Shown here: piece by piece, positions 1 through 64,000 of the stretch
How positions within the stretch are numbered: position 1 is the first letter of the stretch
Layout: the number at the start of each line of letters is the position of its first letter
Assembly: GCA_963377175.1 (NCBI GenBank)
Contig: CAUJNA010003737.1
Location: 1-64,000 of the forward strand
DNA: 64,000 bases
Direction of reading: 5' to 3'
From: Effrenium voratum
Taxonomy: Eukaryota > Sar > Dinophyceae > Suessiales > Symbiodiniaceae
Translations under genes and position numbers: made by a program
Notes under the pieces: generated by a model
Seen by the model: only the letters and a program-made list of their open reading frames with translations
Databases searched by the model: none
What the model was told of the DNA's origin: nothing

Positions 1-98
1 GGCAACTTTGCAGTACATTTGAGCCAAAGACAGCAGCTCCAGCTGGCAACTTTGCAGTACATTTGAGCCAAAGACCGCAGCTCCAGCTGGCAACTTTT
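1..98. repeat. 44-bp tandem repeat at window edge
   Basis: A 44-bp unit beginning GGCAACTTTGCAG starts at 1, 45 and 89 (third copy partial); copies 1 and 2 differ at about one base. A diverged piece recurs near 398-425. No coding potential is seen. The array probably continues left of the window. Confidence 0.9.
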
Positions 99-834
99 GC
101 AATTTCTTACTAGGAAATACAAGTGCTCTGTTAGGCACCATGCTGGGGCAGCATCATCAGCCCCCAAATGGAACATACCACGATTTTGGGGGCTTCGTTC
201 TATTTGGAGAGGGAATAATTAAAGCAGGCCCTGCATGACAATCTTTAACGGATTCACCATGCTGAAAATGGCTGGGGCGGCCGCACTAGGCAGCCCTTTA
301 TGCTGGATAGCGGATAGCCCTGAATCCACCGCCGCCACACCGCCAGCTTGACTGCTGCCCGCCACAAAAATTGGGGGCTTCTGGCCCAGCTCCAGCTCTG
401 GCAACTTTGTGTTACATCTTGAGTCACACAGAACGCGTTTAGGTGGGCACCCAAACACACAACGCGGTTGGGGAGCCACATCGCCCAAAAGAACACGCCC
501 CCCCACCCCCGAAGGACGCTCAAGATGCTCGACGCACAAAAACTGCTGTTTTCCGCCTCTAGGTCAGGGCTCCTTCTGGATCGGAATGCCTTGGATCGTC
601 ACAGGTGCCCTAGGTGCCCTGTGTGCCCTGAGAACAACCGGGAGCAGTCGAGTCTCCGACCGAAGCTTCGTGTAGACCTGGCAGCGCTCCGGGTTTTCCG
701 AAAAAATGCACTGACTGTCCAAGGTGCTCCAAGTGCTCTTATGTTTTTTTTCACGGCGCGCACAACAGGTAATGCCTGTAGAGCGGTGGTGGTGACCCCC
801 GCCCTGTACACTCCGCACTCTGTGACCCGTATTG

Positions 835-1110
835 AGCATGCGTGAACCCCTTGACCAACATGAAAAAGAACTTCCATCGGACCAATGACAAACTCGTGGG
901 CTCACGTAGCTGCCTGGAGTGATTTGCACTGTCCTCTCATCCCGCATTCTGCGACTTGTACTGAGCATGCGTGAACCCCTCGACCAACATGAAAAAGAAC
1001 TTCCATCGGACCAAGGACAAACTCGTTGAACCCCTCGACCAACATGAAAAAGAACTTCCTTCCATCGGACCAAGGACAAACTCGTGGGCTCACGCAGCTG
1101 CCTGGAGTGA
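835..1110. repeat. Direct repeats containing a CCAACATGAAAAAG core
   Basis: The stretch GAACCCCTTGACC/GAACCCCTCGACC plus CCAACATGAAAAAGAACTTCC recurs near 843, 973 and 1028, and a second block (CTCGTGGGCTCACG ... CTGCCTGGAGTGA) follows it near 893 and 1081. It is a short imperfect higher-order repeat. The region from 99 to 830 holds only short overlapping open frames with no recognisable protein. Confidence 0.75.
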
Positions 1111-1164
1111 TTGCACTGTCCTCTCCGGGCTACAAAATCAAAAGGCATGCGAAACGGAAAAGAT

Positions 1165-2984
1165 CTACGGCTCCGACTCCGCGGGGCCGACAAAGGAACC
1201 GCTGGGACGGAGCTTCACGATGTACCTGCCGCAGTACTTGTGGGCAACGAAGGTGTTGCGCCAGACCGTTCTGGCCTCCGTCTTGCCCAGCACGGGCTCT
1301 GTATGAGTCAATGCCCAGATTGTCGAGCCCGTCGAAAACGGTCGGCAGGATCGGGAACATGCCTATCCTCTTCAAAAGCTTGTCGATGGCATCGCTGTTG
1401 TCCTGGTCCTGCATCTCCAACTTCTTGAGCTCCAGCACCAAACCCTTGTACAGATTGTTGTGGTGCCCGGTATACAGCCGCCCGGGACGGTCAAACAGAG
1501 CTTGGGCAGCAGCGCTCTCCTTGTAGGTTGAAGCCACCAACCCCAGCGCGTCTTTGTCCCGGATGAGCAGGATTGCCAAGTCTGTGCGAGCCCCAGCTGG
1601 GCCGCCGCCCTGGTCTCCGCCAGCTCTTCGATGGCCTCGCGGTTGATGGGCTCGTACAGCGCCTTGGAGATGCAAAGGCTCTTCTCATCCTGCACCTCGC
1701 GGACACCCACAGACGAGCCAGTGAGCGCTCGGGTCGCTTCCTCGAGATAGTTCCTCCTGGGGCGCTTGGGAGCGGGCCGGGGGGTCCTGCATGACCACAT
1801 CTGCCGGCGCTTCCTCAACTGCCAACAGAAGATGAAACTCCGACGGGGTGGGCAGGTCTAGAAACCGCCAGGAACTCACCTTCTGCCGCGCCAAGCGCGC
1901 CTCCAGCACTTGAATCCGATTGAGGTCGGTGGGGGCCTGCTGCAGCAAAAACTCGCTCAGCCGGTTGGCAGCCTCGTCCCCGCCGATGGTTGCCTGTTGC
2001 AACTCCTCAGAAACCAAGCAGGGTGAAGAAAAAGGGAGGGCAAAAAGGGGGAGGGAGAAGGGTGTGGAACACGACGCCTGAAATTGCTCCGCCGCGGTCG
2101 CAGCAGATCTGGGCTATGGGCTGCATCTCCATTGTCCTCAGGGCAGGCGAGCGCAGAGGAAGTTTGGTCCGCAGGGTCCACAGGGCAAGCAAATGTCCAA
2201 AAAAAGGAAAACTGGTAGCAACGCGGTGTCGCCGACAGCCTGCGGCCTCCTCTTCTTGCCCCACCACAAGCGCAGCAGAGTGGAGACCTCCAGAAGATCC
2301 TTCTTCTTCTCCGGGGGCTGGTCGCCAAGGACCACGGGGATGGCCTTGTTGCCGCCTCCATTGCCAGCCTCACCAGCCTCGTTGCCGCCTCCATTGCCAG
2401 CCTCGTCACCCTCGGCCTCGTCACCCTCGGCCTCGTCGCCGCCTCCATTGCCAGCCTTGTCACCCTCGGCCTCGTCACCCTCGGCCTCGTCGCCGCCTCC
2501 ATTTCGTCACCCTCGGCCTCGTCGCCGCCTCCATTGCCAGCCTCACCAGCCTCGTCGCCGCCTCCATTGCCAGCCTCACCAGCCTCGTCGCCGCCTCCAT
2601 TGCCAGCCTCACCAGCCTCGTCGCCGCCTCCAAGCCTCAGTGCCGCCTCCACTGCCAACCTCACCAGCATCAGTGCCGCCTCCACTGCCAGCCTCAAAGG
2701 TGAAGTCGCTGGAGGCACCACTGTCGAGCACCTCCTCCACCGCTGCCGCAGGATGCGGAGGGTCCACCCGACCGATGATGTAGGGATGACAAGAAGCTAA
2801 AACAAAATCTTGGAAGTAAAAATGCTGCGATCCCAATCGTCAATGCACAGGCTCGTGAGGCATCATTTGGTGGTAGAAACGAAACCCAACGGGGATCATC
2901 GACCGTTTGGATTCGCATTTGGGCACGGTCATCAAATCGAAGCCCATACCGTTTTGGATGAGCTGCAACATTTGGACGTGGCAC
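1165..2984 (-). pseudogene. Frameshifted gene with GGDEAGEAG repeats, function unknown
   Basis: Reading the minus strand, one protein-like track can be followed across several frame changes. It starts with a segment containing VDPPHPAAAVEEVLDSGAS (about 2775-2710), passes through an 11-residue GGDEAGEAGNG repeat (2700-2345), a Lys/Arg segment, then a helical region (QQAPTDLNRIQVLEARLARQ near 1950-1890) and a C-terminal part with NNLYKGLVLELKKLEMQDQD and GKTEARTVWRNTFVAHKYCG, ending at a TAG near 1165. At least three frame changes lie between 1860 and 1300. I do not recognise the family. The helical parts could be coiled coil. It could instead be two adjacent genes; the link across 2020-2340 is weak. 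Confidence 0.4.
2345..2700. repeat. 33-bp minisatellite (Gly-Asp-Glu-Ala peptide repeat)
   Basis: About ten copies and part-copies of a 33-bp unit (GCCTCGTCGCCGCCTCCATTG and relatives), some shortened. On the minus strand the unit encodes GGDEAGEAGNG in register, so it probably expanded inside a coding exon. The plus-strand translations (ASPASSPPPLP-type) are shadows. Confidence 0.85.
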
Positions 2985-4204
2985 AACGAAGGCTCACGAT
3001 AACAAAGGCTCACGCTCACAGGCTCACGCAACGATCAAGTGTCACAACACGACAGACATGGGCTGGCCTGGTCCGCCAGAGCAGGATGTTGCGATGTAGC
3101 CGCCTCAGCATGCACGGCAATCCAACAAGCCGACAAGCCTCCCACCAACCCCGCGTTAGGGCCCTACAAAAAGGCTTCTCCAGGAGCAGGATGTAGCCGC
3201 CTGAGCCAACAAAGCCGCCGATACAATGCGTCCAACAAGCCAACAATGCGTCCAACAAGCCGACAAGCCCCGCACCAATCCCACATCAGGGGCCCTGCAT
3301 CTCCGAGACCAGGAGCCTGAGTCACCGGAAGTACCCTAAGTGCCCTAGACGCGCTTCTGAACCAGGACCTGAATTGCCAGGGTCCTCTTGGCCAGGATGT
3401 AACCGACCTGAGCCGGGGCTGGGTCCCGCCAGAAGTGCCCTCCACCCAGCCTCGTAGACCCTCGTTCCCCATTGGCCGCAAGGCCGTTCGTCCAGACGTA
3501 GATGAATTCAAAAATATAAAGCTTCCGCAAGGCGTACCAACGGCTAGCAGCCCGTCTTCGCATAATCTGAGGGAGCTTTGAAGGGCTTTGAAAAAACCGG
3601 ACCTCAGATAGAATGACAGCCAAGACCACAATTGAGAGATGGACGCAAGTCTCATTTCTGAGGTTGGGGCGCACCCAGAATGTTGTCGGAATGGTGATTT
3701 GTGCAATCGAAGTGTTGCCTCAGCACGCCATGCGATGCTGGAGATGCTAGGGGTGTTGCTGGGGCGTTTTCAAAACAAAAATTCATTGATTTTTTGTCTT
3801 GAAAATCGGCGCTCATTGTTTGCGATGCTGGGGGTGTTGCTGGAGGTGGTGCTGGTGATGCTGGTGATGCTGGGGGTGTTTGTCAAGCGCCCTAGGTGCC
3901 CTGCCGGGGCGCCAGGATGTACCCGACCTGCCCCAGAAGCGCCCTAAAGGGTGTGAGGTGCCCTGCCAGGGTCCTCTTGGCCAGCCCCTGAGCCGGGCAC
4001 CCCCAGGTGCCCTGGGTGCCCTGGGTGCCCTACCGACCTGAGCCGGGTCCCGCCCACTAGACCGGATCCTCTCAACCCACACCTGAATTGCCAGGGTTTT
4101 CTTGGCCAGGATGTAACCGACCTGAGCCGGGGCTGGGTCCCGCCAGAAGTGCCCCCCTGGCAGGGTCCCCGGCGCCGGGGCAGATCCCGCCCGAAGCGCC
4201 CTAG
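2985..4204. other. Intergenic, GC-rich low complexity
   Basis: No gene is supported. It holds small direct repeats (TCCAACAAGCC units around 3120-3270), a duplicated block near 3395-3440 and 4105-4150 sharing CGACCTGAGCCGGGGCTGG, and repeated GTGCCCT/CTAGGTGCCC words around 3885-4035. Confidence 0.6.
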
Positions 4205-4625
4205 GTGCGACCCGTTGGGCGAACTGTTGAAAAACGAATCCCCCCAGGCCCGTTGGGCAGACCATTGAAAAAGAATTCCGAAACCCCTCCAGACCCGTTG
4301 GGCAGACCATTGAAAAAAAAAAATCCAAAACCCCTCCAGACCCGTTGGGCGAACCATTGAAAAACGAATCCGCCCGGGCCCGTTGGGCAGACCATTGAAA
4401 AACGAAACCCCTCCAGACCCGTTGGGCAGACCATTGAAAAAAAACCGAAACCCCTCCACACCCGTTGGTCGAACCATTGAAAAACGAATCCTCCCGGGCC
4501 CGTTGGGCAGACCATTGCAACAAAATCCGAAACCCCCTCCAGACCCGTTGGGCAAACCGTTGAAAAACGAATCCACCCGGGATTGTTGGGCAGACCATTG
4601 AAAAAACATCCGAAACCCCTCCCCG
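4205..4625. repeat. CCCGTTGGGC minisatellite
   Basis: Roughly seven imperfect copies of a ~55-60-bp unit built from CCCGTTGGGCAGACC + ATTGAAAAA + CGAAACCCCTCC or CGAATCCNCCC. Adjacent units alternate between two spacer types, a higher-order pattern. The long minus-strand open frames across it arise from the repeat and are not taken as genes. Confidence 0.85.
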
Positions 4626-5507
4626 TTTCCCTAGGTGCCCTGCCGGGGTCGTCTTCGGACCGGGGCCGGGGAGAGGGGGCAGGGCACCAGGACATGTAGG
4701 GCACTTGGGGGGGACCGGGGCCGGGGAGAGGGGGCAGGGCACCCAGGGCACCTAGGGCACCTAGGGCGGGACCTAGGGCACCTGGAGAGGGGGCAGAGCA
4801 CCCAGGGCACCTAGCGCACTTGGAAGGAGCGGGGCCGGGGAGAGGGGGTACCGGGGCACCGCCGGGGAGAGGTAGGGCGCCTCCGGGGCACATGTTTTTC
4901 TATTTTTTTTTTACGGGCCCTCCGTTTTTTGGTGGCATCTTTGATGGGTTCCGTATTTGGTACGTTTTTTTTGCTTGTATTGTTCAGTTGATTCTTCTTC
5001 AAAAACAAAAGAAAGAAGGGGAAAAACTCAAGAAAAAAGAAGAAGAAAAAAATCAACCACCCCAACCGCACAAGCCACAGGACAAGGACCCAAGTGCCCT
5101 AAGTGCCCTGGCTCCCCTTCAACTCTCCGAGGTTGCGGCCGGCTCAAGGTCACGGTCTCTCAAAGTCACGGGGTTCAACCTCACAAGCAAGGCCATCAAG
5201 GTCTCGATGAAAACAAGGATGAGCGGGTTAAGGGGACAAAAACGGCTTGCCATTTAGGGCGGAGGGTCACAGCACAGCCAGGCTCCCGGCGAACAGCCTC
5301 GCTGCCCCCCAGACCCCCCCCCAGAAGCGCCCTCCAAAAAAAAAGGGGCTGCAGCACGTCCCTTTCCCTCAAGTCCACAACCAACGTCACGTGCAAAAAG
5401 AGACGTGTCACGGCAAGAAAATCCATGCGTGAAAACCGTGCAAAAACGAAATTTTCAGAAAACGCAAAAACGCAAAAAACGCCTTTTTTTTCCGCAAGAA
5501 CGCCTGT
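4626..5507. other. GC-rich repeats followed by non-coding spacer
   Basis: 4626-4890 is a C/G-rich array of CTAGGGCACC and GGCCGGGGAGAGGG words. 4891-5507 is A/T-tract-rich and has no supported gene. At 5434-5445 it contains AACCGTGCAAAA, the same word that accompanies the hairpins between the capsid genes at 13 and 21 kb. It lies just downstream of the minus-strand gene at 5508-6038. Confidence 0.6.
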
Positions 5508-6038
5508 TCAGAACGGGCAGGAGCCGCCGCCCGTGCCCAGCTTCACCTGCAGGTCGCGGACGTCAAGGACCAAGCCGCACTGCTTGCCCATGATCCAGAC
5601 CTGCCGGGCTTCGACGTTGGCCTTGCACTCGCAGCCGGCCAAAGTCTCCGGTCTCTGGATCTTGTTGCCGTCAGCGTCCCAAAAGCGGACGTTCCGCGAG
5701 TCCAGCTTGCACTTCAGGACCGTGGCGCCCTGTCGGGACTCTTTGAGGCAGCTCTGCCATCTGTCCTGCACGTCGGACCCCCATCGTTTCGTCAGCTCGT
5801 CAACGCATCGCTTCTCAAAGTCCTCCCAAGCAGCCCACGCCTCTGAATCTCTTTCCGTCGCAAAGCAGACGTTCTGCCGAGGCCCTTGGTCCTTTTCGAA
5901 GTTGCTGGGCTCCCAGACAATGCTGGTCCACTGGGACTGCCAGACGATGTGCTTCCCCTCGCTCCTCAAGGGTGCCGACTTGGCTCCCTTGAAACTGGTC
6001 TGAACCTCACCAATGGCGAATGTGGTCGCGATTGTCAT
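5508..6038 (-). CDS. PLV small conserved protein (176 aa), possible replication accessory
   Basis: Intact 176-residue frame from ATG at 6038 (MTIATTFAIGEV) to TGA at 5508; the frame is open further upstream, but the homologous protein at 18093-18603 begins at the matching position. Shared landmarks are W-E-P-x-N-F near residue 40, V-C-F-A, a K-C-K-(L/M)-D patch, R-x-x-F-W-D, E-A-R-x-V-W-(I/L)-M-G and an identical C-terminal Cys-Pro-Phe. There is no membrane segment and no enzyme motif. I do not recognise the family. Its place beside polymerase/helicase genes and its short beta-rich look make a DNA-binding (SSB-like) role possible, but that is a guess. It is transcribed away from the polymerase. 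Confidence 0.6.
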   Translation of the reverse strand: MTIATTFAIGEVQTSFKGAKSAPLRSEGKHIVWQSQWTSIVWEPSNFEKDQGPRQNVCFATERDSEAWAAWEDFEKRCVDELTKRWGSDVQDRWQSCLKESRQGATVLKCKLDSRNVRFWDADGNKIQRPETLAGCECKANVEARQVWIMGKQCGLVLDVRDLQVKLGTGGGSCPF

Positions 6039-6076
6039 GACGCCGGTCTCTTTTCCTCTAGGGATAAAAAAATATT

Positions 6077-6091
6077 GGTCCGATGAACGCG
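6077..6091. promoter_or_regulatory. Conserved GGTCCGATGAACGCG element upstream of the 176-aa gene
   Basis: This 15-mer lies 39 bp upstream of the minus-strand ATG at 6038 and recurs exactly at 18649-18663, 46 bp upstream of the homologous gene in PLV copy 2, although the surrounding sequence is diverged. Conservation against a diverged background suggests a promoter or factor site. An A-rich tract (GGGATAAAAAAATA) sits between it and the start codon. Confidence 0.5.
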
Positions 6092-7248
6092 TTGGCCTCC
6101 GCTCACGCAGCCTGCGGCCATTTCTCGAAAGGGAACAGCCCGGAAATTCAGGGGGGGCAAGTCCTGGGGCCCAAGAAAAGCCAGCGGGGCACTTAGGGCA
6201 CTTAGGGCACTCGGCAAACGAGGGGGGGCACGCCAGAACAGAGCCGGCAGCCATGCGGGCCCGGGGAGGTCCGCACGGCCTTTGCACCCACGCTACAAGC
6301 CACGCCGCCAAAAAAACGCGATTTTTGCCCTCAAAATCCGTGTCATGCTCAAAAAACATGCCAAGTTCAGTGCACAAGTCTTCAAAACCCAGGCCGTGTT
6401 CCTACAAGGTTTGATGTCTCTTCAAGACCCTCGCACCCGTGGAGATGCCTCTAAAAATTGTATCCCGTCAAGTTCAGTCCACACGCCTTCTAAACCTAGG
6501 CCGTATTCCTGCAAGGTTTGACGCCCCTCCAAGACCCTCACATCCCTAGAAAGAATCGTCTCCCATCAAGTTCAATGCACATGCCGGCCAAAAAAAACGA
6601 GCGCATCCTCTCGACGTCAGCCAACCTTCCTGCCAAGCAGCTGGGGCCTGCGTAGCCCGCAGAGCTTGTGACAGCTCCACCCCCCCGAGCTTGTGACAGC
6701 TCCATCCCCCCGAGCTTGTGACAGCTCCATCCCCCCCAAGCTTGTCCCCCGAGCTTGTGACAGCTCCATCCCCCCCAGCTTGTGACAGCTCCTGGTGCCT
6801 GCTCGGCACCCCCCCCCCCGGTGCCTGCTCGGCACTCCCCGGTACCTGCTCGGCCTCCCGCTGCCTGTTCGGCAGCCTTGCGCTTGTTCAGCGCTTCCGC
6901 CACTTGCTCAGTGGCTATCAAACCCCCCCAACCCGGAAAACCATCAAGCCCCCCCGCCCCGGAAAGCAATCATGCGTGCGTCAAGAGCTCACCCCCCCAC
7001 CCCGGAAAGCAATCATGCATGCGTCAAGACCCTGCAAGGCCCTGTTCGGTGCTCGTTCAGCATCCTGTTCGGCTTCTCTTTCCAGTCACGTTTCATGCCA
7101 AAAACGTGTGCCATGGTCAAACATGGTGACGCCGTCTTTTTTTTTGCAACGCCCGAGGGGACCCCAGGGGCCCTGGGGACGGGGAGGAGCCGGGCGGTTG
7201 CCCGGACCACTTTTTTTTTGGCGATCTACGAAAAAGAAATCGACAACA
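6092..7248. other. Non-coding spacer with several short repeat families
   Basis: No gene is supported. Contents: GGGCACTTA repeated twice at ~6188-6206; an imperfect ~110-bp duplication (6362-6455 and 6469-6560, sharing AAGTTCAGT and GCAAGGTTTGA); five GAGCTTGTGACAGCTCC copies (6660-6795), each with the inverted pair GAGCT/AGCTC; GGTGCCTGCTCGGCAC units; and a ~45-bp direct repeat with GGAAAGCAATCATGC (6960-7030). It separates the 176-aa gene from the polymerase and may hold both promoters. Confidence 0.6.
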
Positions 7249-9640
7249 ATGGCATCCTGGGCAACACAACGAGAGAACATCAGGCAGGCGGTCGAGGCCG
7301 GATCGAGGGCCCGGGACACGGATGACGGAAGCCGTGTCTTGGGCTTGAGGCGGGGCCGAGGCGCCTACGCGTTGCTCCAACGCGCGGACGGGAGCGTTAC
7401 TAGGGCCGGGGAGGCCTACTTCGGCATGCTCGGGCGGCAGCCAGAGTCGAGGACCTTCGACCCAAGGCAGCCGCTGGTCAGGGAGGGTGCGGCCGACTAC
7501 GTGCTACTGCAGAACGGGCAGCGGGGCCTAGTGAGGCGGCTGCGGGAGGACGGCGCCTACCAGCTGACGAACCTAGGGAGGCGGTTCTTCAAGAACAAGT
7601 ACTCGCAGCACGTAGCACACATCCCAGTGGTCATAAGGGGAATGCGGCGGGCCGGCAAAAACGCGGGCCGGGCTTACGAGCGCAGGGACTGGCTCCCCGC
7701 AAATGTCCTGGGTGGGGAGGCCAGCCGGCAGCCCGACAGGCTGTCGGAGCAGCAAATACTGCAAAACGTCAAGCAGGAAAAGCTGCGGCTGATAACCGCG
7801 GGGGACGAGGACCGCGCCGCCGGCAGGGCGCCCATCATGGAACTCAGCGACGAGACGTACTTCTACGACCCGGAGGGGGAGTGGGTGGTGTCCTCGGAGA
7901 CGACGCAATACCGGAACAGCCGCGTACACGTCGAAACCATCCTGCGGCAGAGGCTGCGAGGCCTGCGCCGCGTGTCGTACCAACTGCCGTGCTTCAACAG
8001 TATCCTGGAATGCGCATTCGAGGATTCCGGGGACAACGCCTGCGTGCCGCGGCAGCTCAACTCCTGGGCGTGCCCTTCGAGGAGGTCTGCGGAGACTTCG
8101 ACGCCCTTGCAGAGCACGACTGGCGCGCGCACGGCATCTCGCTGGTGGAGATACGAGCCTTCTGCGCGTGGCGCAACGCGCCCATGGTCCTCATCTCCAA
8201 CACAGGCGAGCCCCTGGACCGCTTCGAGCCCGCGCAGCGGGAGACCAAAACCGTGGTGTTCACCTACTACGACGGGCACGCCTTCTTCTACCGGAACGCC
8301 CGGCCGGCGCTGGAGCAGATGGGCTGCGCGCTGGTCATGTACCGGCGCGACCCGAAGCAGACCGTGCCGCCGCTGGAGGAGTGGAGCCCGTGGCGGGGCG
8401 AGATCAAGCCGGGTCACTTCCACACGACGGACTACGGGAGACGAGGCGGCAGCTGCTGCTCGCGGAGCACAACCCGCAGGTCACGCTCCGCTCGCTCGCG
8501 CAGTTCTCGAGCCTGAAGCTGCGCGCCAAGGGCGGGCAGCGTGATCCGTGAGCTGCCCGAGGACTGGGAGCTGCTGCAGGCATGGGCAAGGGGCTGGGGC
8601 TGCACTACCGCGGGCAGAGGCTGGCCTTGCTGAGCTTCGAGGCTTTCTCCACGCTGGTCAAGGCGCCGAGGATCACCCCGAGCCAGCGGCAGAAGAAGCT
8701 GCTGCTCGCCGAGCAGGGAGGCAAGTGCGCCGCCTGCGGGCAGCAGATCGGCGCCGGGTGCGCGGAGTTCGACCACATCGTGCCGGTGCGGCAGGCCTTC
8801 GCCGGGCAGCGGCAGCGCTTCCAGGCGCTCTGCTTTGAGTGCCACCAGATGAAGACCCAGACCGAAAGCATGCAGCCCACGTCGCTGGAGTCGCGGTTCA
8901 CGCGCTCGGTCTACGACGCGTACGTACGCTCTCCCAAGCAGCCTCCGTTAGTGTTCCAGGCGCGGGCCCTGGGCAGCGGACCGCTCGAAGGCGTGGACGT
9001 GGTGCGCTGCCGCAGGACCGGGCTGGCCAACGCACCGTTCCCACTGCCCATCTTCTGCCCGGCCGACAACATCGAGCCGGCGCGGCCCGGGCACCTCGCA
9101 GACCTCTCGTTTGTGGACCTGCAAAATCGGGGGCGCGATGCCCCCGTGACGCTGCTGCCCTACGTGGGGCCGGGCTGGTACCCGAAGGTCTCGCTGGACT
9201 ACATGCTGCGCTGCGGCGTGGCGCAGTGGTCCGACGTGCTCCACACGATGATCGCGGCCAGCCACGTCACCGCGGAGTGCCTGGCGCCGGCGCTGGACGT
9301 CATGGAGCAGGCCTGGCCCGAGGGCGAAGAACATATGGCAAAGCTTGCAGTGAACTCGATGATCGGGCTCATGGCGCACGACAGCAACAAGGCGTACACG
9401 CTGCGCAGCAGCAGCAACGAGCTGGACGCGACAGGGGCCGACACCAGGCAGGTCTTCTACGTCGGCGAAGGCCGGTACGTGTGGGACTTCATCACCACCC
9501 GCTCAATCCACAACAACGGAACGCTGCGCCCCATCCACGACTGCGTGCTCGGCTTCGAGGCGACGATGGTGGCACGCATCCGACGAGCTGGGCCTTCCGC
9601 CAAAGTACATCAAGCAGGTGAAAACGGACTGCGTGGTGCT
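7249..9640 (+). pseudogene. polB: PLV family-B DNA polymerase with internal HNH domain, frameshifted
   Basis: Starts at ATG 7249 (MASWATQREN). One protein can be followed through about five frame changes, near 8055, 8436, 8540, 8580 and 9580. The N-terminal ~270 residues are uncharacterised; then comes a Cys-containing region (NACVPRQL / LLGVPFEEVCGDFDAL). An HNH-type zinc module is seen at about 8730-8870: CAAC, DHIVP, CFEC then H. The polymerase palm follows: a candidate motif A, GVDVVRC (~8990-9010); KLAVNSMIG (~9340-9366), matching the family-B Kx3NSxxG motif; and motif C, KTDCVVL (~9621-9641), which lies in the frame of the downstream helicase. No exonuclease motifs were found, and protein priming is not shown. 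The frameshifts mean this copy is dead unless they are sequencing errors. Confidence 0.7.
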
Positions 9641-10832
9641 GCAGGGCATGCCGCGGAAGTTCCGAGACAACTTGGAGCGGCTCGTCCACAACACGTACCC
9701 AGACGGTAAGCCCAAATTCCGCCACGAAGAGACGACGAAGCCGCTGCGAGGCAAGCGCGCGCCGCCCTGCATGCAGGCGGAGCCGCCAGCAAGGGCCGCC
9801 GGCTGGACGGACGTGGCCGACCCTGTGGCGCACTGCCTGGCCGGCCGTTCGCTCCTGCTCACCGGGCTGCCCGGCACAGGCAAGACGCACCTGGCGCGGA
9901 CCATCGTGACCAAGCTGCGGGAGCGCGGTGAGGTAGTGCACCTCATCAGCAAGACTCACAGCGCCGTGCAGAACCTGGGCGCCGGCGCGAAGACGGCCAA
10001 CCACTGGGTGCGCAAGTATGTGCGGGGGGCCAGCGTGCAGCGCCTGGACTGGCTGCTGGTGGAAGAGGTCACGCAGTTCGACATGGGCCTGTGGGCGGAC
10101 ATCGCGTGCGTGTCCCTGAACCACGACGTGCGGTTCCTGCTGGTGGGCGACTTCCGGCAGCTCCCGGCCGTGCTGGACACCTGGGCCGGCACGCCCGTCA
10201 ACAAGCCGCCGCGACACAGCCAGCTGATGCTGGACCTTGCGGGCGGCTGGCGGCACGAGCTGACGGAGAACAAGCGCAGCGACGCGCGCATCTTCGACCT
10301 CGTGCGGAGCCTACGTGTGGATGAGCCGGACGAAATGCCCCTAGAGGAAGCTTTGCTGACGGCGCGACGGCTCTTTCCGCGCAAGCCAGGCGTGCCGGAC
10401 ACCACACTCACGATCAGCCACGCCCAGCGGATGGCGGTCAACGCGGACGCGAACCGTCGCCTGGCCCCGGCGAACGCGCAGCTCGTTGAGCCAGAGGAAG
10501 ACCCGGACACCGCCGAACAAAACAAGTCGCAACCCATGCGCGTGTGGCCGGGCCTGAAGCTCATCGGAGCGGGCGGAGCCATCAAGAAAGGCACGTTCGT
10601 GACAGTCGCGGCCTGCGGGGACAACATCGCACTGGAGAGCGGCGCCGAGCTCACCCCGCAAGAGCTCTCAAGCCAGACGCGCCTTGCCCACGCGCTCACC
10701 TACGCGTCAAGCCAGGGCCTGACGCTCCAAGGCAGGGTACACCTGGACACGCGCTCTGAGCACTTCACGCTGCGCCACCTCTACATCGGCTGCAGCCGAG
10801 CCACCTCCGGCAACCTTCTAGAGGTCGTCTAA
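9618..10832 (+). CDS. SF1 (Pif1/RecD-like) helicase, C-terminal part of the polymerase polyprotein
   Basis: Open frame to TAA at 10832. Helicase motifs in order: GLPGTGKTH (Walker A, ~9867-9893); WLLVEEVTQFD (Walker B, with VEE where Pif1 has IDE); LLVGDFRQLPAV (motif III); ENKRSD; and at the C-terminus LTYASSQGLTL with LYIGCSRATS (motifs V-VI, ~10700-10806). The first ~25 residues carry polymerase motif C (KTD), so helicase and polymerase appear to be one polypeptide and no independent start is likely. Such a protein would unwind and copy the viral genome. A diverged tail of a second copy lies at 17860-18096. Confidence 0.75.
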   Translation: MKTDCVVLQGMPRKFRDNLERLVHNTYPDGKPKFRHEETTKPLRGKRAPPCMQAEPPARAAGWTDVADPVAHCLAGRSLLLTGLPGTGKTHLARTIVTKLRERGEVVHLISKTHSAVQNLGAGAKTANHWVRKYVRGASVQRLDWLLVEEVTQFDMGLWADIACVSLNHDVRFLLVGDFRQLPAVLDTWAGTPVNKPPRHSQLMLDLAGGWRHELTENKRSDARIFDLVRSLRVDEPDEMPLEEALLTARRLFPRKPGVPDTTLTISHAQRMAVNADANRRLAPANAQLVEPEEDPDTAEQNKSQPMRVWPGLKLIGAGGAIKKGTFVTVAACGDNIALESGAELTPQELSSQTRLAHALTYASSQGLTLQGRVHLDTRSEHFTLRHLYIGCSRATSGNLLEVV

Positions 10833-10907
10833 AACTGAAAAGGTGGCGGGTCCAGTTCGGTGGCTTGCTACGGGGACGGTGGGGGCGGTCCGGCTTTAAA
10901 GAAACGG

Positions 10908-11564
10908 ATGCCCGCGCTGCTGGAGCTCTTCAAGGGAACCGGCTCAGTGGGACGAGCCTTCGAGGCGGAAGGCTGGGAAGTTGTGAGCCTTGACCTGTTG
11001 CCCAAGTTTGAGCCCTCCATCTGCTGCAACATTCTGCAATGGGATTACCGCGCAGCCTTTCCGCCCGGACACTTCCAGTTTGTCTGGGCGTCGCCCGTGT
11101 GCACCGAGTACTCCAGGGCGCTGACCACCCGGCCGCGGCGGTTGCCAGAAGCTGATGCCCTGGTCCTTCGAACCATCGAAATCATCGCACACTTGGACCC
11201 TCCCATGTGGGCCATTGAGAACCCGGCCACCGGGCTGCTGAAGACCCGCCCGTTCTTGGAGCGCCTGCCCTGGGTGGACGTGACCTACTGCAAGTACGGA
11301 ACTCCGTACAGGAAGCAGACGCGGCTGTGGACCAACATGCGCTGGAGGCCGAGGCGAGGCCTGTGCAGGCCCGGCAGCCGCTGCGGCGCGTGGCAGGACG
11401 GCAGGCACCTCCGGGCCGCGCAGCGGGGGCCGCTGATGGAGGGGCAGTACGAGAGGGTCAGCCAGTCACGCGAGCTGCTCTACAGCGTTCCTGCTGCGCT
11501 GTGCAAGGAGATTGCGCGCGCGGCCACGGAGGAGCTTGCCGAGCGGCTGAGCATTCCGGATTAG
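10908..11564 (+). CDS. PLV cytosine-C5 DNA methyltransferase (218 aa), copy 1
   Basis: Intact. ATG at 10908 was chosen because it matches the start in copy 2 (18710); a CTTTAAAGAAA stretch lies just upstream. SAM-binding motif I is LELFKGTGSVG. The catalytic region is WASPVCTEYS, with SPVC in place of the usual PCQ. ENPATGLL corresponds to the ENV motif, and VTYCKYGTPYRKQTRLWTN is typical of the compact phage-type cytosine methylases. Expected to methylate cytosines in viral or host DNA; the target is unknown. It ends with TAG, 76 bp before the convergent capsid gene. Only ~75% of residues match copy 2 in the first 100 positions, but almost all match after that. Confidence 0.8.
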   Translation: MPALLELFKGTGSVGRAFEAEGWEVVSLDLLPKFEPSICCNILQWDYRAAFPPGHFQFVWASPVCTEYSRALTTRPRRLPEADALVLRTIEIIAHLDPPMWAIENPATGLLKTRPFLERLPWVDVTYCKYGTPYRKQTRLWTNMRWRPRRGLCRPGSRCGAWQDGRHLRAAQRGPLMEGQYERVSQSRELLYSVPAALCKEIARAATEELAERLSIPD

Positions 11565-11640
11565 GCTGTTCTGGTCTAATCCGAGGGGCCTGGAAACAAG
11601 TCCATTTTTCCGTGGTTTTGCTGGGGCAGCGGACTTTTTT

Positions 11641-12911
11641 TTAGTCCAGCACAGAGACGCCCGTGCCGGAGAGCGTCACCAGCTGGTAGGCCACCAGGTG
11701 GATGAACAGGTCCGTCATCGTGCCGTCCAGGCCCTTGAAATTGAACCGGGCAAGTTCGCCCGAGCGGGTGCTGACACCACTCAGTGGCATCTTGGGCACG
11801 CGCTCCGTCGGAAAGCCGGCAATGAAGCTGTGGCGCAGGTAGCCCGCACGGCCGATGTCAATGTTGCGCACCGTGTCGTCGTAAGTACCCGCAAGGACCG
11901 AGAGGAAATGGAAGTGCTCCGAGGCTCCCTTCATAGGATTGTGAGGGTACTGCAGGCTGCCCAGCCGCATCTGCGATTCCAGGAGGCTGTCCTCCTGCCT
12001 GGCCGCGCCGATGGGGGCCACGTCCTGACCCGGGTTGGCCAGCAAGTGGATTTTGGAGCCCGCGTCGTTGTCCCAAAAAGTCACAAACGCGCCCATGAGT
12101 TTTGTGAAGGCGCGCGCCACGGCGACGTTGTGCTCCGCGACTCCGTTCGGGACGCTGGACTGCTGCGTACCGTGGGGTAGCTGAACACGAGCGACCTTCC
12201 TGAGAGGAGCACGCGGTTGAAGGACTCAACCAGCGCAGAGTCCAGGACGACCTGGGAGGCCAGAACTCGGACGTTCTGGATCTCAAAGTCGGTGCTCAGC
12301 GTGGCTCCGGACGGGTGCGCCCCGGCGTTCTCGGACCACAGCGCAGTCGTGGCGTCCGCGAACTCGATTTCTATCACCAGGTTCAGCTGCAGCGGCAGCA
12401 TCTTCCCGCAGCGCAGGATGCCCACCATGGTGGGGCGCAGCAGCACGTCCGCGTAGCCGCCCTGGTGCACCGCGCGGGCGATGCGGGGGTCGTTGACTTC
12501 GTCGAAGCCCTCCATGGCCGTGTTGCGGTTGTACTCCCGGCCCTTCAACAAGTCGTGCACGGCCACGGTGCGGCCGTAGTAGTTGATGTCGTCGCAGCGC
12601 TGGCCGTTGGCGAAGACCTGGACGCGCTGGACGAAGCAGGCGGGGTTGGGCGTGGCTGGGGCCAGCGGGTTGGTGCCGTCCGTGTTCCTGACACGGAAGG
12701 CGATCTTGATTGACTCGGGGTCGATGAAGGACGTGCCGCTGGTCAGCGGGATGCGGCAGACCCGAGAGGTTGTGGGGGAGAACGAGCTCAGCGAGCTGGG
12801 GAAGTACTGCACGTCATGCCGCGCCGTGACGTAGCTGGTGTTGCTTGTTTTCAGCTTGTAGTCCAGGCTCTGCATCAGCTCATCCTGGGCTCCGGCAGCG
12901 ACTACCTCCAT
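11641..12911 (-). pseudogene. PLV major capsid protein, copy 1, broken by a 4-bp deletion
   Basis: Starts MEVVAAGAQDELMQSLDYK at 12911; TAA at 11641. Comparison with copy 2 gives an intact length of 424 aa. A 4-bp deletion at about 12168 (GCGTACC where copy 2 has GCGTGTGCACC) shifts the frame two thirds of the way through. The protein is beta-rich, soluble, and lies in a minus-strand block with a packaging ATPase and a penton-like protein; I call it the double-jelly-roll capsid protein from this setting and its general character, not from a diagnostic motif. It is shorter than most virophage/PLV capsid proteins (~500-650 aa). Confidence 0.65.
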
Positions 12912-12916
12912 GCTTC

Positions 12917-12924
12917 TTTATATA
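12917..12924 (-). promoter_or_regulatory. TATA-like element immediately upstream of the capsid gene
   Basis: TATATAAA on the minus strand ends only 5 bp before the ATG; the same spacing is kept in copy 2 (20832-20839). It is unusually close for a -30 TATA box, so it may act as an AT-rich viral promoter giving a very short leader. Confidence 0.45.
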
Positions 12925-12949
12925 CACGCAATTTGAGTCGTACGGCGAA

Positions 12950-13123
12950 GGAAAATGCTATTCCTCCAGTGCGTACATAGATGTACGGACGAGAAGAATA
13001 GTGTTTTGTGGCGCAAAACCGTGCAAAACGAGCTATTCTTACAGCGTATATTGATATACGGCCTAGAAGAAGAGCATTTGTTCAGCGCAAACCCGTGCAA
13101 AAATAAACTCTCCCCAAGGGTTT
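12950..13123. promoter_or_regulatory. Two hairpins with GCGCAAA-CCGTGCAAAA tails, copy 1
   Basis: Between the capsid gene and the next minus-strand gene are two inverted repeats centred on CGTACAT-AG-ATGTACG (~12970-12990) and CGTATAT-TG-ATATACG (~13045-13062), each flanked by CTATTC and GAATAG-type outer arms. Each is followed by GGCGCAAAACCGTGCAAAA or AGCGCAAACCCGTGCAAAA. They could be terminator/processing signals for the downstream-ending gene or promoter elements for the capsid gene. Confidence 0.6.
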
Positions 13124-14277
13124 TTAAGCAGCCTCAATGTCTCGCGCCAGCTGGTCAAAGCTGGGTGGAGGCAGGCTCCGGCGCGACTGCCCGGAACTGG
13201 AGCTCGCCCGCAAGCTCGGCTGAGACTGGGGCAGGGTTACAGAGTTCAGGCCCCAGGACAAGGGGCGCGGCGTGTGGTTGGACTGCGCCTGGACTCGGAA
13301 GCCAGACTGGGAGGAGGCGCGGCTGCTTGCGGGTCTGCCGGACGTGCTGCTGCCTGAGCGCAGCGTGAAGCTGAGTGGCGTCATTCATGTTGTTGGCGGA
13401 CCGGACGTCCTGCACGGCCGCGTCCTCGCTGCCCTGCTGGGGCCGGAAGAGCGTGTTCTCCAGCACCCATCCCGTGCCGCGCGCGAGGCCGTAGGCTGCG
13501 CCGCCTGCGATGCCCATGGCCAGCCCCGCTGATGCCGCCGCGCCAACTCCCGCCGCGCCAGCCAGCGTTCCAGCAACCTCGCCCGCGGCGGGCGCCAGGG
13601 CTGCTGCTCCTTCTGCCAGGCCCCCCAGGTACCCAACGGCTCCGCCCACGCCCTCGGCGGCAACGGCCTCCTCCGCAGCCACGGCCGCCGTCTCCTCAAC
13701 GGCCTGCGCTGCGCCACGCTCCACCTCCTGCGCGCGCTGCCCTGCCTCATCCAGGAGGCGCTCCACATCACTGGGCCGACCTATGATCTGTGGAAAAGGG
13801 GGTGGGTCGGGGAGCTGAGAGCGGAAGGGCCTTCGCGCCCGCACCCTGCGCCTATGAGGTCCGCTGCCGCCTGCGCGCCGTTTGCAGTGCTGCGCAGACG
13901 GTCCGTGATGGAGGGCGGCCCCTGCCCGTTGCTGGCCAGTGCGCCGGCCTCGGGGTCTCCCGCCAGGTCATCCTCAACAAAGCGGGTTCCGCCGTACCCT
14001 TGGTACCTCCGCGCAAGGCGCACGTCCTCGTCCGTGGCCTCTGCGGGAGTGCGGAAGCCGTCCTCGGGAATTGCCTGCAGGGGCGTGTGCTGCAGGGGCC
14101 GGGGGTTGGGGTCCTTGCTGGACTGTACAAAATCGTCCAGGTAGAAGTGGCTTGTGATGAATGAGGTGGCTTTGCGGTCGGCTGATCCAGGGGCAGCGGC
14201 TCATTCCGCTCAAGGTAGCCCACCACCTGCTCAAAGCGCGGGCGCTGGTTGAAGCCGTGCGCCCGAAGCGTCTTCAT
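13124..14277 (-). pseudogene. PLV glycine-zipper virion protein, copy 1, degraded
   Basis: Degraded copy of the intact 409-aa gene at 21018-22247. Starts MKTLRAHGFNQRPRFEQ at 14277 and ends FDQLARDIEAA/TAA at 13124. Compared with copy 2 it is 76 bp shorter: a loss around 13795-13845 removes the segment before IIGRPSDV, a one-base change near 14170 shifts frame after LPLDQP, and another near 13365 shifts frame after NDATQ. The Ala-rich helix (about 13745-13680) and the Gly/Ala hydrophobic stretch (about 13640-13480) survive. Confidence 0.7.
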
Positions 14278-14568
14278 TTACTGTTGCGCAACTTCGCCCA
14301 CCGCCCGTTCCACGCCCCGGCGCTCGGCCCGCGCGTAGCGCAGTTGGGGTACCTGGCGGTGCACGGCCTCCGTCAGCCGGCTCACGTCGTCCTGGTGCCG
14401 CTGCCCCTCCTGCGCCTGCCTGCGCTCCCCAAGCCAATTGTTGAAGGCCCGCGCCTCCTCCAGTTCTCGGTAGCGCTTCAGCAGCAGCGGCTGCTAGTTG
14501 TAACTGGGGTACGTCCTGCGGAACCACCGGAGCATCCGCGGCTCGTTGCGGGGTTCAATGGACATCAT
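14278..14568 (-). pseudogene. PLV 96-aa basic helical protein, copy 1, in-frame TAG
   Basis: Same length as the intact copy-2 gene (22248-22538), but codon 25 is TAG where copy 2 has TTG (Leu): ...TYPSYN-stop-QPLLLKRY. Otherwise the reading frame is preserved from MMSIEPRNEP to AGEVAQQ-like, with 1-2 substitutions. Its TAA is directly followed by the ATG of the next gene (14277). Function unknown; rich in Arg/Glu/Gln and helical. Confidence 0.7.
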
Positions 14569-14572
14569 GCTT

Positions 14573-14942
14573 TTACACTAGTACGCTTGCGCCTGTGGTC
14601 AGCCGGTCATAAGCGGACTGCCTCTCCAGCATGCGCAGGGCGCGCTGCTGCTCTCTTGTGAGTGAGGCGCCTCCGATTGGTGACCTTCAGCGGTTGCCCT
14701 CCGCCGGTTTTTTTGCCTCTGCCGGCGCGACCCTATGCTGGTTTTGCCGTCTCAAGTGGATGGGGCTTGGCTTGCGCTTTGGAGCAGCCGGCTCAGTAGG
14801 CACGTCCGCTTCGGTTTTGTTCTTGCTCCCAGGGGGCCTGCCCCGCCGTTTCGGTTTCGGGGCGCAGCGCTCCTGCGCAGCGTCTCACGACGTCATTCCT
14901 GCGCCTCTTGGCGCTAGGTTCCTCTTGTTCGGTCGGCTCCAT
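14573..14942 (-). pseudogene. PLV AT-hook protein, copy 1, degraded
   Basis: Counterpart of the intact 121-aa gene at 22543-22908. Starts MEPTEQEEPSA and ends ASVLV-TAA. Total length is 370 bp, not a multiple of three, and several small indels around 14690-14910 disrupt the Ala/Pro-rich middle. The basic patch corresponding to the AT hook can still be read in an adjacent frame (CGAAACGGCGGGGCAGG region). Confidence 0.6.
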
Positions 14943-14945
14943 TTA

Positions 14946-15710
14946 TTATACGTGGTCAAGATATAACACGAACGACAAAGACGACCCGCGAAGCCGGACA
15001 ACGTTGCCGTCCAGGTCGGTCAGCCGGACGCGCATGTGCCTCAGGGTAACCGGGCCCCTGAGGGCCATGAAGTGCCCGTCGTCGGAGCCCGTCTCCACAA
15101 TGGTGCCCACGCCACTCTTCAACGTGATCTTGGAGAGGATGTCGTCACCCAGGTTGCCCAGCACTCTGCTGGCGTTGGCCAGCTGGGCGCAGCGCAGGTA
15201 GACCTCGTTGTGCGCCATCATGCGGACGAACTCAAAGACCTGCTGCCCGCCGGAGACGAAGCTCGGGCCCAGCATGTGGTCCACGCTGAAGGGCTTGGTG
15301 GGAGAGGCGGGCGGCGCGGCGGGGTAGTCCGCCTACCCCGCCGCGTCAGGAAATTGCTGGCGCAGCTCCAGGTCGTTCAGAATGAGCCGGTTGCCGTCGT
15401 AGGCTACGCTCAGGCTGTTCGTGGTCTCGCTATAGGTGGCGGTGGCAAAGTTGGAGCTGATCCAGGCGGCCAGCCGGGCGCCCGTGTACGCGCCTTCGGG
15501 CAACAACGCCCAGTTCAGCGTGCCCAGCGCGGCGTCAACCCAGTAGAGGTAGCGGCCCCGGTCCGTGGACAAAAAGCTGTCGGCCCGGCGGATTTTGTAG
15601 ACGGCGAGCCGGGCGTCGCTCTGCAGGTGCAGCGACTCTCCCAGGTCGACCTCAAAGTCACTGTCCGAGCCGGCCACCCTCTTGCGGCTGTCCACGTAGA
15701 TCGTTGTCAT
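14946..15710 (-). pseudogene. PLV penton/minor capsid protein, copy 1, in-frame TAG from a 9-bp insertion
   Basis: Frame is maintained for 254 codons from MTTIYVDSRKRVAGS (15710) to SFVLYLDHV-TAA (14946). A 9-bp insertion near 15325 relative to copy 2 adds codons GGG TAG GCG and so a stop after FPDAA. The N-terminal xIYVDSRxR...SDFEVDL and the LPEGAYTGARLAAWI segment are typical of single-jelly-roll vertex proteins of Polinton/PLV-type viruses. A short overlapping frame upstream (MKKTPMGAALSF, 15870) is open but lies over the ATPase tail and is not called. Confidence 0.6.
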
Positions 15711-15784
15711 CCTTTTCTTTAGGAAACCACCCGTCCGGCGGACGCGGCTGGACGGCTGAGACGGAAGTGCAGCAGGAGATGTTC

Positions 15785-16593
15785 TCACACTTCGCGTTGA
15801 TCAGCGTGGAGCTGGCGAACAGCTTCTGGCCCAGGAAGCTGAGCGCCGCTCCCATCGGCGTCTTTTTCAAGCGCGAAACGCTCTTCGAAGCGCTTGTAGA
15901 ACATTTCGTTCTTCGGCTTCAGGTAGTACACGAAGAGGAAGCTGTAAGGTTCTCGGGTCGCCTGCTCATACAGCCGGTACAGCTGCTCCTTCGGCTCAGC
16001 TCCTCGATGACGGCGTCCAGCTCGTGCTGGTTGCGCAGCCTCCAGCAGCAGAGGAATTGCATGTTGACCCGCACGGCTGCGCTGATGAGCCTCAGCTTCT
16101 GCGAGCTCACCCAGGTGCTGATCTGCATGTGACGGCCTCGGATGAAGAGCGTGTCAAGGGCGCCATGCGGCTTGTGGAGTTGCGGCGTGTCAGCGAAGTC
16201 GTCGATGACTACAAGCACCTGGTACAGTTTCTTCATTTCCAACTTCTTGGACGCTTCCGTGATCTTGCGCTGCTGCTGGATGATGCGCCGCAAGGCGGAC
16301 TCATCCCACTCGTCCCAGTAAGCCTGCTCACGCTCCGTGTTCACCCCCAGGTCCTGCTCGATGTACTTCTTGACGGGGATCCAGCCATCATCGATTTTGA
16401 CGCTTGGGCTGAAAACGTAGATCCGCTCAAACACGCCCTTGTACTGCTCCAGGATGAGACTGCTGAGCGCCACAGTTTTGCCCGACTTGCTGGGCCCAAG
16501 GAAGATGCCCGTGCATGGCACCAGGGGCACCACGGGGTCCGAGGCTTGCTTGCTGGTGTACTCAGGAGTGGGGAAAAGCTTGATCTTCCCCAT
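15785..16593 (-). pseudogene. PLV A32-like DNA-packaging ATPase, copy 1, 10-bp deletion
   Basis: Starts MGKIKLFPTPEYTSKQ at 16593. Walker A GPSKSGKT, Walker B LVVIDD and the SSQKLRLISAAVR motif (sensor and arginine region) are intact. A 10-bp deletion near 15985 (809 bp against 819 in copy 2) shifts frame after AVIEELS. The capsid-packaging ATPases of this group pump DNA into preformed capsids. Confidence 0.8.
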
Positions 16594-17859
16594 TCGTCCT
16601 TTTGCGTTACGCAAGTTCCGGAAGCCGGCAGCTGAAGTACCGTGGAGGCCCCTGCTGCAGCGGCGACGTTTTTGCATTTAGCTACAGACCCAAAACTTGG
16701 CCCGGGCAAAGAGAGGTTGTCACGGAAGATTGAACGCTCTCCCTTCACTAGAAATTGCAAGACCCACGCGCGTGTTGGAACACGCGCCACCGCCCCCCCC
16801 TCCACCCCCGACTTTCAATGTTGCATGGAACACGTGCGAAGGCAACTTTTACACTCGCCTGAGACTTTTACACTCGCCTGAGACACAACATTGAAATTCG
16901 GGGAGCGGGGGCTCAAGACTAGACTTGTCAACCACCCTCGCCTGCCACAGCGCCTCAAGACTCGCCAACAACGCACGGGCGCCAACTGTGCTCGGCGCGT
17001 GGTTCTGACGCTTTCTTTAATCGTTATCTAGTCGTCATCTAGTCGTTATTCTAGTCGTTATTCTAGTCGTTATTCTAGTCGTTATTCTAGTCGTAATTCC
17101 ACGAAACCACGTAAAACACAATTATTCATGAACTGGCTCTGGCTTGAAAGGAAAATGCCCTTCTTATCTCTCAATATATTTTTGGATTACCGACTAGGAA
17201 ACGCTTGAAGCTTCCGCATTCACGACTAGAATAACGACTACAAAACGATTAGAATAACGACTAGAATAACGACTAGAATTGCGACGATGCCCGACTGCAG
17301 GCAAACTGCGGCCCAGCTCCACATTCTCGCGCTGCGCCGGACGCCACACGAGCGGCCCTGAAACTCGGGCCGCGCAAAGGCTTGAAAATCGCAGCCACAC
17401 AGGCGGGGCCTCGCCAGTATACGTGGCCTATCTGCGGCTGCCCTAACCCAGCACAGCAATCCTGTTGCCGGAGGATTGACGGAGACGCAACCCAAGGCTC
17501 ACATGCAGCAAATGAGGCCAAGAAAACCCAACCACCCTTCTGCTCTGAGTTACCGTTGCGCTTAGAAAGCATTTATCATGCTTTTCGAGCCACAAAGCTC
17601 CGCAACAGAAACGCACTTACAAGCCAGAAACAGCACTTTAAGCCCGGGCAACTTAAACTTCCGAGACGCACAGAAAGCGACTAGGACCCGTTTTGCCTGC
17701 ATATTGAAGCAGGCGGAAAACCCTTGCAGAAGTGCAAGCAGAAGGGCTGTGGCCGCACCGCGCAAAACCAACAAATTTTCGCAGAATCCACATTTGCTGA
17801 ATAATAACCTCTGAAGATGCGCTGTGAGCGGTTTTAGATTTCACAAATAACAGAGAGAG
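16594..17859. other. Inter-PLV spacer
   Basis: No gene is supported. Contains a short duplication of TTTTACACTCGCCTGAGAC (~16850-16882), an inverted CTAGTCGTTATT array (17021-17280, listed separately), and at ~17454-17482 a single hairpin GCAATCCTG...GGAGGATTGACGGAG that resembles the five-copy hairpin array next to the copy-2 ATPase (24665-24820). Probably the junction of the two viral copies. Confidence 0.6.
17021..17280. repeat. Inverted arrays of 12-bp CTAGTCGTTATT
   Basis: Six head-to-tail copies of CTAGTCGTTATT (17028-17098) face about five copies of the reverse complement (17223-17280) across a ~125-bp spacer that includes TATATTTTTGGATTACC. The arrangement could extrude a large hairpin. 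It lies outside the genes, between the PLV copies. Confidence 0.85.
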
Positions 17860-18096
17860 GTGGCCGTGGCGGAAGTGGAGCCGGACGGAGTGAGGCTGGA
17901 CAACGGCATGCGGCTGAAGAACCAGGAGCTGCTGCGGGCCACCCGGCCGAGCCACGCAGTGACCTACGCCAGCTGCCAGGGCCTCACCCTCCACAACCGC
18001 GTCCGCCTGGACCTGGACTCATGCCACCTCACGCTGCGCCACCTATACGTGGGCGCCTCAAGGGCGACAAGCTCCGAGCTGCTGGAGGCGGCCTAG
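17860..18096 (+). pseudogene. Helicase C-terminal fragment, PLV copy 2
   Basis: 79 codons that match the end of the copy-1 helicase: AVTYASCQGLTL and LYVGASRATSSELLEAA (motifs V-VI). About half the residues are identical to copy 1, far less than for the capsid genes. Everything upstream of ~17850 is missing, so the element is truncated here. Its TAG (18094-18096) overlaps by two bases the stop of the convergent 18093-18603 gene. Confidence 0.75.
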
Positions 18097-18603
18097 AACG
18101 GGCAGCACGGCGCCTCCAGGGGCTCCAGCATGAGGTGGCGCACCTCAAAGAGCACGCCCCACTGCCTGCCCATCAGCCACACGTGCCGGGCCTCCACAAG
18201 CGCCGAACTCCGCGGGGCGCGGCGCGCGGTTGCCGGGGGTGTCCCAGAAGAGGCAGCGCTCCAAGTCCATCTTGCACTTCACGTGCTTGCCCTTGGCGCT
18301 CACCTTGACGGCGCGCTGCAGCTGGCTCTCAAGCTCGGTGCGGGCGGCCCCCGGAAAGGGCTTCTGGAAGATGATCATGTTGTCGATGACGCCCTGCTCC
18401 ACCTCCGTCCACAGCTCCAGGTTGGTGTTGCTCGCAAAGCACACGCCCACCCTCTTGGCCCCGTCGTCCTGGAAGTTGCCGGGCTCCCACAGCACCTCCA
18501 CGTCCACCTTGCACACCAGCGCGCCCTGATGGGAGTCCTCTATGGACATGAATTTTCCCCCCTTGGCATTGGTCTGAACGTCCAGCCCAAGTGCAAGCTT
18601 CAT
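18093..18603 (-). pseudogene. PLV small conserved protein, copy 2, one frameshift
   Basis: Homologue of 5508-6038. Starts MKLALGLDVQTNAKG at 18603; matches include LWEPGNF, VCFAS, KCKMDLERCLFWD. A one-base change near 18196-18206 moves the conserved tail (EARHVWLMGRQWG ... CCPF, stop TAG at 18093) to another frame. Identity to copy 1 is low, in line with the diverged helicase end. Confidence 0.65.
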
Positions 18604-18648
18604 GGTTGCGAAGTTCGGCTCCTTTTTTTATCCGTAGGAAAAAAGTCC

Positions 18649-18663
18649 GGTCCGATGAACGCG
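18649..18663. promoter_or_regulatory. GGTCCGATGAACGCG element, copy 2
   Basis: Exact repeat of the 15-mer at 6077-6091. It lies between the divergent small-protein gene (ATG 18603, minus) and methyltransferase gene (ATG 18710, plus), so it could serve either. Confidence 0.5.
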
Positions 18664-18709
18664 CGAGTTTTCTTGGTCGTCGCAGTGGCGGTGATCTTGC
18701 TCTTTAAAA

Positions 18710-19363
18710 ATGCCGAGACTCCTGGAGCTTTTCTGCGGCACCTAGTCGGTGGGCAGGGCCTTCGAGGCGGCGGGCTGGGAGGTCGTCTCCCTGGACATCG
18801 TGTCGAAATTTGAGCCCACCATCCTGTGCGACATCCGGAGCTGGGACTACACTACGTTTCCGCCGGGGCACTTCGACATGGTTTGGGCCAGCCCGGTCTG
18901 CACGGAGTACAGCCGCGCGCCGACGCGCCCGCGGCGGCTCCTGGAGGGCGACGCGCTGGTGCTCAGCGCCCTTGAGATCATTGCGCACTTTGACCCCTTG
19001 ATGTGGGTCATAGAGAACCCGGCCACCGGGCTGCTGAAGACCCGGCCGTTCATGGAGCCTCTGCCCTGGGTGGACGTGACCTACTGCAAGTACGGAACTC
19101 CGTACAGGAAGCAGACGCGGCTGTGGACCAACATGCGCTGGAGGCCGAGGCGAAGCCTGTGCAGGCCCGGCAGCCGCTGCGGGGCGTGGCAGGACGGCAG
19201 GCACCTCCGGGCCGCGCAGCGGGGGCCGCGGCTGATGGAGGGGCAGTACGAGAGGGTCAGCCAATCACGCGAGCTGCTCTACAGCGTTCCTGCTGCGCTG
19301 TGCGAGGAGATTGCGCGCGCGGCCACGGAGGAGCTTGCGGAGCGGCTGAGCATTCCGGACTAG
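18710..19363 (+). pseudogene. PLV cytosine methyltransferase, copy 2, TAG in motif I
   Basis: Starts MPRLLELFCGT, then TAG at 18743-18745 where copy 1 has GGC (Gly), then SVGRAFEAAGWEV. The stop is exactly in the SAM-binding glycine motif. The rest is open to the terminal TAG at 19363 and nearly identical to copy 1 from ENPATGLLKTRP onward. CTCTTTAAAAATG precedes the start. A downstream restart would lack motif I, so this copy is probably inactive. Confidence 0.75.
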
Positions 19364-19588
19364 GCTTCCTCCAATGGAAAATGCACATTTTTCAATGTTT
19401 TTGCATGTTTTTTTGGGCGGTGCCACTCCTTTTTTCTCGTTTCTGGGCGCATTCAAAAGCGGTGTCACTAAACACCAAAAATGGTGAAGAAGGACACCGG
19501 GCCTTTTTTTGTCATTTTTGGGCGGTGTCACACAACTTCGAAAACGGTGTCACTCTGCGCCAAAAATGGTGAAGAGCGACACCGGGCC
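19364..19588. repeat. Spacer with repeated CCAAAAATGGTGAAGA
   Basis: Lies between the convergent methyltransferase and capsid genes and is three times longer than in copy 1. CCAAAAATGGTGAAGA plus GACACCGGGCCT occurs at ~19477 and ~19560, and GCGGTGTCAC three times. May be an insertion or an expanded terminator region. Confidence 0.65.
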
Positions 19589-20826
19589 TTAGTCAAGCAC
19601 CGAGACGCCCGTGCCGGAGAGCGTCACCAGCTGGTAGGCCACCAAATGAATGAACAGGTCCGTCATCGTGCCGTCCAGGCCCTTGAAGGTGAACCGGGCA
19701 AGGTCGCCCGAGCGGGTGCTGACACCACTCAGCGGCTTCTTGGGCACGCGCTCGGTGGGAAAGCCGGCAATGAAGCTGTGGCGCAGGTAGCCCACGCGGC
19801 CGATGTCGATGTTGCGCACCGTGTCGTCGTAGGTGCCCGCAAGGACGGAGAGGAAGTGGAAGTGCTCCGAGGCTCCCTTCATGGGGTTGTGAGGGTACTG
19901 CAGGCTGCCCAGCTGCATCTGAGACTCCAGGAGGCTGTCCTCCTGCCTCGCCGCGCCGATGGGGGCCACGTCCTGCCCCGGGTTGGCCAGCAAGTGGATC
20001 TTGGAGCCCGCGTCGTTGTCCCAAAGGTCACAAACGCGCCCATGAGTTTCGTGAAGGCGCGCGCCACGGTGACGTTGTGCTCCGCCACGCCGTTCGGGAC
20101 GCTGGACTGCTGCGTGTGCACCGTGGGGTAGCTGAACACCAGGGACCTTCCTGAGAGGAGCACGCGGTTGAAGGACTCCACCAGCGCAGAGTCCGGATCT
20201 CGAAGTCGGTGCTCAGCGTGGCCCCCGCCGGGTGCGCCCCGGCGTTCTCGGACCACAGCGCAGTGGTGGCGCGCAAACTCAATTTCTATCACCAGGTTCA
20301 GCTGCGGCGGCAGCATCTTCCCGCAGCGCAGGATGCCCACCATGGTGGGGCGCAGCAGCACGTCCGCGTAGCCGCCCTGGTGCACCGCGCGGGCGATGCG
20401 CGGGTCGTTCACTTCGTCGAAACCCTCCATGGCCTTGTTGCGGTTGTACTCTCTGCCTTTGAGCAGGTCGTGCACGGCCACGGTGCGGCCGTAGTAGTTG
20501 ATGTCGTCGCAGCGCTGGCCGTTGGCGAAGACCTGGACGCGCTGGACGAAGCAGGCGGGGTTGGGCGTGGCCGGGGCCAGCGGGTTGGTGCCGTCCGTGT
20601 TCCTGACGCGGAAGGCGATCTTGATGGACTCGGGGTCGATGAAGGACGTGCCGCTGGTCAGCGGGATGCGGCAGACCCTAGAGGTTGTGGGGGAGAAGGA
20701 GCTCAGCGAGCTGGGGAAGTACTGCACGTCATGCCGCGCCGTCACGTAGCTGGTGTTGCTTGTTTTCAGCTTGTAGTCCAGGCTCTGCATCAGCTCATCC
20801 TGGGCTCCGGCGGTGACTACCTCCAT
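19589..20826 (-). pseudogene. PLV major capsid protein, copy 2, three indels
   Basis: Same start (MEVVTAGAQDELMQS) and end (GTGVSVLD) as copy 1. Against copy 1 it has a 1-bp loss near 20026, a 34-bp loss near 20195 and a 2-bp loss near 20270. The last two together restore frame, so a ~25-residue segment is scrambled and ~12 residues lost. 1238 + 37 bp equals the 1275 bp (424 aa) inferred for the intact gene. Since the breaks differ from those in copy 1, an intact ancestor existed when the block was duplicated. Confidence 0.7.
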
Positions 20827-20831
20827 GCTTG

Positions 20832-20839
20832 TTTATATA
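20832..20839 (-). promoter_or_regulatory. TATA-like element upstream of capsid gene, copy 2
   Basis: TATATAAA on the minus strand, 5 bp before the ATG at 20826, at the same place as in copy 1. Confidence 0.45.
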
Positions 20840-20867
20840 CACGCATTTTGACTCGTACGGCGAAGGA

Positions 20868-21010
20868 AAAACTATTCTTCCAGTGCGTATATAGATATAC
20901 GGACGAGAGGAATAGCGTTTCTCAGCGCAAAAAACCGTGCAAAAAAGCTATTCTTACAGGGCGTATATTGATATACGGCCTGTAAGAATAGCATTTTGTA
21001 GCGCAAAACC
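20868..21010. promoter_or_regulatory. Two hairpins with CCGTGCAAA tails, copy 2
   Basis: 20947-20992 is a 22-bp stem with a 2-base loop and a single mismatch, centred on CGTATAT-TG-ATATACG. A second, weaker inverted repeat (GCGTATAT-AG-ATATACG with CTATTC/GAATAG arms) lies at ~20872-20915. Each is followed by GCGCAAAA(A)ACCGTGCAAA. Same arrangement as 12950-13110. Confidence 0.7.
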
Positions 21011-21017
21011 GTGCAAA

Positions 21018-22247
21018 TTAGGCAGCCTCAATGTCTCGCGCCAGCTGGTCAAAGCTGGGCGGAGGCAGGCTCCGGCGTGACTGCCCGGAACTGGAGCTCG
21101 CCCGCGAGCTCGGCTGAGACTGGGGAAGAGCCACGGGGTTCAGGCCCCAGGAGAAGGGGCGCGGCGTGTTGTTGGACTGCGCCTGAATGCGGAAGCCAGA
21201 CTGCGAGGAGGCGCGGCTGCTTGCGGGGCTGCCGGACGTGCTGCTGCCGGTGCGCAGCGAGACGTGCTGAGGCTGCGTGGCGTCGTTCATGCCGTTGGCG
21301 GACCGGACGTCCTGCACGGCCGCGTCCTCGCTGCCCTGCTGGGGCCGGAAGAGCGTGTTCTCCAGCACCCAGCCCGTGCCGCGCGCGAGGCCGTAGGCTG
21401 CGCCGCCCGCAATGCCCACGGCCAGCCCCGCCGTTGCCGCCGCACCGACTCCCGCCGCGCCAGCCAACGTTCCAGCAACCTCGCCCGCGGTGGGCGCCAG
21501 GGCTGCTGCCCCTTCCGCCAGGCCCCCCAGGTACCCGAAGGCTCCGCCCACGCCCTCGGCGGCAACGGCAACCTCGCCCTCCTCCGCTGCCACGGCCGCC
21601 GTCTCCTCAACGGCCTGCGCCGCGCCACGCTCCACCTCCTGCGCGCGCTGCCCCGCCTCATCCAGGAGGCGCTCCACGTCACTGGGCCGGCCTATGATCT
21701 GCGGGGGCGGCTGCGCCTGGCCCGGACGGGGCAGCACGTTCAGGCGCACGTACTCAGCTGCGTCCTGGGGCAGCTGAGAGCGGAAGGCCTGCGCGGCTGC
21801 GAGCCCCGCCGCCCCTGCGCCTATGAGGTCCGCTGCCGCCTGCGCGCCGTCTGCAGTGCTGCGCAGACGGTCCGTGATGGAGGGCGGCCCCTGCCCGTTG
21901 CTGGCCAGCGCGCCGGCCTCGGGGTCTCCCGCCAGGTCATCCTCAACAAAGCGGGTTCCGCCGTACCCTTGGTACCTCCGCGCAAGGCGCACATCCTCGT
22001 CCGTGGCCTCTGCGGGAGTGCGGAAGCCGTCCTCGGGAATTGCCTGCAGAGGCGTGTGCTGCAGGGGCCGGGGGTTGGGGTCCTCGCTGGACTGTACAAA
22101 ATCGTCCAGGTAGAAGTGGCTTGTGATGAATGAGGTGGCTTTGCGGTCCGGCTGATCCAGGGGCAGCGGCTCATTCCGCTCAAGGTAGCCCACCACCTGC
22201 TCAAAGCGCGGGCGCTGGTTGAAGCCGTGCGCCCGAAGCGTCTTCAT
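21018..22247 (-). CDS. PLV glycine-zipper virion protein (409 aa)
   Basis: Intact; ATG directly follows the TAA of the upstream 96-aa gene. Residues ~1-130 are polar. About 195-235 is an Ala/Glu/Gln-rich helix (ERGAAQAVEETAAVAAEEGE). About 240-300 is a Gly/Ala-rich hydrophobic stretch with GxxxG spacing (GTLAGAAGVGAAATAGLAVG) that could insert in a membrane. The last ~80 residues are Ser/Arg/Pro-rich. I do not recognise a named family. The layout resembles membrane-active minor virion proteins placed in capsid operons; that role is inferred. Confidence 0.6.
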   Translation of the reverse strand: MKTLRAHGFNQRPRFEQVVGYLERNEPLPLDQPDRKATSFITSHFYLDDFVQSSEDPNPRPLQHTPLQAIPEDGFRTPAEATDEDVRLARRYQGYGGTRFVEDDLAGDPEAGALASNGQGPPSITDRLRSTADGAQAAADLIGAGAAGLAAAQAFRSQLPQDAAEYVRLNVLPRPGQAQPPPQIIGRPSDVERLLDEAGQRAQEVERGAAQAVEETAAVAAEEGEVAVAAEGVGGAFGYLGGLAEGAAALAPTAGEVAGTLAGAAGVGAAATAGLAVGIAGGAAYGLARGTGWVLENTLFRPQQGSEDAAVQDVRSANGMNDATQPQHVSLRTGSSTSGSPASSRASSQSGFRIQAQSNNTPRPFSWGLNPVALPQSQPSSRASSSSGQSRRSLPPPSFDQLARDIEAA

Positions 22248-22538
22248 TTACTGTTGCGCAACTTCGCCCGCCGCCCGTTCCACGCCCCGGCGCTCGGCCC
22301 GCGCGTAGCGCAGCTGGGGTACCTGGCGGTGCACGGCCTCCGTCAGCCGGCTCACGTCGTCCAGGTGCCGCTGCCCCTCCTGCGCCTGCCTGCGCTCGCC
22401 TAGCCAGTTGTTGAAGGCCCGCGCCTCCTCCAGTTCTCGGTAGCGCTTCAGCAGCAGCGGCTGCAAGTTGTAACTGGGGTACGTTCTGCGGAACCACCGG
22501 AGCATCCGCGGCTCGTTGCGGGGCTCTATGGACATCAT
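22248..22538 (-). CDS. PLV 96-aa basic helical protein
   Basis: Intact version of 14278-14568: MMSIEPRNEPRMLRWFRRTY at the start, then Arg/Glu/Leu-rich helix to GEVAQQ. No signal or membrane segment. TAA abuts the ATG of the 409-aa gene, implying co-transcription. Function unknown; presumably structural from its place in the capsid block. Confidence 0.6.
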   Translation of the reverse strand: MMSIEPRNEPRMLRWFRRTYPSYNLQPLLLKRYRELEEARAFNNWLGERRQAQEGQRHLDDVSRLTEAVHRQVPQLRYARAERRGVERAAGEVAQQ

Positions 22539-22542
22539 GCTT

Positions 22543-22908
22543 TTACGCTAGTACGCTTGCGCCTGTGGTCAGCCGGTCATAAGCGGACTGCCTCTCCAGC
22601 ATGCGCAGGGCGCGCTGCTGCTCTCTTGTGAGCTGAGGCGCCTCCGGTGGTGCCTCAACCGGCGCCGGTGCCTCTGCCGGCGCCTCTGCTGGTGCCGTCT
22701 CAAGTGGAGGCGGCTTTGGCTTGCACTTTGGAGCAGCCGGCTCAGTAGGCACGTCCTGCTTCGGTTTGTTCTTGCTCCCAGGGGGCCTGCCCCGCCGTTT
22801 CGGTTCCGGCGCAGCGTCCTGCGCAGCGTCCGGCGCAGCGTCCTGCGCAGCGTGTGGCACCTCTTGCGCCTCTTGCGCCTCCGGCGCCTCTTGTTCGGTC
22901 GGCTCCAT
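22543..22908 (-). CDS. PLV AT-hook DNA-binding protein (121 aa)
   Basis: Intact. An acidic/Ala-rich N-terminus with AAQDAAPDAAQDAAPEP repeats, then KRRGRPPGSKNKPK, a canonical AT hook (RGRP core), a second Lys-rich patch (KCKPKPPP), an Ala/Pro/Glu-rich linker and a helical C-terminus (LTREQQRALRMLERQ). It could bind the minor groove of packaged or replicating viral DNA. Four bases separate it from each neighbouring gene. Confidence 0.65.
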   Translation of the reverse strand: MEPTEQEAPEAQEAQEVPHAAQDAAPDAAQDAAPEPKRRGRPPGSKNKPKQDVPTEPAAPKCKPKPPPLETAPAEAPAEAPAPVEAPPEAPQLTREQQRALRMLERQSAYDRLTTGASVLA

Positions 22909-22912
22909 TTAA

Positions 22913-23667
22913 TTATACGTGGTCAAGATATAACACGAAAGACAAAGACGACCCGCGAAGCCGGACGACGTTGCCGTCCAGGTCGGTCAGGCGGAAGCGC
23001 ATGTGCCTCAGGGTAACCGGGCCCCTGAGGGCCATGAAGTGCCCGTCGTCTGAGCCCGTCTCCACAATGGTACCCACTCCGCTCTTCAGCGTGATCTTGG
23101 AGAGGATGTCGTCGCCCAGGTTGCCCAGCACTCTGCTGGCGTTGGCCAGCTGGGCGCAGCGCAGGTAGACCTCGTTGTGCGCCATCATGCGGACGAACTC
23201 AAAGACCTGCTGCCCGCCGGAGACAAAGCTCGGCCCCAGCATGTGGTCCACGCTGAAGGGCTTGGTGGGAGAGGCGGGCGGCGCAGCAGGGTAGTCCGCT
23301 GCGTTAGGAAATTGTTGGCGCAGCTCCAGGTCGTTCAGGATGAGCCGGTTGCCGTCGTAGGCTACGCTCAGACTGTTCGTGGTCTCGCTATAGGTGGCGG
23401 TGGCAAAGTTGGAGCTGATCCAGGCGGCCAACCGGGCACCAGTGTACGCGCCCTCGGGCAACAACGCCCAGTTCAGCGTGCCCAGCGCGGCGTCAACCCA
23501 GTAGAGGTAGCGGCCCCGGTCCGTGGACAAAAGCTGTCGGCCAGGCGGATCTTGTAGACGGCGAGCCGGGCGTCGCTCTGCAAGTGCAGGGACTCTCCCA
23601 GGTCTACCTCAAAGTCGCTGTCCGAGCCGGCCACTCTCTTGCGGCTGTCCACGTAGATCGTGGTCAT
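22913..23667 (-). pseudogene. PLV penton/minor capsid protein, copy 2, 1-bp deletion
   Basis: Counterpart of 14946-15710. 755 bp, not a multiple of three: a run of five A in copy 1 (GGACAAAAAGC) is four here, near 23530, which shifts frame after KIRLADS. No in-frame TAG at the place of the copy-1 insertion. Starts MTTIYVDSRKRVAGS; TAA at 22913. Confidence 0.6.
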
Positions 23668-23746
23668 CCTTTTCTTTAGGAAGCCGCCCGTCCGGCGGAC
23701 GACGGGCGGGTGGACGGCTGCGACGGAGGTGCAGCAGGAGATGTTC

Positions 23747-24565
23747 TCACACTTCGCGTTGATCAGCGTGGAGCTGGCGAACAGCTTCTGGCCCAGGAAG
23801 CTGAGCGCCGCTCCCATCGGCGTCTTTTTCAAGTGCGAAGCGCTCTTCGAAGCGTATGTGGAACATTTCGTTCTTCGGCTTCAGATAGTAGACGAACAGG
23901 AAACTGTAGGGTTCCCGCGTCGCCTGCTCATACAGCCGGTACAGCTGCTCCTTCGGCAGCAGGGCGCTGAGCTCCTCCACCACGGCGTCCAGCTCGTGCT
24001 GGTTGCGCAGCCTCCAACAGCAGAGGAATTGGATGTTCACCCGCACGGCGGCGCTGATGAGCCTCAGCTTCTGCGAGCTCACCCAGGTGCTAATCTGCAT
24101 GTGCCGGCCCCTGATGAACAGCGTATCCAGGGCGCCGTTGGGTTTGTGGAGCTGAGGCATATCAGCCATATCGTCACAGATTATCAGGACCTGATACAGT
24201 TTCTTCATCTCCAACTTCTTGGACGCCTCCGTGATCTTGCGCTGCTGCTGGATGATGCGGCGCAGCGCCGGCTCGTCCCACTCGTCCCAGTACGCTTGCT
24301 CCCGTTCGGTGTTCACCCCCAGGTCCTGCTCTATGTACTTCTTGACGGGAATCCAGCCGTCATCGATGTCGATGGACGGGCTAAAGATGTAGATTCTCTC
24401 AAACACGCCGCGATACTGCTCCAGAATCAGGCTGATCAGAGTCACGGTTTTGCCCGATTTTGATGGCCCGAGGAAAATGCCCGTGCACGGGACCAGGGGC
24501 ACCACGGGGTCCGAGGACTGTTTGCTGGTGTATTCAGGCACAGGAAACAGCTTGATCTTCCCCAT
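23747..24565 (-). CDS. PLV A32-like DNA-packaging ATPase (272 aa)
   Basis: Intact. Walker A GPSKSGKT at residues 33-40, Walker B LIICDD at ~127-132, and STWVSSQKLRLISAAVR at ~155-172, where packaging ATPases of the HerA/FtsK-A32 type carry a conserved Gln and Arg. Length fits the family. Outermost gene of the capsid block, it probably reads from a promoter around 24570-24650. Confidence 0.85.
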   Translation of the reverse strand: MGKIKLFPVPEYTSKQSSDPVVPLVPCTGIFLGPSKSGKTVTLISLILEQYRGVFERIYIFSPSIDIDDGWIPVKKYIEQDLGVNTEREQAYWDEWDEPALRRIIQQQRKITEASKKLEMKKLYQVLIICDDMADMPQLHKPNGALDTLFIRGRHMQISTWVSSQKLRLISAAVRVNIQFLCCWRLRNQHELDAVVEELSALLPKEQLYRLYEQATREPYSFLFVYYLKPKNEMFHIRFEERFALEKDADGSGAQLPGPEAVRQLHADQREV

Positions 24566-24615
24566 CCCTTTGTTTCACTTGCCAAATTCGAAGCCGGGAA
24601 GCCGGGCGGCGAGTC

Positions 24616-24641
24616 AGCGCCCTGCTATATAGCAAGGCGCT
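24616..24641. promoter_or_regulatory. Palindrome with TATATAG core upstream of ATPase
   Basis: AGCGCCCTGCTATATAGCAAGGCGCT is almost a perfect inverted repeat (one mismatch) centred on CTATATAG, 51 bp upstream of the ATPase ATG. A TATA-like element or factor-binding dyad. Confidence 0.5.
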
Positions 24642-24664
24642 CACAGAGTTTTCCGGGAGACACC

Positions 24665-24820
24665 GCAATCCTGCGTTGGCCACAGGATTGAGTGGAGCAA
24701 TCCTGCGTTGGCCACAGGATTGAGTGGAGCAATCCTGCGTTGGCCGCAGGATTGAGTGGAGCAATCCTGCGTTGGCCGCAGGATTGAGTGGAGCAATCCT
24801 GCGTTGGCCACAGGATTGAG
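24665..24820. repeat. Five-copy 32-bp hairpin array
   Basis: Five head-to-tail 32-bp units; each contains CAATCCTG, a 9-base loop (CGTTGGCCR) and CAGGATTG, so each can fold to an 8-bp stem. Units differ only by A/G in the loop. A related single unit is at ~17454-17482 beside PLV copy 1. Confidence 0.9.
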
Positions 24821-24839
24821 AACGCGGCGCGGCGGATGC

Positions 24840-25060
24840 TCCGATGCCGGGCAGGTGGCGCGGCCGGGTGGAGGCTTCTATGCCGGGCAGGTGGCGCGGC
24901 AGTGGTCTGCGATGAATGACGAGAATTTCAACAGGGAGAGGCTTCTATGCCGGGCAGGTGGCGCGCCAGGGTGGACGCTCCAATTATGATCCGTATGACT
25001 CGGCGGGCTGGCGCGGCTCCGATGCCGGGCAGGTGCAGGGAGGCTTCGATGCCAGGCTGG
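24840..25060. repeat. Dispersed TGCCGGGCAGGTGGCGCG repeats
   Basis: The word occurs at ~24845, 24881 and 24949, with a variant at ~25021. No gene. It is a boundary zone between PLV copy 2 and the satellite arrays. Confidence 0.7.
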
Positions 25061-25075
25061 CTCCAGGTATATAAT

Positions 25076-25735
25076 AACAAGGCAGCCTGCAGTTGTCCAA
25101 GTTCCTTGTCCAAGTTCGGCGGGGGAACTTGGACAAGTGGCTCTGCAAGAGGAAAACACGTGATAAAATTTGTCCAAGTTCCTTGTCCAAGTTCTTGTCC
25201 AAGTTCAGGTTCCTCCCCTGGAGGAGAATCCCTAATATTTTCTTCTTCTGGTTGTCTTGTTATTAAAAAGAGGAGCGCCCCGATTCCAGGCGGCCCCTCC
25301 CGCCTGGGCCCACGCAGACAATAACAAGGCAGCCAGCAGTTGTCCAAGTTCCTTGTCCAAGTTCGGCGGGGGAACTTGGACAAGTGGCTTTGCAAGAGGA
25401 AAACACGTGATAAAATTTGTCCAAGTTCCTTGTCCAAGTTCTTGTCCAAGTTCAGGTTCCTCCCCTGGAGGAGAATCCCTAATATTTTCTTCTTCTGGTT
25501 GTCTTGTTATTAAAAAGAGGAGCGCCCCGATTCCAGGCGGCCCCTCCCGCCTGGGCCCACGCAGACAATAACAAGGCAGCCAGCAGTTGTCCAAGTTCCT
25601 TGTCCAAGTTCGGCGGGGGAACTTGGACAAGTGGCTTTGCAAGAGGAAAACACGTGATAAAATTTGTCCAAGTTCCTTGTCCAAGTTCTTGTCCAAGTTC
25701 AGGTTCCCCCAACAAACTTGGACAGAACTTGGACA
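25076..25735. repeat. 247-bp tandem repeat with TTGTCCAAGTT motifs (array 1)
   Basis: Units start at 25076, 25323 and 25570 (period exactly 247 bp; third unit partial). Each carries seven or so copies of TTGTCCAAG or its complement CTTGGACAA, arranged around AAAACACGTGATAAAATT (CACGTG core), and a side block AATATTTTCTTCTTCTGG. Not coding: the frames read through the repeat. Confidence 0.9.
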
Positions 25736-25808
25736 ACTGCAGGCTGCCGTTAGCACCACCTGATGGCGCGAAGACACGCACCAGCCACACCCAGGGAGCA
25801 AGACGCCA

Positions 25809-25878
25809 TAGTCTAGTTGGCAAAGGCGCAGCTTCCGGAGGTGAACGGTACGGGGTTCGAGTCCTCCCTGGTTCTTTT
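25809..25878 (+). other. tRNA-like Pol III promoter element (box A, box B, T run)
   Basis: TAGTCTAGTTGG (25809-25820) matches the box A consensus and GGTTCGAGTCC (25854-25864) box B, 45 bp apart, followed by TTTT at 25875. A D-stem (GTCT/AGGC) can form, but anticodon and acceptor stems do not pair well, so it is more likely the head of a tRNA-derived SINE or a tRNA pseudogene than a working tRNA. Confidence 0.5.
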
Positions 25879-25883
25879 GAAGT

Positions 25884-26075
25884 GCACTAGTGCAATTTGA
25901 AGTGAACGGGATGGTCTGGCTCATGCCGCATCAGCCGAAGCAAGGAGCAAAGGTGCCTTCTCCCCAGTTGATGGTACACTAGTGCAAATTGAAGTGAACG
26001 CTGTGATACCTGTATGCCGCGGTTCAGGCGGATGGATTCAAAGCAAGGAGCAAAGGTGCTGCCACGGTTCCAGAA
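25884..26075. repeat. ~95-bp imperfect direct repeat
   Basis: Two units sharing CACTAGTGCAA, TTGAAGTGAACG and AGCAAGGAGCAAAGGTGC (25886-25955 and 25977-26060). The first directly follows the Pol III element and may be its body. CACTAGTG is palindromic. Confidence 0.7.
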
Positions 26076-26131
26076 TCAGGTGGCTGTCACCTCGATTCGA
26101 GTGGTTTTTTGCAGAAATTGCCGATCTGGCA

Positions 26132-27053
26132 ACCCTAATATTTTCTTCTTCTGGTTGTCTTGTTATTAAAAAGAATAGTATAAGTATCCGAGCAGGAGCG
26201 CCCCGATTCCAGGCAGGACGCGATTCCGTGCGCCTCACCCCGAACGGGAACCCGAACTTGGACAAGAACTTGGACAAGGAACTTGGACAAATTTTATCAC
26301 GTGTTTTCCTCTTGCAGAGCCACTTGTCCAAGTTCGCCCGGGGAACTTGGGCAAGGAACTTGGACAACTGCGGGCTGCCGTGTTACAAGCTCTCTCAGTG
26401 TTACGCCCCGATTCCAGGCAGGACCCGATTCCGTGCGCCTCACCCCGGAAACCCGAACTTGGACAAGAACTTGGACAAGGAACTTGGACAAGTTTTATCA
26501 CGTGTTTTCCTCTTGCAGAGCCACTTGTCCAAGTTCGCCCGGGGAACTTGGACAAGGAACTTGGACAACTGCGGGCTGCCGTGTTACAAGCTCTCTCAGT
26601 ATTACGCCCCGATTCCAGGCAGGCCCCGATTCCGTGTGCCTCGCCCCGGCGGAAACCCGAACTTGGACAAGAACTTGGACAAGGAACTTGGACAAATTTT
26701 ATCACGTGTTTTCCTCTTACAGAGCCACTTGTCCAAGTTCGCCCGGGGAACTTGGACAAGGAACTTGGACAACTGCGGGCTGCCGTGTTACAAGCTCTCT
26801 CAGTATTACGCCCCGATTCCAGGCAGGCCCCGATTCCGTGTGCCTCGCCCCGGCGGAAACCCGAACTTGGACAAGAACTTGGACAAGGAACTTGGACAAG
26901 TTTTATCACGTGTTTTCCTCTTACAGAGCCACTTGTCCAAGTTCGCCCGGGGAACTTGGACAAGGAACTTGGACAACTGCGGGCTGCCGTGTTACAAGCT
27001 CTCTCAGTATTACGCCCCGATTCCAGGCAGGCCCCGATTCCGTGTGCCTCGCC
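26132..27053. repeat. ~205-bp tandem array of the same CTTGGACAAG family, inverted (array 2)
   Basis: Four units (about 26250, 26453, 26655, 26860) of GAACTTGGACAAGAAC...TTTTATCACGTGTTTTCC...TTGTCCAAGTTCGCCCGG, the reverse complement of array 1, with a different side block (TTACAAGCTCTCTCAGT). A 452-codon open frame (25982-27340) spans it because the units are multiples of 3, but it repeats one peptide and shows no protein character. Confidence 0.85.
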
Positions 27054-27546
27054 CTCTCTCTTTAGAGGGGGTTTCCCAAATGGCTTATATTCTACCTGAG
27101 AGGCTCCCAGCACTCGTCCGTCCAGCATTTGACCTCGTCCTGCGAAGGATTCGAAGTCTAAAACGCTGCGTGCAGGCGTGTGGCTGCAAAATAGTGACCC
27201 CTAGATATGCGCCGCAATTTGGCTCCAGGTTGCATTTCAAGCGATGTCAAGCTTTGCCAAAGGAAACCCCTTTTCCCTTTTTTTCGGGGACCCCTTTTTT
27301 TGGGACCCCTTGTTTTCTTTTTTTTTTGTTTTTTTCTTAGCCCTGCAAAGGTTGGCTCGCTTGAAATGCAACCTGGAGCCAAATTGCAAGCATATCTAGG
27401 GGTCACTATTTTGCAGCCACACGCCTCCACGCAGCGTTTTAGACTTCGAATCCTTCGCAGGACGAGGTCAAATGCTGGACGGACGAGTGCTGGGAGCCTC
27501 TCAGGTAGAATATAAGCCATTTGGGAAACCCCCTCTAAAGAGAGAG
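27054..27546. repeat. Long inverted repeat, ~205-bp arms
   Basis: Left arm 27054-~27258 and right arm ~27343-27546 are nearly identical (a few substitutions), around a ~85-bp T/C-rich spacer. The outer ends are CTCTCTCTTTAGAGGG. The right arm is immediately followed by LINE-A coding sequence, so the arms may be two LINE-A 5' regions facing each other. Confidence 0.85.
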
Positions 27547-27599
27547 CTCTACACCAGTTATGTACTTACACAGGCGGCCGGCGTTATCGCACCGTTACT

Positions 27600-29190
27600 G
27601 TGCAAGATGCATCCTCACAGCATCACTACACAGCATTATGGTTTGATGTCCCACGTGCATATGCTGAAGACTTACTTGCCAAGGGACCTCATCAGGTCGA
27701 TATTAACGGCTCTGGAGGCACTCTCCGCTGGCCTCAATCGCTCAGTGACCTCGGGATGCGAAAAACCAAGCGCACGCTTGAGACTCCCACTGGACATTGG
27801 GAACGATTCAGGCAACTTGATGGCTCTATCTCTGGGTCACGAATGCCTGTCGTTGTGGTTCCCGATCCCGAGAACATCTCCCAGTTTCAGAGGCTGTGTC
27901 TCAATGCTCGATGTGTCAACCTACGTGGTACTCATCGCATTAATGTTCAAGCTCTCCTCGTGGAATCTCCATGTCAAGTCCTTGCGCTGCCATGCAGCGC
28001 TGAGGGAATTCAGGAGGAAATCTTTGCGCAAATGCACGTCCCCGACACAGAAATGCGCTGGACACGACGCACACTGTACTCAATTGACGATATCCTCCCT
28101 GACCAGCTAATAATGTGCCGCATTTCGGTTGAAGGGTCTGATCGCGTTGCTCTCTTTCATGACTCATCCACCATTCACATTGGTTGGCATCAAGGTGGTA
28201 TGCTCTATGTCTATGGCGTTATTGGTCTAATTCAGGAATTGCTTCCTGGCTTCGCAGCGCAGGATATTGACATCACCTTCCTTGAAAACAAAATCAACTC
28301 GGAATGTGTACCTGCTGCTAACGACAGCGCACCAGCCCGCCTCCTCGACGACACTGTCACACTTGATACCGCTATTCCAGCTCTTGATGTCCCATGCAAT
28401 CGAGGGAAAGAACAGCTTGACCTGCGAACGCTGTATGTCGCCCTTCGCATCCTTGCCTTCGGCGCTTGGCGGCTCACTGATAGCAGTGATCATCCTAGGC
28501 AAGTCCTTCTCGATGCTATTGCTGCTGAGGTTGCTGTTGGCCACTGTGATGCATCGCTCACTCCAAAAGTTGTAGCTGAAGCCACTTATAGTATCCCCCA
28601 TCTCGCTGACCAAAGTGTGTTTGACATGCTCGCTACCCTTATTTCACTCCTTCCGCTAGGGTATGCGCGCCAACTCACTGGCCTCGGGATTGGCAAACAG
28701 CGCATTTATCCAAAGAGAACCCCTGTGAATCCGCTTGTTGACACTACCTGGCTCGCCCTGCCTGATCCCCCGGGTGAACGGCTCACGCATCCGCTCAACA
28801 TTGTCGCTGTTTCCTCTGACCCAGCTATCGCCAAAGCACTCGTTGCAGCTCTTGGTAAGTGTCTCGATCTTCATGCTCCTGTTGCTCGTGTCCGGCTCCG
28901 CCTTACTGGGCTCATAGTTGTGCACGATGATAATCCGCTTCTCCTTGAAGCCATTGAAGGCGCCCTAGGTGTTGTATATCATCCAAATCGTGGTATCACG
29001 CGCATCAGCAGCAGTGAGGTCGAAAACCTCTTGCCCTATATTGTCGGTGCGGTCTTTTGCAACCCTGACACTATTGGCATTGAATGCTTACAGGGGCGAC
29101 GACGCACTCGGCTTAGGCATAGCGTGAGTGGGCCCTCGCGACCCTATGGTATCATAAGCTTCTTCGACGGTAGTGGGAGCTTCGCTGACA
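27600..29190 (+). pseudogene. LINE-A ORF1-like region
   Basis: A 500-codon open frame, continuing upstream without a stop (YTGGRRYRTVTVQ) to the inverted repeat; no clear ATG. The sequence is soluble and of ordinary composition with no zinc knuckle or coiled coil I can name. It reads without a break into motif I of the methyltransferase domain (YGIISFFDGSGSF at 29145), so both were probably one polyprotein. Confidence 0.5.
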
Positions 29191-30712
29191 CTCTTGCAGG
29201 CAAATTGGAACTCCAACTGCATCATTGATTGCCGAGCTTGATCCTGACATTCGTGCTGTCATTTCTGCGGTTCATGGTTACCATCAAGATCCCAAAGTGT
29301 GGGTTAAGGCTAGGAATAAGATTCCTGTGCGATACCTCGCTGACGTGTGGGAGGTTGCCCATCAACACTTTGCTGCCTTGAGAGAGTTTCTCGCCCTGCT
29401 CCCTGAAGATGCGCTCATTTTCTTTGGCGCGGGATCACCCTGTCAGGACAATACCAGGATCGGACGTGGCGGTGGTAAACTCGGCATCACCGGCACTCGG
29501 AGCGTTCATTACCATGTTGTATACATTGTGATGTATGCATTCCAGGAGCTTGGCGTTGCGCATCGTGTTGTCCCTATGCTTGAAAATGCCGGCAGCATGG
29601 CATCTCACTTTCGGCAATACATACAGGATACTTCCGGTGTGCCTGACTCGTGTATCCACCGTATCAATACTGCCACTTGGTCTGCAGTTTCGAGGAATAG
29701 GTACTTCTTTGTCAGTAATACCTCCTTCATCTTGCCGTCTAGGCAAGCCGATCCGTGGCAGCATGGATGGATGTTGCCCAAGCCTAGACACAAACCAGCT
29801 ACTCCTCCCATGCCACCATGGCTGAGAACCAGGGGGATTACGCCATGTGGACATATCAGATTCACCACGAGCGCATATCACCCTCGGCACCTCCTTTACC
29901 ATATTGCGTATTTTGGAAGTGTTGAGGCCTTTCATGAGCAATGTGGTGAACAGGGCTGGCCTGATCTCCCGTGGGCTGAATTTCTTCCATCTAATGCCGT
30001 TCGTGCTCTTCAGGCTATCATTCAATGGGGGGCTCCAGTCGCGCAGCTCCCAAACAAAGAGCAAGAGGCTGCTGCCGAGATTCTTGCTGACTATCTTGAC
30101 CACCCGAGACTCGCACTTCCTTTCAGGCTTCCCTTGCTTGCCGAAAAGGTTGTCGATGCTGAGCTTACTAGTTTCGGTGAAGATTCTATGCATGATGTCA
30201 ATATCCCTGATCGGCTCATGCACGACCTCATAGGAAACTACTTCAAGCCCAGTGCTGTGGTTACTGCCTTGGGAGGAAAACACTACCTCGGTCGTCTCAA
30301 GAGCGGAGAGGTCGAACCGCAAATCTGGCGGCCATGCTCTCCATCCATCCTCCTATCTAAATACGCGGGTATTAGGCAACAGGTCATTGGTTCCATCGAC
30401 AAGAGTCTGTTGGGGTATTGTTGCGCTGATCCCTTTCCCACTCGGTTCCCATTTAGCAGTGAAGACTATTGGCATGTGTTGCGTGCCCTGCCTTTGGTCA
30501 GGCCGAAAATTCTCGGCACTGCTCCCTCGCCCTCTGCAATTTATGCTGACCCCATGCCTGTCTTGACTGAGCCCCGCTCTGTCCTTGTGACCCTAGCATT
30601 CTGCGCATTGCCCAGTGCTCCCCGCATACTGACCACACCCTTCGGTCCTTATGTGCAGGCGAAGAGCCTATCTTTTCACAGCTCGGGCTGCTCGGCCTCC
30701 TGGACACCCTAG
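29145..30712 (+). pseudogene. LINE-A cytosine-C5 methyltransferase domain (DNMT-like)
   Basis: Motif I FFDGSGSF (~29157-29180) is in the frame of ORF1. After one frame change near 29195 come TPTASLIAELDPDIRAVI (motif II with acidic ELD), FGAGSPCQDN (motif IV, catalytic Cys of PCQ, ~29435), PMLENAGSM (motif VI, ENA for ENV), SAVSRNRYFFVSN (motif VIII, ~29685-29720) and LIGNYFKPSAVV (motif X, ~30225). The order and spacing fit a full C5-methyltransferase with its target-recognition part between VIII and X. Only one frame change lies inside it. Methyltransferases captured by dinoflagellate retrotransposons have been reported in the literature; whether this one belongs to a described family I cannot tell. 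Confidence 0.75.
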
Positions 30713-31560
30713 GCATATGCGACCCCGACTCACCCAATCTTGCTGGAATTAGTCTCTGGTTGCGACAATGGGAGCAAACCGCGCCGGCTGCTAAATCTTG
30801 CGTCCTCCTCGTAGGTGATTGCGGGGACTCTGTCACCGTTGCGGCAGGCTGCATCCCTCCCACTTCTTGGACTGTCATTGTCACTTTTTCACCTGGGCGC
30901 TGTCTGCGTGTCTACTGGTCCCACTATGCCACACTGCCATTTGGGAGTTTTCTTGAAAAATTGCGCAGGAAACACACGCCCGCTTTGCGACGACAGGACA
31001 TGCCCCAATCGTTGATACAGGCAGCCGCTCAGCTTGATCAGGGCTTGTTACTCCAGCTACTCCCTGCCAATCGTGCCCGTCATGCCGGGCTAACAAACCC
31101 TGCCATCTGTGGTCTTGGGTATACCCATAGGGGGGCTATCACTTGGCAGCTTGGCGACTACATCACGCATTATGATTGTCTTGCTGCCATTGGTCGCGCG
31201 CTGGGCGCAAGAACCGCGCCCCCACCTCAGCACGCGTATCGGCCAAGCAATGAATGTGACCTGCATTACCACATTGCAGCCTTCTCCGCGCAAGCCGTTG
31301 ATGCTGCTGGCATCCTCCTTGCTTTTCCTTGCGCATCTGGTTGGCTCCCTACGGTGTGGTATCTGCGGACTACCACTGCTCCTGTTCCTGCTGCACATGA
31401 CCGGGCTCCTGTCATTTTCTTTTGTGATCAGGAACCTTTGTGCTTTGCTCTCGTGTGCAATCTCGTTCCTTCCATTGCCTTTCCTGGCTGCGATCTTGGG
31501 AACGTTACGAGAGCCCCTCTTTGTAAACATGATTGGGGCTGATGATCACATCGAGGTACG
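30655..31560 (+). pseudogene. LINE-A linker region of unknown function
   Basis: After a frame change near 30655 the frame reads LFSQLG...LLDTLGICDPDSP and continues to 31542, then shifts again near 31540 into the endonuclease frame. Typical soluble composition, several Cys and His, but no motif I recognise. It is part of the LINE-A polyprotein by position. Confidence 0.4.
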
Positions 31561-32860
31561 ATGGCTACCTCCGCAGATCAAAGCCATTCCAATGAGTAAC
31601 CTCATGCAGGCTATGCGATTAGCTTGGCAGATGCTCCATGCAGGTCAAACCCAATCCCGCTCCTTTTTTCGAGTACGCAGTCTCAATTGTTTTTCTTACC
31701 TCTGTGATCTCCCTGTTGATTTCACTGCTGCTGAGTTCAAAACTGCGTATCACGGGCTTGACCTTTTCCAATACCATGCCGACTCTTGGGCCAGGCTGGG
31801 GGCTCTCGCTATCCAACGGCGGCTTGCCGTATACACACAAGCGTGCCCCTCAAATCTCCATGTCTGTACGTGGAACGTCACGAGCCTTGCTGCCCTTTCC
31901 AATCACCAGGATAAACTTGCGCACATATGTGTGGGGCGCGTTAAAGGGTTTACTTTGCTCCAGGAAACCAATTGGACTGCAGCCCAGCCTGCGATCCTTA
32001 CCACTGCCCATCCACACATTAATGTTGCAGTCAGCAATGTTCCGTCTGATCAAGTTGGTAGCGGTGGCGTGTGCATTCTCCCGCCCCTAGGATGGGTGCA
32101 GGTTGAACACACTGAAGTTATCCCCGGATTCCTCCAAGATGCGCTCTACGAAAAGCACGGTGCGCAGCAGCGCGTGGTAAATGTGTATGTCCATCCTGCG
32201 AGGACAAAAGAAATTGGCTCGCGTCTTGCCTCTCACCTCGGGACACTTACTGACTCGAGTATTGTCCTTGGTGGAGACTTTAACCAATTACCAGCCACCT
32301 CTGCCTGGAAAGAAATCGTAGGCCATTTCTCCTTTGTCTCTCCACGGATCGTTACTTTTTTAAGTAGCGGAATCGGATCTGCACTTGATTATCTACTCTT
32401 TCGGCACCCTATGCTCGACAACGAGAGTGCTATTGTAGCATGTCATGTGCGGTGGCCTGCCACTCGACCAAGTCAACACGGAGCGCTCAGGGGTGTTCTT
32501 CGGGTTGCCTCAAGCATTGCGCCATCCCCTGGGGACTCTCCCATGCAAGCTGTGCCTACTGAGTGCCTTGTTCACCGCCTTGGCGGAGCGGCACAAGATG
32601 AACAATACTCCAAGCTCATCCGTCGTGTTCAATCATCTTCTTGCCTCACCGACTTCAAAGCCTCCGTATGGACGTGGTGGCGTGAGCAGCCTAAACGCTA
32701 CCTGCCCATTGCCTCATTCGAAGAGCCTTACGACGTACCACAGGTGGACCCGTGCATATCCCTTTTCAGACCATGCAAAGTCTGTGCTCTTTTGTGGCAT
32801 TGCCCTTCACCTTGTCCTCCCTCCGTATCAATAATCAGGCTTATCTTCTCCCTAGAGTAA
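31545..32860 (+). pseudogene. LINE-A AP endonuclease (EEP family)
   Basis: Motifs in order: CTWNVTSL (~31866), LLQETNW (metal-binding Glu, ~31956), LGGDFNQLP (~32268) and SALDYLLF (~32380); these are the TWN, QE, GDFN and LDY blocks of LINE endonucleases. A usual final SDH motif is not clear. The frame continues to 32860, but sense after ~32730 moves to another frame. It would nick target DNA for target-primed reverse transcription. Confidence 0.75.
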
Positions 32861-33672
32861 TGGCTGAAGCTTTACTAAATGCATATGAGGCTAGCCGCCT
32901 CCTTGCCCTTGCTCATCCGTGTATTGTTCACGATACGGCTCGGGTTGCTGCGGCGCATGGACAGGCGCATGTATGGGATCGCTGTCGAGCTGCTGCTCCA
33001 CGCATCGCCCGTACCAGTGGCATCGAATACTGCCGCAGTTGATGAAGCTATGCGATCGACACGTGCTTTCTGGCAGGACAATCCAGTTTCCTGGGATGAT
33101 CAATGGGACACTCTCCTAGCAAATTACAAGCCAGCTCTATCGCGGCACTGTGATCCACCCAACGCTGACGACATAATGAATGTCGTACGGTCGCCAGACA
33201 GTGCCCCGGGTCTGGACGGACTACCCTATGCTGCTTACCGTGCCGTGTTTCTTTTCGCTTTACGAGTTCTCGTTCGACGGTTACATGACTACATAAACCT
33301 GCAGGCTCCCCCCCCAGTTCAAGCGCTCGTATTTATTCCTAAGGCTGACGCAGGACCCTATGCAGACAACTTCCGGCCATTAGGGTTGCCGAACACTGCT
33401 GATCGTATCATCGATCAGGCCGTATATGTTAAATTGTATACTGCCCTTAGGGACTCCCTGCACCCTAGCCAAACACTCATCAACATTTTTAGGGAACCTC
33501 AGGGCAACTTCCTTGACATGCAGTCTTACTTGCAAGATCGTTCTGCCTCTTGTTTTGTTCTACTTTCTGATCTTGCTAAAGCATTCGAGCGTGTCAACCC
33601 GCACTGGATCCTACTTGTCTTACAGCACCCTGTTTGGTCGATCCGTGCGCCATCGAGTTGGGCGGTATTATA
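32752..33672 (+). pseudogene. LINE-A reverse transcriptase, N-terminal half
   Basis: Read over two frames (32752-33040, then 32879-33620). RT features: APGLDGLPYAAYR (thumb-side fingers motif), FIPKADAG...FRPLGLPNTADRIIDQAVY (motif 2), and LLSDLAKAFERVNPHWIL (motif A, Asp). After HWILLVLQH the sense continues in another frame as LFGRSVRHRVGRYY up to the insertion at 33672; the short spacing suggests a deletion. Continued at 55505. Confidence 0.75.
33669..33672. repeat. Target-site duplication TATA, left
   Basis: TATA at 33669-33672 and at 55501-55504 flank the inverted termini of the giant transposon. Removing the insert plus one TATA gives a continuous RT frame GRYY-RPPLPVRQG, which supports a 4-bp duplication. 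Confidence 0.7.
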
Positions 33673-33721
33673 CTGGGGTGCGTTTAACAATGTCGTTTAA
33701 TCGCTGTGTTTTTTCGTTTTT
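33673..33721 (+). repeat. Left terminal inverted repeat
   Basis: 49 bp matching the reverse complement of 55452-55500 with four mismatches, all transitions; the first 22 bp are identical. Confidence 0.85.
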
Positions 33722-34439
33722 AACTTTCTGGGAGATCTTGATAACCGCCTAAGTGGCTCTCAAAAGACTTTGAAACACTTGCTCAAATCGAAGTCTTCTT
33801 CACACGGTTGTCGCTTGCAAATGAAATAGTAAGTTCTGCCCCAGTAGAAAAAAAACAAGGGATTGAAAGAAACGAATCTCCAGGTCCAGTTGAGGGTAAA
33901 ACGCTGACACTTCTCCGATGGGATCCTTTTTTCTTTCCCCCCCGGAGGAGAAAAAAAACGAGAAAGGGAAAAACTCCTCCCTGCCACTTCTCCGTGCGTG
34001 GCTCGCGGAGCTGCTGCCACTGCAGCCCAGCCACGACCTGAGCCGGGGCTGGCGTGTGCGGGAGGTAGGGCGGACTGAACCTGAACGGCTGATGATGACG
34101 CCAGCCTTCATGCAATCTCTCAGTTTTTGCCATTGTTGCCCGGCAGCGGTGGATCAGGGTAGCTAATTACTACTGTACGGTACTGCGCCGCGTTCAGCGG
34201 CGTTCAGCGATCAGTGCATCACCGGCGATTATGTAAGGGTCAGCAAGCGCGGGAATCAGAGCCATCCCATGGATAGGCAAATCTCCTGAGTAAGCGTCAA
34301 GGGGATCATGGATGATCTTGTTGGAGCTTTGCCCTGCTACCTTAGCCCTTGTTGGCCCCAAAGCGCAGGACCAGGACAGATTCCCCAAAGCACAGACCCA
34401 AGGGAAATCTGCTTCTAGTTGGTTCTTACCAAGGCTCTT
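33722..34439. other. Transposon left subterminal region
   Basis: No supported gene. Contains CGACCTGAGCCGGGGCTGG at ~34034, the same 19-mer seen twice at 3.4 and 4.1 kb. A minus-strand open frame near 34194-34445 may be the last exon or 3' end of the methyltransferase gene. Confidence 0.5.
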
Positions 34440-36134
34440 TGACAACTCTTGTGGCCAGGGTCACGCACCAGGCGTTTCCCAAAGCCAAGCCCACCTGGCG
34501 CTTGGTCATGCCCTCGACCACCAACTCTGCGGGGCGATAGCCCTGCAGCTCAGCCATTTCCTAAGCTGTTTGTGTGTTATTTTTTCCCAACCAACATGTG
34601 TGCGTGGCTGAATGCGCAGGGCTTCGGACAGGGATAAGCAGCGTCGGTGGGATGTCACATAGTAGGCCCTTGCCCCTGCTCGGGCACGGGTCAGGCAAGG
34701 CGACCTAAGAGATGTAAAGAGGCAACCCAATCTTGACTGTGAAATTAATGATTGACAAGTAGCACGTCGAGGCTTGGCATGCCCTGGAACTTCTTGGAGG
34801 CACCGATGTCCACAACCCTTGGAATGCACAGGGGAAGCATTTTTTGATAAACGATACCTGCTAATAGGGAAAAATAATATTGGCAAGCAACCATGGCTCA
34901 CTGTCAGGGCAGCCTCCCCTTGCAAGGATCTTCTTCAGCCCGATCTTCAAATTCCTTCTGCCAGACTTACTTGTCGGCAACACCGTCTTTTTGGACTTCC
35001 TGGCAACAGCCGAATGAAAGTGCCACAACATGTTGAGCGCACAGTGGCAGGGCTCCTGCCAAGAATGTTTCGCAACTTGACGGTGGTCCGGGGTGATTTG
35101 ATCGGCGCCGGGAACTTGAAGGGTCCTTCCACGCAGTTCAATTTTCAGGCCACTTCACAAGCAGCAGCCGATGCGTTTTGCCGAGGCTCGAAGCATCTTC
35201 TTGCGCCTCAGGCCCACAACGTACAGGCGGGGCCGGCGTTGCGGCACCCCTCCATGAGCCAAAGCGTCAAGCACCTGCAACAAAACACTGAGGGTGGCAA
35301 ACAAAGGTAGATGGTGTTTAAGGCTCGGGCTGCCCAGTGGATAGCGTAAAAACTATTTGCCCGCAGCCTGGGCAAAGAAGTAAACAGAGCATTGCACATG
35401 GGTCTGTGTTTTTTGAGGGTGCTCCTTTTTCGTTGCTTAAAGGGACACCAAAATGAAAGCCACTCTATTGTACTGAGTTGAACTCCCCTAAAAAAAGCAT
35501 ACGGGTTTGAGCCTTAAGCAAACCAACTAGTGGGACAAGGGGCTTCTTCAAAAGCGATAGGAGGAATCCCCGGTGCCGCTTACCCATCAGAGTCTTCACA
35601 TTCTCTAGTATGAACGAATCCGGGCGCTCCTTCAGGATTCGCTGGACCACCTAGGCACTGAGCTTGTGAGCTTTCACTTTTTTGGGCATTTGTAACGGCT
35701 TATACTAAGTGGCGGCTTCCGAGATCTTGGCCCTGGGGTCTTTCTCGCCCTTTCCCAAGCCGATGGCACTGAAGGGCTGGCATGGTGCTCCAGCACCATA
35801 TATGTGCACATGTTTTTTCCAGCCTTGGATGCGGAATCAAAGGAGGTCACAATGTCAGCGTTGGCTATGCGTGGAAGGGCACAACTGGAGATAAGAAACG
35901 CATGTTCTTTGTGGCATCCAAGCTCTTAATCTCGGACTGCAGCAACTTGTTGAGGCGAACATCACTCTCCGAGGAGTAGTGAAGTTGGTAACCCAACTTC
36001 AAACGCTTGCAGCATGTGCTGAGCGGGCCCAAGCCCGCACAGTCTTCTGCCAGGACCAAGGGCTTTGGCAAGGGCATGGTCAAAATACTAAGGGGGATTG
36101 CCTTTGAGTCACCTTTGAGCCAGTGCTGAAACAA
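34440..36134 (-). pseudogene. Multi-exon cytosine-C5 methyltransferase in the giant transposon
   Basis: Exons read on the minus strand: ~36134-35900 with VLAEDCAGLGPLS (motif I) and SSESD (motif II acid); ~35840-35712 with YGAGAPCQPFSAIGLG (motif IV, catalytic Cys); ~35650-35560 with RPDSFILENVKTLM (motif VI, ENV); ~35300-35205 with AHGGVPQRRPRLYVVGLRRK (motif VIII), preceded by a TTGCAG acceptor; ~35141-34950 with FKFPAPIKSP (target-recognition side); and ~34540-34440 with KRQVGLAFGNAW (motif X), followed by GGTAAG. All core motifs are present in order, so it may be functional if spliced; exon edges are approximate and no start codon is assured. It differs clearly from the LINE-A and PLV enzymes. 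Confidence 0.7.
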
Positions 36135-37793
36135 CTAGCTCTGAAGGCAAATCTTGAACGGTTTCCTGACCCAATCAATGCAACTGCAAGTACACAGGCT
36201 TTTTGACCAGGGCACCACGCTTCTGTCAAAACCTGCCCGCATCAGTGTAGTCTCTCTCAGCTTATAGCGACCCTGACTGAGAGGTCTTCATGTGATGGGA
36301 TGAACTCAGACTGTGTCAGCCCTGCAGTGCTTCAAGCTTGGCCAGGGTCTTGCACTTGCCTTTGGCCTGCAATGAGAAAGGGATCATCCGAAGTCCCTCA
36401 GTCGTTTGTTACAGTAGTTGGGTTCCACCTCCGATAGAAACTGAAAGCTGGGGTTTGGGTGAGCCTAAGAAACAAGGCCCCTCCACCGCGAAAGTGCCTA
36501 CTGTTGAGGTCCCGAAACCGATGTGTTAAATACAGCTAAATTAGGGACGGGGGATATGGAGATGGGATGATGAGAACAACGCGTGTTGAACAACCTCGGA
36601 TTACAAAGTAACACGCGCGCACGTCGCAAAAATGCACCCGTCGCAAAAATAAACCTGTGGTCCACACGCAAACTTGCGCCCAAGACACGCACACGCACGC
36701 CCGAGCGCACACATAGACACAAACACTTTCGCACCCGCGTTGCGGACAACGCTTTGTCAAGGTAAGTCACAGCCGTGCCGCGCACACAAAAACATATGTC
36801 ACACAGGTACGCACGCATGCACGCACGCGCGCCTACAGAAACATGAAAAAGTCTTGCGTCCACGTTGGACAACACCTATGTCCAGGCGAGTCACACGACG
36901 CTTGCAAACACACACGCACGCAAACACACTGACACATCATCTTCACGCGTGTGCGCGCAAACTCAGCGCTTCAAGATTCATTTAAACCAGCAGCACGGCA
37001 GCACGGCAACTTTCTCCACATGCGAACGCTTGCGAGCAGACCAGCATGTCTCGCAAACACGCCCTTACCCCCAGACCCCTTTATTAACGGGAACCCCTCG
37101 TTGCGCAATCCGTTTGTTGCCAACTACCCCTCTGCCAATGCACATGGAACCCAAAGTTGGCAGGTCCATTTCCCGAAAGGAGGTTTCTTCAAACATGACG
37201 TGTCTTTGGTTTAATACTGGGTATAAAGCTATTCATTGAAAATGAGACAAGGTTTGCCTTCAGGGGCCCTTCCCTTCAAATAAGGTAGTCCTGCAGTTGG
37301 GCTCGATGACTACCGACTACGTGCTTTCTCCCACTACACTCCCTGCCAAACCAAATGTGAGACAAATGGGTCGACTGATGTGAGGGTGGACAATTTAAAC
37401 CCTTTTTTCAACTCGTCCTACTGCCCAATGAGCCAAGCTTGGGCTGCCTGCTGAAGATAGCACCCCTTTGGCAAAGATTTGTAGTTGCTCGTTATTTGGC
37501 ATTGTTTTGGCTACCAATTTGGGAAACCGGGGGAAATCAGTGAGGTGGCGGTCCAGTAAGCCAACCAATCAGCCAGCCAGCCACAGCCAGCCAGCCACAG
37601 CCAGCCAGCCACAGCCAGCCAGCCACAGCCAGCCAGCCACAGCCAGCCACAGCCCCAGCAGCCAACGTCAGCCAACAGCCAAACAACTAAACACAAGCCC
37701 TCAGGGACAAGCACAGCACGGCAAAGCAAGCAAGCAAGCAAGCAAGCAAGCCAGCACGCAGAGCAATAACAATCAGAGCGCAGGAACCGCAAT
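36135..37793. other. Transposon spacer with CA-rich and CAGCC repeats
   Basis: No gene is supported. 36600-36960 is rich in CACACGCACG-type words. 37560-37660 is a (CAGCCAGCCA) microsatellite and 37725-37760 a CAAG repeat. These last lie just 3' of the acidic/basic exon at 37794. Confidence 0.6.
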
Positions 37794-40700
37794 TTGATGA
37801 TGACGATGGCGCCTTGGGGCGGCCTCCTGACTTCGGAGCGGGTTCCTTCGTCGTCTTGTTCTTGGGCTTGGCTGCGCTTTTGCCTTTGGCCTTTGCCTTT
37901 GCCTTTGGCTTCCCACTACCCTTTGCCTTTTTTGGTTTTTCCTCGCTTTCCTCGCCGTCCTCAGCCTCCTCGCCAGCGTTTTCTTCCTTTTCGGTTTCAG
38001 CTGACTGGGCTTCCTCGTCCTCTTCCTCCTCTTCTTCCTCCTCTTCGTTTTCCTCCTCTCCTTCGTCCTGACCCTCGCTGCCCTCTTCGCTGCCATCATC
38101 GTTCTTCGCTTCCTTCTTGGATTTCTTCTCAGTTTTCCCTTCATTTGCCTGACGCGTTTTGCCAAGCTCTCAATGGTTTAATTGAATTGGAGGGGTCAAG
38201 TAAGGCCACAGGCCTTCTTATTCTTCCTCTTAGGGTGAAGGAGGGCGGCTAGGCCCGGTTCATAAAGGGGTGAATCCGACAGCTGCATGGCGCGGAAGGT
38301 CAAGTACTCCAATCTCTTTGTCAACAAGGCCACCTAGGCTAACAAGGAACCCAACTGAATTTGAATTTGCGCCAAGGGCAGCTTAGGTACGTGTTCCACA
38401 GTGAACGCCACCCCGACGTAGGGGACTCTTTTGGCAATGGCACAAAAGGCAAATTTGTCCGATGGGGCTAGGTCCAAAACCCCGCCGATGTTGAACTCCT
38501 CGTAGATCTCCTCCACCTGAGCTTTTTATTGGGCTTCAAGTTGAATCAGGATTCCGAAGTCGTTTTGTGTTCTAATGGCTTGTCGAAACACCGCTTCCTT
38601 CGGAAGGCTGTGATAGAGGACTGGCTCCTCATCGTCATCGCGGCGCCGGGTGCCTTGCGACAGGGTTAAGTTGTGGAGGGGCAACTGGGGGTAGCAATGG
38701 ACAATCCTGGCCTTTTTCAGTTTCATCAGCAGCATCGGGCTTTCCGCCCACTGGCACCCGGTTGGCCTTTCCAAAAAGGGCCTTCTTGTCGGAAAAGGGC
38801 AGCCTCCAACTCTTCAAGTTGTCCTTACAAATTACAGGTTGAACGTGCAAGCTTGTCTTGTTTGCAACACGTGTTGCATCATGGCTCAAAGTGCAAGCAA
38901 GGGTCAGTCCATGGCGGGGCAAGGATGGGCCCCAACACGTCTCCTTTGCTGCTGCCCTCGTAGGTTTTCCTTTTTTTGTAAGGGAAAGTAGCCTCCTCCG
39001 TGGAGCTTGTCAACACGTACATCCTCTCAACTTGGCACAAGGCGGAGCCACGATCACGTTGGCGGCGAGATCGTAGGGATTTCTCATCCCAAATCAGGTA
39101 CTTCACAGACTTGCTCTTTGTCAAACTCTCCGACTTCATGTTCTTCACTGCCGATAGCAGGGATGGACCCAAGCCTTGGCCAAACCTAGCTTCTTGGAGG
39201 GTCTTGAACCTGAATTATTATTGATCCCTTTCTTTCAAAAACAACAGGGGTGCTACTGCAGATGAAGGCTCCCTCTCGGCCTCCGTCCATGATCAAGAAC
39301 CCATCCCCAGGACGAAGTGTTTGGGAACCCTCTTTGTCACGCGCGTGAATGGCAGCCTGAAAAAGCCGTCCGTGCCTCCCTTCACGCAGAGGGGGAAGGC
39401 GCAGGTGCGGCTGTGTCTGTGCTTCGCCGCATGACTTGCTGTCCTGAGCCGGTTTCAAAGGTTCCCTGCTTCCAAAGTGTGTTCATTGTCCTTGTGACTC
39501 AATTCTTGTTGGCCAAGAAGCAAATATGATAGCAATGAACTTGCGCACTTCGTTCCTTAGCATCCACTGGGGTTCAACAAGCTCAAATCAGCAGGAGCAA
39601 ACACTGGAATGTGAAGCAAGTCTCGTTTCCGAATCCACTTCAGCGCTCCAGTCCGCAAAGGCTGTTGCAGCCAGCACGTCGGCCATCTTGGAGGCGTTGT
39701 CCTGCGCAGGCAGGCACGGGCACCAACGGCACACAGACACACAGTACTGATGGCCTCCTCAACCACAAGCTTGACGTGGGTTCTCACGGTTTGGCAAGCC
39801 TTTTCTTTGAACCTGGGCCAGAGGAAGGCTGTCATGAATCTAGGGCAGGAACTCAACTTAGATCTGGGCGTTTCCAGTTTCTTGGTGTTGTCTTCTGAAG
39901 CCAAGCGCTCCCGCAGAGCACTGTCCGCCTTGGAGCCCTGAGCCTGAGGCTCTCCATCTGTCTTTTTCTTCTTTTCCAACGAAATCACCTGGCATGCTGG
40001 TGTGGGATTCCCTGGAAAAAAACAAGAACAAAGGAATGCAAGTCAGTAGGTCTGTCGATTCTGAAAACAGAGGCCAACTGCCACGGAAAGGCGCCTCCAA
40101 GTGCTCATTGCCAGTTTGCTCTGCCTCGGTTGCCGCTTGCGTGGCCGTCTCTTCCTCAGGCTTTTGTTTGCTTTTCTTTCCTTCGCCATCCTCCGTGCAT
40201 AGCGAGAAGAAACAGGTTAGGAGACGAGTCAAGCATTGGGGTTTGCCGTGAAGTTCAGGGGGAAGTTGGATCCCTCCTTTTTCTGCTTTGAGTCCTCTTC
40301 CTTCTCGTACTGCCTTGTGTCGAAAGACTCGCAAAACAACTAATCAGCAAGCGTGGCGGGATTCGGTGGCTTCCAGTCAGGTTGCTCCTCTATGGAAGAA
40401 ATGCGGGCAGCAAGTTCCGCGTGTTCATTCCATTCGGTTACCTCAATGTCAATCAATCAGCATGCCAGCTTGTCGCGGTTACTCATCCACAACAGCAGTG
40501 CCAACTATTTTGCTCGTTGTAAGCCTTTTCAAAAAAACACAAGTCAGGCTACGTGAAAATGTTTTTTTGGGGGACCAATTCAATTCTAAGGGGTTGAAAA
40601 GATATAAAAAGATACCCCTGGAGGAGTCCCCAAAAAAGACACACCCATCATAATACAACTTCACATACCAGTGTTTGGATGGTTTCAGGGCAAGGCGCCG

Positions 40701-43700
40701 GCTTTCTGTGGCGCATCAGGTTCTTGAGCGTTTGCAGGAACGTGTTGTCAAAGAGCATATCCTTGCATCAGATTGTTTTGCAAGGCAAAGCCATCGTCCA
40801 AGCCCATCGTCCTCCAAAAATTGGAAGAAGAACTCAGCGCTGCGCGGCCATCCTCACTGGAAAACCGACCAGGGTTGGATTGCCGACCGCCGCGCCTGCT
40901 CTCCAGGTTAAATCTAGCTTCTGGCCCCTGTACCCGCAGAGCCTGGGCCGAGAAAGGGGCTGAGAGGGGGCTGTGGCAGGTTGTCTCCCTCAGCACAGTT
41001 CGATTTAATAGGCCAGGGGGCGTCCGATAATCGACATGGAGCACCGTTGCTTCACGGATTTTCTTCAGGATGCTCCCGTCAGAATCCCAGTTGGTCCACT
41101 GCCTTAAACATTCCAAGCAAAACACTCCCTTAGTAAGATGATTTGGTTAAGACCCTCTCAAGATTTCATGTCAAGGGGCGCGGCAGTCTTTCCAAGCACA
41201 TGGTCCCTCCAGTGCATCAGGGCAATACAAATGTCGACAGTGCCCTTCCCATTGAGGGTGCCGTTGAAGGCCCTCCATGTAAGCATGTCTGCCCCCAAAT
41301 GCCCGTTTTTCCAGCCATCATACCTGAGCGCGCAGGTCAGAAGGCAGAATAGTCTTAGTTAGTACCCCCCTCCGGCATCTGAGCCTTACTGCCTCATTGT
41401 TTACGGCCAAAGTGTGTAGGTGGCTGTGTGTGTGTCTATTTTGTTCAGGTGTCCAAGCTAAGGAGTTTGCTGGTTGCAGTGTTCAACCCCTCAAAGGTAC
41501 CAAACTGGTTTCTCACAACCGGGGCCACAATGCCAAGGATTGTTCAGAAAGAGTTTGTCTGACGTTCCGAGCAGTCTCTGAATGGGAAAGTTGTGTTTCA
41601 GCGGCTCTTTTTCAGGCGGCTTGTCACCCTTCTCTTTTTGTTGTTTAACGTTGGGCCGGGCATCTTATAGAAAAATCAGCAGGGTCTGATTGCGAGAGCT
41701 TCGAAGGGGAAAGTTGTGCTTCAACACACTGCTTTTTTTGTTTAACGTTGGTTGGGTTCTTGTAGAAAAATGAGCAGGGTCTTGTGAGAGCTTCCGGGCG
41801 GTCTCTGAAGGGGAAAGTTGTGTTTCAACGGGCGGCTTGTCACCCTGCTCTTTTTGTTGTTTAACGTTGGGCCGGGCATCTTATAGAAAAATGAGCAGGG
41901 TCTGATTGTGAGAGCTTCCGAGCGGTCTCTGAACAAAAAAGTTGTGCATCAGCTCTTTTTCAGGCAGCTTGTCACTCTGCTCTTTTTCTGTTTAATAAGG
42001 GTTGGGCATCTTTTAGAAAAATGAGCAGGGTCTTGTGAGAGCTTCCGGGCGGTCTCTGAAGGGGAAAGTTGTGTTTCAACGGCTCTTTTTCAGGCGGCTT
42101 GTCACCTGCTCTTTTTAACGTTGGGCATCTTGTGGAAAAATGAGCAGGGTCTTGTGAGAGCTTCCGAGCGGTCTCTGAAGGGGAAAGTTGTGGTTCAACC
42201 CCGTTTTTGTTTAACGTTGCTGGGGCATCTGGTAGAAAAATGAGCAGGTCTTGTGAGAGCTTCCGAGCGGTCTCTGAAGGGGAAAGTTGCGTTTCAACGG
42301 CTCTTTTTAGGCGGCTTGTCGCCCTGCTCTGTTTTTGTTTAACGTTGGGCATCTTGTAGGAAAATGAGCAGGGTCTTGCGAGAGCTTTCCGAGCGGTCTC
42401 TGAAGGGGGGAAAAATGAGCAGGGTCTTGTGTGAGCTTCCAAGTGGTCTTTGAATGATGGGGGAAGAAGCCAGCTGGCGATATGTGGCGGTTGGTCAGCT
42501 TTTTCACCTTCCTCGGGACTCCCTCCTCTCAACCAAAGGGGACTACTGGAAAAGACGTGTTGCCTGACGAACATTCAATCAGGGCACCGTGGGAAAATGA
42601 GTCGAATGAACATCTCTAGAACCAATATGACAAACAAGGCTGGGAATGAGTGAGGATATGTTCTTCTTAACGCGTGGCGAGGGACACAGCGTGGAATGCC
42701 CAGAGCAAATTGTTCGATGTCCTTGCTTTGTTAACGATCATCTGGAGTTTCGTCCAGTTGTTGAAGGGGTTGTCTTCCGTGTTTTCCTCATCCGCAGTCA
42801 GCAGTAGCTGCAAAAGGTTGTTGTTGCTAAACACCCGACGCCCCATTGTAATGGCAGTGTCCACGAATGCGTCGGTGACCTTTTCCTCCTCATTGGCGGC
42901 CTTGAAGCTTGCACTGTAGGCTTCGCAGAACGCGGCAACACCTGACTGCAATGATCATGTTTGAATTAGCCGCGGAGTTCTGGAGCCTGTGCTCATGACA
43001 CAATACAAGAAACATTAAATACAATGACAAGGAATACAATCAGCTCAGCTCAGATGAGGCGCGCATTTCACCTTTGGCCTTTTCCATGCGTGCCTTGCAG
43101 TTCAGAACAGAAAACATTTTTTGGAGAGTGGTGAGGGCCAAATTCTCCTTGTCTGAAATCAGGTTCTGCCTAATGTTCGCAGCCATGAAGTAGATATCAT
43201 CATCTGCGGTAGCTGTCTTGTACTCTACCGACACCTGCAACAAAGGCACAGCTTAGGTTGTTTAAATCCAACGGCCTGGGTTGAACTTGACTTTAAAGTA
43301 CCGCATGAGTCCAACCACTTCAGATTCAGCTTGCGATTTGATAATGAGTGCCCCGCTGACAACGCGAACGATTTCCACGCTGCAAGCTTCTCTTCGTCGT
43401 TCCTGTCGCGGTGGATAGACCTTGGTAGCGGGGGTTCCGTTTTCAAAAAGTAGGCCTAGACTAGCGACATAAAACTCCAACACTCCAACGTGCTCATTCT
43501 GGTTGGGCCGAGCTGCAGAATGAAGGCCATTATGTTTTCTGGTGGGCTGATGGGTTTTGCTTGAAAAGCTTGGCACCCGTTTCCAACCCAGTCGTTCACA
43601 GGAGGGACTGCAATCTGAAGAACTCCATGAAAGGGCGATGGTTTGGCATAGTAGCGATCCGAAAGGTCGTTCAAGGACTTGTGCCGCAAAGGGACCTAAC

Positions 43701-44312
43701 AATCAAGATGAACACACATTTCTCTGCGCAAGACTCACTCTAATCGCTGAACTTAGGAGCAGGCTGCTGGATCAGGGTTGAACAGAACATCACATTTGAA
43801 CAGGTTCTGGCTGCACTGATAGGAAATAGTCTCCCCCTGCTTCATCAATGTAGCTCTGGCAGCCCCAGACTCAAAGCATGCCTTGGTAAGGCCGGTGTGT
43901 CTCGCCCAGTGAGGATTACATGTTTTCAAGCTGACGTAATTTTGAAGGGTTGCTTGGCGAGCGCCGTGGCCAAAAGGCAGCGGATCCTCAGACCCGATTC
44001 CCGGCCACAGGTTCCCTGTCAACTCGGATAGAGCGTGTGCAGCTGAAGCGTGAAGCTCCGCGTTGTAGGAAGCACCTGCGTGGAACATAAAGTGGCAGCG
44101 CGGTTCCAGAATGTTCAAGTCATTAGGTCACTGTTCATTGAAAAGAAAATTGTGTGGCCTGAAGAGATTGACTCGTTCTCCTCATCCAGAAGCGGCGCTA
44201 CTGAGGACCCTGACTTACCTCTCTTGGAGGCTGGCGCCGGGGCGCCGCCCGAGGTCCTTTTGACCTTTCCCCCCATTGCCTTGCCCCCTAACCGCCACAC
44301 GCGGCCAGGCAC
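37794..44312 (-). pseudogene. Large multi-exon gene of unknown function in the giant transposon
   Basis: A series of minus-strand exon-like frames with consistent protein character: 44312-44115 (Lys/Gly-rich), ~44060-43755 (HASAAHALSELTGNLWPGI), 43690-43470, 43440-43265 (SVEIVRVVSGALIIKSQAES), 43249-43045 (DDDIYFMAANIRQNLISDK), 42951-42667, 41125-40750, ~40490-40355 (EVTEWNEHAELAARISSIEE), ~40200-40050, 39988-39800, 39458-39200, 39172-38910, ~38850-38640, 38770-38340 and finally 38165-37794. The last exon has a poly-Glu tract followed by a Lys/Ala-rich tail (KPKAKAKAKGKSAAKPKNK). The stretch EFNIGGVLDLAPSDKFAFC...PYVGVAFTVEHV (~38500-38395) resembles the SAM-loop of a class I methyltransferase, a weak hint. 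Exon borders, start and unity as one gene are not proven; the family is not recognised. Confidence 0.4.
41560..42450. repeat. ~100-130-bp minisatellite in an intron
   Basis: About eight copies of a unit containing AAAAATGAGCAGGGTCTTG, GAGAGCTTCCGAGCGGTCTC, GAAGGGGAAAGTTGTG and TTTAACGTTGGGC, with varying deletions. It sits between exon-like frames of the unknown gene. Confidence 0.85.
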
Positions 44313-44404
44313 TGAAGCACTAAGACAAACTCGTTCTTGATCCTTCTTGCCGGCACAATGGGCAAAGGCTTAAGACACCCGATGCAATGAACCAGCTGTT
44401 TTTA

Positions 44405-44750
44405 CAAAAATAAATTAACTGCGGGTTTTGCAAAACTAAAAGTCTCGCATTTAAGCTAATCACTGTTTTACCGGTAGGGCCCCGGGGGCCCTACCCTTAG
44501 GACAGTCGGTAGCGCTACCGACTGTCGTAAGCAACCCCGTGACATTGTTACATGCATCTTGGGTTAGGCCCCGGCGCGCTTAAAACAGCCCAAAAAACGA
44601 CATCGTTGAACCGGGGGGGGTTGCTTACGACAGTCGGTAGCGCTACCGACTGTCCTAAGGGTAGGGCCCCCGGGGCCCTACCGGTAAAACAGTGATTAGC
44701 TTAAATGCGAGACTTTTGGTTTTGCAAAACCCACAGTTAATTTATTTTTG
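44405..44750. repeat. 346-bp foldback element with nested palindromes
   Basis: Arms 44405-~44539 and ~44613-44750 are inverted copies, ~97% alike. Within each arm are two further palindromes: GTAGGGCCC-CGG-GGGCCCTAC-like and a perfect 24-bp one around GGTAGCGCTACC. Outer ends are CAAAAATAAATTAACTG. No clear target duplication and no coding sequence. A MITE-like element or cruciform-forming site, lying upstream of the unknown gene. Confidence 0.85.
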
Positions 44751-47329
44751 GAACAATGAATTTGAGGCTACTCGGAGTGTTCTGTTTTGACTGCTGCGTG
44801 CCCCGCAGAGCTGCCCCTACTACTGGCGCCTACTACACCCCTGAGGCCTACCAGCTCCCCCTAAACATCGCTTTCGATGTGTCAACCTCCAAAAAAAAGC
44901 TGATGGCATCCTCAGCCGTCATCTTCAGAAGGATATGGGCCAGTTCCTTGCCAATTTCTTAAGGGAAACTTGAAACACTCAGCAAAACTAGGCGGCAGCA
45001 TTTCATGCGAGAAGTAACTTTGGGCAAGGTTCACGGTCGGTGCGTTGCTCCGTTTCCGTGACAAAGGCCACAGCGTTCGCAGCAACGGTCTTGAACCTGT
45101 TGCACTTTTCCTTAGCAGTTTGCAAATTGTGTCATAGAAAAAGTAGCTTGGCATGGTTGACCGTGCCCGGCCCTGGTTCACCTGCGACGGAGTTTCCAAA
45201 AAAGCCTCCTTCTCATTCAGGACCCGCCAAGGCGGCGAAGGAGCGGAGGCCAGGACCGCAGCTGATCGGGGGTGGGCGGCTTGAAACGCCGGACTCACCC
45301 AGGCAGTCCTCGCAGCTTTCGCCTGCCTGCAGATGAAGCACGTGTTCGGGGAAGCCCCTCCTTTTTTGATGTTTGCAGCTTGGGTGCTTGTATGAAATGA
45401 GGGCGCCACTTGCGCCCTGGGTGGTGATGTACTCGGGACTCACCGCTGCCCTCAGGACTACTTACTACAACAACGGTCTCATAGCCTTTTTCAACTTAAA
45501 CACAGAGACCCAGTCTGCAGTGTCAGTCCAATTCACCCTGTTCACTCTAGCGCATGGTCGTCAAAAAATCTAAACTACCTACAAACAAGACACACAGGGA
45601 GTAGCTATAACCTCCCAAGTAGGTAAGTCAGGTGGCCCCTGAAGAACGCGCCACATGAAAGGGCCGAAGAAACCCTATTTCAACATGCGCAGACGGGCGC
45701 ACTGCGGCGCCCCAAAAACGAAGGCTGCAAATGCGCCACTGGTGCTCAACTTGTTGGGCTGACGTTGAACGACAGCATCAAGTGGCCTCATCGCGTGGTC
45801 GAGACGATCGCTAAAGCCCCAGGGCCCGGTAGTAACATAGTTAGTCACTATTGCGTGTTGGTCGCTAGGGGGTAAACCCGCCACATGTTGGCAGCGAGGG
45901 ATCAAGCAACGCAGGGTTCCCCAAACGTTGAAAGTGTTTCATGGGATGTTGGCTCTTTTCCACCCACATGTATGATGTCACGAATTGGCAAAGGTTTCTA
46001 AACTTGACTGCTTTGACTTTACAAGTTTGCAGCGAAGGGTAAAGCAAGCCAGGGCTCTCCGTTCTGATATGGGCCACCTGTTGAGGCAAGGGATTGGGCA
46101 TCACCTACTCTTTCAAAAGACAGGACCTGACGAGAGTAAACGAAGAAGGTGCCCCAATTCAGCCATGCTAGCGGTGGCCTCTACCAAAAGAGGTCAAATG
46201 ACTCCAAAGGCCAGTTGAACAGGCGCCCTTGTTTTCTTTCGTCTGGGTGGTTTTGCCCTGAAAAAGGGCGCCTGTTAAACTGACCTTTGAAGTCAGCCGG
46301 GTATATAGCCGAAGAAGTGGACATTGTCTTGACCCTTGTCTTAGGTGGTCCCCACACTTTCCAAAACCAATCGTAAACAACTCAGTGACCCCACGGCGGC
46401 CCCTACTCTTTCAGAAGACAGTAACCGAAGTAACTTTAGGACCTACAGAGGCTTCCCCAGCTTCAGGCCCCCCCCCCCCCCCGGGTGAGTGCTCCAACAA
46501 AGCAGGGTTTCGCCAAGCGCCCCTAGTTTCTTCCAAAGGGCGGTTGCAACCTGCGTTTGGCCCCCAAGGCTTGTAGAGCTTGAAGCAGCTTCGTTGTAGC
46601 CAAGCTGGGCGGCACCAACACCCTTGCTTTGCTCAGATAGCCCGGTGCAACAGGTGGTGGGCCTTGACAGGCAGCCAATCTTGAATGTTAACACTTAGTA
46701 CTAGCCTGGCTTGAAGTTTGCAAAGTGTGTCTTGTGAAGGCTTTTCCCTCAACATTGAAACTTTGGACTCACGGTGTGCGCCTTCGACTGCCGCATTGCC
46801 TGGGCGACAGGAGGATTCTCACTTTGTGGGCTTGAGAGTACCCGCTCACAAGAAAGCTAGGGTGGACCAGAGGGGTCTCTCCAAAGAAATGTTACCTGTT
46901 TGTTGAACCTCCCTGTTCCTTCTTGTTTTTAGTGGACTGGGAGAACAGCTGCCAACCTAAGCTTTGTTTGGGTTCATTGAAGGACACCAATAATGGTCGC
47001 AAGAGGCAGGCAACAACAGTAGACAAACATAACTAGTCCCTGTGAATTCTTAACCACGCATCCAGTCCATGTCAAGCCGCGCTTGGCAACATCTTTTAAG
47101 TACGCTGTCTTCCTCTTCTTGGCCGCTTCACCGTGCGCCAAAGCTTGGGCAGCTAATTTGCGCTTGCCATCTTTTACCAGCCCCTGATTGAACGCAAGGA
47201 TGCCTGGGCTGACAAGAGATTAGACACGAGGTTCCCCTGATGTGAGGCATGCAATATGCTCAAATAATATTCAACTGCATCAATGAATGTAGTCCGAAGC
47301 ACGTTTTGACTGAAGCTTTGACTCATTGA
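44751..47329. other. Transposon interior with exon-like fragments and a hairpin
   Basis: Minus-strand frames at ~45190-44910 (RARSTMPSYFFYDTICKLL) and 45443-45215 could be further exons but show no domain. 46200-46228 and 46266-46294 are 29-bp inverted arms (three mismatches) around a 37-bp loop. A run of 17 C is at ~46469. 45850-46060 has related GCAGCGARGGRTMAAGCAA words. Nothing else is supported. Confidence 0.5.
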
Positions 47330-49446
47330 AGTGCTTTTCTTTTTCGTGCCGCTTGGACCACAAACTTGCGGCCATCTTGCTGATCCGCAATCTAAGCCCT
47401 TTGTCGGCCCCAGCCTGTTTGGAACCCTGTGCATTTGCGACTGCGTCCCGCACACTGGTCCTCCTCTGCCTGAGCCATTCCTCTGCATTCTGCGCCTTGC
47501 CTTCAGGTAGCTTCGCTCGGCGCTGGTAGCAGAGGCGCTTGGTGGACTCGGCAAAGCCAGTGGCCATTTTTGTGGAGGGGGGACCCACCCAAAAGAAAGT
47601 GGCAGGTTCCCGTTTGGGCTCCCATTTGAAACAAGTACAAATCAAAATTCAACACATGCCTTCAATGGAAAATCCGGGGTTACACGAGTTGACAAGGATC
47701 AATTAATTGTGTGAAGAGACCCCTTTTGCAGGAAGGGGACGGACGGACAAATGCACGTCACAGTACACAGTCATGTTTGCGCTGCTCAATCACGGGTTGG
47801 GCAAGTTTGACTCTTTGCCTTGCACGCGCAACACAGTAGAAGAAGCAGGTTGCCGGTTCAGAGCCAGGGTGCTTTTCTGTCTGACCCATAGTGGTTCGCC
47901 TGGCATCGGACATTTAGACTATTCCCCTCTTGAAACTCAATGGCTCTTGAAATTTTTCATGCCCAACGATCAAAGGTTCAGTACTCAAGACCCGTACCCG
48001 TACGCATTACGAAATTCATGGGCCAAGCTGCCCACTCCAGCTGAGCCATGCGGATAAGCCTCAGCTGTAATGATTGCCTGTAATGATTGCCCGTTGGTCT
48101 CAAAGGTTGCCCCTTTAAATGATACAAGTAACTCTGCGCGCTCGCCTTCTGGAAAGCAAATGGCTCTAAGCTCGTCATTGGCAAGATCAGTGGTCACCTC
48201 TCGTTTGCCTTTGAGCCACCCACCTGCTGGAAAAGTCCTCTCAACCCCTGAGGAGCTGAAGCCCCACGCGAGGCATCGTGTGATCACGTAGTGAAGGTGG
48301 CCAACTTCGCGACGGGCCTTCTTTTCCAAACGAACCTGATTGGCCATGGAAAGATTTTGGGCCCCTCGAATTGCCAAACAGCGTCAAAAGCCATGTTAGC
48401 TGGGCAGCAGCTTGGCTCCACGCTTCTAAGGGGCGTAGACCGTTCTTTTGCTGGAGCGCCTGCGCGACAGGCTTCACGCTGCGCAGTTGCAGGGCGAGTT
48501 CTTCCTCAGAAGGCGGGCTGGGTTGGGTAAGCGCGGTGCACTGGTTCCACAAGTTGGTGTCAAGGCCCTTGGTTTTTTTCCTCCTCTGTTTTCTGTTTAG
48601 AGCGTCCCCAAAAAATACAGCTTTTCAAATCCCAGACCCCAGCCCAAGCCCTCAAGCTGCACTGCAGTCAATGGGGTCTCTAGGGAACGAAACACACAAA
48701 CTTGACTAGGTTGGGAAATTTCATCAACTCAAAGCAGGCACATCGCCAAGCTGAAGAGAAATCAATATGCCTGGAGACAAACTGCTAAGCTTCGTGCGGC
48801 GGCCGAGTCGCCGCTGGGCGCTTGAAAAACACAGATAACCGTCGGATGACTTCATCTCCCCGGCGCTGGGTCATGTTCTGCAAGTCGTCAAGAAACGCCC
48901 CCATGACGTTAAATATCTCAAAATCCGGGATTTCAGCCTCAACCGCGGTACGTACAATGGCCACCCAGTTCTTCATCCTGGGCGGGGTTGGAGGGCAACC
49001 ACCAAATGACGACGGCAAAACGCATAATTTTTAATCGAAGGCAGTAAAAAAAAGAAGGAACTTCCGTGTTGCGGCAACTAATTGAAAGCTAGCTCTCTGA
49101 GTCAGATGACAAGAGACGGAATAATAAGCCCGCGAGAAAAAATGCGCGCGCGCGTGTGGTGGGGGAATAGAACGCGCAGAGCAAAAAAGGCGTGGCCCTG
49201 TGCGTGAACTGGCGTCTCCGGAGACGTGAAAGCTAGCCTGTTCGCGGCATCTGGTCGGATCATGTTCGGACGGGGTCGGACCGCGTTCGGCGCCGGGCCC
49301 ATTGGCACGGCAACGCAGAGGTTTCGCAAGGTTTAAATTGCGTGGCAGGCGCAGCATTTTAGGCAAGGTCGGGTGCAGATCTCATGGCGTGGGCAGCATT
49401 CTCGTGGTCGAGTGCAGATTTCGTGACAGGCGCAGCACTTTCGCAA

Positions 49447-50095
49447 GGTTAGGTGCAGGTAGAGATAGCTACATAGATGGATAGATAGATAGATAGAAAA
49501 TACATACAGATAGATCAACTCAATAGATAGATGGATAAACAGATAGGTGGAGGTAGAAGATTGGCAGATAGATTGATAAATACAGAGGGATAGGTAGGTA
49601 AAACGAGAGAGACAGACGACAGAGAGATAGATAGAGAAAAAGAGAGAGATAGATATAGGTGGATGGATAGCTAGATAGAAAGAGAATATAGATAGATAAA
49701 AAGATATAGGTGGATAGATGGATAAAAAAAAGAGATAAAAACAGGTTACAGATAGATAGATAAATATAGAGACACAAATACTTGAGACATAGACTCATAT
49801 GGATGGATAAAAGAGAGATTAAAGGTTGATGATTAAAAGAAAGAGGACAGATAAAGAAATAGATAGAACGAGAGATGAGATATACATATAGATAAATAAA
49901 TAGATAGATAGATAGATAGAAAAATAGATAGATAGATAAATAAAACAAGACATAGACAGATACACAGATAGATAGATAGATAGATCGATAGAGAAAGATA
50001 GAGCAACATAGATAGTTAGATAGATAGATGGATAGATAGATAAATAGACAGATAGATAGGTAGCTAGGTAGGTAGGTAGGGAAGAACGAAAAAAT
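49447..50095. repeat. GATA/TAGA microsatellite region
   Basis: About 650 bp of interrupted GATA repeats (GATAGATAGATA runs at ~49480, 49900-49935, 49965-50050) with AGAGA patches, in a presumed intron of the transposase. Open frames on the minus strand are pure SIYLSIYLS shadows. Confidence 0.9.
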
Positions 50096-51481
50096 GACGG
50101 AAACATGAGAAATAGTGAAAAGGAAGAAGAAGAGAAACAGTATTTATGAAAAGAAAGAGAAACACATCTTAGTATTTATGATTGAAACTTCCGCCCACCG
50201 GCTTCGCCAGCTCTGCTGGTAGTGATTCTCTGATGTCACCCTTAAACTCGGACAAGGTACCTACCCAAGACTTTGTCTAAGAGGCTTGGCTTGATCTTGT
50301 GGCCGCCAAGGCTTTTCACCCGGTTGCCAGGCAGTCTCACCAGGAAAGGTGCATGTTCCAAACGATTCCTTAGGGATCGGGGAAGCGCGAAACTGGACTA
50401 TCCTGTAGGCAAAACCGGTTCCAGTTCAGATGGAAATGGGACTGTAACTTCACCTGACAAGGATCTTCGCCTCAATCAACCGAGCAGGTTCGTCATAGTT
50501 AGGCTTCCACAACCGACTGCAGCAAAGAGGCAGCATCGTGGATGCGTACGTTCCATGGGTCCCCCAGAGCGCGCCCTCGCAAAACAGGAACTCGATTGTT
50601 TGTAGAAACCTTGGCCACTGTTGAAAACAAAGCGGCAACACCGATAAAAGGCGCAAGAACCCGGCCCCAACTTGGCGAGTTGAACCCTAAATGAGGTTTG
50701 CAAAGAATATAATAAGCGCGCAACAATGTCTTGCCAAGTAGCTTCTCAAGCTGAGAACGAAGGCTGAGAAGATCAAACCCCTCCGAGTCCGCCACGCGAA
50801 GCAACCCCATGTGCTCGTCCAAAGCGTCCGCGACGGACGCCAAAGTCCTGAGCAAACCACGGGGCCAGTAAAACCAAAATAATAAACGAAATCAGCCGGG
50901 AATCAACACGCATTCGACATCTATTCTCGTGAGAAACGCCAGGCAGGCAGCGCCCTCAGCCTGCACAACGCTCGGCCAGTTACAAGTTCAGGCGCCGCGG
51001 TAAATTCGAGCCTTCGATTTCCGTTCAAGAGCGATCTCCTCCTGAGCCATGGGAATGACAAGCAAAGCGCGAAGCTCGCCGAGAACGCGAACTCTTAAGC
51101 CCGCCAAGAGGCACAGGTCTTCAAAATAGATGGAAGGTGTAGGCACGTGCGCCCGATTGGTGTTCTCAACGACTCAAACCTTGCAAGACGTCAACGAGCT
51201 TAACTTAGTCGTATGGTGGTTTTCTTTGTCCACTTAAGGCAGCAGCCTGTGTTTGGCCGCGCTCAAACTCTTGCATGTCCAGCCTTTGTCAACCTTCACG
51301 TGAGCGCTGAACCTCGCCTGGCGACGCCGAGCATTGCCGCATGAGTACCAAGCTGACTTCAAGCAACGCAGAGCGTAGCGCGCCGCTGCAATAATATGCG
51401 CAAGCCGCTTTTTGCCCCGATCTTAATTGTGCACGTTCTAAAATGGGCTAGAAAAGCACCGATGAAACTGAATGTAATCAC

Positions 51482-52375
51482 TCAGTAGAAGGATGCAAAG
51501 GATCGGTGCAAAGGAGGCCTTTGGCCGACCAAGCTGTTGTGCTGCGAGCTCTTCGGCGCCCCGCCATGAATTCGAGTTTCCTCGTCATTGATTGGGTTGT
51601 CGCCCTCGTTGTCTGAGTCACTAACAAGAAAGGGCTGGGATCCCCATGAAGCAGCAGAGGCTGTAAAGAGAGTCTTGTCGCCATCGCTGCGCCAGGTTTC
51701 GCACTGGGTCTCATCGTCTTCGTCTTGGCACCGAGGCGCGGCCGTGAGCACCTGCGCCTCGTTTCTCGGAGCCGTGAGCATGACCATACTTTTTTCCAGG
51801 CGCGAGGTAGCTGCCGAGTCCAACCCCCATGGCTGGGATTCAAAGAAGCTATCCGGGTTGTTGACGGGCTGGGACTCGTCCATCCATAGGGGGCTACCAT
51901 CAACTTGGGAAAGTAGGAGCTTGTCGTTGTAGTCGAAGATACCAGTAGGCTGGGAATCAGGGTGGGGATGATGTGCCTCCGGGGAATCAGGCTCTAAGTC
52001 AATCTGGGTGTCATCAAACTGGGTGTTTGGCCACTCATCATTGTTGCCCTCCAAAAAGTTCACAGCCACCCCAAAGCTCCCAGAAGACTGGAGCATCGAA
52101 GCTTCAATGGCAAGGTCTAAGGCATCGCATGACGGCTGGCTGGCGAAGTTCTTTTCAACGCCACCCCGCACTGAACGACAAGCAGGCGTGCGACAGGACG
52201 AGGCAAGCTTTGGTTTGTCAAACTGGTTGTGTTTCACTGCCATCAAGTTTGGGATTTTGTTCAACAACACCTCGCCGCGTGTCTTGCTCGATGCCATTGT
52301 TCCAGCTAGGCCAAAGCGCACCGACGGGCTGAGGGCTGGTTTGATCCAAACAAAATCCCATTCAACAATGTTCAA
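51482..52375 (-). CDS. Acidic SQP-repeat protein (up to 297 aa) in the giant transposon
   Basis: The longest unbroken frame inside the transposon (51482-52375). A more conservative start is MASSKTRGEVLLNKI, ~25 residues in. The second half repeats short (D/E/G)SQP motifs (HPDSQPTG, DESQPVNN, FESQPWG, GSQPF) within an acidic, Ser/Asp-rich, probably disordered background. It lies between transposase exons on the same strand, so it may be an exon of that gene or an intron-nested gene. No family recognised; SQ-dense acidic regions can be kinase targets or activation domains, which is only a guess. Confidence 0.5.
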   Translation of the reverse strand: MNIVEWDFVWIKPALSPSVRFGLAGTMASSKTRGEVLLNKIPNLMAVKHNQFDKPKLASSCRTPACRSVRGGVEKNFASQPSCDALDLAIEASMLQSSGSFGVAVNFLEGNNDEWPNTQFDDTQIDLEPDSPEAHHPHPDSQPTGIFDYNDKLLLSQVDGSPLWMDESQPVNNPDSFFESQPWGLDSAATSRLEKSMVMLTAPRNEAQVLTAAPRCQDEDDETQCETWRSDGDKTLFTASAASWGSQPFLVSDSDNEGDNPINDEETRIHGGAPKSSQHNSLVGQRPPLHRSFASFY

Positions 52376-54007
52376 TGGACAATGTTAGGTCATTTTACAC
52401 TGCAACTTGACAGCTGTCCAATGTCCCAGTGGCTCGGAAGCGACACGAAACTGAAGGCCCTGCCTTGAATAAATCTGAGTGCTCAATCAACATCGCCGGG
52501 GATCTTTTGTTTTTCACAAACAGCTCCAGCCTCAGATGACACCAAGCTGAAGTGAAACCCTGAAAGTTGTTTAGACCAGACCACTGCGGCTCTGTTGCAT
52601 TTCTGCGATGTAATCATCAGCAAAGGTCGATCGTGATGCAACCCTGGCAACAATGGTTTCGTTTTGACAGCTGTTTTGAGGGAGGGGGTGCCCTGCAAAC
52701 ACCCGAGCCTTCGTATGGCGTGTGCCATATCTCGGACACGAAGCTTGATGTGCTTAAAGTAGGAGCGGTCCACCAAGTCCCCAGATAAGGCTGCCTGGGC
52801 ACTGGTGTGCAAAATGGAGAAAACGTAAAGCGTGTTTCAGGGAGAGTGGCCAACGCCAGTTGCTCATCAGCAGCACTGTCGGCAGTTAGAGCTTCGACTT
52901 TGTCGCGCAGAATCGGCTCCATTTTTTTGTAAGATGTCCTTACTTGGCTGGGGTCGGGCTTAGCAACAAAACCCTGCAATAAATTCCACACGCGCCCCCC
53001 TCTCATAATGGGACAAGCTTCCGAGGAACTCTGCTGAATGGCATAGGTGAGTCAGGGCAGCAAAACGATTCAACTATCAGAGTTGTTGCTTCCCGGATTT
53101 TTAGGGCATGAAACTGCTTCAGCCCCGCCAAGAAGAAAACACCCATGAAGTCGTGCCGGCTTTCCAGTTTGTCATTGGCAGACCCGAATCGAAGGCAGAG
53201 CCAGCCTTTCGAGGCATCCTGAACCAGACTAATCGAGGACGCATCTGACCTCAGCTGTTAACTGTTTCGGTTTGATTACGTTACACCCTGCCGTTCTCTT
53301 GAAAGCAGCTCAGTGGCAGCCAAATAATTGACAATTTCCGGGCCGCCTCGCCCAAACACGCCTTCATCTTTCTCATTTTTGTGCGTCCCTCGGGCCGAGC
53401 GTGCATCAAACGGAAATACTCATGTATGACTTATTGCTGAGTGTGGCCCAACTTCCATCGCAGGTTGAATGCGAGGATTTTCTCATCTGTTGCAGCAACC
53501 GTTGGAACAGCTCGGCCGAGGGCACCTAACTCTCACAGCAAAGGACCCTCATTGGTAAATATTGATAATACTGCGAAAGCCCCTTTCAAGCAAAATCAGC
53601 CAAGCAGGAAACTGAGCGCAACGCCACCTTGCCATTCACCATCCTAAGAGGTCCTGCGCCAGTCAGGAAGTTAGCTGCATGTTGGTGTTCCTTGGTGTCG
53701 TTGTGTTGCTCCAGCTGCTGCCGTCGAACTTTGACTACCTCAGTGAGGATTAGAACGCAGTTTCAACACCGAAGCTTTAAAGCCAATGTAGTTGAAAGAC
53801 ACGTGCGTTCAAGTTTCAAGGCTACCAGTGGCGAGTGGCCGTTCGGCCAGCCCTAAAGCGGCCCCACTGTGTAGTGATACCGGCTTCTGCGCATGTTGTG
53901 CATCCAAGGCCCGATCGGCCCAGTTGCACCCAGGGATAATCTTCTTGCCAATCATCTAAATGTTTGGCAACATGGCGGTGCCAGTCCTTGGATGGCTCAT
54001 AATACAC

Positions 54008-55451
54008 TTCTGACGCAACGCAACCGTGATAGCCCTTGGATGTCCAATGGTTTTTGAAGAAACGATTTCAACTGCATTCGTCAAGGCACTGCCCACTTCT
54101 TGCTGTCCATGCGGCCCATGTTCAGAGCCAAATGCTCTGGCGGTATAAAAAATGATCGCAAATATGAATGATTCAGTGGCTTTCTGATTCATGCTTGCAT
54201 GCACCATTATGCCAGGACCAGGGTGCAGCAAATTCACGTTCTGCCAAACTGGCTTGTTTCCAATTCACCGGACCCCATTACCAATTTCCCTGATACTAAT
54301 TAATCGGGGCTTTAAATCCCTAAGTAAACAAGGTGAACACGGGAAATCAGGGGCCTGGAAACAGGAGTTTTACGGCTTCTGCTTTGCCTAACGGACCCAA
54401 ACCCTGCCCAAACCACCTTTCCGCCTCCTGCGTCTTTGGCGCCTACTGACTAGCACAAGTTGTCAGCCCAAACAGCTGCCCATTTGCAATTTGCAGCTTC
54501 CAACCCAACTTCAACAAACATATTCTTCGCAGAATTCAACATCCTCAAAACTGGAATGGCACCCCTCGAGCCAAGAAGTTTGCGTTTCACTAAGCAGGGA
54601 AGATACAAATGACAAATAAAAAGGTTGAGAGCCCCAGTCTTGCCACAGCCCTTGCTGTGGAGCCCGGCCAGGCTGGGAGCTGCAGCGGCAGCAGCATCAG
54701 CGGGCCACGCTCGGCGACCCTTTTCCCCAGCTCCCTCTCGGAAAACAACTTGTGAAACACCCTTCTCCTGGCCCTAAAACTTAGATTTGCTTTTTCGGAG
54801 TTTGGGGCCCTAACTAGCTGTGCTTGGGTGTTCGTTATTGGTCTCGCTCGAATTCATTCCGGGGAAACCTCATCCATTGCCAGCTTCCCGAAGAAAACCC
54901 CGATTTGCCAAGTTGGTTGATGTTTAACAGTTTTTTTGATTGGTCTGCAAGAATGACACGCAGTTTAATTGAGACCACGTCTGCCGGGAAACTTTAAACA
55001 CTGAGTAAGTGGTTTCACGATGACAATGTTCAGAACAACAACCCCTTGTATTTAAGCAGGCCCCCTGATGAAGAACTCAGACACACCAGCTTCGCAGTCC
55101 CAAAGCTATAAGGGGTGGGGAGGAACTGTTCAAAAGGGGGCAAGTTCCAGAATCATTGCAGGCCAGGCATAGCAATCTATCCGACAAATGTGAATCACCT
55201 ACTTAGACGTCTAGCTTTTGTTGCCGACACCTTCATTGAAAGCATGGCTGGGTGAAACCTAGGTAAAGAAGTATCACAGGAACCTTGACAAGTCAATGTC
55301 AGAAACACATTGGTTGAACGAAAAGATGCAAAGTTGAATCCATAAATGGTAAAGGGGTAAACCTTGAAATTAAGTTGTTCAGTGACAAACCTTGCCGAGT
55401 CAATTAGCGTTGTTCCTCAAATATGCCAGCGACACCCATCAAGTTAGAAAC
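54008..55451. other. Transposon right subterminal region
   Basis: One minus-strand frame (54237-53956: ESFIFAIIFYTARAFGSEHG) could be an upstream exon. The rest shows no gene. This is where a promoter for the minus-strand transposase would be expected; I see no clear element. Confidence 0.5.
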
Positions 55452-55500
55452 AAAAACGAAAAAATGCAGTGATTAAATGACATTGTTAAACGCACCCCAG
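55452..55500 (-). repeat. Right terminal inverted repeat
   Basis: Inverted copy of 33673-33721 (45 of 49 bp), followed by TATA at 55501-55504. Confidence 0.85.
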
Positions 55501-56985
55501 TATAGACCCCCTCTTCCGGTTAGGCAAGGGGTTGATATGGGGCGTGCTGTGTCGGTGCTTCTTTTCTGTGTTGCTATGGACCCTGTGTACGTCAACCTAA
55601 ATATGATCCCGCGGGTCATCAGTGTCAAAGGATACATGGATGACAATGCTACGTGTGGAGAAGGAGTGAGCTGGCTGGCTGAGGCTGCTTGGATGTGCTT
55701 CGCGCCGAGCTTATCTTTCCCGCAATGACGTGCCTGACTTCTGCAGTGGCCACCCTCGGTTACAAGAAATCTGGCAGCATATGCTTACCGTCGAGTGCAA
55801 GTGCAAATGCAAGACTCATCTCTTGAGCTCCCGCTCCATTGACTGTGCTGAGCTATGCGCCGCTGATGATACGCCCTGGGGTGCGCGTGTCCTCTCCTCT
55901 GAGGCCGTCATGCTAGGCCTCCCCTTGCATGGCCAGGCGCATGCGTTTGGAGTTACCCTGCCTGAGGTCAAAATCGATGCTAAGCCGCAGGCTACTTGTG
56001 ATGCTCGACTCAGAATCATGCGGCGCCTCAATCTCTCAGTTAGGGAACGAGGCATGTTTTGTGCCTTTTATCTTCAGTCCACTTACGCTTACGCTTATAG
56101 CGTGCAATGGCCTACTAAAGAAGCCATGCACCGACATCGGCGCATGTTGTCACGCGCTCTCTACCCAGCTAGAGCCTGGATTGACATGCGCGCGCTGCCT
56201 GAAGTGTTGCGCTATCTACGCATTGCGCCCATTGTCGTGCCGTTAAGGCCGCCATTGGTCTCGCTAGTCGTTTGCTCCCCAAATCATGTGTCATGGGAGA
56301 CTGCCCTCTCACGGCTGCCACCTGCTATTGTACAGCAGCTTGGATGCATGCTGCGCCTATTTCCTGGCCTGAGACAGGTGTGGAATTCCTGTCCCAATGG
56401 CAAATCTGTTGCCACTGCTATGAAAGCCCACCTCGTCAAATATCTTGACACACTAGAAGAGGTCACTGCGGTCGGCTTCCTTACTAGGCGCATGGCCACA
56501 GCCGCGTGGAAAGATCGCTCTGATATCTCCTTTCTCACTTCTCTTCACGGCTTACCTCACAAGGTTGTTCTGCCAAATGTTCGTCAGGCAGTGCTCAAAT
56601 GGGCTCTGGATGACGAAAGTGACACGTGGTTTTTACTTCGGCGCCATTGGACTCGCGAATCTCTGTGCGCTTGTGGATGTGGACTCAGCAGTAAATATTT
56701 TCCCAACGGGTTCTTCGCAGGGGTTATCGCACTCCGCCATATCGATATTGAAATTGAATGGATGCGTCGTGTCCCTCACGCTGCAGTTAGCTTGGGAATA
56801 AATATACAACCGCTCCCGCCTCTACCTACCATGTCGATCTCCCCTCCGGAGCTGCGGCATGAGGGGCCCTCCGGAGCTGCGGCATGAGGGGCACCTTGAA
56901 TCAGCTACAGCACTCCTCAACAAGTCTGCCCCGTGGCTGAAACGCCCGTGTGTACTTTGTGGCCAAGGGGACAACAGCAGCATTG
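55501..56985 (+). pseudogene. LINE-A reverse transcriptase, C-terminal half
   Basis: Directly after the transposon the frame reads RPPLPVRQGVDMGRAVSVLLF (motif B, with GVDMG typical of dinoflagellate LINEs) and VKGYMDDNAT (motif C, catalytic YMDD at ~55637). One frame change near 55725, then a long C-terminal region to 56887 including RESLCACGCG (Cys-rich). A further frame holds KRPCVLCGQGDNSSID (~56940-56985), a CxxC end piece cut by LINE-B. A tandem 25-bp duplication (CCCTCCGGAGCTGCGG...) is at 56843-56892. Confidence 0.75.
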
Positions 56986-58329
56986 ATTCCAGTAAATGAG
57001 ATAATCTCATCGCCGAGGGAGTACAAGATAATTACCGTGCCTGTTCGAGACTCGTGCAATCAGCCAATCCTAATTTCAGCACGCATCTACCAGCTAGGTC
57101 GCACTGAAGTTAAGTTTCAAGCAGCGAGCAGTGGTAACATCGCCGCCGACACAGAAGTGCAATTCACTTTCCAGGCATACCAAGATGAGTTCTTGGAAGA
57201 TGAATGGAAATCAATCCAAGCCCATCCAATCCGTGAGATCCGCAGAATCCTCTCCAATCTAAATGTCGAAGCACCCTACACTAAAGTATGGGGACGCTCG
57301 TTTATGAAGAATGGACAAAAGACGACGCCTGACAATGCTGATTCCATTGCTTTTCAAGCGACCATCAACCAACAGCACGAAATGGCGCTTCTCCAAATCT
57401 CTGGAATCAAGGGAGTGTATGCGACATCCCGGGAGGGAGATGGGCGCCCCAGAGGCGCCTTTCGCATCGTGTGGGCCTCATCCCTTGAATCTAAGAATGA
57501 GCTTGTTCCCCTGGTGACAAGCCAGCCGATCCATGGCATCATCCGCAACAAGTCTGGATGGGGAGTTCGCGTCAAGCGTGAGGACTTTGCCAAGATATAT
57601 CAAGTGCTCCACCCAGGTCAAGAAGTCCCAGTGGAACTCGAAATCAACCACACATGGCGCATTGCCCCAATCCCAATTGGGGTGAAGGCAGAGGCATTGG
57701 TGCAGTGGGCTGAGCAACTCAAGTGGAGCATTCGCATCACCAAATTCCTAGGCTCGAATGTTGCGATTGCAGTGTCTAAAGAGAAGCCGCCCGATGGGGT
57801 TCTCGCGATCAATCAGCACCCCATATTGATCACCGAGCTTCCAGGTAGGAAACCCGCCACTCGGACTGTGGTGGCTCGTAGCCAACCTGCCAGCCGTGCC
57901 CAGAGGCCACCCGTTGATCAGGACATCCTGCAGATCCATGACCCTTGGGCACGATCCACCACCAAACCTGCAAGCACGCCTCAGAGTGCCCGTGTGCCGA
58001 CTATCACTCAAGGACCAATTGAGCAACAGCTGAAGCAGCATGAATCTGAGCTGAGTGCCCTACGCCTTAGCCTTCAGAACCTTGAGTCGAAGCAGGATAC
58101 CCTTGCCAATCAAACCTCCAAGGAAATGGCCATGGTGAAAACCGAGCTGAAAGAATTCGTGAAGGAAACCGCTGCAGATCAGGAAGCTCGGACCCAGCAT
58201 TGCTTTGAGGAGCTGAAGCAGCTCCTTCTCTTGAGTAACCAGGAGAAAAGCAGTGCGAGACCAGCAAAGAAATCCAAGGCCGGAAAGACCGAGAAATCAG
58301 ATGTTGCAATGGAAGAAGATGATATCTGA
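56986..58329 (+). CDS. LINE-B ORF1 protein
   Basis: Open without interruption to TGA at 58329; readable from VNEIISSPREYKIITVPV. The first ATG is well inside (FMKNGQK, ~57304), so the natural start is probably lost. Residues near the end form a heptad-like coiled coil (IEQQLKQHESELSALRLSLQ to ~58240), followed by a Lys-rich patch (RPAKKSKAGK) that could be a nuclear signal, and an acidic end. By position it would be the RNA-binding ORF1 partner; no RRM or zinc knuckle is seen. Confidence 0.6.
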   Translation: MPVNEIISSPREYKIITVPVRDSCNQPILISARIYQLGRTEVKFQAASSGNIAADTEVQFTFQAYQDEFLEDEWKSIQAHPIREIRRILSNLNVEAPYTKVWGRSFMKNGQKTTPDNADSIAFQATINQQHEMALLQISGIKGVYATSREGDGRPRGAFRIVWASSLESKNELVPLVTSQPIHGIIRNKSGWGVRVKREDFAKIYQVLHPGQEVPVELEINHTWRIAPIPIGVKAEALVQWAEQLKWSIRITKFLGSNVAIAVSKEKPPDGVLAINQHPILITELPGRKPATRTVVARSQPASRAQRPPVDQDILQIHDPWARSTTKPASTPQSARVPTITQGPIEQQLKQHESELSALRLSLQNLESKQDTLANQTSKEMAMVKTELKEFVKETAADQEARTQHCFEELKQLLLLSNQEKSSARPAKKSKAGKTEKSDVAMEEDDI

Positions 58330-58362
58330 GTCAGTGCCTCACACCTAAGGTGTGAAACTTGG

Positions 58363-59616
58363 GTGCCCTTGAGTAAGCAAACCCTTGCTTACGTTTCAAG
58401 GCCAATGGGGATGTGCAAACTTCTTGCATTGAGCAGGCAAATACCGGCCTATGTGGGCTCTGCGAGTAGGTTTGCAGATGCATGCGAATTGATATCCAGG
58501 CAGCTTGGCCAATACCCAGACGCTTCAAGTGCGAGCGAACCAAAAAATGACCTTTGGAGATGCGTTGAGACCGTAGACTGTTTAATGACTACAACGACTT
58601 GGCCTTCAGGTAAACTGTTGTACGAAAGCCGGCCCAATCGACTCATTGCATACCGAGGGACTCGAATTGGAGAAGCCAAAAATCCTGGACCCACTAAATC
58701 CGACCCCGCCACATTTCAAATATCCGTTGTTAACCCAACTTCGGTGTATGATAAAGCTAAACTAATCACTGATACTGGGAATCTTGTGCTGATGTCCGAG
58801 ACATCAGCTACGGAAAAAATCCAGTCCATTGAAAGGAATAAATTCCGGTCCTGTGGACACCACGTAATTTGGGGGGACCCCGTCCCATCGATGAAACAGG
58901 TTGCGCGCCATGAATCGCTGAGGGGAATCAGTGGGGGGGTCGCAGCCTCGTCATCTTACCCTATTAGAGAAACTAGAGATGTTTTTCCTGGCCCCTGGAA
59001 GGCAACAACCAGAATCCTTGAAATTTACTTGCATTTGCAGCACTTTGACATTCGGGTTTTTGTCGTGTATGGCATGCCACAAGGCTCAAACCGATCCAAC
59101 AGTCATGGAATCACGGCCACCAATTACTTGTTGGAGATGTGTTATCAGCGAATGCAACTAAATAACATCCCAACCATAATTGGAGGGGACATCAATCGTA
59201 AAGTTCAATCCCTCCCAGCTTGGAAGAAATTCGCATCACAGGGTTTTTGTGAGCTGCATGAATACTGGCATAAATGTCATGGTCATTGGCTCCCACCAAC
59301 ATGCACTTCGACCAAAGGGACTGACAGTGACAAGGGCACACACAATGACACTTTGTTGATCGACCCTAGACTGGTGTGTTACCTTCGCAATGCGCGAACT
59401 CTCCTCGACCGGCAGTTCCATCGGCATAGGCCACTGCAAGTGGATTTTGCGTTCCCCAGGACCCAGCTCTACCGCCAGAGATGGAGACTACCAAAGGATT
59501 TCACTGATCTGTGTCCAGACCCAGTGCGAATTTCCAATCACTATGAATTCGATGTTAACGCTTTGAAGCAAGACGATCGAGTGTGCAGTGCATGGTGCCA
59601 TCCGAGAGCAACATGA
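58363..59616 (+). CDS. LINE-B endonuclease with upstream GEAKNPGP
   Basis: Open frame; the N-terminal ~100 residues are leader-like and end in IGEAKNPGP (58669-58692). The EEP endonuclease follows: ISVVNPTSVYDK (N motif), LVLMSETSA (Glu), VFVVYGMPQG, IIGGDINRK (GDxN motif) and LQVDFAFPR. The expected terminal SDH is not evident. NPGP at the domain border recalls 2A ribosome-skipping peptides, but the preceding DxE of true 2A is absent. Continues by frame change near 59600 and 59820 toward the RT. Confidence 0.7.
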   Translation: MPLSKQTLAYVSRPMGMCKLLALSRQIPAYVGSASRFADACELISRQLGQYPDASSASEPKNDLWRCVETVDCLMTTTTWPSGKLLYESRPNRLIAYRGTRIGEAKNPGPTKSDPATFQISVVNPTSVYDKAKLITDTGNLVLMSETSATEKIQSIERNKFRSCGHHVIWGDPVPSMKQVARHESLRGISGGVAASSSYPIRETRDVFPGPWKATTRILEIYLHLQHFDIRVFVVYGMPQGSNRSNSHGITATNYLLEMCYQRMQLNNIPTIIGGDINRKVQSLPAWKKFASQGFCELHEYWHKCHGHWLPPTCTSTKGTDSDKGTHNDTLLIDPRLVCYLRNARTLLDRQFHRHRPLQVDFAFPRTQLYRQRWRLPKDFTDLCPDPVRISNHYEFDVNALKQDDRVCSAWCHPRAT

Positions 59617-59817
59617 CCAAGACCCCGTACGCCAGCCTCATGCAGGTTTGCCTATTGGTTATAGAGGCAGGTGTAAACCACGTAAACTGGTTAAATCACC
59701 GCTTACTCAGCCAGCCAAATGTGGCCGTCATAATGACTACCAGCCGCCTGCAGAAGCCTTGACCATCCGGTCAAAACAGAGGATCCGGCAAGTCAGAAGA
59801 CTGCAGTCTCTGTATGC

Positions 59818-62030
59818 TTGAATTTCAGTGTAAATGGCACTGCTAAATGCATACCTGCCGAAACTCTCCCATCTCTCCAGCTGGAATGGAATGCAATCTT
59901 GAATGCACCAAGATACGTCCATTCTTTTGCACACTGGTTGCTCCAGTGGCCAGAAGTGCCCTACCTGCCACGTAACCTGCCCAACCCTGAGCAGATGCAT
60001 ACGATACAACAGATAGTGAAGTTTGACGCTGACCGCGCAGTGCTGGCCGAACTTAAAGCACGGCAGAGTTCCAGGAAATACGAACAACTCTTTTTTGTAC
60101 AAAACATATCAGCAAAATCAGGGGTCCGTCAAAACCCATGGTCACATGTGTCAGCAAGTTCGTGCCACTCCGTGTAACGCGACTAAGAGCAAACACGAAG
60201 GGTAAACTACCACTCCGCTTGCTAAACCCAATTGATTTCAGAAAGGACCGTACCACCTACCTGGAAGGTAAGCCGATTGTGGCCAATATGGTAAGGCATG
60301 ATGTAGTGGTGCTGGAAACCTCCGACCATAACATTCCGGTAGGCCCGATCCGAATTGAGCAAAGATACGAAGTCTACGAACCTTCCCAGCTGCAGGGGCT
60401 TTTCGATCAATACTGGAGTTGCTACTGGAAGCGTGACAGCTACCAGGAGCAAACTCAGGACGACCTCTGGGTCCCGTTCATGCAGCACCTCCAGCAGCTG
60501 CCATCACCGAACTTGCAAATCCACATCGACATGGACGATATGAATCAGTGGAAAGAGGCAATAAACAAGATGAAAAGCAATAGTGCACGTGGGGTTTGTG
60601 GATGGTCACCGCCAGAACTCAAGATGCTACCAGATCGTGCGCTCCGGCATTTGATTGATATTACCAAGGGGTTCACAGCCGGTTGGCCCGACTCCATACT
60701 TGTGTCGCGAGTGGTCATGCTTGCCAAGACCACCCATGCAAGCAGTCTCACGGAAGCCGATACTCGCCCCATCACAGTCGCATCTCTAGTTTGGCGCCTG
60801 TGGGCCTCGGTAGTGGCTCGCCAAATGCTCCGCAGCTGGATAAGAACTTTTCCACCAGGAGTATACGGCGCCATGCCAGGACTTTCAGTTGAAGATGCTT
60901 GCATGCCGCTTCAAATTGCAATTGAACAGTCGCATGACTCGGGTGACCCAGTCTCAGGCCTATCAATGGACCTCCGCAAATGTTTCAACTCTCTAGCACG
61001 TATCCCCTCGAAAATTTTGCTACGCAAACTTGGACTTCCGGAGCAAATCCTTGCCACGTGGTTCAATAGTCTAATCAAATTCACGAGGGTAATACAAATC
61101 GGAGATTCGCTCTCGGATGTAATCACTTCCACAACAGGAGTCCCGGAAGGATGCCCATTGTCAGTAGCAGTCATCACGGCTTTTGCCTGGGCAGCAGCTG
61201 CCACCATGCATCGGCAAGGGGTAACTCCCTTGACCTACTACGACGACTGGGGGTGGTATACTGCGGACTTCTATCAAAATCAGTCGACTCTCCAATCAAT
61301 GATCAATTTTTGTACACTTGCTAAGCTCAGCATCAACTTTGAAAAATCCTGGGCGTGGTCGACCAATGGGCCACAACGTACCAAATGGAAATCAATCCTC
61401 GATGAAGAGCTCCCGCATGGCACCCGAATGCCAATCCTGAATGGATCAGTTGAATTAGGAATAGTCTTCAGATATGCTAAAACCCATGGTCTTGGTTCTG
61501 CGGGCCAGAGAATCGTAAATTCCGGACATAGACTGGACCGACTTCATGGGATCAATACCAGCATTGATGTTGTTGCCCAGCTGATTCAAACTGTGGTTTG
61601 GCCACTGGCATTCTTCGGATCTCCATTCACACCACTTGGATATCACCATGTCGAAGAACTCCGCACAAAGTGTACCAGGGCACTACTCCATCAACCGGAG
61701 TCGCATGCCTCACCTTGGCTCACTACCAATGTGCTTTCTGCCAGATTGCAAGACCCAGAGGAACTTGTGCACGTCATGATATGGAGGAATCTTAAGAGAT
61801 ATCTTTACAAAACTCCGACGGCGCAGCAAAACCAGTTCATACTTGCAATTACCATGCACTCAGGCGAGTATAGAAAAATTCACGGCCCGGCCGGTGTTGC
61901 AAAACGTTCAGCCAATCGGCTCAAATGGACAATCCTTGATACAGGACATGCCATCACATCAGATGGGGTTAAGCTTCATATCCCTACGGTACCCTGGCGT
62001 CGCCTTTGTCAATGCTTGCATGCCTCCTGA
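59818..62030 (+). CDS. LINE-B reverse transcriptase
   Basis: 59818-60177 is a linker (LEWNAILNAPRYVHSFAHWL); a frame change near 60140 leads to 60138-62030, open for 630 codons. RT motifs: SNSARGVCGWSPPELK, ADTRPITVASLVWRLWAS (motif 2), LSMDLRKCFNSL (motif A, catalytic Asp, ~60967), TGVPEGCPLSVAVI (motif B), LTYYDDWGWYT (motif C, YYDD, ~61243) and INFEKSWAW (motif D). All catalytic Asp residues are present, so this is the best preserved RT in the window. Confidence 0.85.
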
Positions 62031-62059
62031 TGGAAGTTGTAACTACGCAGGTCCAGCAT

Positions 62060-63110
62060 AGAAAAGAGTGTGAAGGCATTGCCACAATCAGTAGACTCGC
62101 AACATCCAAAGCGCTAGGTAGCATTGAATCATCCCTCCAACGCACGGCCGCACTGCAGATTGCGGGTGGCTACTCATCCCAAGCTAGAAAAGCAGGTTGG
62201 AACCGTGGAATATCAGCCAGATGCGAATTATGTGATGAAATTGCCTGTTTCCGACATTCTTTTCGAATGCACGGCCATGCAAGATGCATATCTTAGCAAT
62301 GACCGGGCCGCAATTGAACTCGAAGATCATAATCGCATTTGGAGAATCCCGGTGGCAATAACTCGCCCCAGTGCTACACTCTTGAAATTTACCTCAGAGC
62401 ATATCCACGAAGGAGTAATTAGCGAGGCCAACCTCCGACTACTACGAAGCATCCCGCTTACTCCACATCTCTTCATTGATGGGAGTGGGTACCATCAAAC
62501 TTCCCGAGCGGCGCGATCCTCAGGTTGGGCGATCGTGCTATCAACAGCCAAACTGCACGAACGTGAAGGCTTGGCTAGGGAATATAAAAGCACGCGGGTG
62601 ATCCCGCCAGCCTTCAAGGTGATCGCTATGGCGCAAACTAAAGGAGATCAGACGGTGACCAGAGCCATTGGTCGTAGCTTTGGAAGCTCGACCCGATAGT
62701 GTGATATACACTGATTGCCAGAGTAATCTGAACTTGTGGAACTTGGTGGCAGTACGTGGTCCGGATGCCTTCTATATGGATAAAGCCAATGAGGATCTGG
62801 TTTATAGACTTGCTAAAATACCTAGACCGCCTCAGCAAATGATTCACAAGGTAAAATCACACGTTGACTCTTTAGGGGTGCAAGACCATGTGCAAGCATT
62901 CATCCACTTAGGCAATGAAATTGCAGATGCCGCGGCTAAGCAGGCAATTGGAACCATTCCAACTCCGCTACGCCAAGAAGCGGCGCAGCTGTTTCAGGCC
63001 GAGAAAAATGACCAATGCACGTTGGGTAAAGTACTCACTTATGCAGCCCGGACAACCATCACTTATCTAAAACGTGTGGCCGAATGTGAAACTCAAAAAG
63101 GAACTCGGTC
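62060..63110 (+). pseudogene. LINE-B RNase H domain
   Basis: Read over two frames with a change near 62690. LTPHLFIDGSGYH (first Asp, ~62475), ALEARPDSVIYTDCQSNL (third acid, ~62710) and IHKVKSHVD...LGNEIADAAAKQ (His and last Asp, ~62845-62940). The helix with the second acid is displaced by the frameshift. It would degrade the RNA strand during second-strand synthesis. Presence of RNase H separates this LINE from LINE-A, where I find none. Confidence 0.7.
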
Positions 63111-63155
63111 AACGAGCAACCAAAAATTCCAAATCATGCAAAACTGGAACCCACC

Positions 63156-63827
63156 TTGCACCAGACACACTGGCTTATACCGCAGGAACTCAAAGAAGCA
63201 TGTATGTGGGGCACCGCATTTTGTGAATCCATCCAAGCTTGGTTGCAACAGCTCCAGTGGCCAACGCACTCAACCCCGGAGGATCCTGGAATAGCTTGGC
63301 TTGAACTCTGCGTCAACTGGCAAATCTGCTCAGGAATGGAAATTCCTAGAGTCCTGAAACCCTCAAAAGATGAATTAGCGAAATTACCTAAAGATACTTA
63401 CGCCATGAGAACCTCCCAGCAGGACCCCGCCGTACTCCTGCTACCGTTTACTTGGACGCAAGCCGCTAAAGACTTCGAGGGTGCCATCCGCGTGCTACAG
63501 CGCCGAGTGGAAACGGAGTTTCTCCCTTGGACTAAACGGGTTAAAGTGAACACTCTTCGCATCTACGGGTCATCAACTAAAGTCTCCGGTTTTTCCACAA
63601 GACCCATACTACCTTTGCAAGATCACACGATGAACATGATGCTCAAGGGCTACACGAGTGGCCCTGAATTCACACTCGCAAGAGATGTGATTCGAAATCT
63701 GCCAGTCGCTCATACTTGCAAGGTCAGCATGCAGCCTAATGAGTGCCACGAAAGCCGATATGAAAGGTTCTTCAAGTGGAGAAAGCTCCAAGACTCCAAT
63801 AAGGGTAATGCACGGAAATGGCATTAA
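63156..63827 (+). pseudogene. LINE-B C-terminal domain
   Basis: Another frame change near 63150, then open to TAA at 63827: HWLIPQELKEACMWG, AWLELCVNWQICSG, a variable part and NPGP-free C-terminus ...FKWRKLQDSNKGNARKWH. No named domain; it resembles the tail that follows RNase H in dinoflagellate LINEs, from general recollection only. Confidence 0.5.
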
Positions 63828-64000
63828 ACAAACCCACCTCTTAGTGTAGATTTCTTCCAAATTGGGCATATCTGGCCTAATATACCTTGCCTGGCTTGCT
63901 CCTGAGGTGATACCTACGGTAGATGCTCTGCCCAATCCGTCGGTACTCCAGCATCGCACAATGCAGGTCGATAGTGCCGGCTCGCAAAATATGCCACGCG
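63828..64000. other. LINE-B 3' end / window edge
   Basis: No gene resolved. It should contain the LINE-B 3' UTR and possibly the return to LINE-A sequence, but I cannot identify a target duplication or a continuing LINE-A frame. Confidence 0.4.

Follow-up and report, generated by a model that had tools for sequence, protein, structure and literature searches.

A giant terminal-inverted-repeat DNA transposon splits an older LINE-A retrotransposon in Effrenium voratum and carries a DNA methyltransferase gene

The 21.8-kb insert that interrupts a LINE-A reverse transcriptase (RT) in the analysed window (the whole stretch of 64,000 nucleotides of Effrenium voratum contig CAUJNA010003737.1) is confirmed as a real giant DNA transposon that moves as a whole unit, and it has split an older LINE-A retrotransposon. 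It is very probably a recently mobile giant dinoflagellate DNA transposon encoding its own transposase; the copy in the window may or may not be intact. A broader proposal, which could equally well prove right or wrong, is that it belongs to a clade of eukaryotic DDE transposons that would rank as a new superfamily, its members being 18-23 kb long and having CTGGG...CCCAG ends, 4-bp duplications, a hAT-like transposase of about 1000 aa and lineages that repeatedly carry a C5-cytosine DNA methyltransferase (DNMT), so that a large dinoflagellate transposon population would write its own epigenetic mark.

The element proper extends over 33673-55500 (21,828 bp) and is flanked on each side by TATA; the span 33669..55504, proposed in the earlier note, located it correctly and includes both TATA copies. 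The ends and the interrupted target are the following:

32879..33672, plus strand, part of the LINE-A reverse transcriptase on the left side of the insert (RVT_1 1.6e-06; empty site)
33669..33672, no strand, left copy of the target duplication, TATA (a single TATA at uninterrupted LINE-A loci)
33673..33721, plus strand, left terminal inverted repeat (TIR), 49 bp, CTGGGGTGCGTTTAACAATG... (same end in the second copy, C2424)
55452..55500, minus strand, right TIR, 49 bp, matching the left TIR at 45/49 positions (same end in C2424)
55501..55504, no strand, right copy of the target duplication, TATA
55505..56887, plus strand, LINE-A resumed on the right side of the insert (with RT motifs B, VRQGVDMG, and C, YMDD)

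The 49-bp inverted ends with TATA on both sides, first noticed by reading the sequence, were recovered with 45 matched positions, and the four mismatches all fall, in the alignment, at three CpG sites. With TATA outermost on both sides, the inverted arms (33669-33721 and 55452-55504) are 53 nt long and 92% complementary. When 19,872 pairs of 100-mers were drawn at random from the window, two of them, scoring 95 and 160, beat the observed score of 86; at 44399-44756 the window contains a near-perfect palindrome. With up to three mismatches allowed, a TIR 17-mer matches the window twice, both times exactly, and at the same tolerance two or more matches also occurred in 2 of 100 shuffles; its seven exact matches in viral contigs are, by estimate, at about chance level.

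Rejoining the flanks at one TATA restores an open RT stretch, LFGRSVRHRVGRYY-RPPLPVRQGVDMGR...YMDDNATCGEG. All ten LINE-A loci that were fetched are uninterrupted through the join, nine of them reading TATA-GACC with a single TATA; the tenth (L027), which is more diverged, reads TTTA with a 1-bp gap. Both the exact empty site and the insertion order are borne out, the transposon having landed after LINE-A. The claim that the RT is rejoined in frame stands only locally: the stretch is open across the join, but the interrupted copy lacks 41 bp just upstream that are present in eight other aligned copies, and this loss shifts the frame before LFGRSV. A scan of viral contigs with the LINE-A RT found no relative.

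The strongest confirmation of the element, and the decisive one, comes from C2424, a second copy that is 99.8% identical end to end over 21.8 kb, has the same ends, lies between flanks unrelated to those of the first copy and possesses its own 4-bp duplication, CTTG, indicating that the whole 21.8-kb unit moves. These were the only two copies found when the genome was queried with the TIR, a search for further TIR-bounded copies that the earlier note had suggested. The exact empty site and this twin make the order and the recency of insertion directly checkable. Inverted ends, a duplication of fixed size, an exact empty site and copies elsewhere, i.e., the general features of TIR DNA transposons, were all found, and the expectation of a giant element with a 4-bp duplication and several genes is upheld by the second copy, the empty site and the exons.

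The element and its relatives are 18-23 kb in size. The diverged families X and W have CTGGG...CCCAG ends and 4-bp duplications (TAGT and AAAC in X, CTTC in W), the TIRs of W being at least 600 bp long. Among the copies examined at both ends, five out of seven have a 4-bp duplication (TATA, CTTG, TAGT, AAAC, CTTC); in the other two (C1291 and C1013) the terminal bases are absent and no duplication was seen, which counts against the favoured explanation. The same cargo was found between TIRs in family X, whose exons are conserved at the protein level and collinear with the element over nearly its whole length; gene content, gene order and strand are retained in both X and Y. In the conserved collinear exons, third codon positions are 35-39% identical versus 50-74% at positions 1 and 2, and four-fold sites are identical in 127 of 408 cases (the Lys/Ala-rich frame at 37690..38169 being excluded from these counts), a codon-position pattern suggesting selection on the protein. 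No TIR was seen in family Y (C58 and C3390), where the similarity reaches the edge of the fetched DNA, or within 31501-46500 of C989, which also counts against the favoured explanation.

The predicted transposase gene and its proposed motifs are arranged as follows:

44860..53986, minus strand, predicted transposase gene with introns (aligned collinearly by tblastn with P0003 residues 45-1014; exons conserved in X; predicted splicing)
53670..53986, minus strand, putative N-terminal finger, C-C...H-H (GLGCTTCAEAG ... EQHNDTKEHQH; Pfam zf-C17orf113, E 0.017, below cut-off)
53216..53218, minus strand, proposed first catalytic Asp (SLVQDASKGW; D192 of P0003; conserved in X and P0003, by eye)
52878..52880, minus strand, proposed second catalytic Asp (LTADSAADEQ; D277 of P0003; conserved in X and P0003, by eye)
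52720..52731, minus strand, C/DxxH-like motif DMAH (DLAH in X, DLCH in P0003; by eye)
49463..50079, no strand, AGAT-type microsatellite in a transposase intron
48240..48242, minus strand, proposed catalytic Glu (SSSGVERTF; E647 of P0003; conserved in X, Y and P0003, by eye)

The enzyme, predicted to be about 1000 aa long, has a full-length relative, P0003 (1021 aa, E 4.4e-143), in which the motif order is D192, D277, H313, E647, with spacings of 85, 36 and 370 (assigned by eye). Intronless transposases also exist among the relatives, an example being a 1010-aa frame at C989:34725-37754. Three small exons at 45.3-44.85 kb were rejected as the start of the gene G2, since the P0003 alignment assigns them to the transposase. 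No Pfam transposase model matched in six-frame scans of the element, in the E and X composites or in P0003, a further point against the favoured explanation; one reading frame of the hAT-like exons, compared with protein sequences, gave nothing at E <= 0.01, and neither a PDB search for the transposase nor a scan of viral contigs with P0003 gave a match. The AlphaFold model of P0003, built from the single sequence, has a mean pLDDT of 38.6 and is unusable.

It is known that hAT transposases exhibit D, D, C/DxxH, R and SSxxERxFS, with a large insertion before the E, that they have an RNase H fold with an alpha-helical insertion, and that hAT TIRs have ends of the YARNG kind. The enzyme is hAT-like but would form a clade of its own; the "hAT-like" label of the earlier note is sustained by the motifs and not by Pfam, where no hAT model matched. 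That the element is a true hAT member whose enzyme shifted to a 4-bp stagger is a real possibility, rated somewhat below an even chance: the order D, D, DxxH, HR[F], SSGVERTF and the spacings 85, 36 and 370, as assigned by eye, are hAT-like, and the N-terminal finger and the presence of TIRs are further likenesses. Against it, families E, X and W have CTGGG rather than YARNG ends, and the hAT Pfam models, including the C-terminal dimerisation domain, gave no match to the E and X composites or P0003 at E <= 10 (HMMER filters can lose weak matches), nor was there a match in PDB. According to the available part of PMC12730594, the hAT duplication is 8 bp, with 5, 6 and 7 bp in the published variants hAT5, hAT6 and hAT7, versus 4 bp here; the size of 18-23 kb and the C5 methyltransferase are further differences. 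The same part describes a TET/JBP-carrying hAT7 group, i.e., such elements can hold DNA-modifying genes. It is on duplication size and on Pfam that hAT membership fails.

The remaining cargo of the element comprises:

34429..36077, minus strand, C5-cytosine DNMT gene, intron-split (PF00145 4.5e-07; HhaI match; exons)
35883-36077, minus strand, DNMT motif I
35711-35830, minus strand, DNMT PCQPFS segment
35525-35656, minus strand, DNMT ENV segment
35161-35295, minus strand, DNMT QRRPR segment
34429-34566, minus strand, DNMT GNA segment
37690..38169, minus strand, acidic then Lys/Ala-rich open frame of low complexity (Y has a comparable stretch in this position)
38211..44007, minus strand, G2, intron-split, maybe more than one gene (collinear exons conserved in X and Y)
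41523..42432, no strand, repeated units of about 120 bp inside the element, between conserved exons

The transposase, G2 and the DNMT are all on the minus strand; a codon-usage scan also gave the minus strand in 10 of 12 segments, but it was led by a microsatellite. The methyltransferase is the only Pfam match above cut-off in the element (six-frame scans with X at stops), those to Securin, DUF3253, PFF1_TM and DUF4236 (E 0.002-0.05) being below cut-off and taken as chance. The DNMT segments of family X match PF00145 at 1e-11, and a protein search with the DNMT found one weak protein. The possibility of a frameshifted pseudogene was dropped, as the breaks fit short introns with predicted splice sites and both X and Y conserve the exons. 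The family X segments of G2 gave no Pfam match, and the low-complexity frame may be part of G2, part of the DNMT gene or a separate gene.

The DNMT is a recurrent partner of these transposases, being present within 25 kb of 25 out of 45 related transposase loci, always on the same strand (25/25) and downstream in 24 of the 25. The other 20 loci have no DNMT match within 25 kb, which counts against the favoured explanation. Since the pairing is recurrent, it can be tested whether mobile elements methylate their own DNA and contribute to the unusual methylation of dinoflagellate genomes.

A non-autonomous Pack-type element, whose TIRs would enclose host genes and which would be moved by an enzyme from elsewhere, is improbable: introns, the microsatellite and the ~120-bp repeat lie inside and the TIR retrieved only two copies, but gene set, order and strand are common to X and Y, the protein is under selection, and a transposase gene is among the cargo. 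Even less credible is a Polinton/Maverick or other virus-like element, in spite of the 18-23 kb and of the long TIRs of family W. Polintons, as far as the available part of PMC6431247 describes them, share giant size, several genes and TIRs with the element, from which they differ in their viral genes (six-frame Pfam scans of the element, at E <= 0.05, matched no polymerase (polB), integrase, capsid, ATPase or protease), in their enzyme and in the 4-bp duplication found here. Segmental duplication or an assembly duplicate, to which two copies only, 99.8% alike, might point, can practically be dismissed, as the similarity stops exactly at the TIRs, the flanks are unrelated, the 4-bp duplications differ and the target sequence is uninterrupted at 10/10 loci.

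The target of piggyBac and Teratorn is TTAA, and those of the transposon described here and its relatives are TATA, CTTG, TAGT, AAAC and CTTC. Fungal KDZ elements are likewise DNA transposons with a cytosine-modifying gene adjoining the transposase (TET/JBP genes in fungal DNA transposons have been published); however, their gene encodes a dioxygenase instead of a methyltransferase, and their duplications are 7 or 8 bp, in the part of PMC12730594 that covers them, versus 4 here. SymbioLINE-Dnmt and SymbioDIRS-Dnmt3 of Symbiodinium are also dinoflagellate mobile elements with a C5 DNMT, but they are retrotransposons with a reverse transcriptase, according to the accessible portion of PMC5890265, whereas a TIR DNA transposon is found here; six-frame Pfam scans gave no reverse transcriptase match inside 33669-55504, RT matches falling outside. 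Dinoflagellate DNMTs, known inside retrotransposons from that portion, are present in giant DNA transposons too, a combination of which no report was found in the literature searched. If the new clade is real, it would parallel, among DNA transposons, the DNMT retrotransposons, and it could account in part for the CpG methylation that pervades dinoflagellate genomes. The hAT-like enzyme, with its stagger of 4 bp, would act on 18-23 kb elements; these greatly exceed the 6 kb of cargo over which transposition efficiency falls, as stated in the part of a review available (PMC6431247).

As for the mechanism, the transposase, through its finger and its D, D and E residues, would bind the CTGGGGTG... 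ends, free the element by cutting and insert it into target DNA cut with a 4-base spacing, the repair of which would generate the 4-bp duplication. With less confidence, the methyltransferase might serve the element, and most likely would do so by methylating the element's DNA, which could match it to the CpG-methylated host genome or silence it between moves. The host is a dinoflagellate, with 251 spliced-leader matches against 0 in the control.

The element E, the transposon inserted in the LINE-A reverse transcriptase (RT), occupies positions 33673-55500 (21,828 bp) and is bounded by 49-bp terminal inverted repeats (TIRs) with four differing bases. The inverted ends with TATA on both sides, described in an earlier note, were confirmed: the arms are 92% complementary over 53 nt, and their outermost four bases are TATA on each side; the observed score (86) was exceeded in 2 of 19,872 random 100-mer pairs drawn from the window. 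As read from the alignment, the four differences map to three CpG sites, each being of the C-to-T kind on either strand, a pattern that would be expected under CpG methylation. With E and one TATA deleted, the LINE-A RT again has an open stretch, and the exact empty site claimed in the note is borne out by all 10 LINE-A loci fetched (8 of them also present in a LINE-A alignment), which are continuous across the join; nine read TATA|GACC, and the more diverged tenth has TTTA and a 1-bp gap. The proposed in-frame rejoining of the RT holds only in part: the stretch is open, but the frame is preserved only locally, because the window copy of LINE-A lacks 41 bp just upstream of the join.

The genome (1.156 Gb, 3699 contigs) was searched with 301 bases spanning the left junction of E. 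LINE-A copies aside, this disclosed one further full copy, on the minus strand of contig C2424 (633327-655157; 21,831 bp), which matches E in a single alignment at 99.8% identity and has a CTTG duplication and flanks unrelated to those of E. The 21.8-kb unit and its contents have therefore moved recently, making the case for a giant TIR transposon stronger than first stated. The MAFFT alignment of the two copies contains 27 mismatch columns (20 transitions, five of the CpG kind) and 15 gap columns, several of them clustered. Left and right TIRs are 92% identical in both copies, with no TIR difference between copies, so that the left/right differences were inherited from a parent copy. A TIR search, suggested earlier and made with a 62-base query, gave E and the C2424 copy and no other among the matches listed, i.e., at least two copies. 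Inside E, a near-perfect palindrome (44399-44756; 140-bp arms, 97% complementary, 78-bp spacer), itself containing smaller inverted repeats, is perhaps a nested foldback element.

The coding signal of E is on the minus strand in 10 of 12 segments, in a scan dominated by a microsatellite, and the conserved exons place the genes on the same strand. The sole Pfam match above cut-off inside E is a C5-cytosine DNA methyltransferase (DNMT), whose exons retrieved a diverged family, X, from contigs C527 (22.6 kb), C1291 and C2157. The same cargo, which the note had proposed to look for in relatives, is present at C527: the translation of X is collinear with E from 54.0 to 34.4 kb, and the DNA is alignable only in a short simple-repeat stretch. 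In conserved stretches, leaving out five repeat-like stretches and the acidic region, the transposase has identities of.59/.68/.38 at the three codon positions, G2 (the intron-split gene or genes between transposase and DNMT) has.62/.74/.39 and the methyltransferase.50/.66/.35, with 127/408 four-fold sites identical; these sequences are under selection on protein, with silent sites saturated. Family Y (C58, C3390) is also collinear with E; its element ends were not found, nor were the first two thirds, from the N terminus, of its transposase.

A profile built from E and X segments retrieved one protein, P0003 (1021 aa, E 4.4e-143, 36% identity), among 7999 candidates scored, whose residues 45-1014 are collinear with the E exons at 53986-44860. 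The N end of the transposase carries a C-C...H-H finger, for which Pfam zf-C17orf113 scored at best E 0.017, under the cut-off. The motifs are as follows.

P0003, D192, D277 and E647: likely catalytic residues (predicted)
P0003, 310-313: DLCH
P0003, 374-376: HRF
E, minus strand, counterparts: SLVQDASKGW, LTADSAADEQ, DMAH, AAKHR/RFESL, SSSGVERTF

Their order resembles that of hAT transposases. The earlier description of a hAT-like enzyme stands as regards motif order, but hAT Pfam models did not match the E and X segments or P0003, and a PDB sequence search with the transposase gave no match; E is hAT-like by motif, rather than an established hAT member. Many relatives are long intronless open frames (the top five rows span 883-1021 aa); three much longer frames resembling the transposase, at C2535:380158 (2312 aa), C3560:149063 (2137 aa) and C3655:232553 (2891 aa), are possibly fusions with other domains.

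Searches of the genome with P0003 (50 rows) and the DNMT (115 rows), joining only pieces of one place, gave at least 45 and at least 102 loci, lower bounds since the best 45 of 1829 and the best 150 of 517 candidates were scored. A DNMT lies within 25 kb of 25 of the 45 transposase loci listed, on the same strand in 25/25 and downstream in 24/25, against a chance expectation of about 0.4% per locus; the 45 include both E copies and, many being copies of one family, are non-independent, the linked families numbering about 13 by eye. At 20/45, no DNMT was found nearby among the DNMT loci so counted. As judged from these loci, a DNA methyltransferase is a recurrent partner of a giant DNA transposon. 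Many DNMT-like loci form near-identical sets of open frames 160-508 aa long, and some may be DNMT retrotransposons.

The 4-bp duplication noted earlier is present in 5/7 copies examined at both ends: besides TATA and CTTG, the X copies at C527 and C2157 (ends CTGGGCCG... / ...CCACCCCAG) have TAGT and AAAC, and family W (C3323:335426-353537, 18,112 bp; ends CTGGGGTGTGG... / ...CCACACCCCAG) has CTTC. The W inverted repeats align throughout the 600 bases compared, at a score that leaves room for one mismatch; W was read except for 7.5 kb in its middle, and its transposase is 24% identical to P0003. The X copy at C1291:991594-1014184 lacks four right-terminal bases, differs in its first left base and has no duplication, and the W copy at C1013 is 33 bases short at the right end, also with no duplication; either aberrant insertion or later trimming might account for these right ends.

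E moves as a unit with exact ends and a 4-bp duplication, and its genes are conserved. From its residues, the transposase would cut at the CTGGG ends by a DDE-type mechanism and join the element to its target with a 4-base stagger; more tentatively, the methyltransferase might serve the element by methylating its DNA. Passages of one study (PMC5890265) describe the Symbiodinium genome as mostly CG-methylated, report DNMTs in its LINE and DIRS retrotransposons, whereas E is a DNA transposon, and mention marine viral DNA transposons with a DNMT; part of another (PMC12730594) places TET/JBP genes, unlike the DNMT of E, in eleven lineages of fungal DNA transposons. Since these viral and fungal cases are published, DNA transposons bearing a DNA-modifying gene are a known kind; no report combining this host, enzyme, ends and duplication was found in searches of open-licence PMC papers.

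Elsewhere in the window, the left part is rich in GC (about 65-68% G+C) and contains two successive plus-strand frames (8552-10832) matching an HNH endonuclease (9.7e-05) and then a superfamily-1 helicase/AAA domain (6.8e-14). Tandem arrays at 25073-25707 (247-bp units) and 26199-27054 (204-bp units), with units 97-99% alike, have the motif GAACTTGGACAAG in common, oppositely oriented. A second LINE (56941-62699; RVT_1 1.2e-12) follows LINE-A directly on the same strand; BLASTP gave no similarity between the two RTs. The 21-base dinoflagellate spliced leader has 251 exact genome matches versus 0 for the reversed control, and the host is, on this sequence signature, a dinoflagellate. At C722:109307-122977 these 21-mers are densely arrayed on the same strand, often about 136 bases apart, and are probably SL RNA genes.
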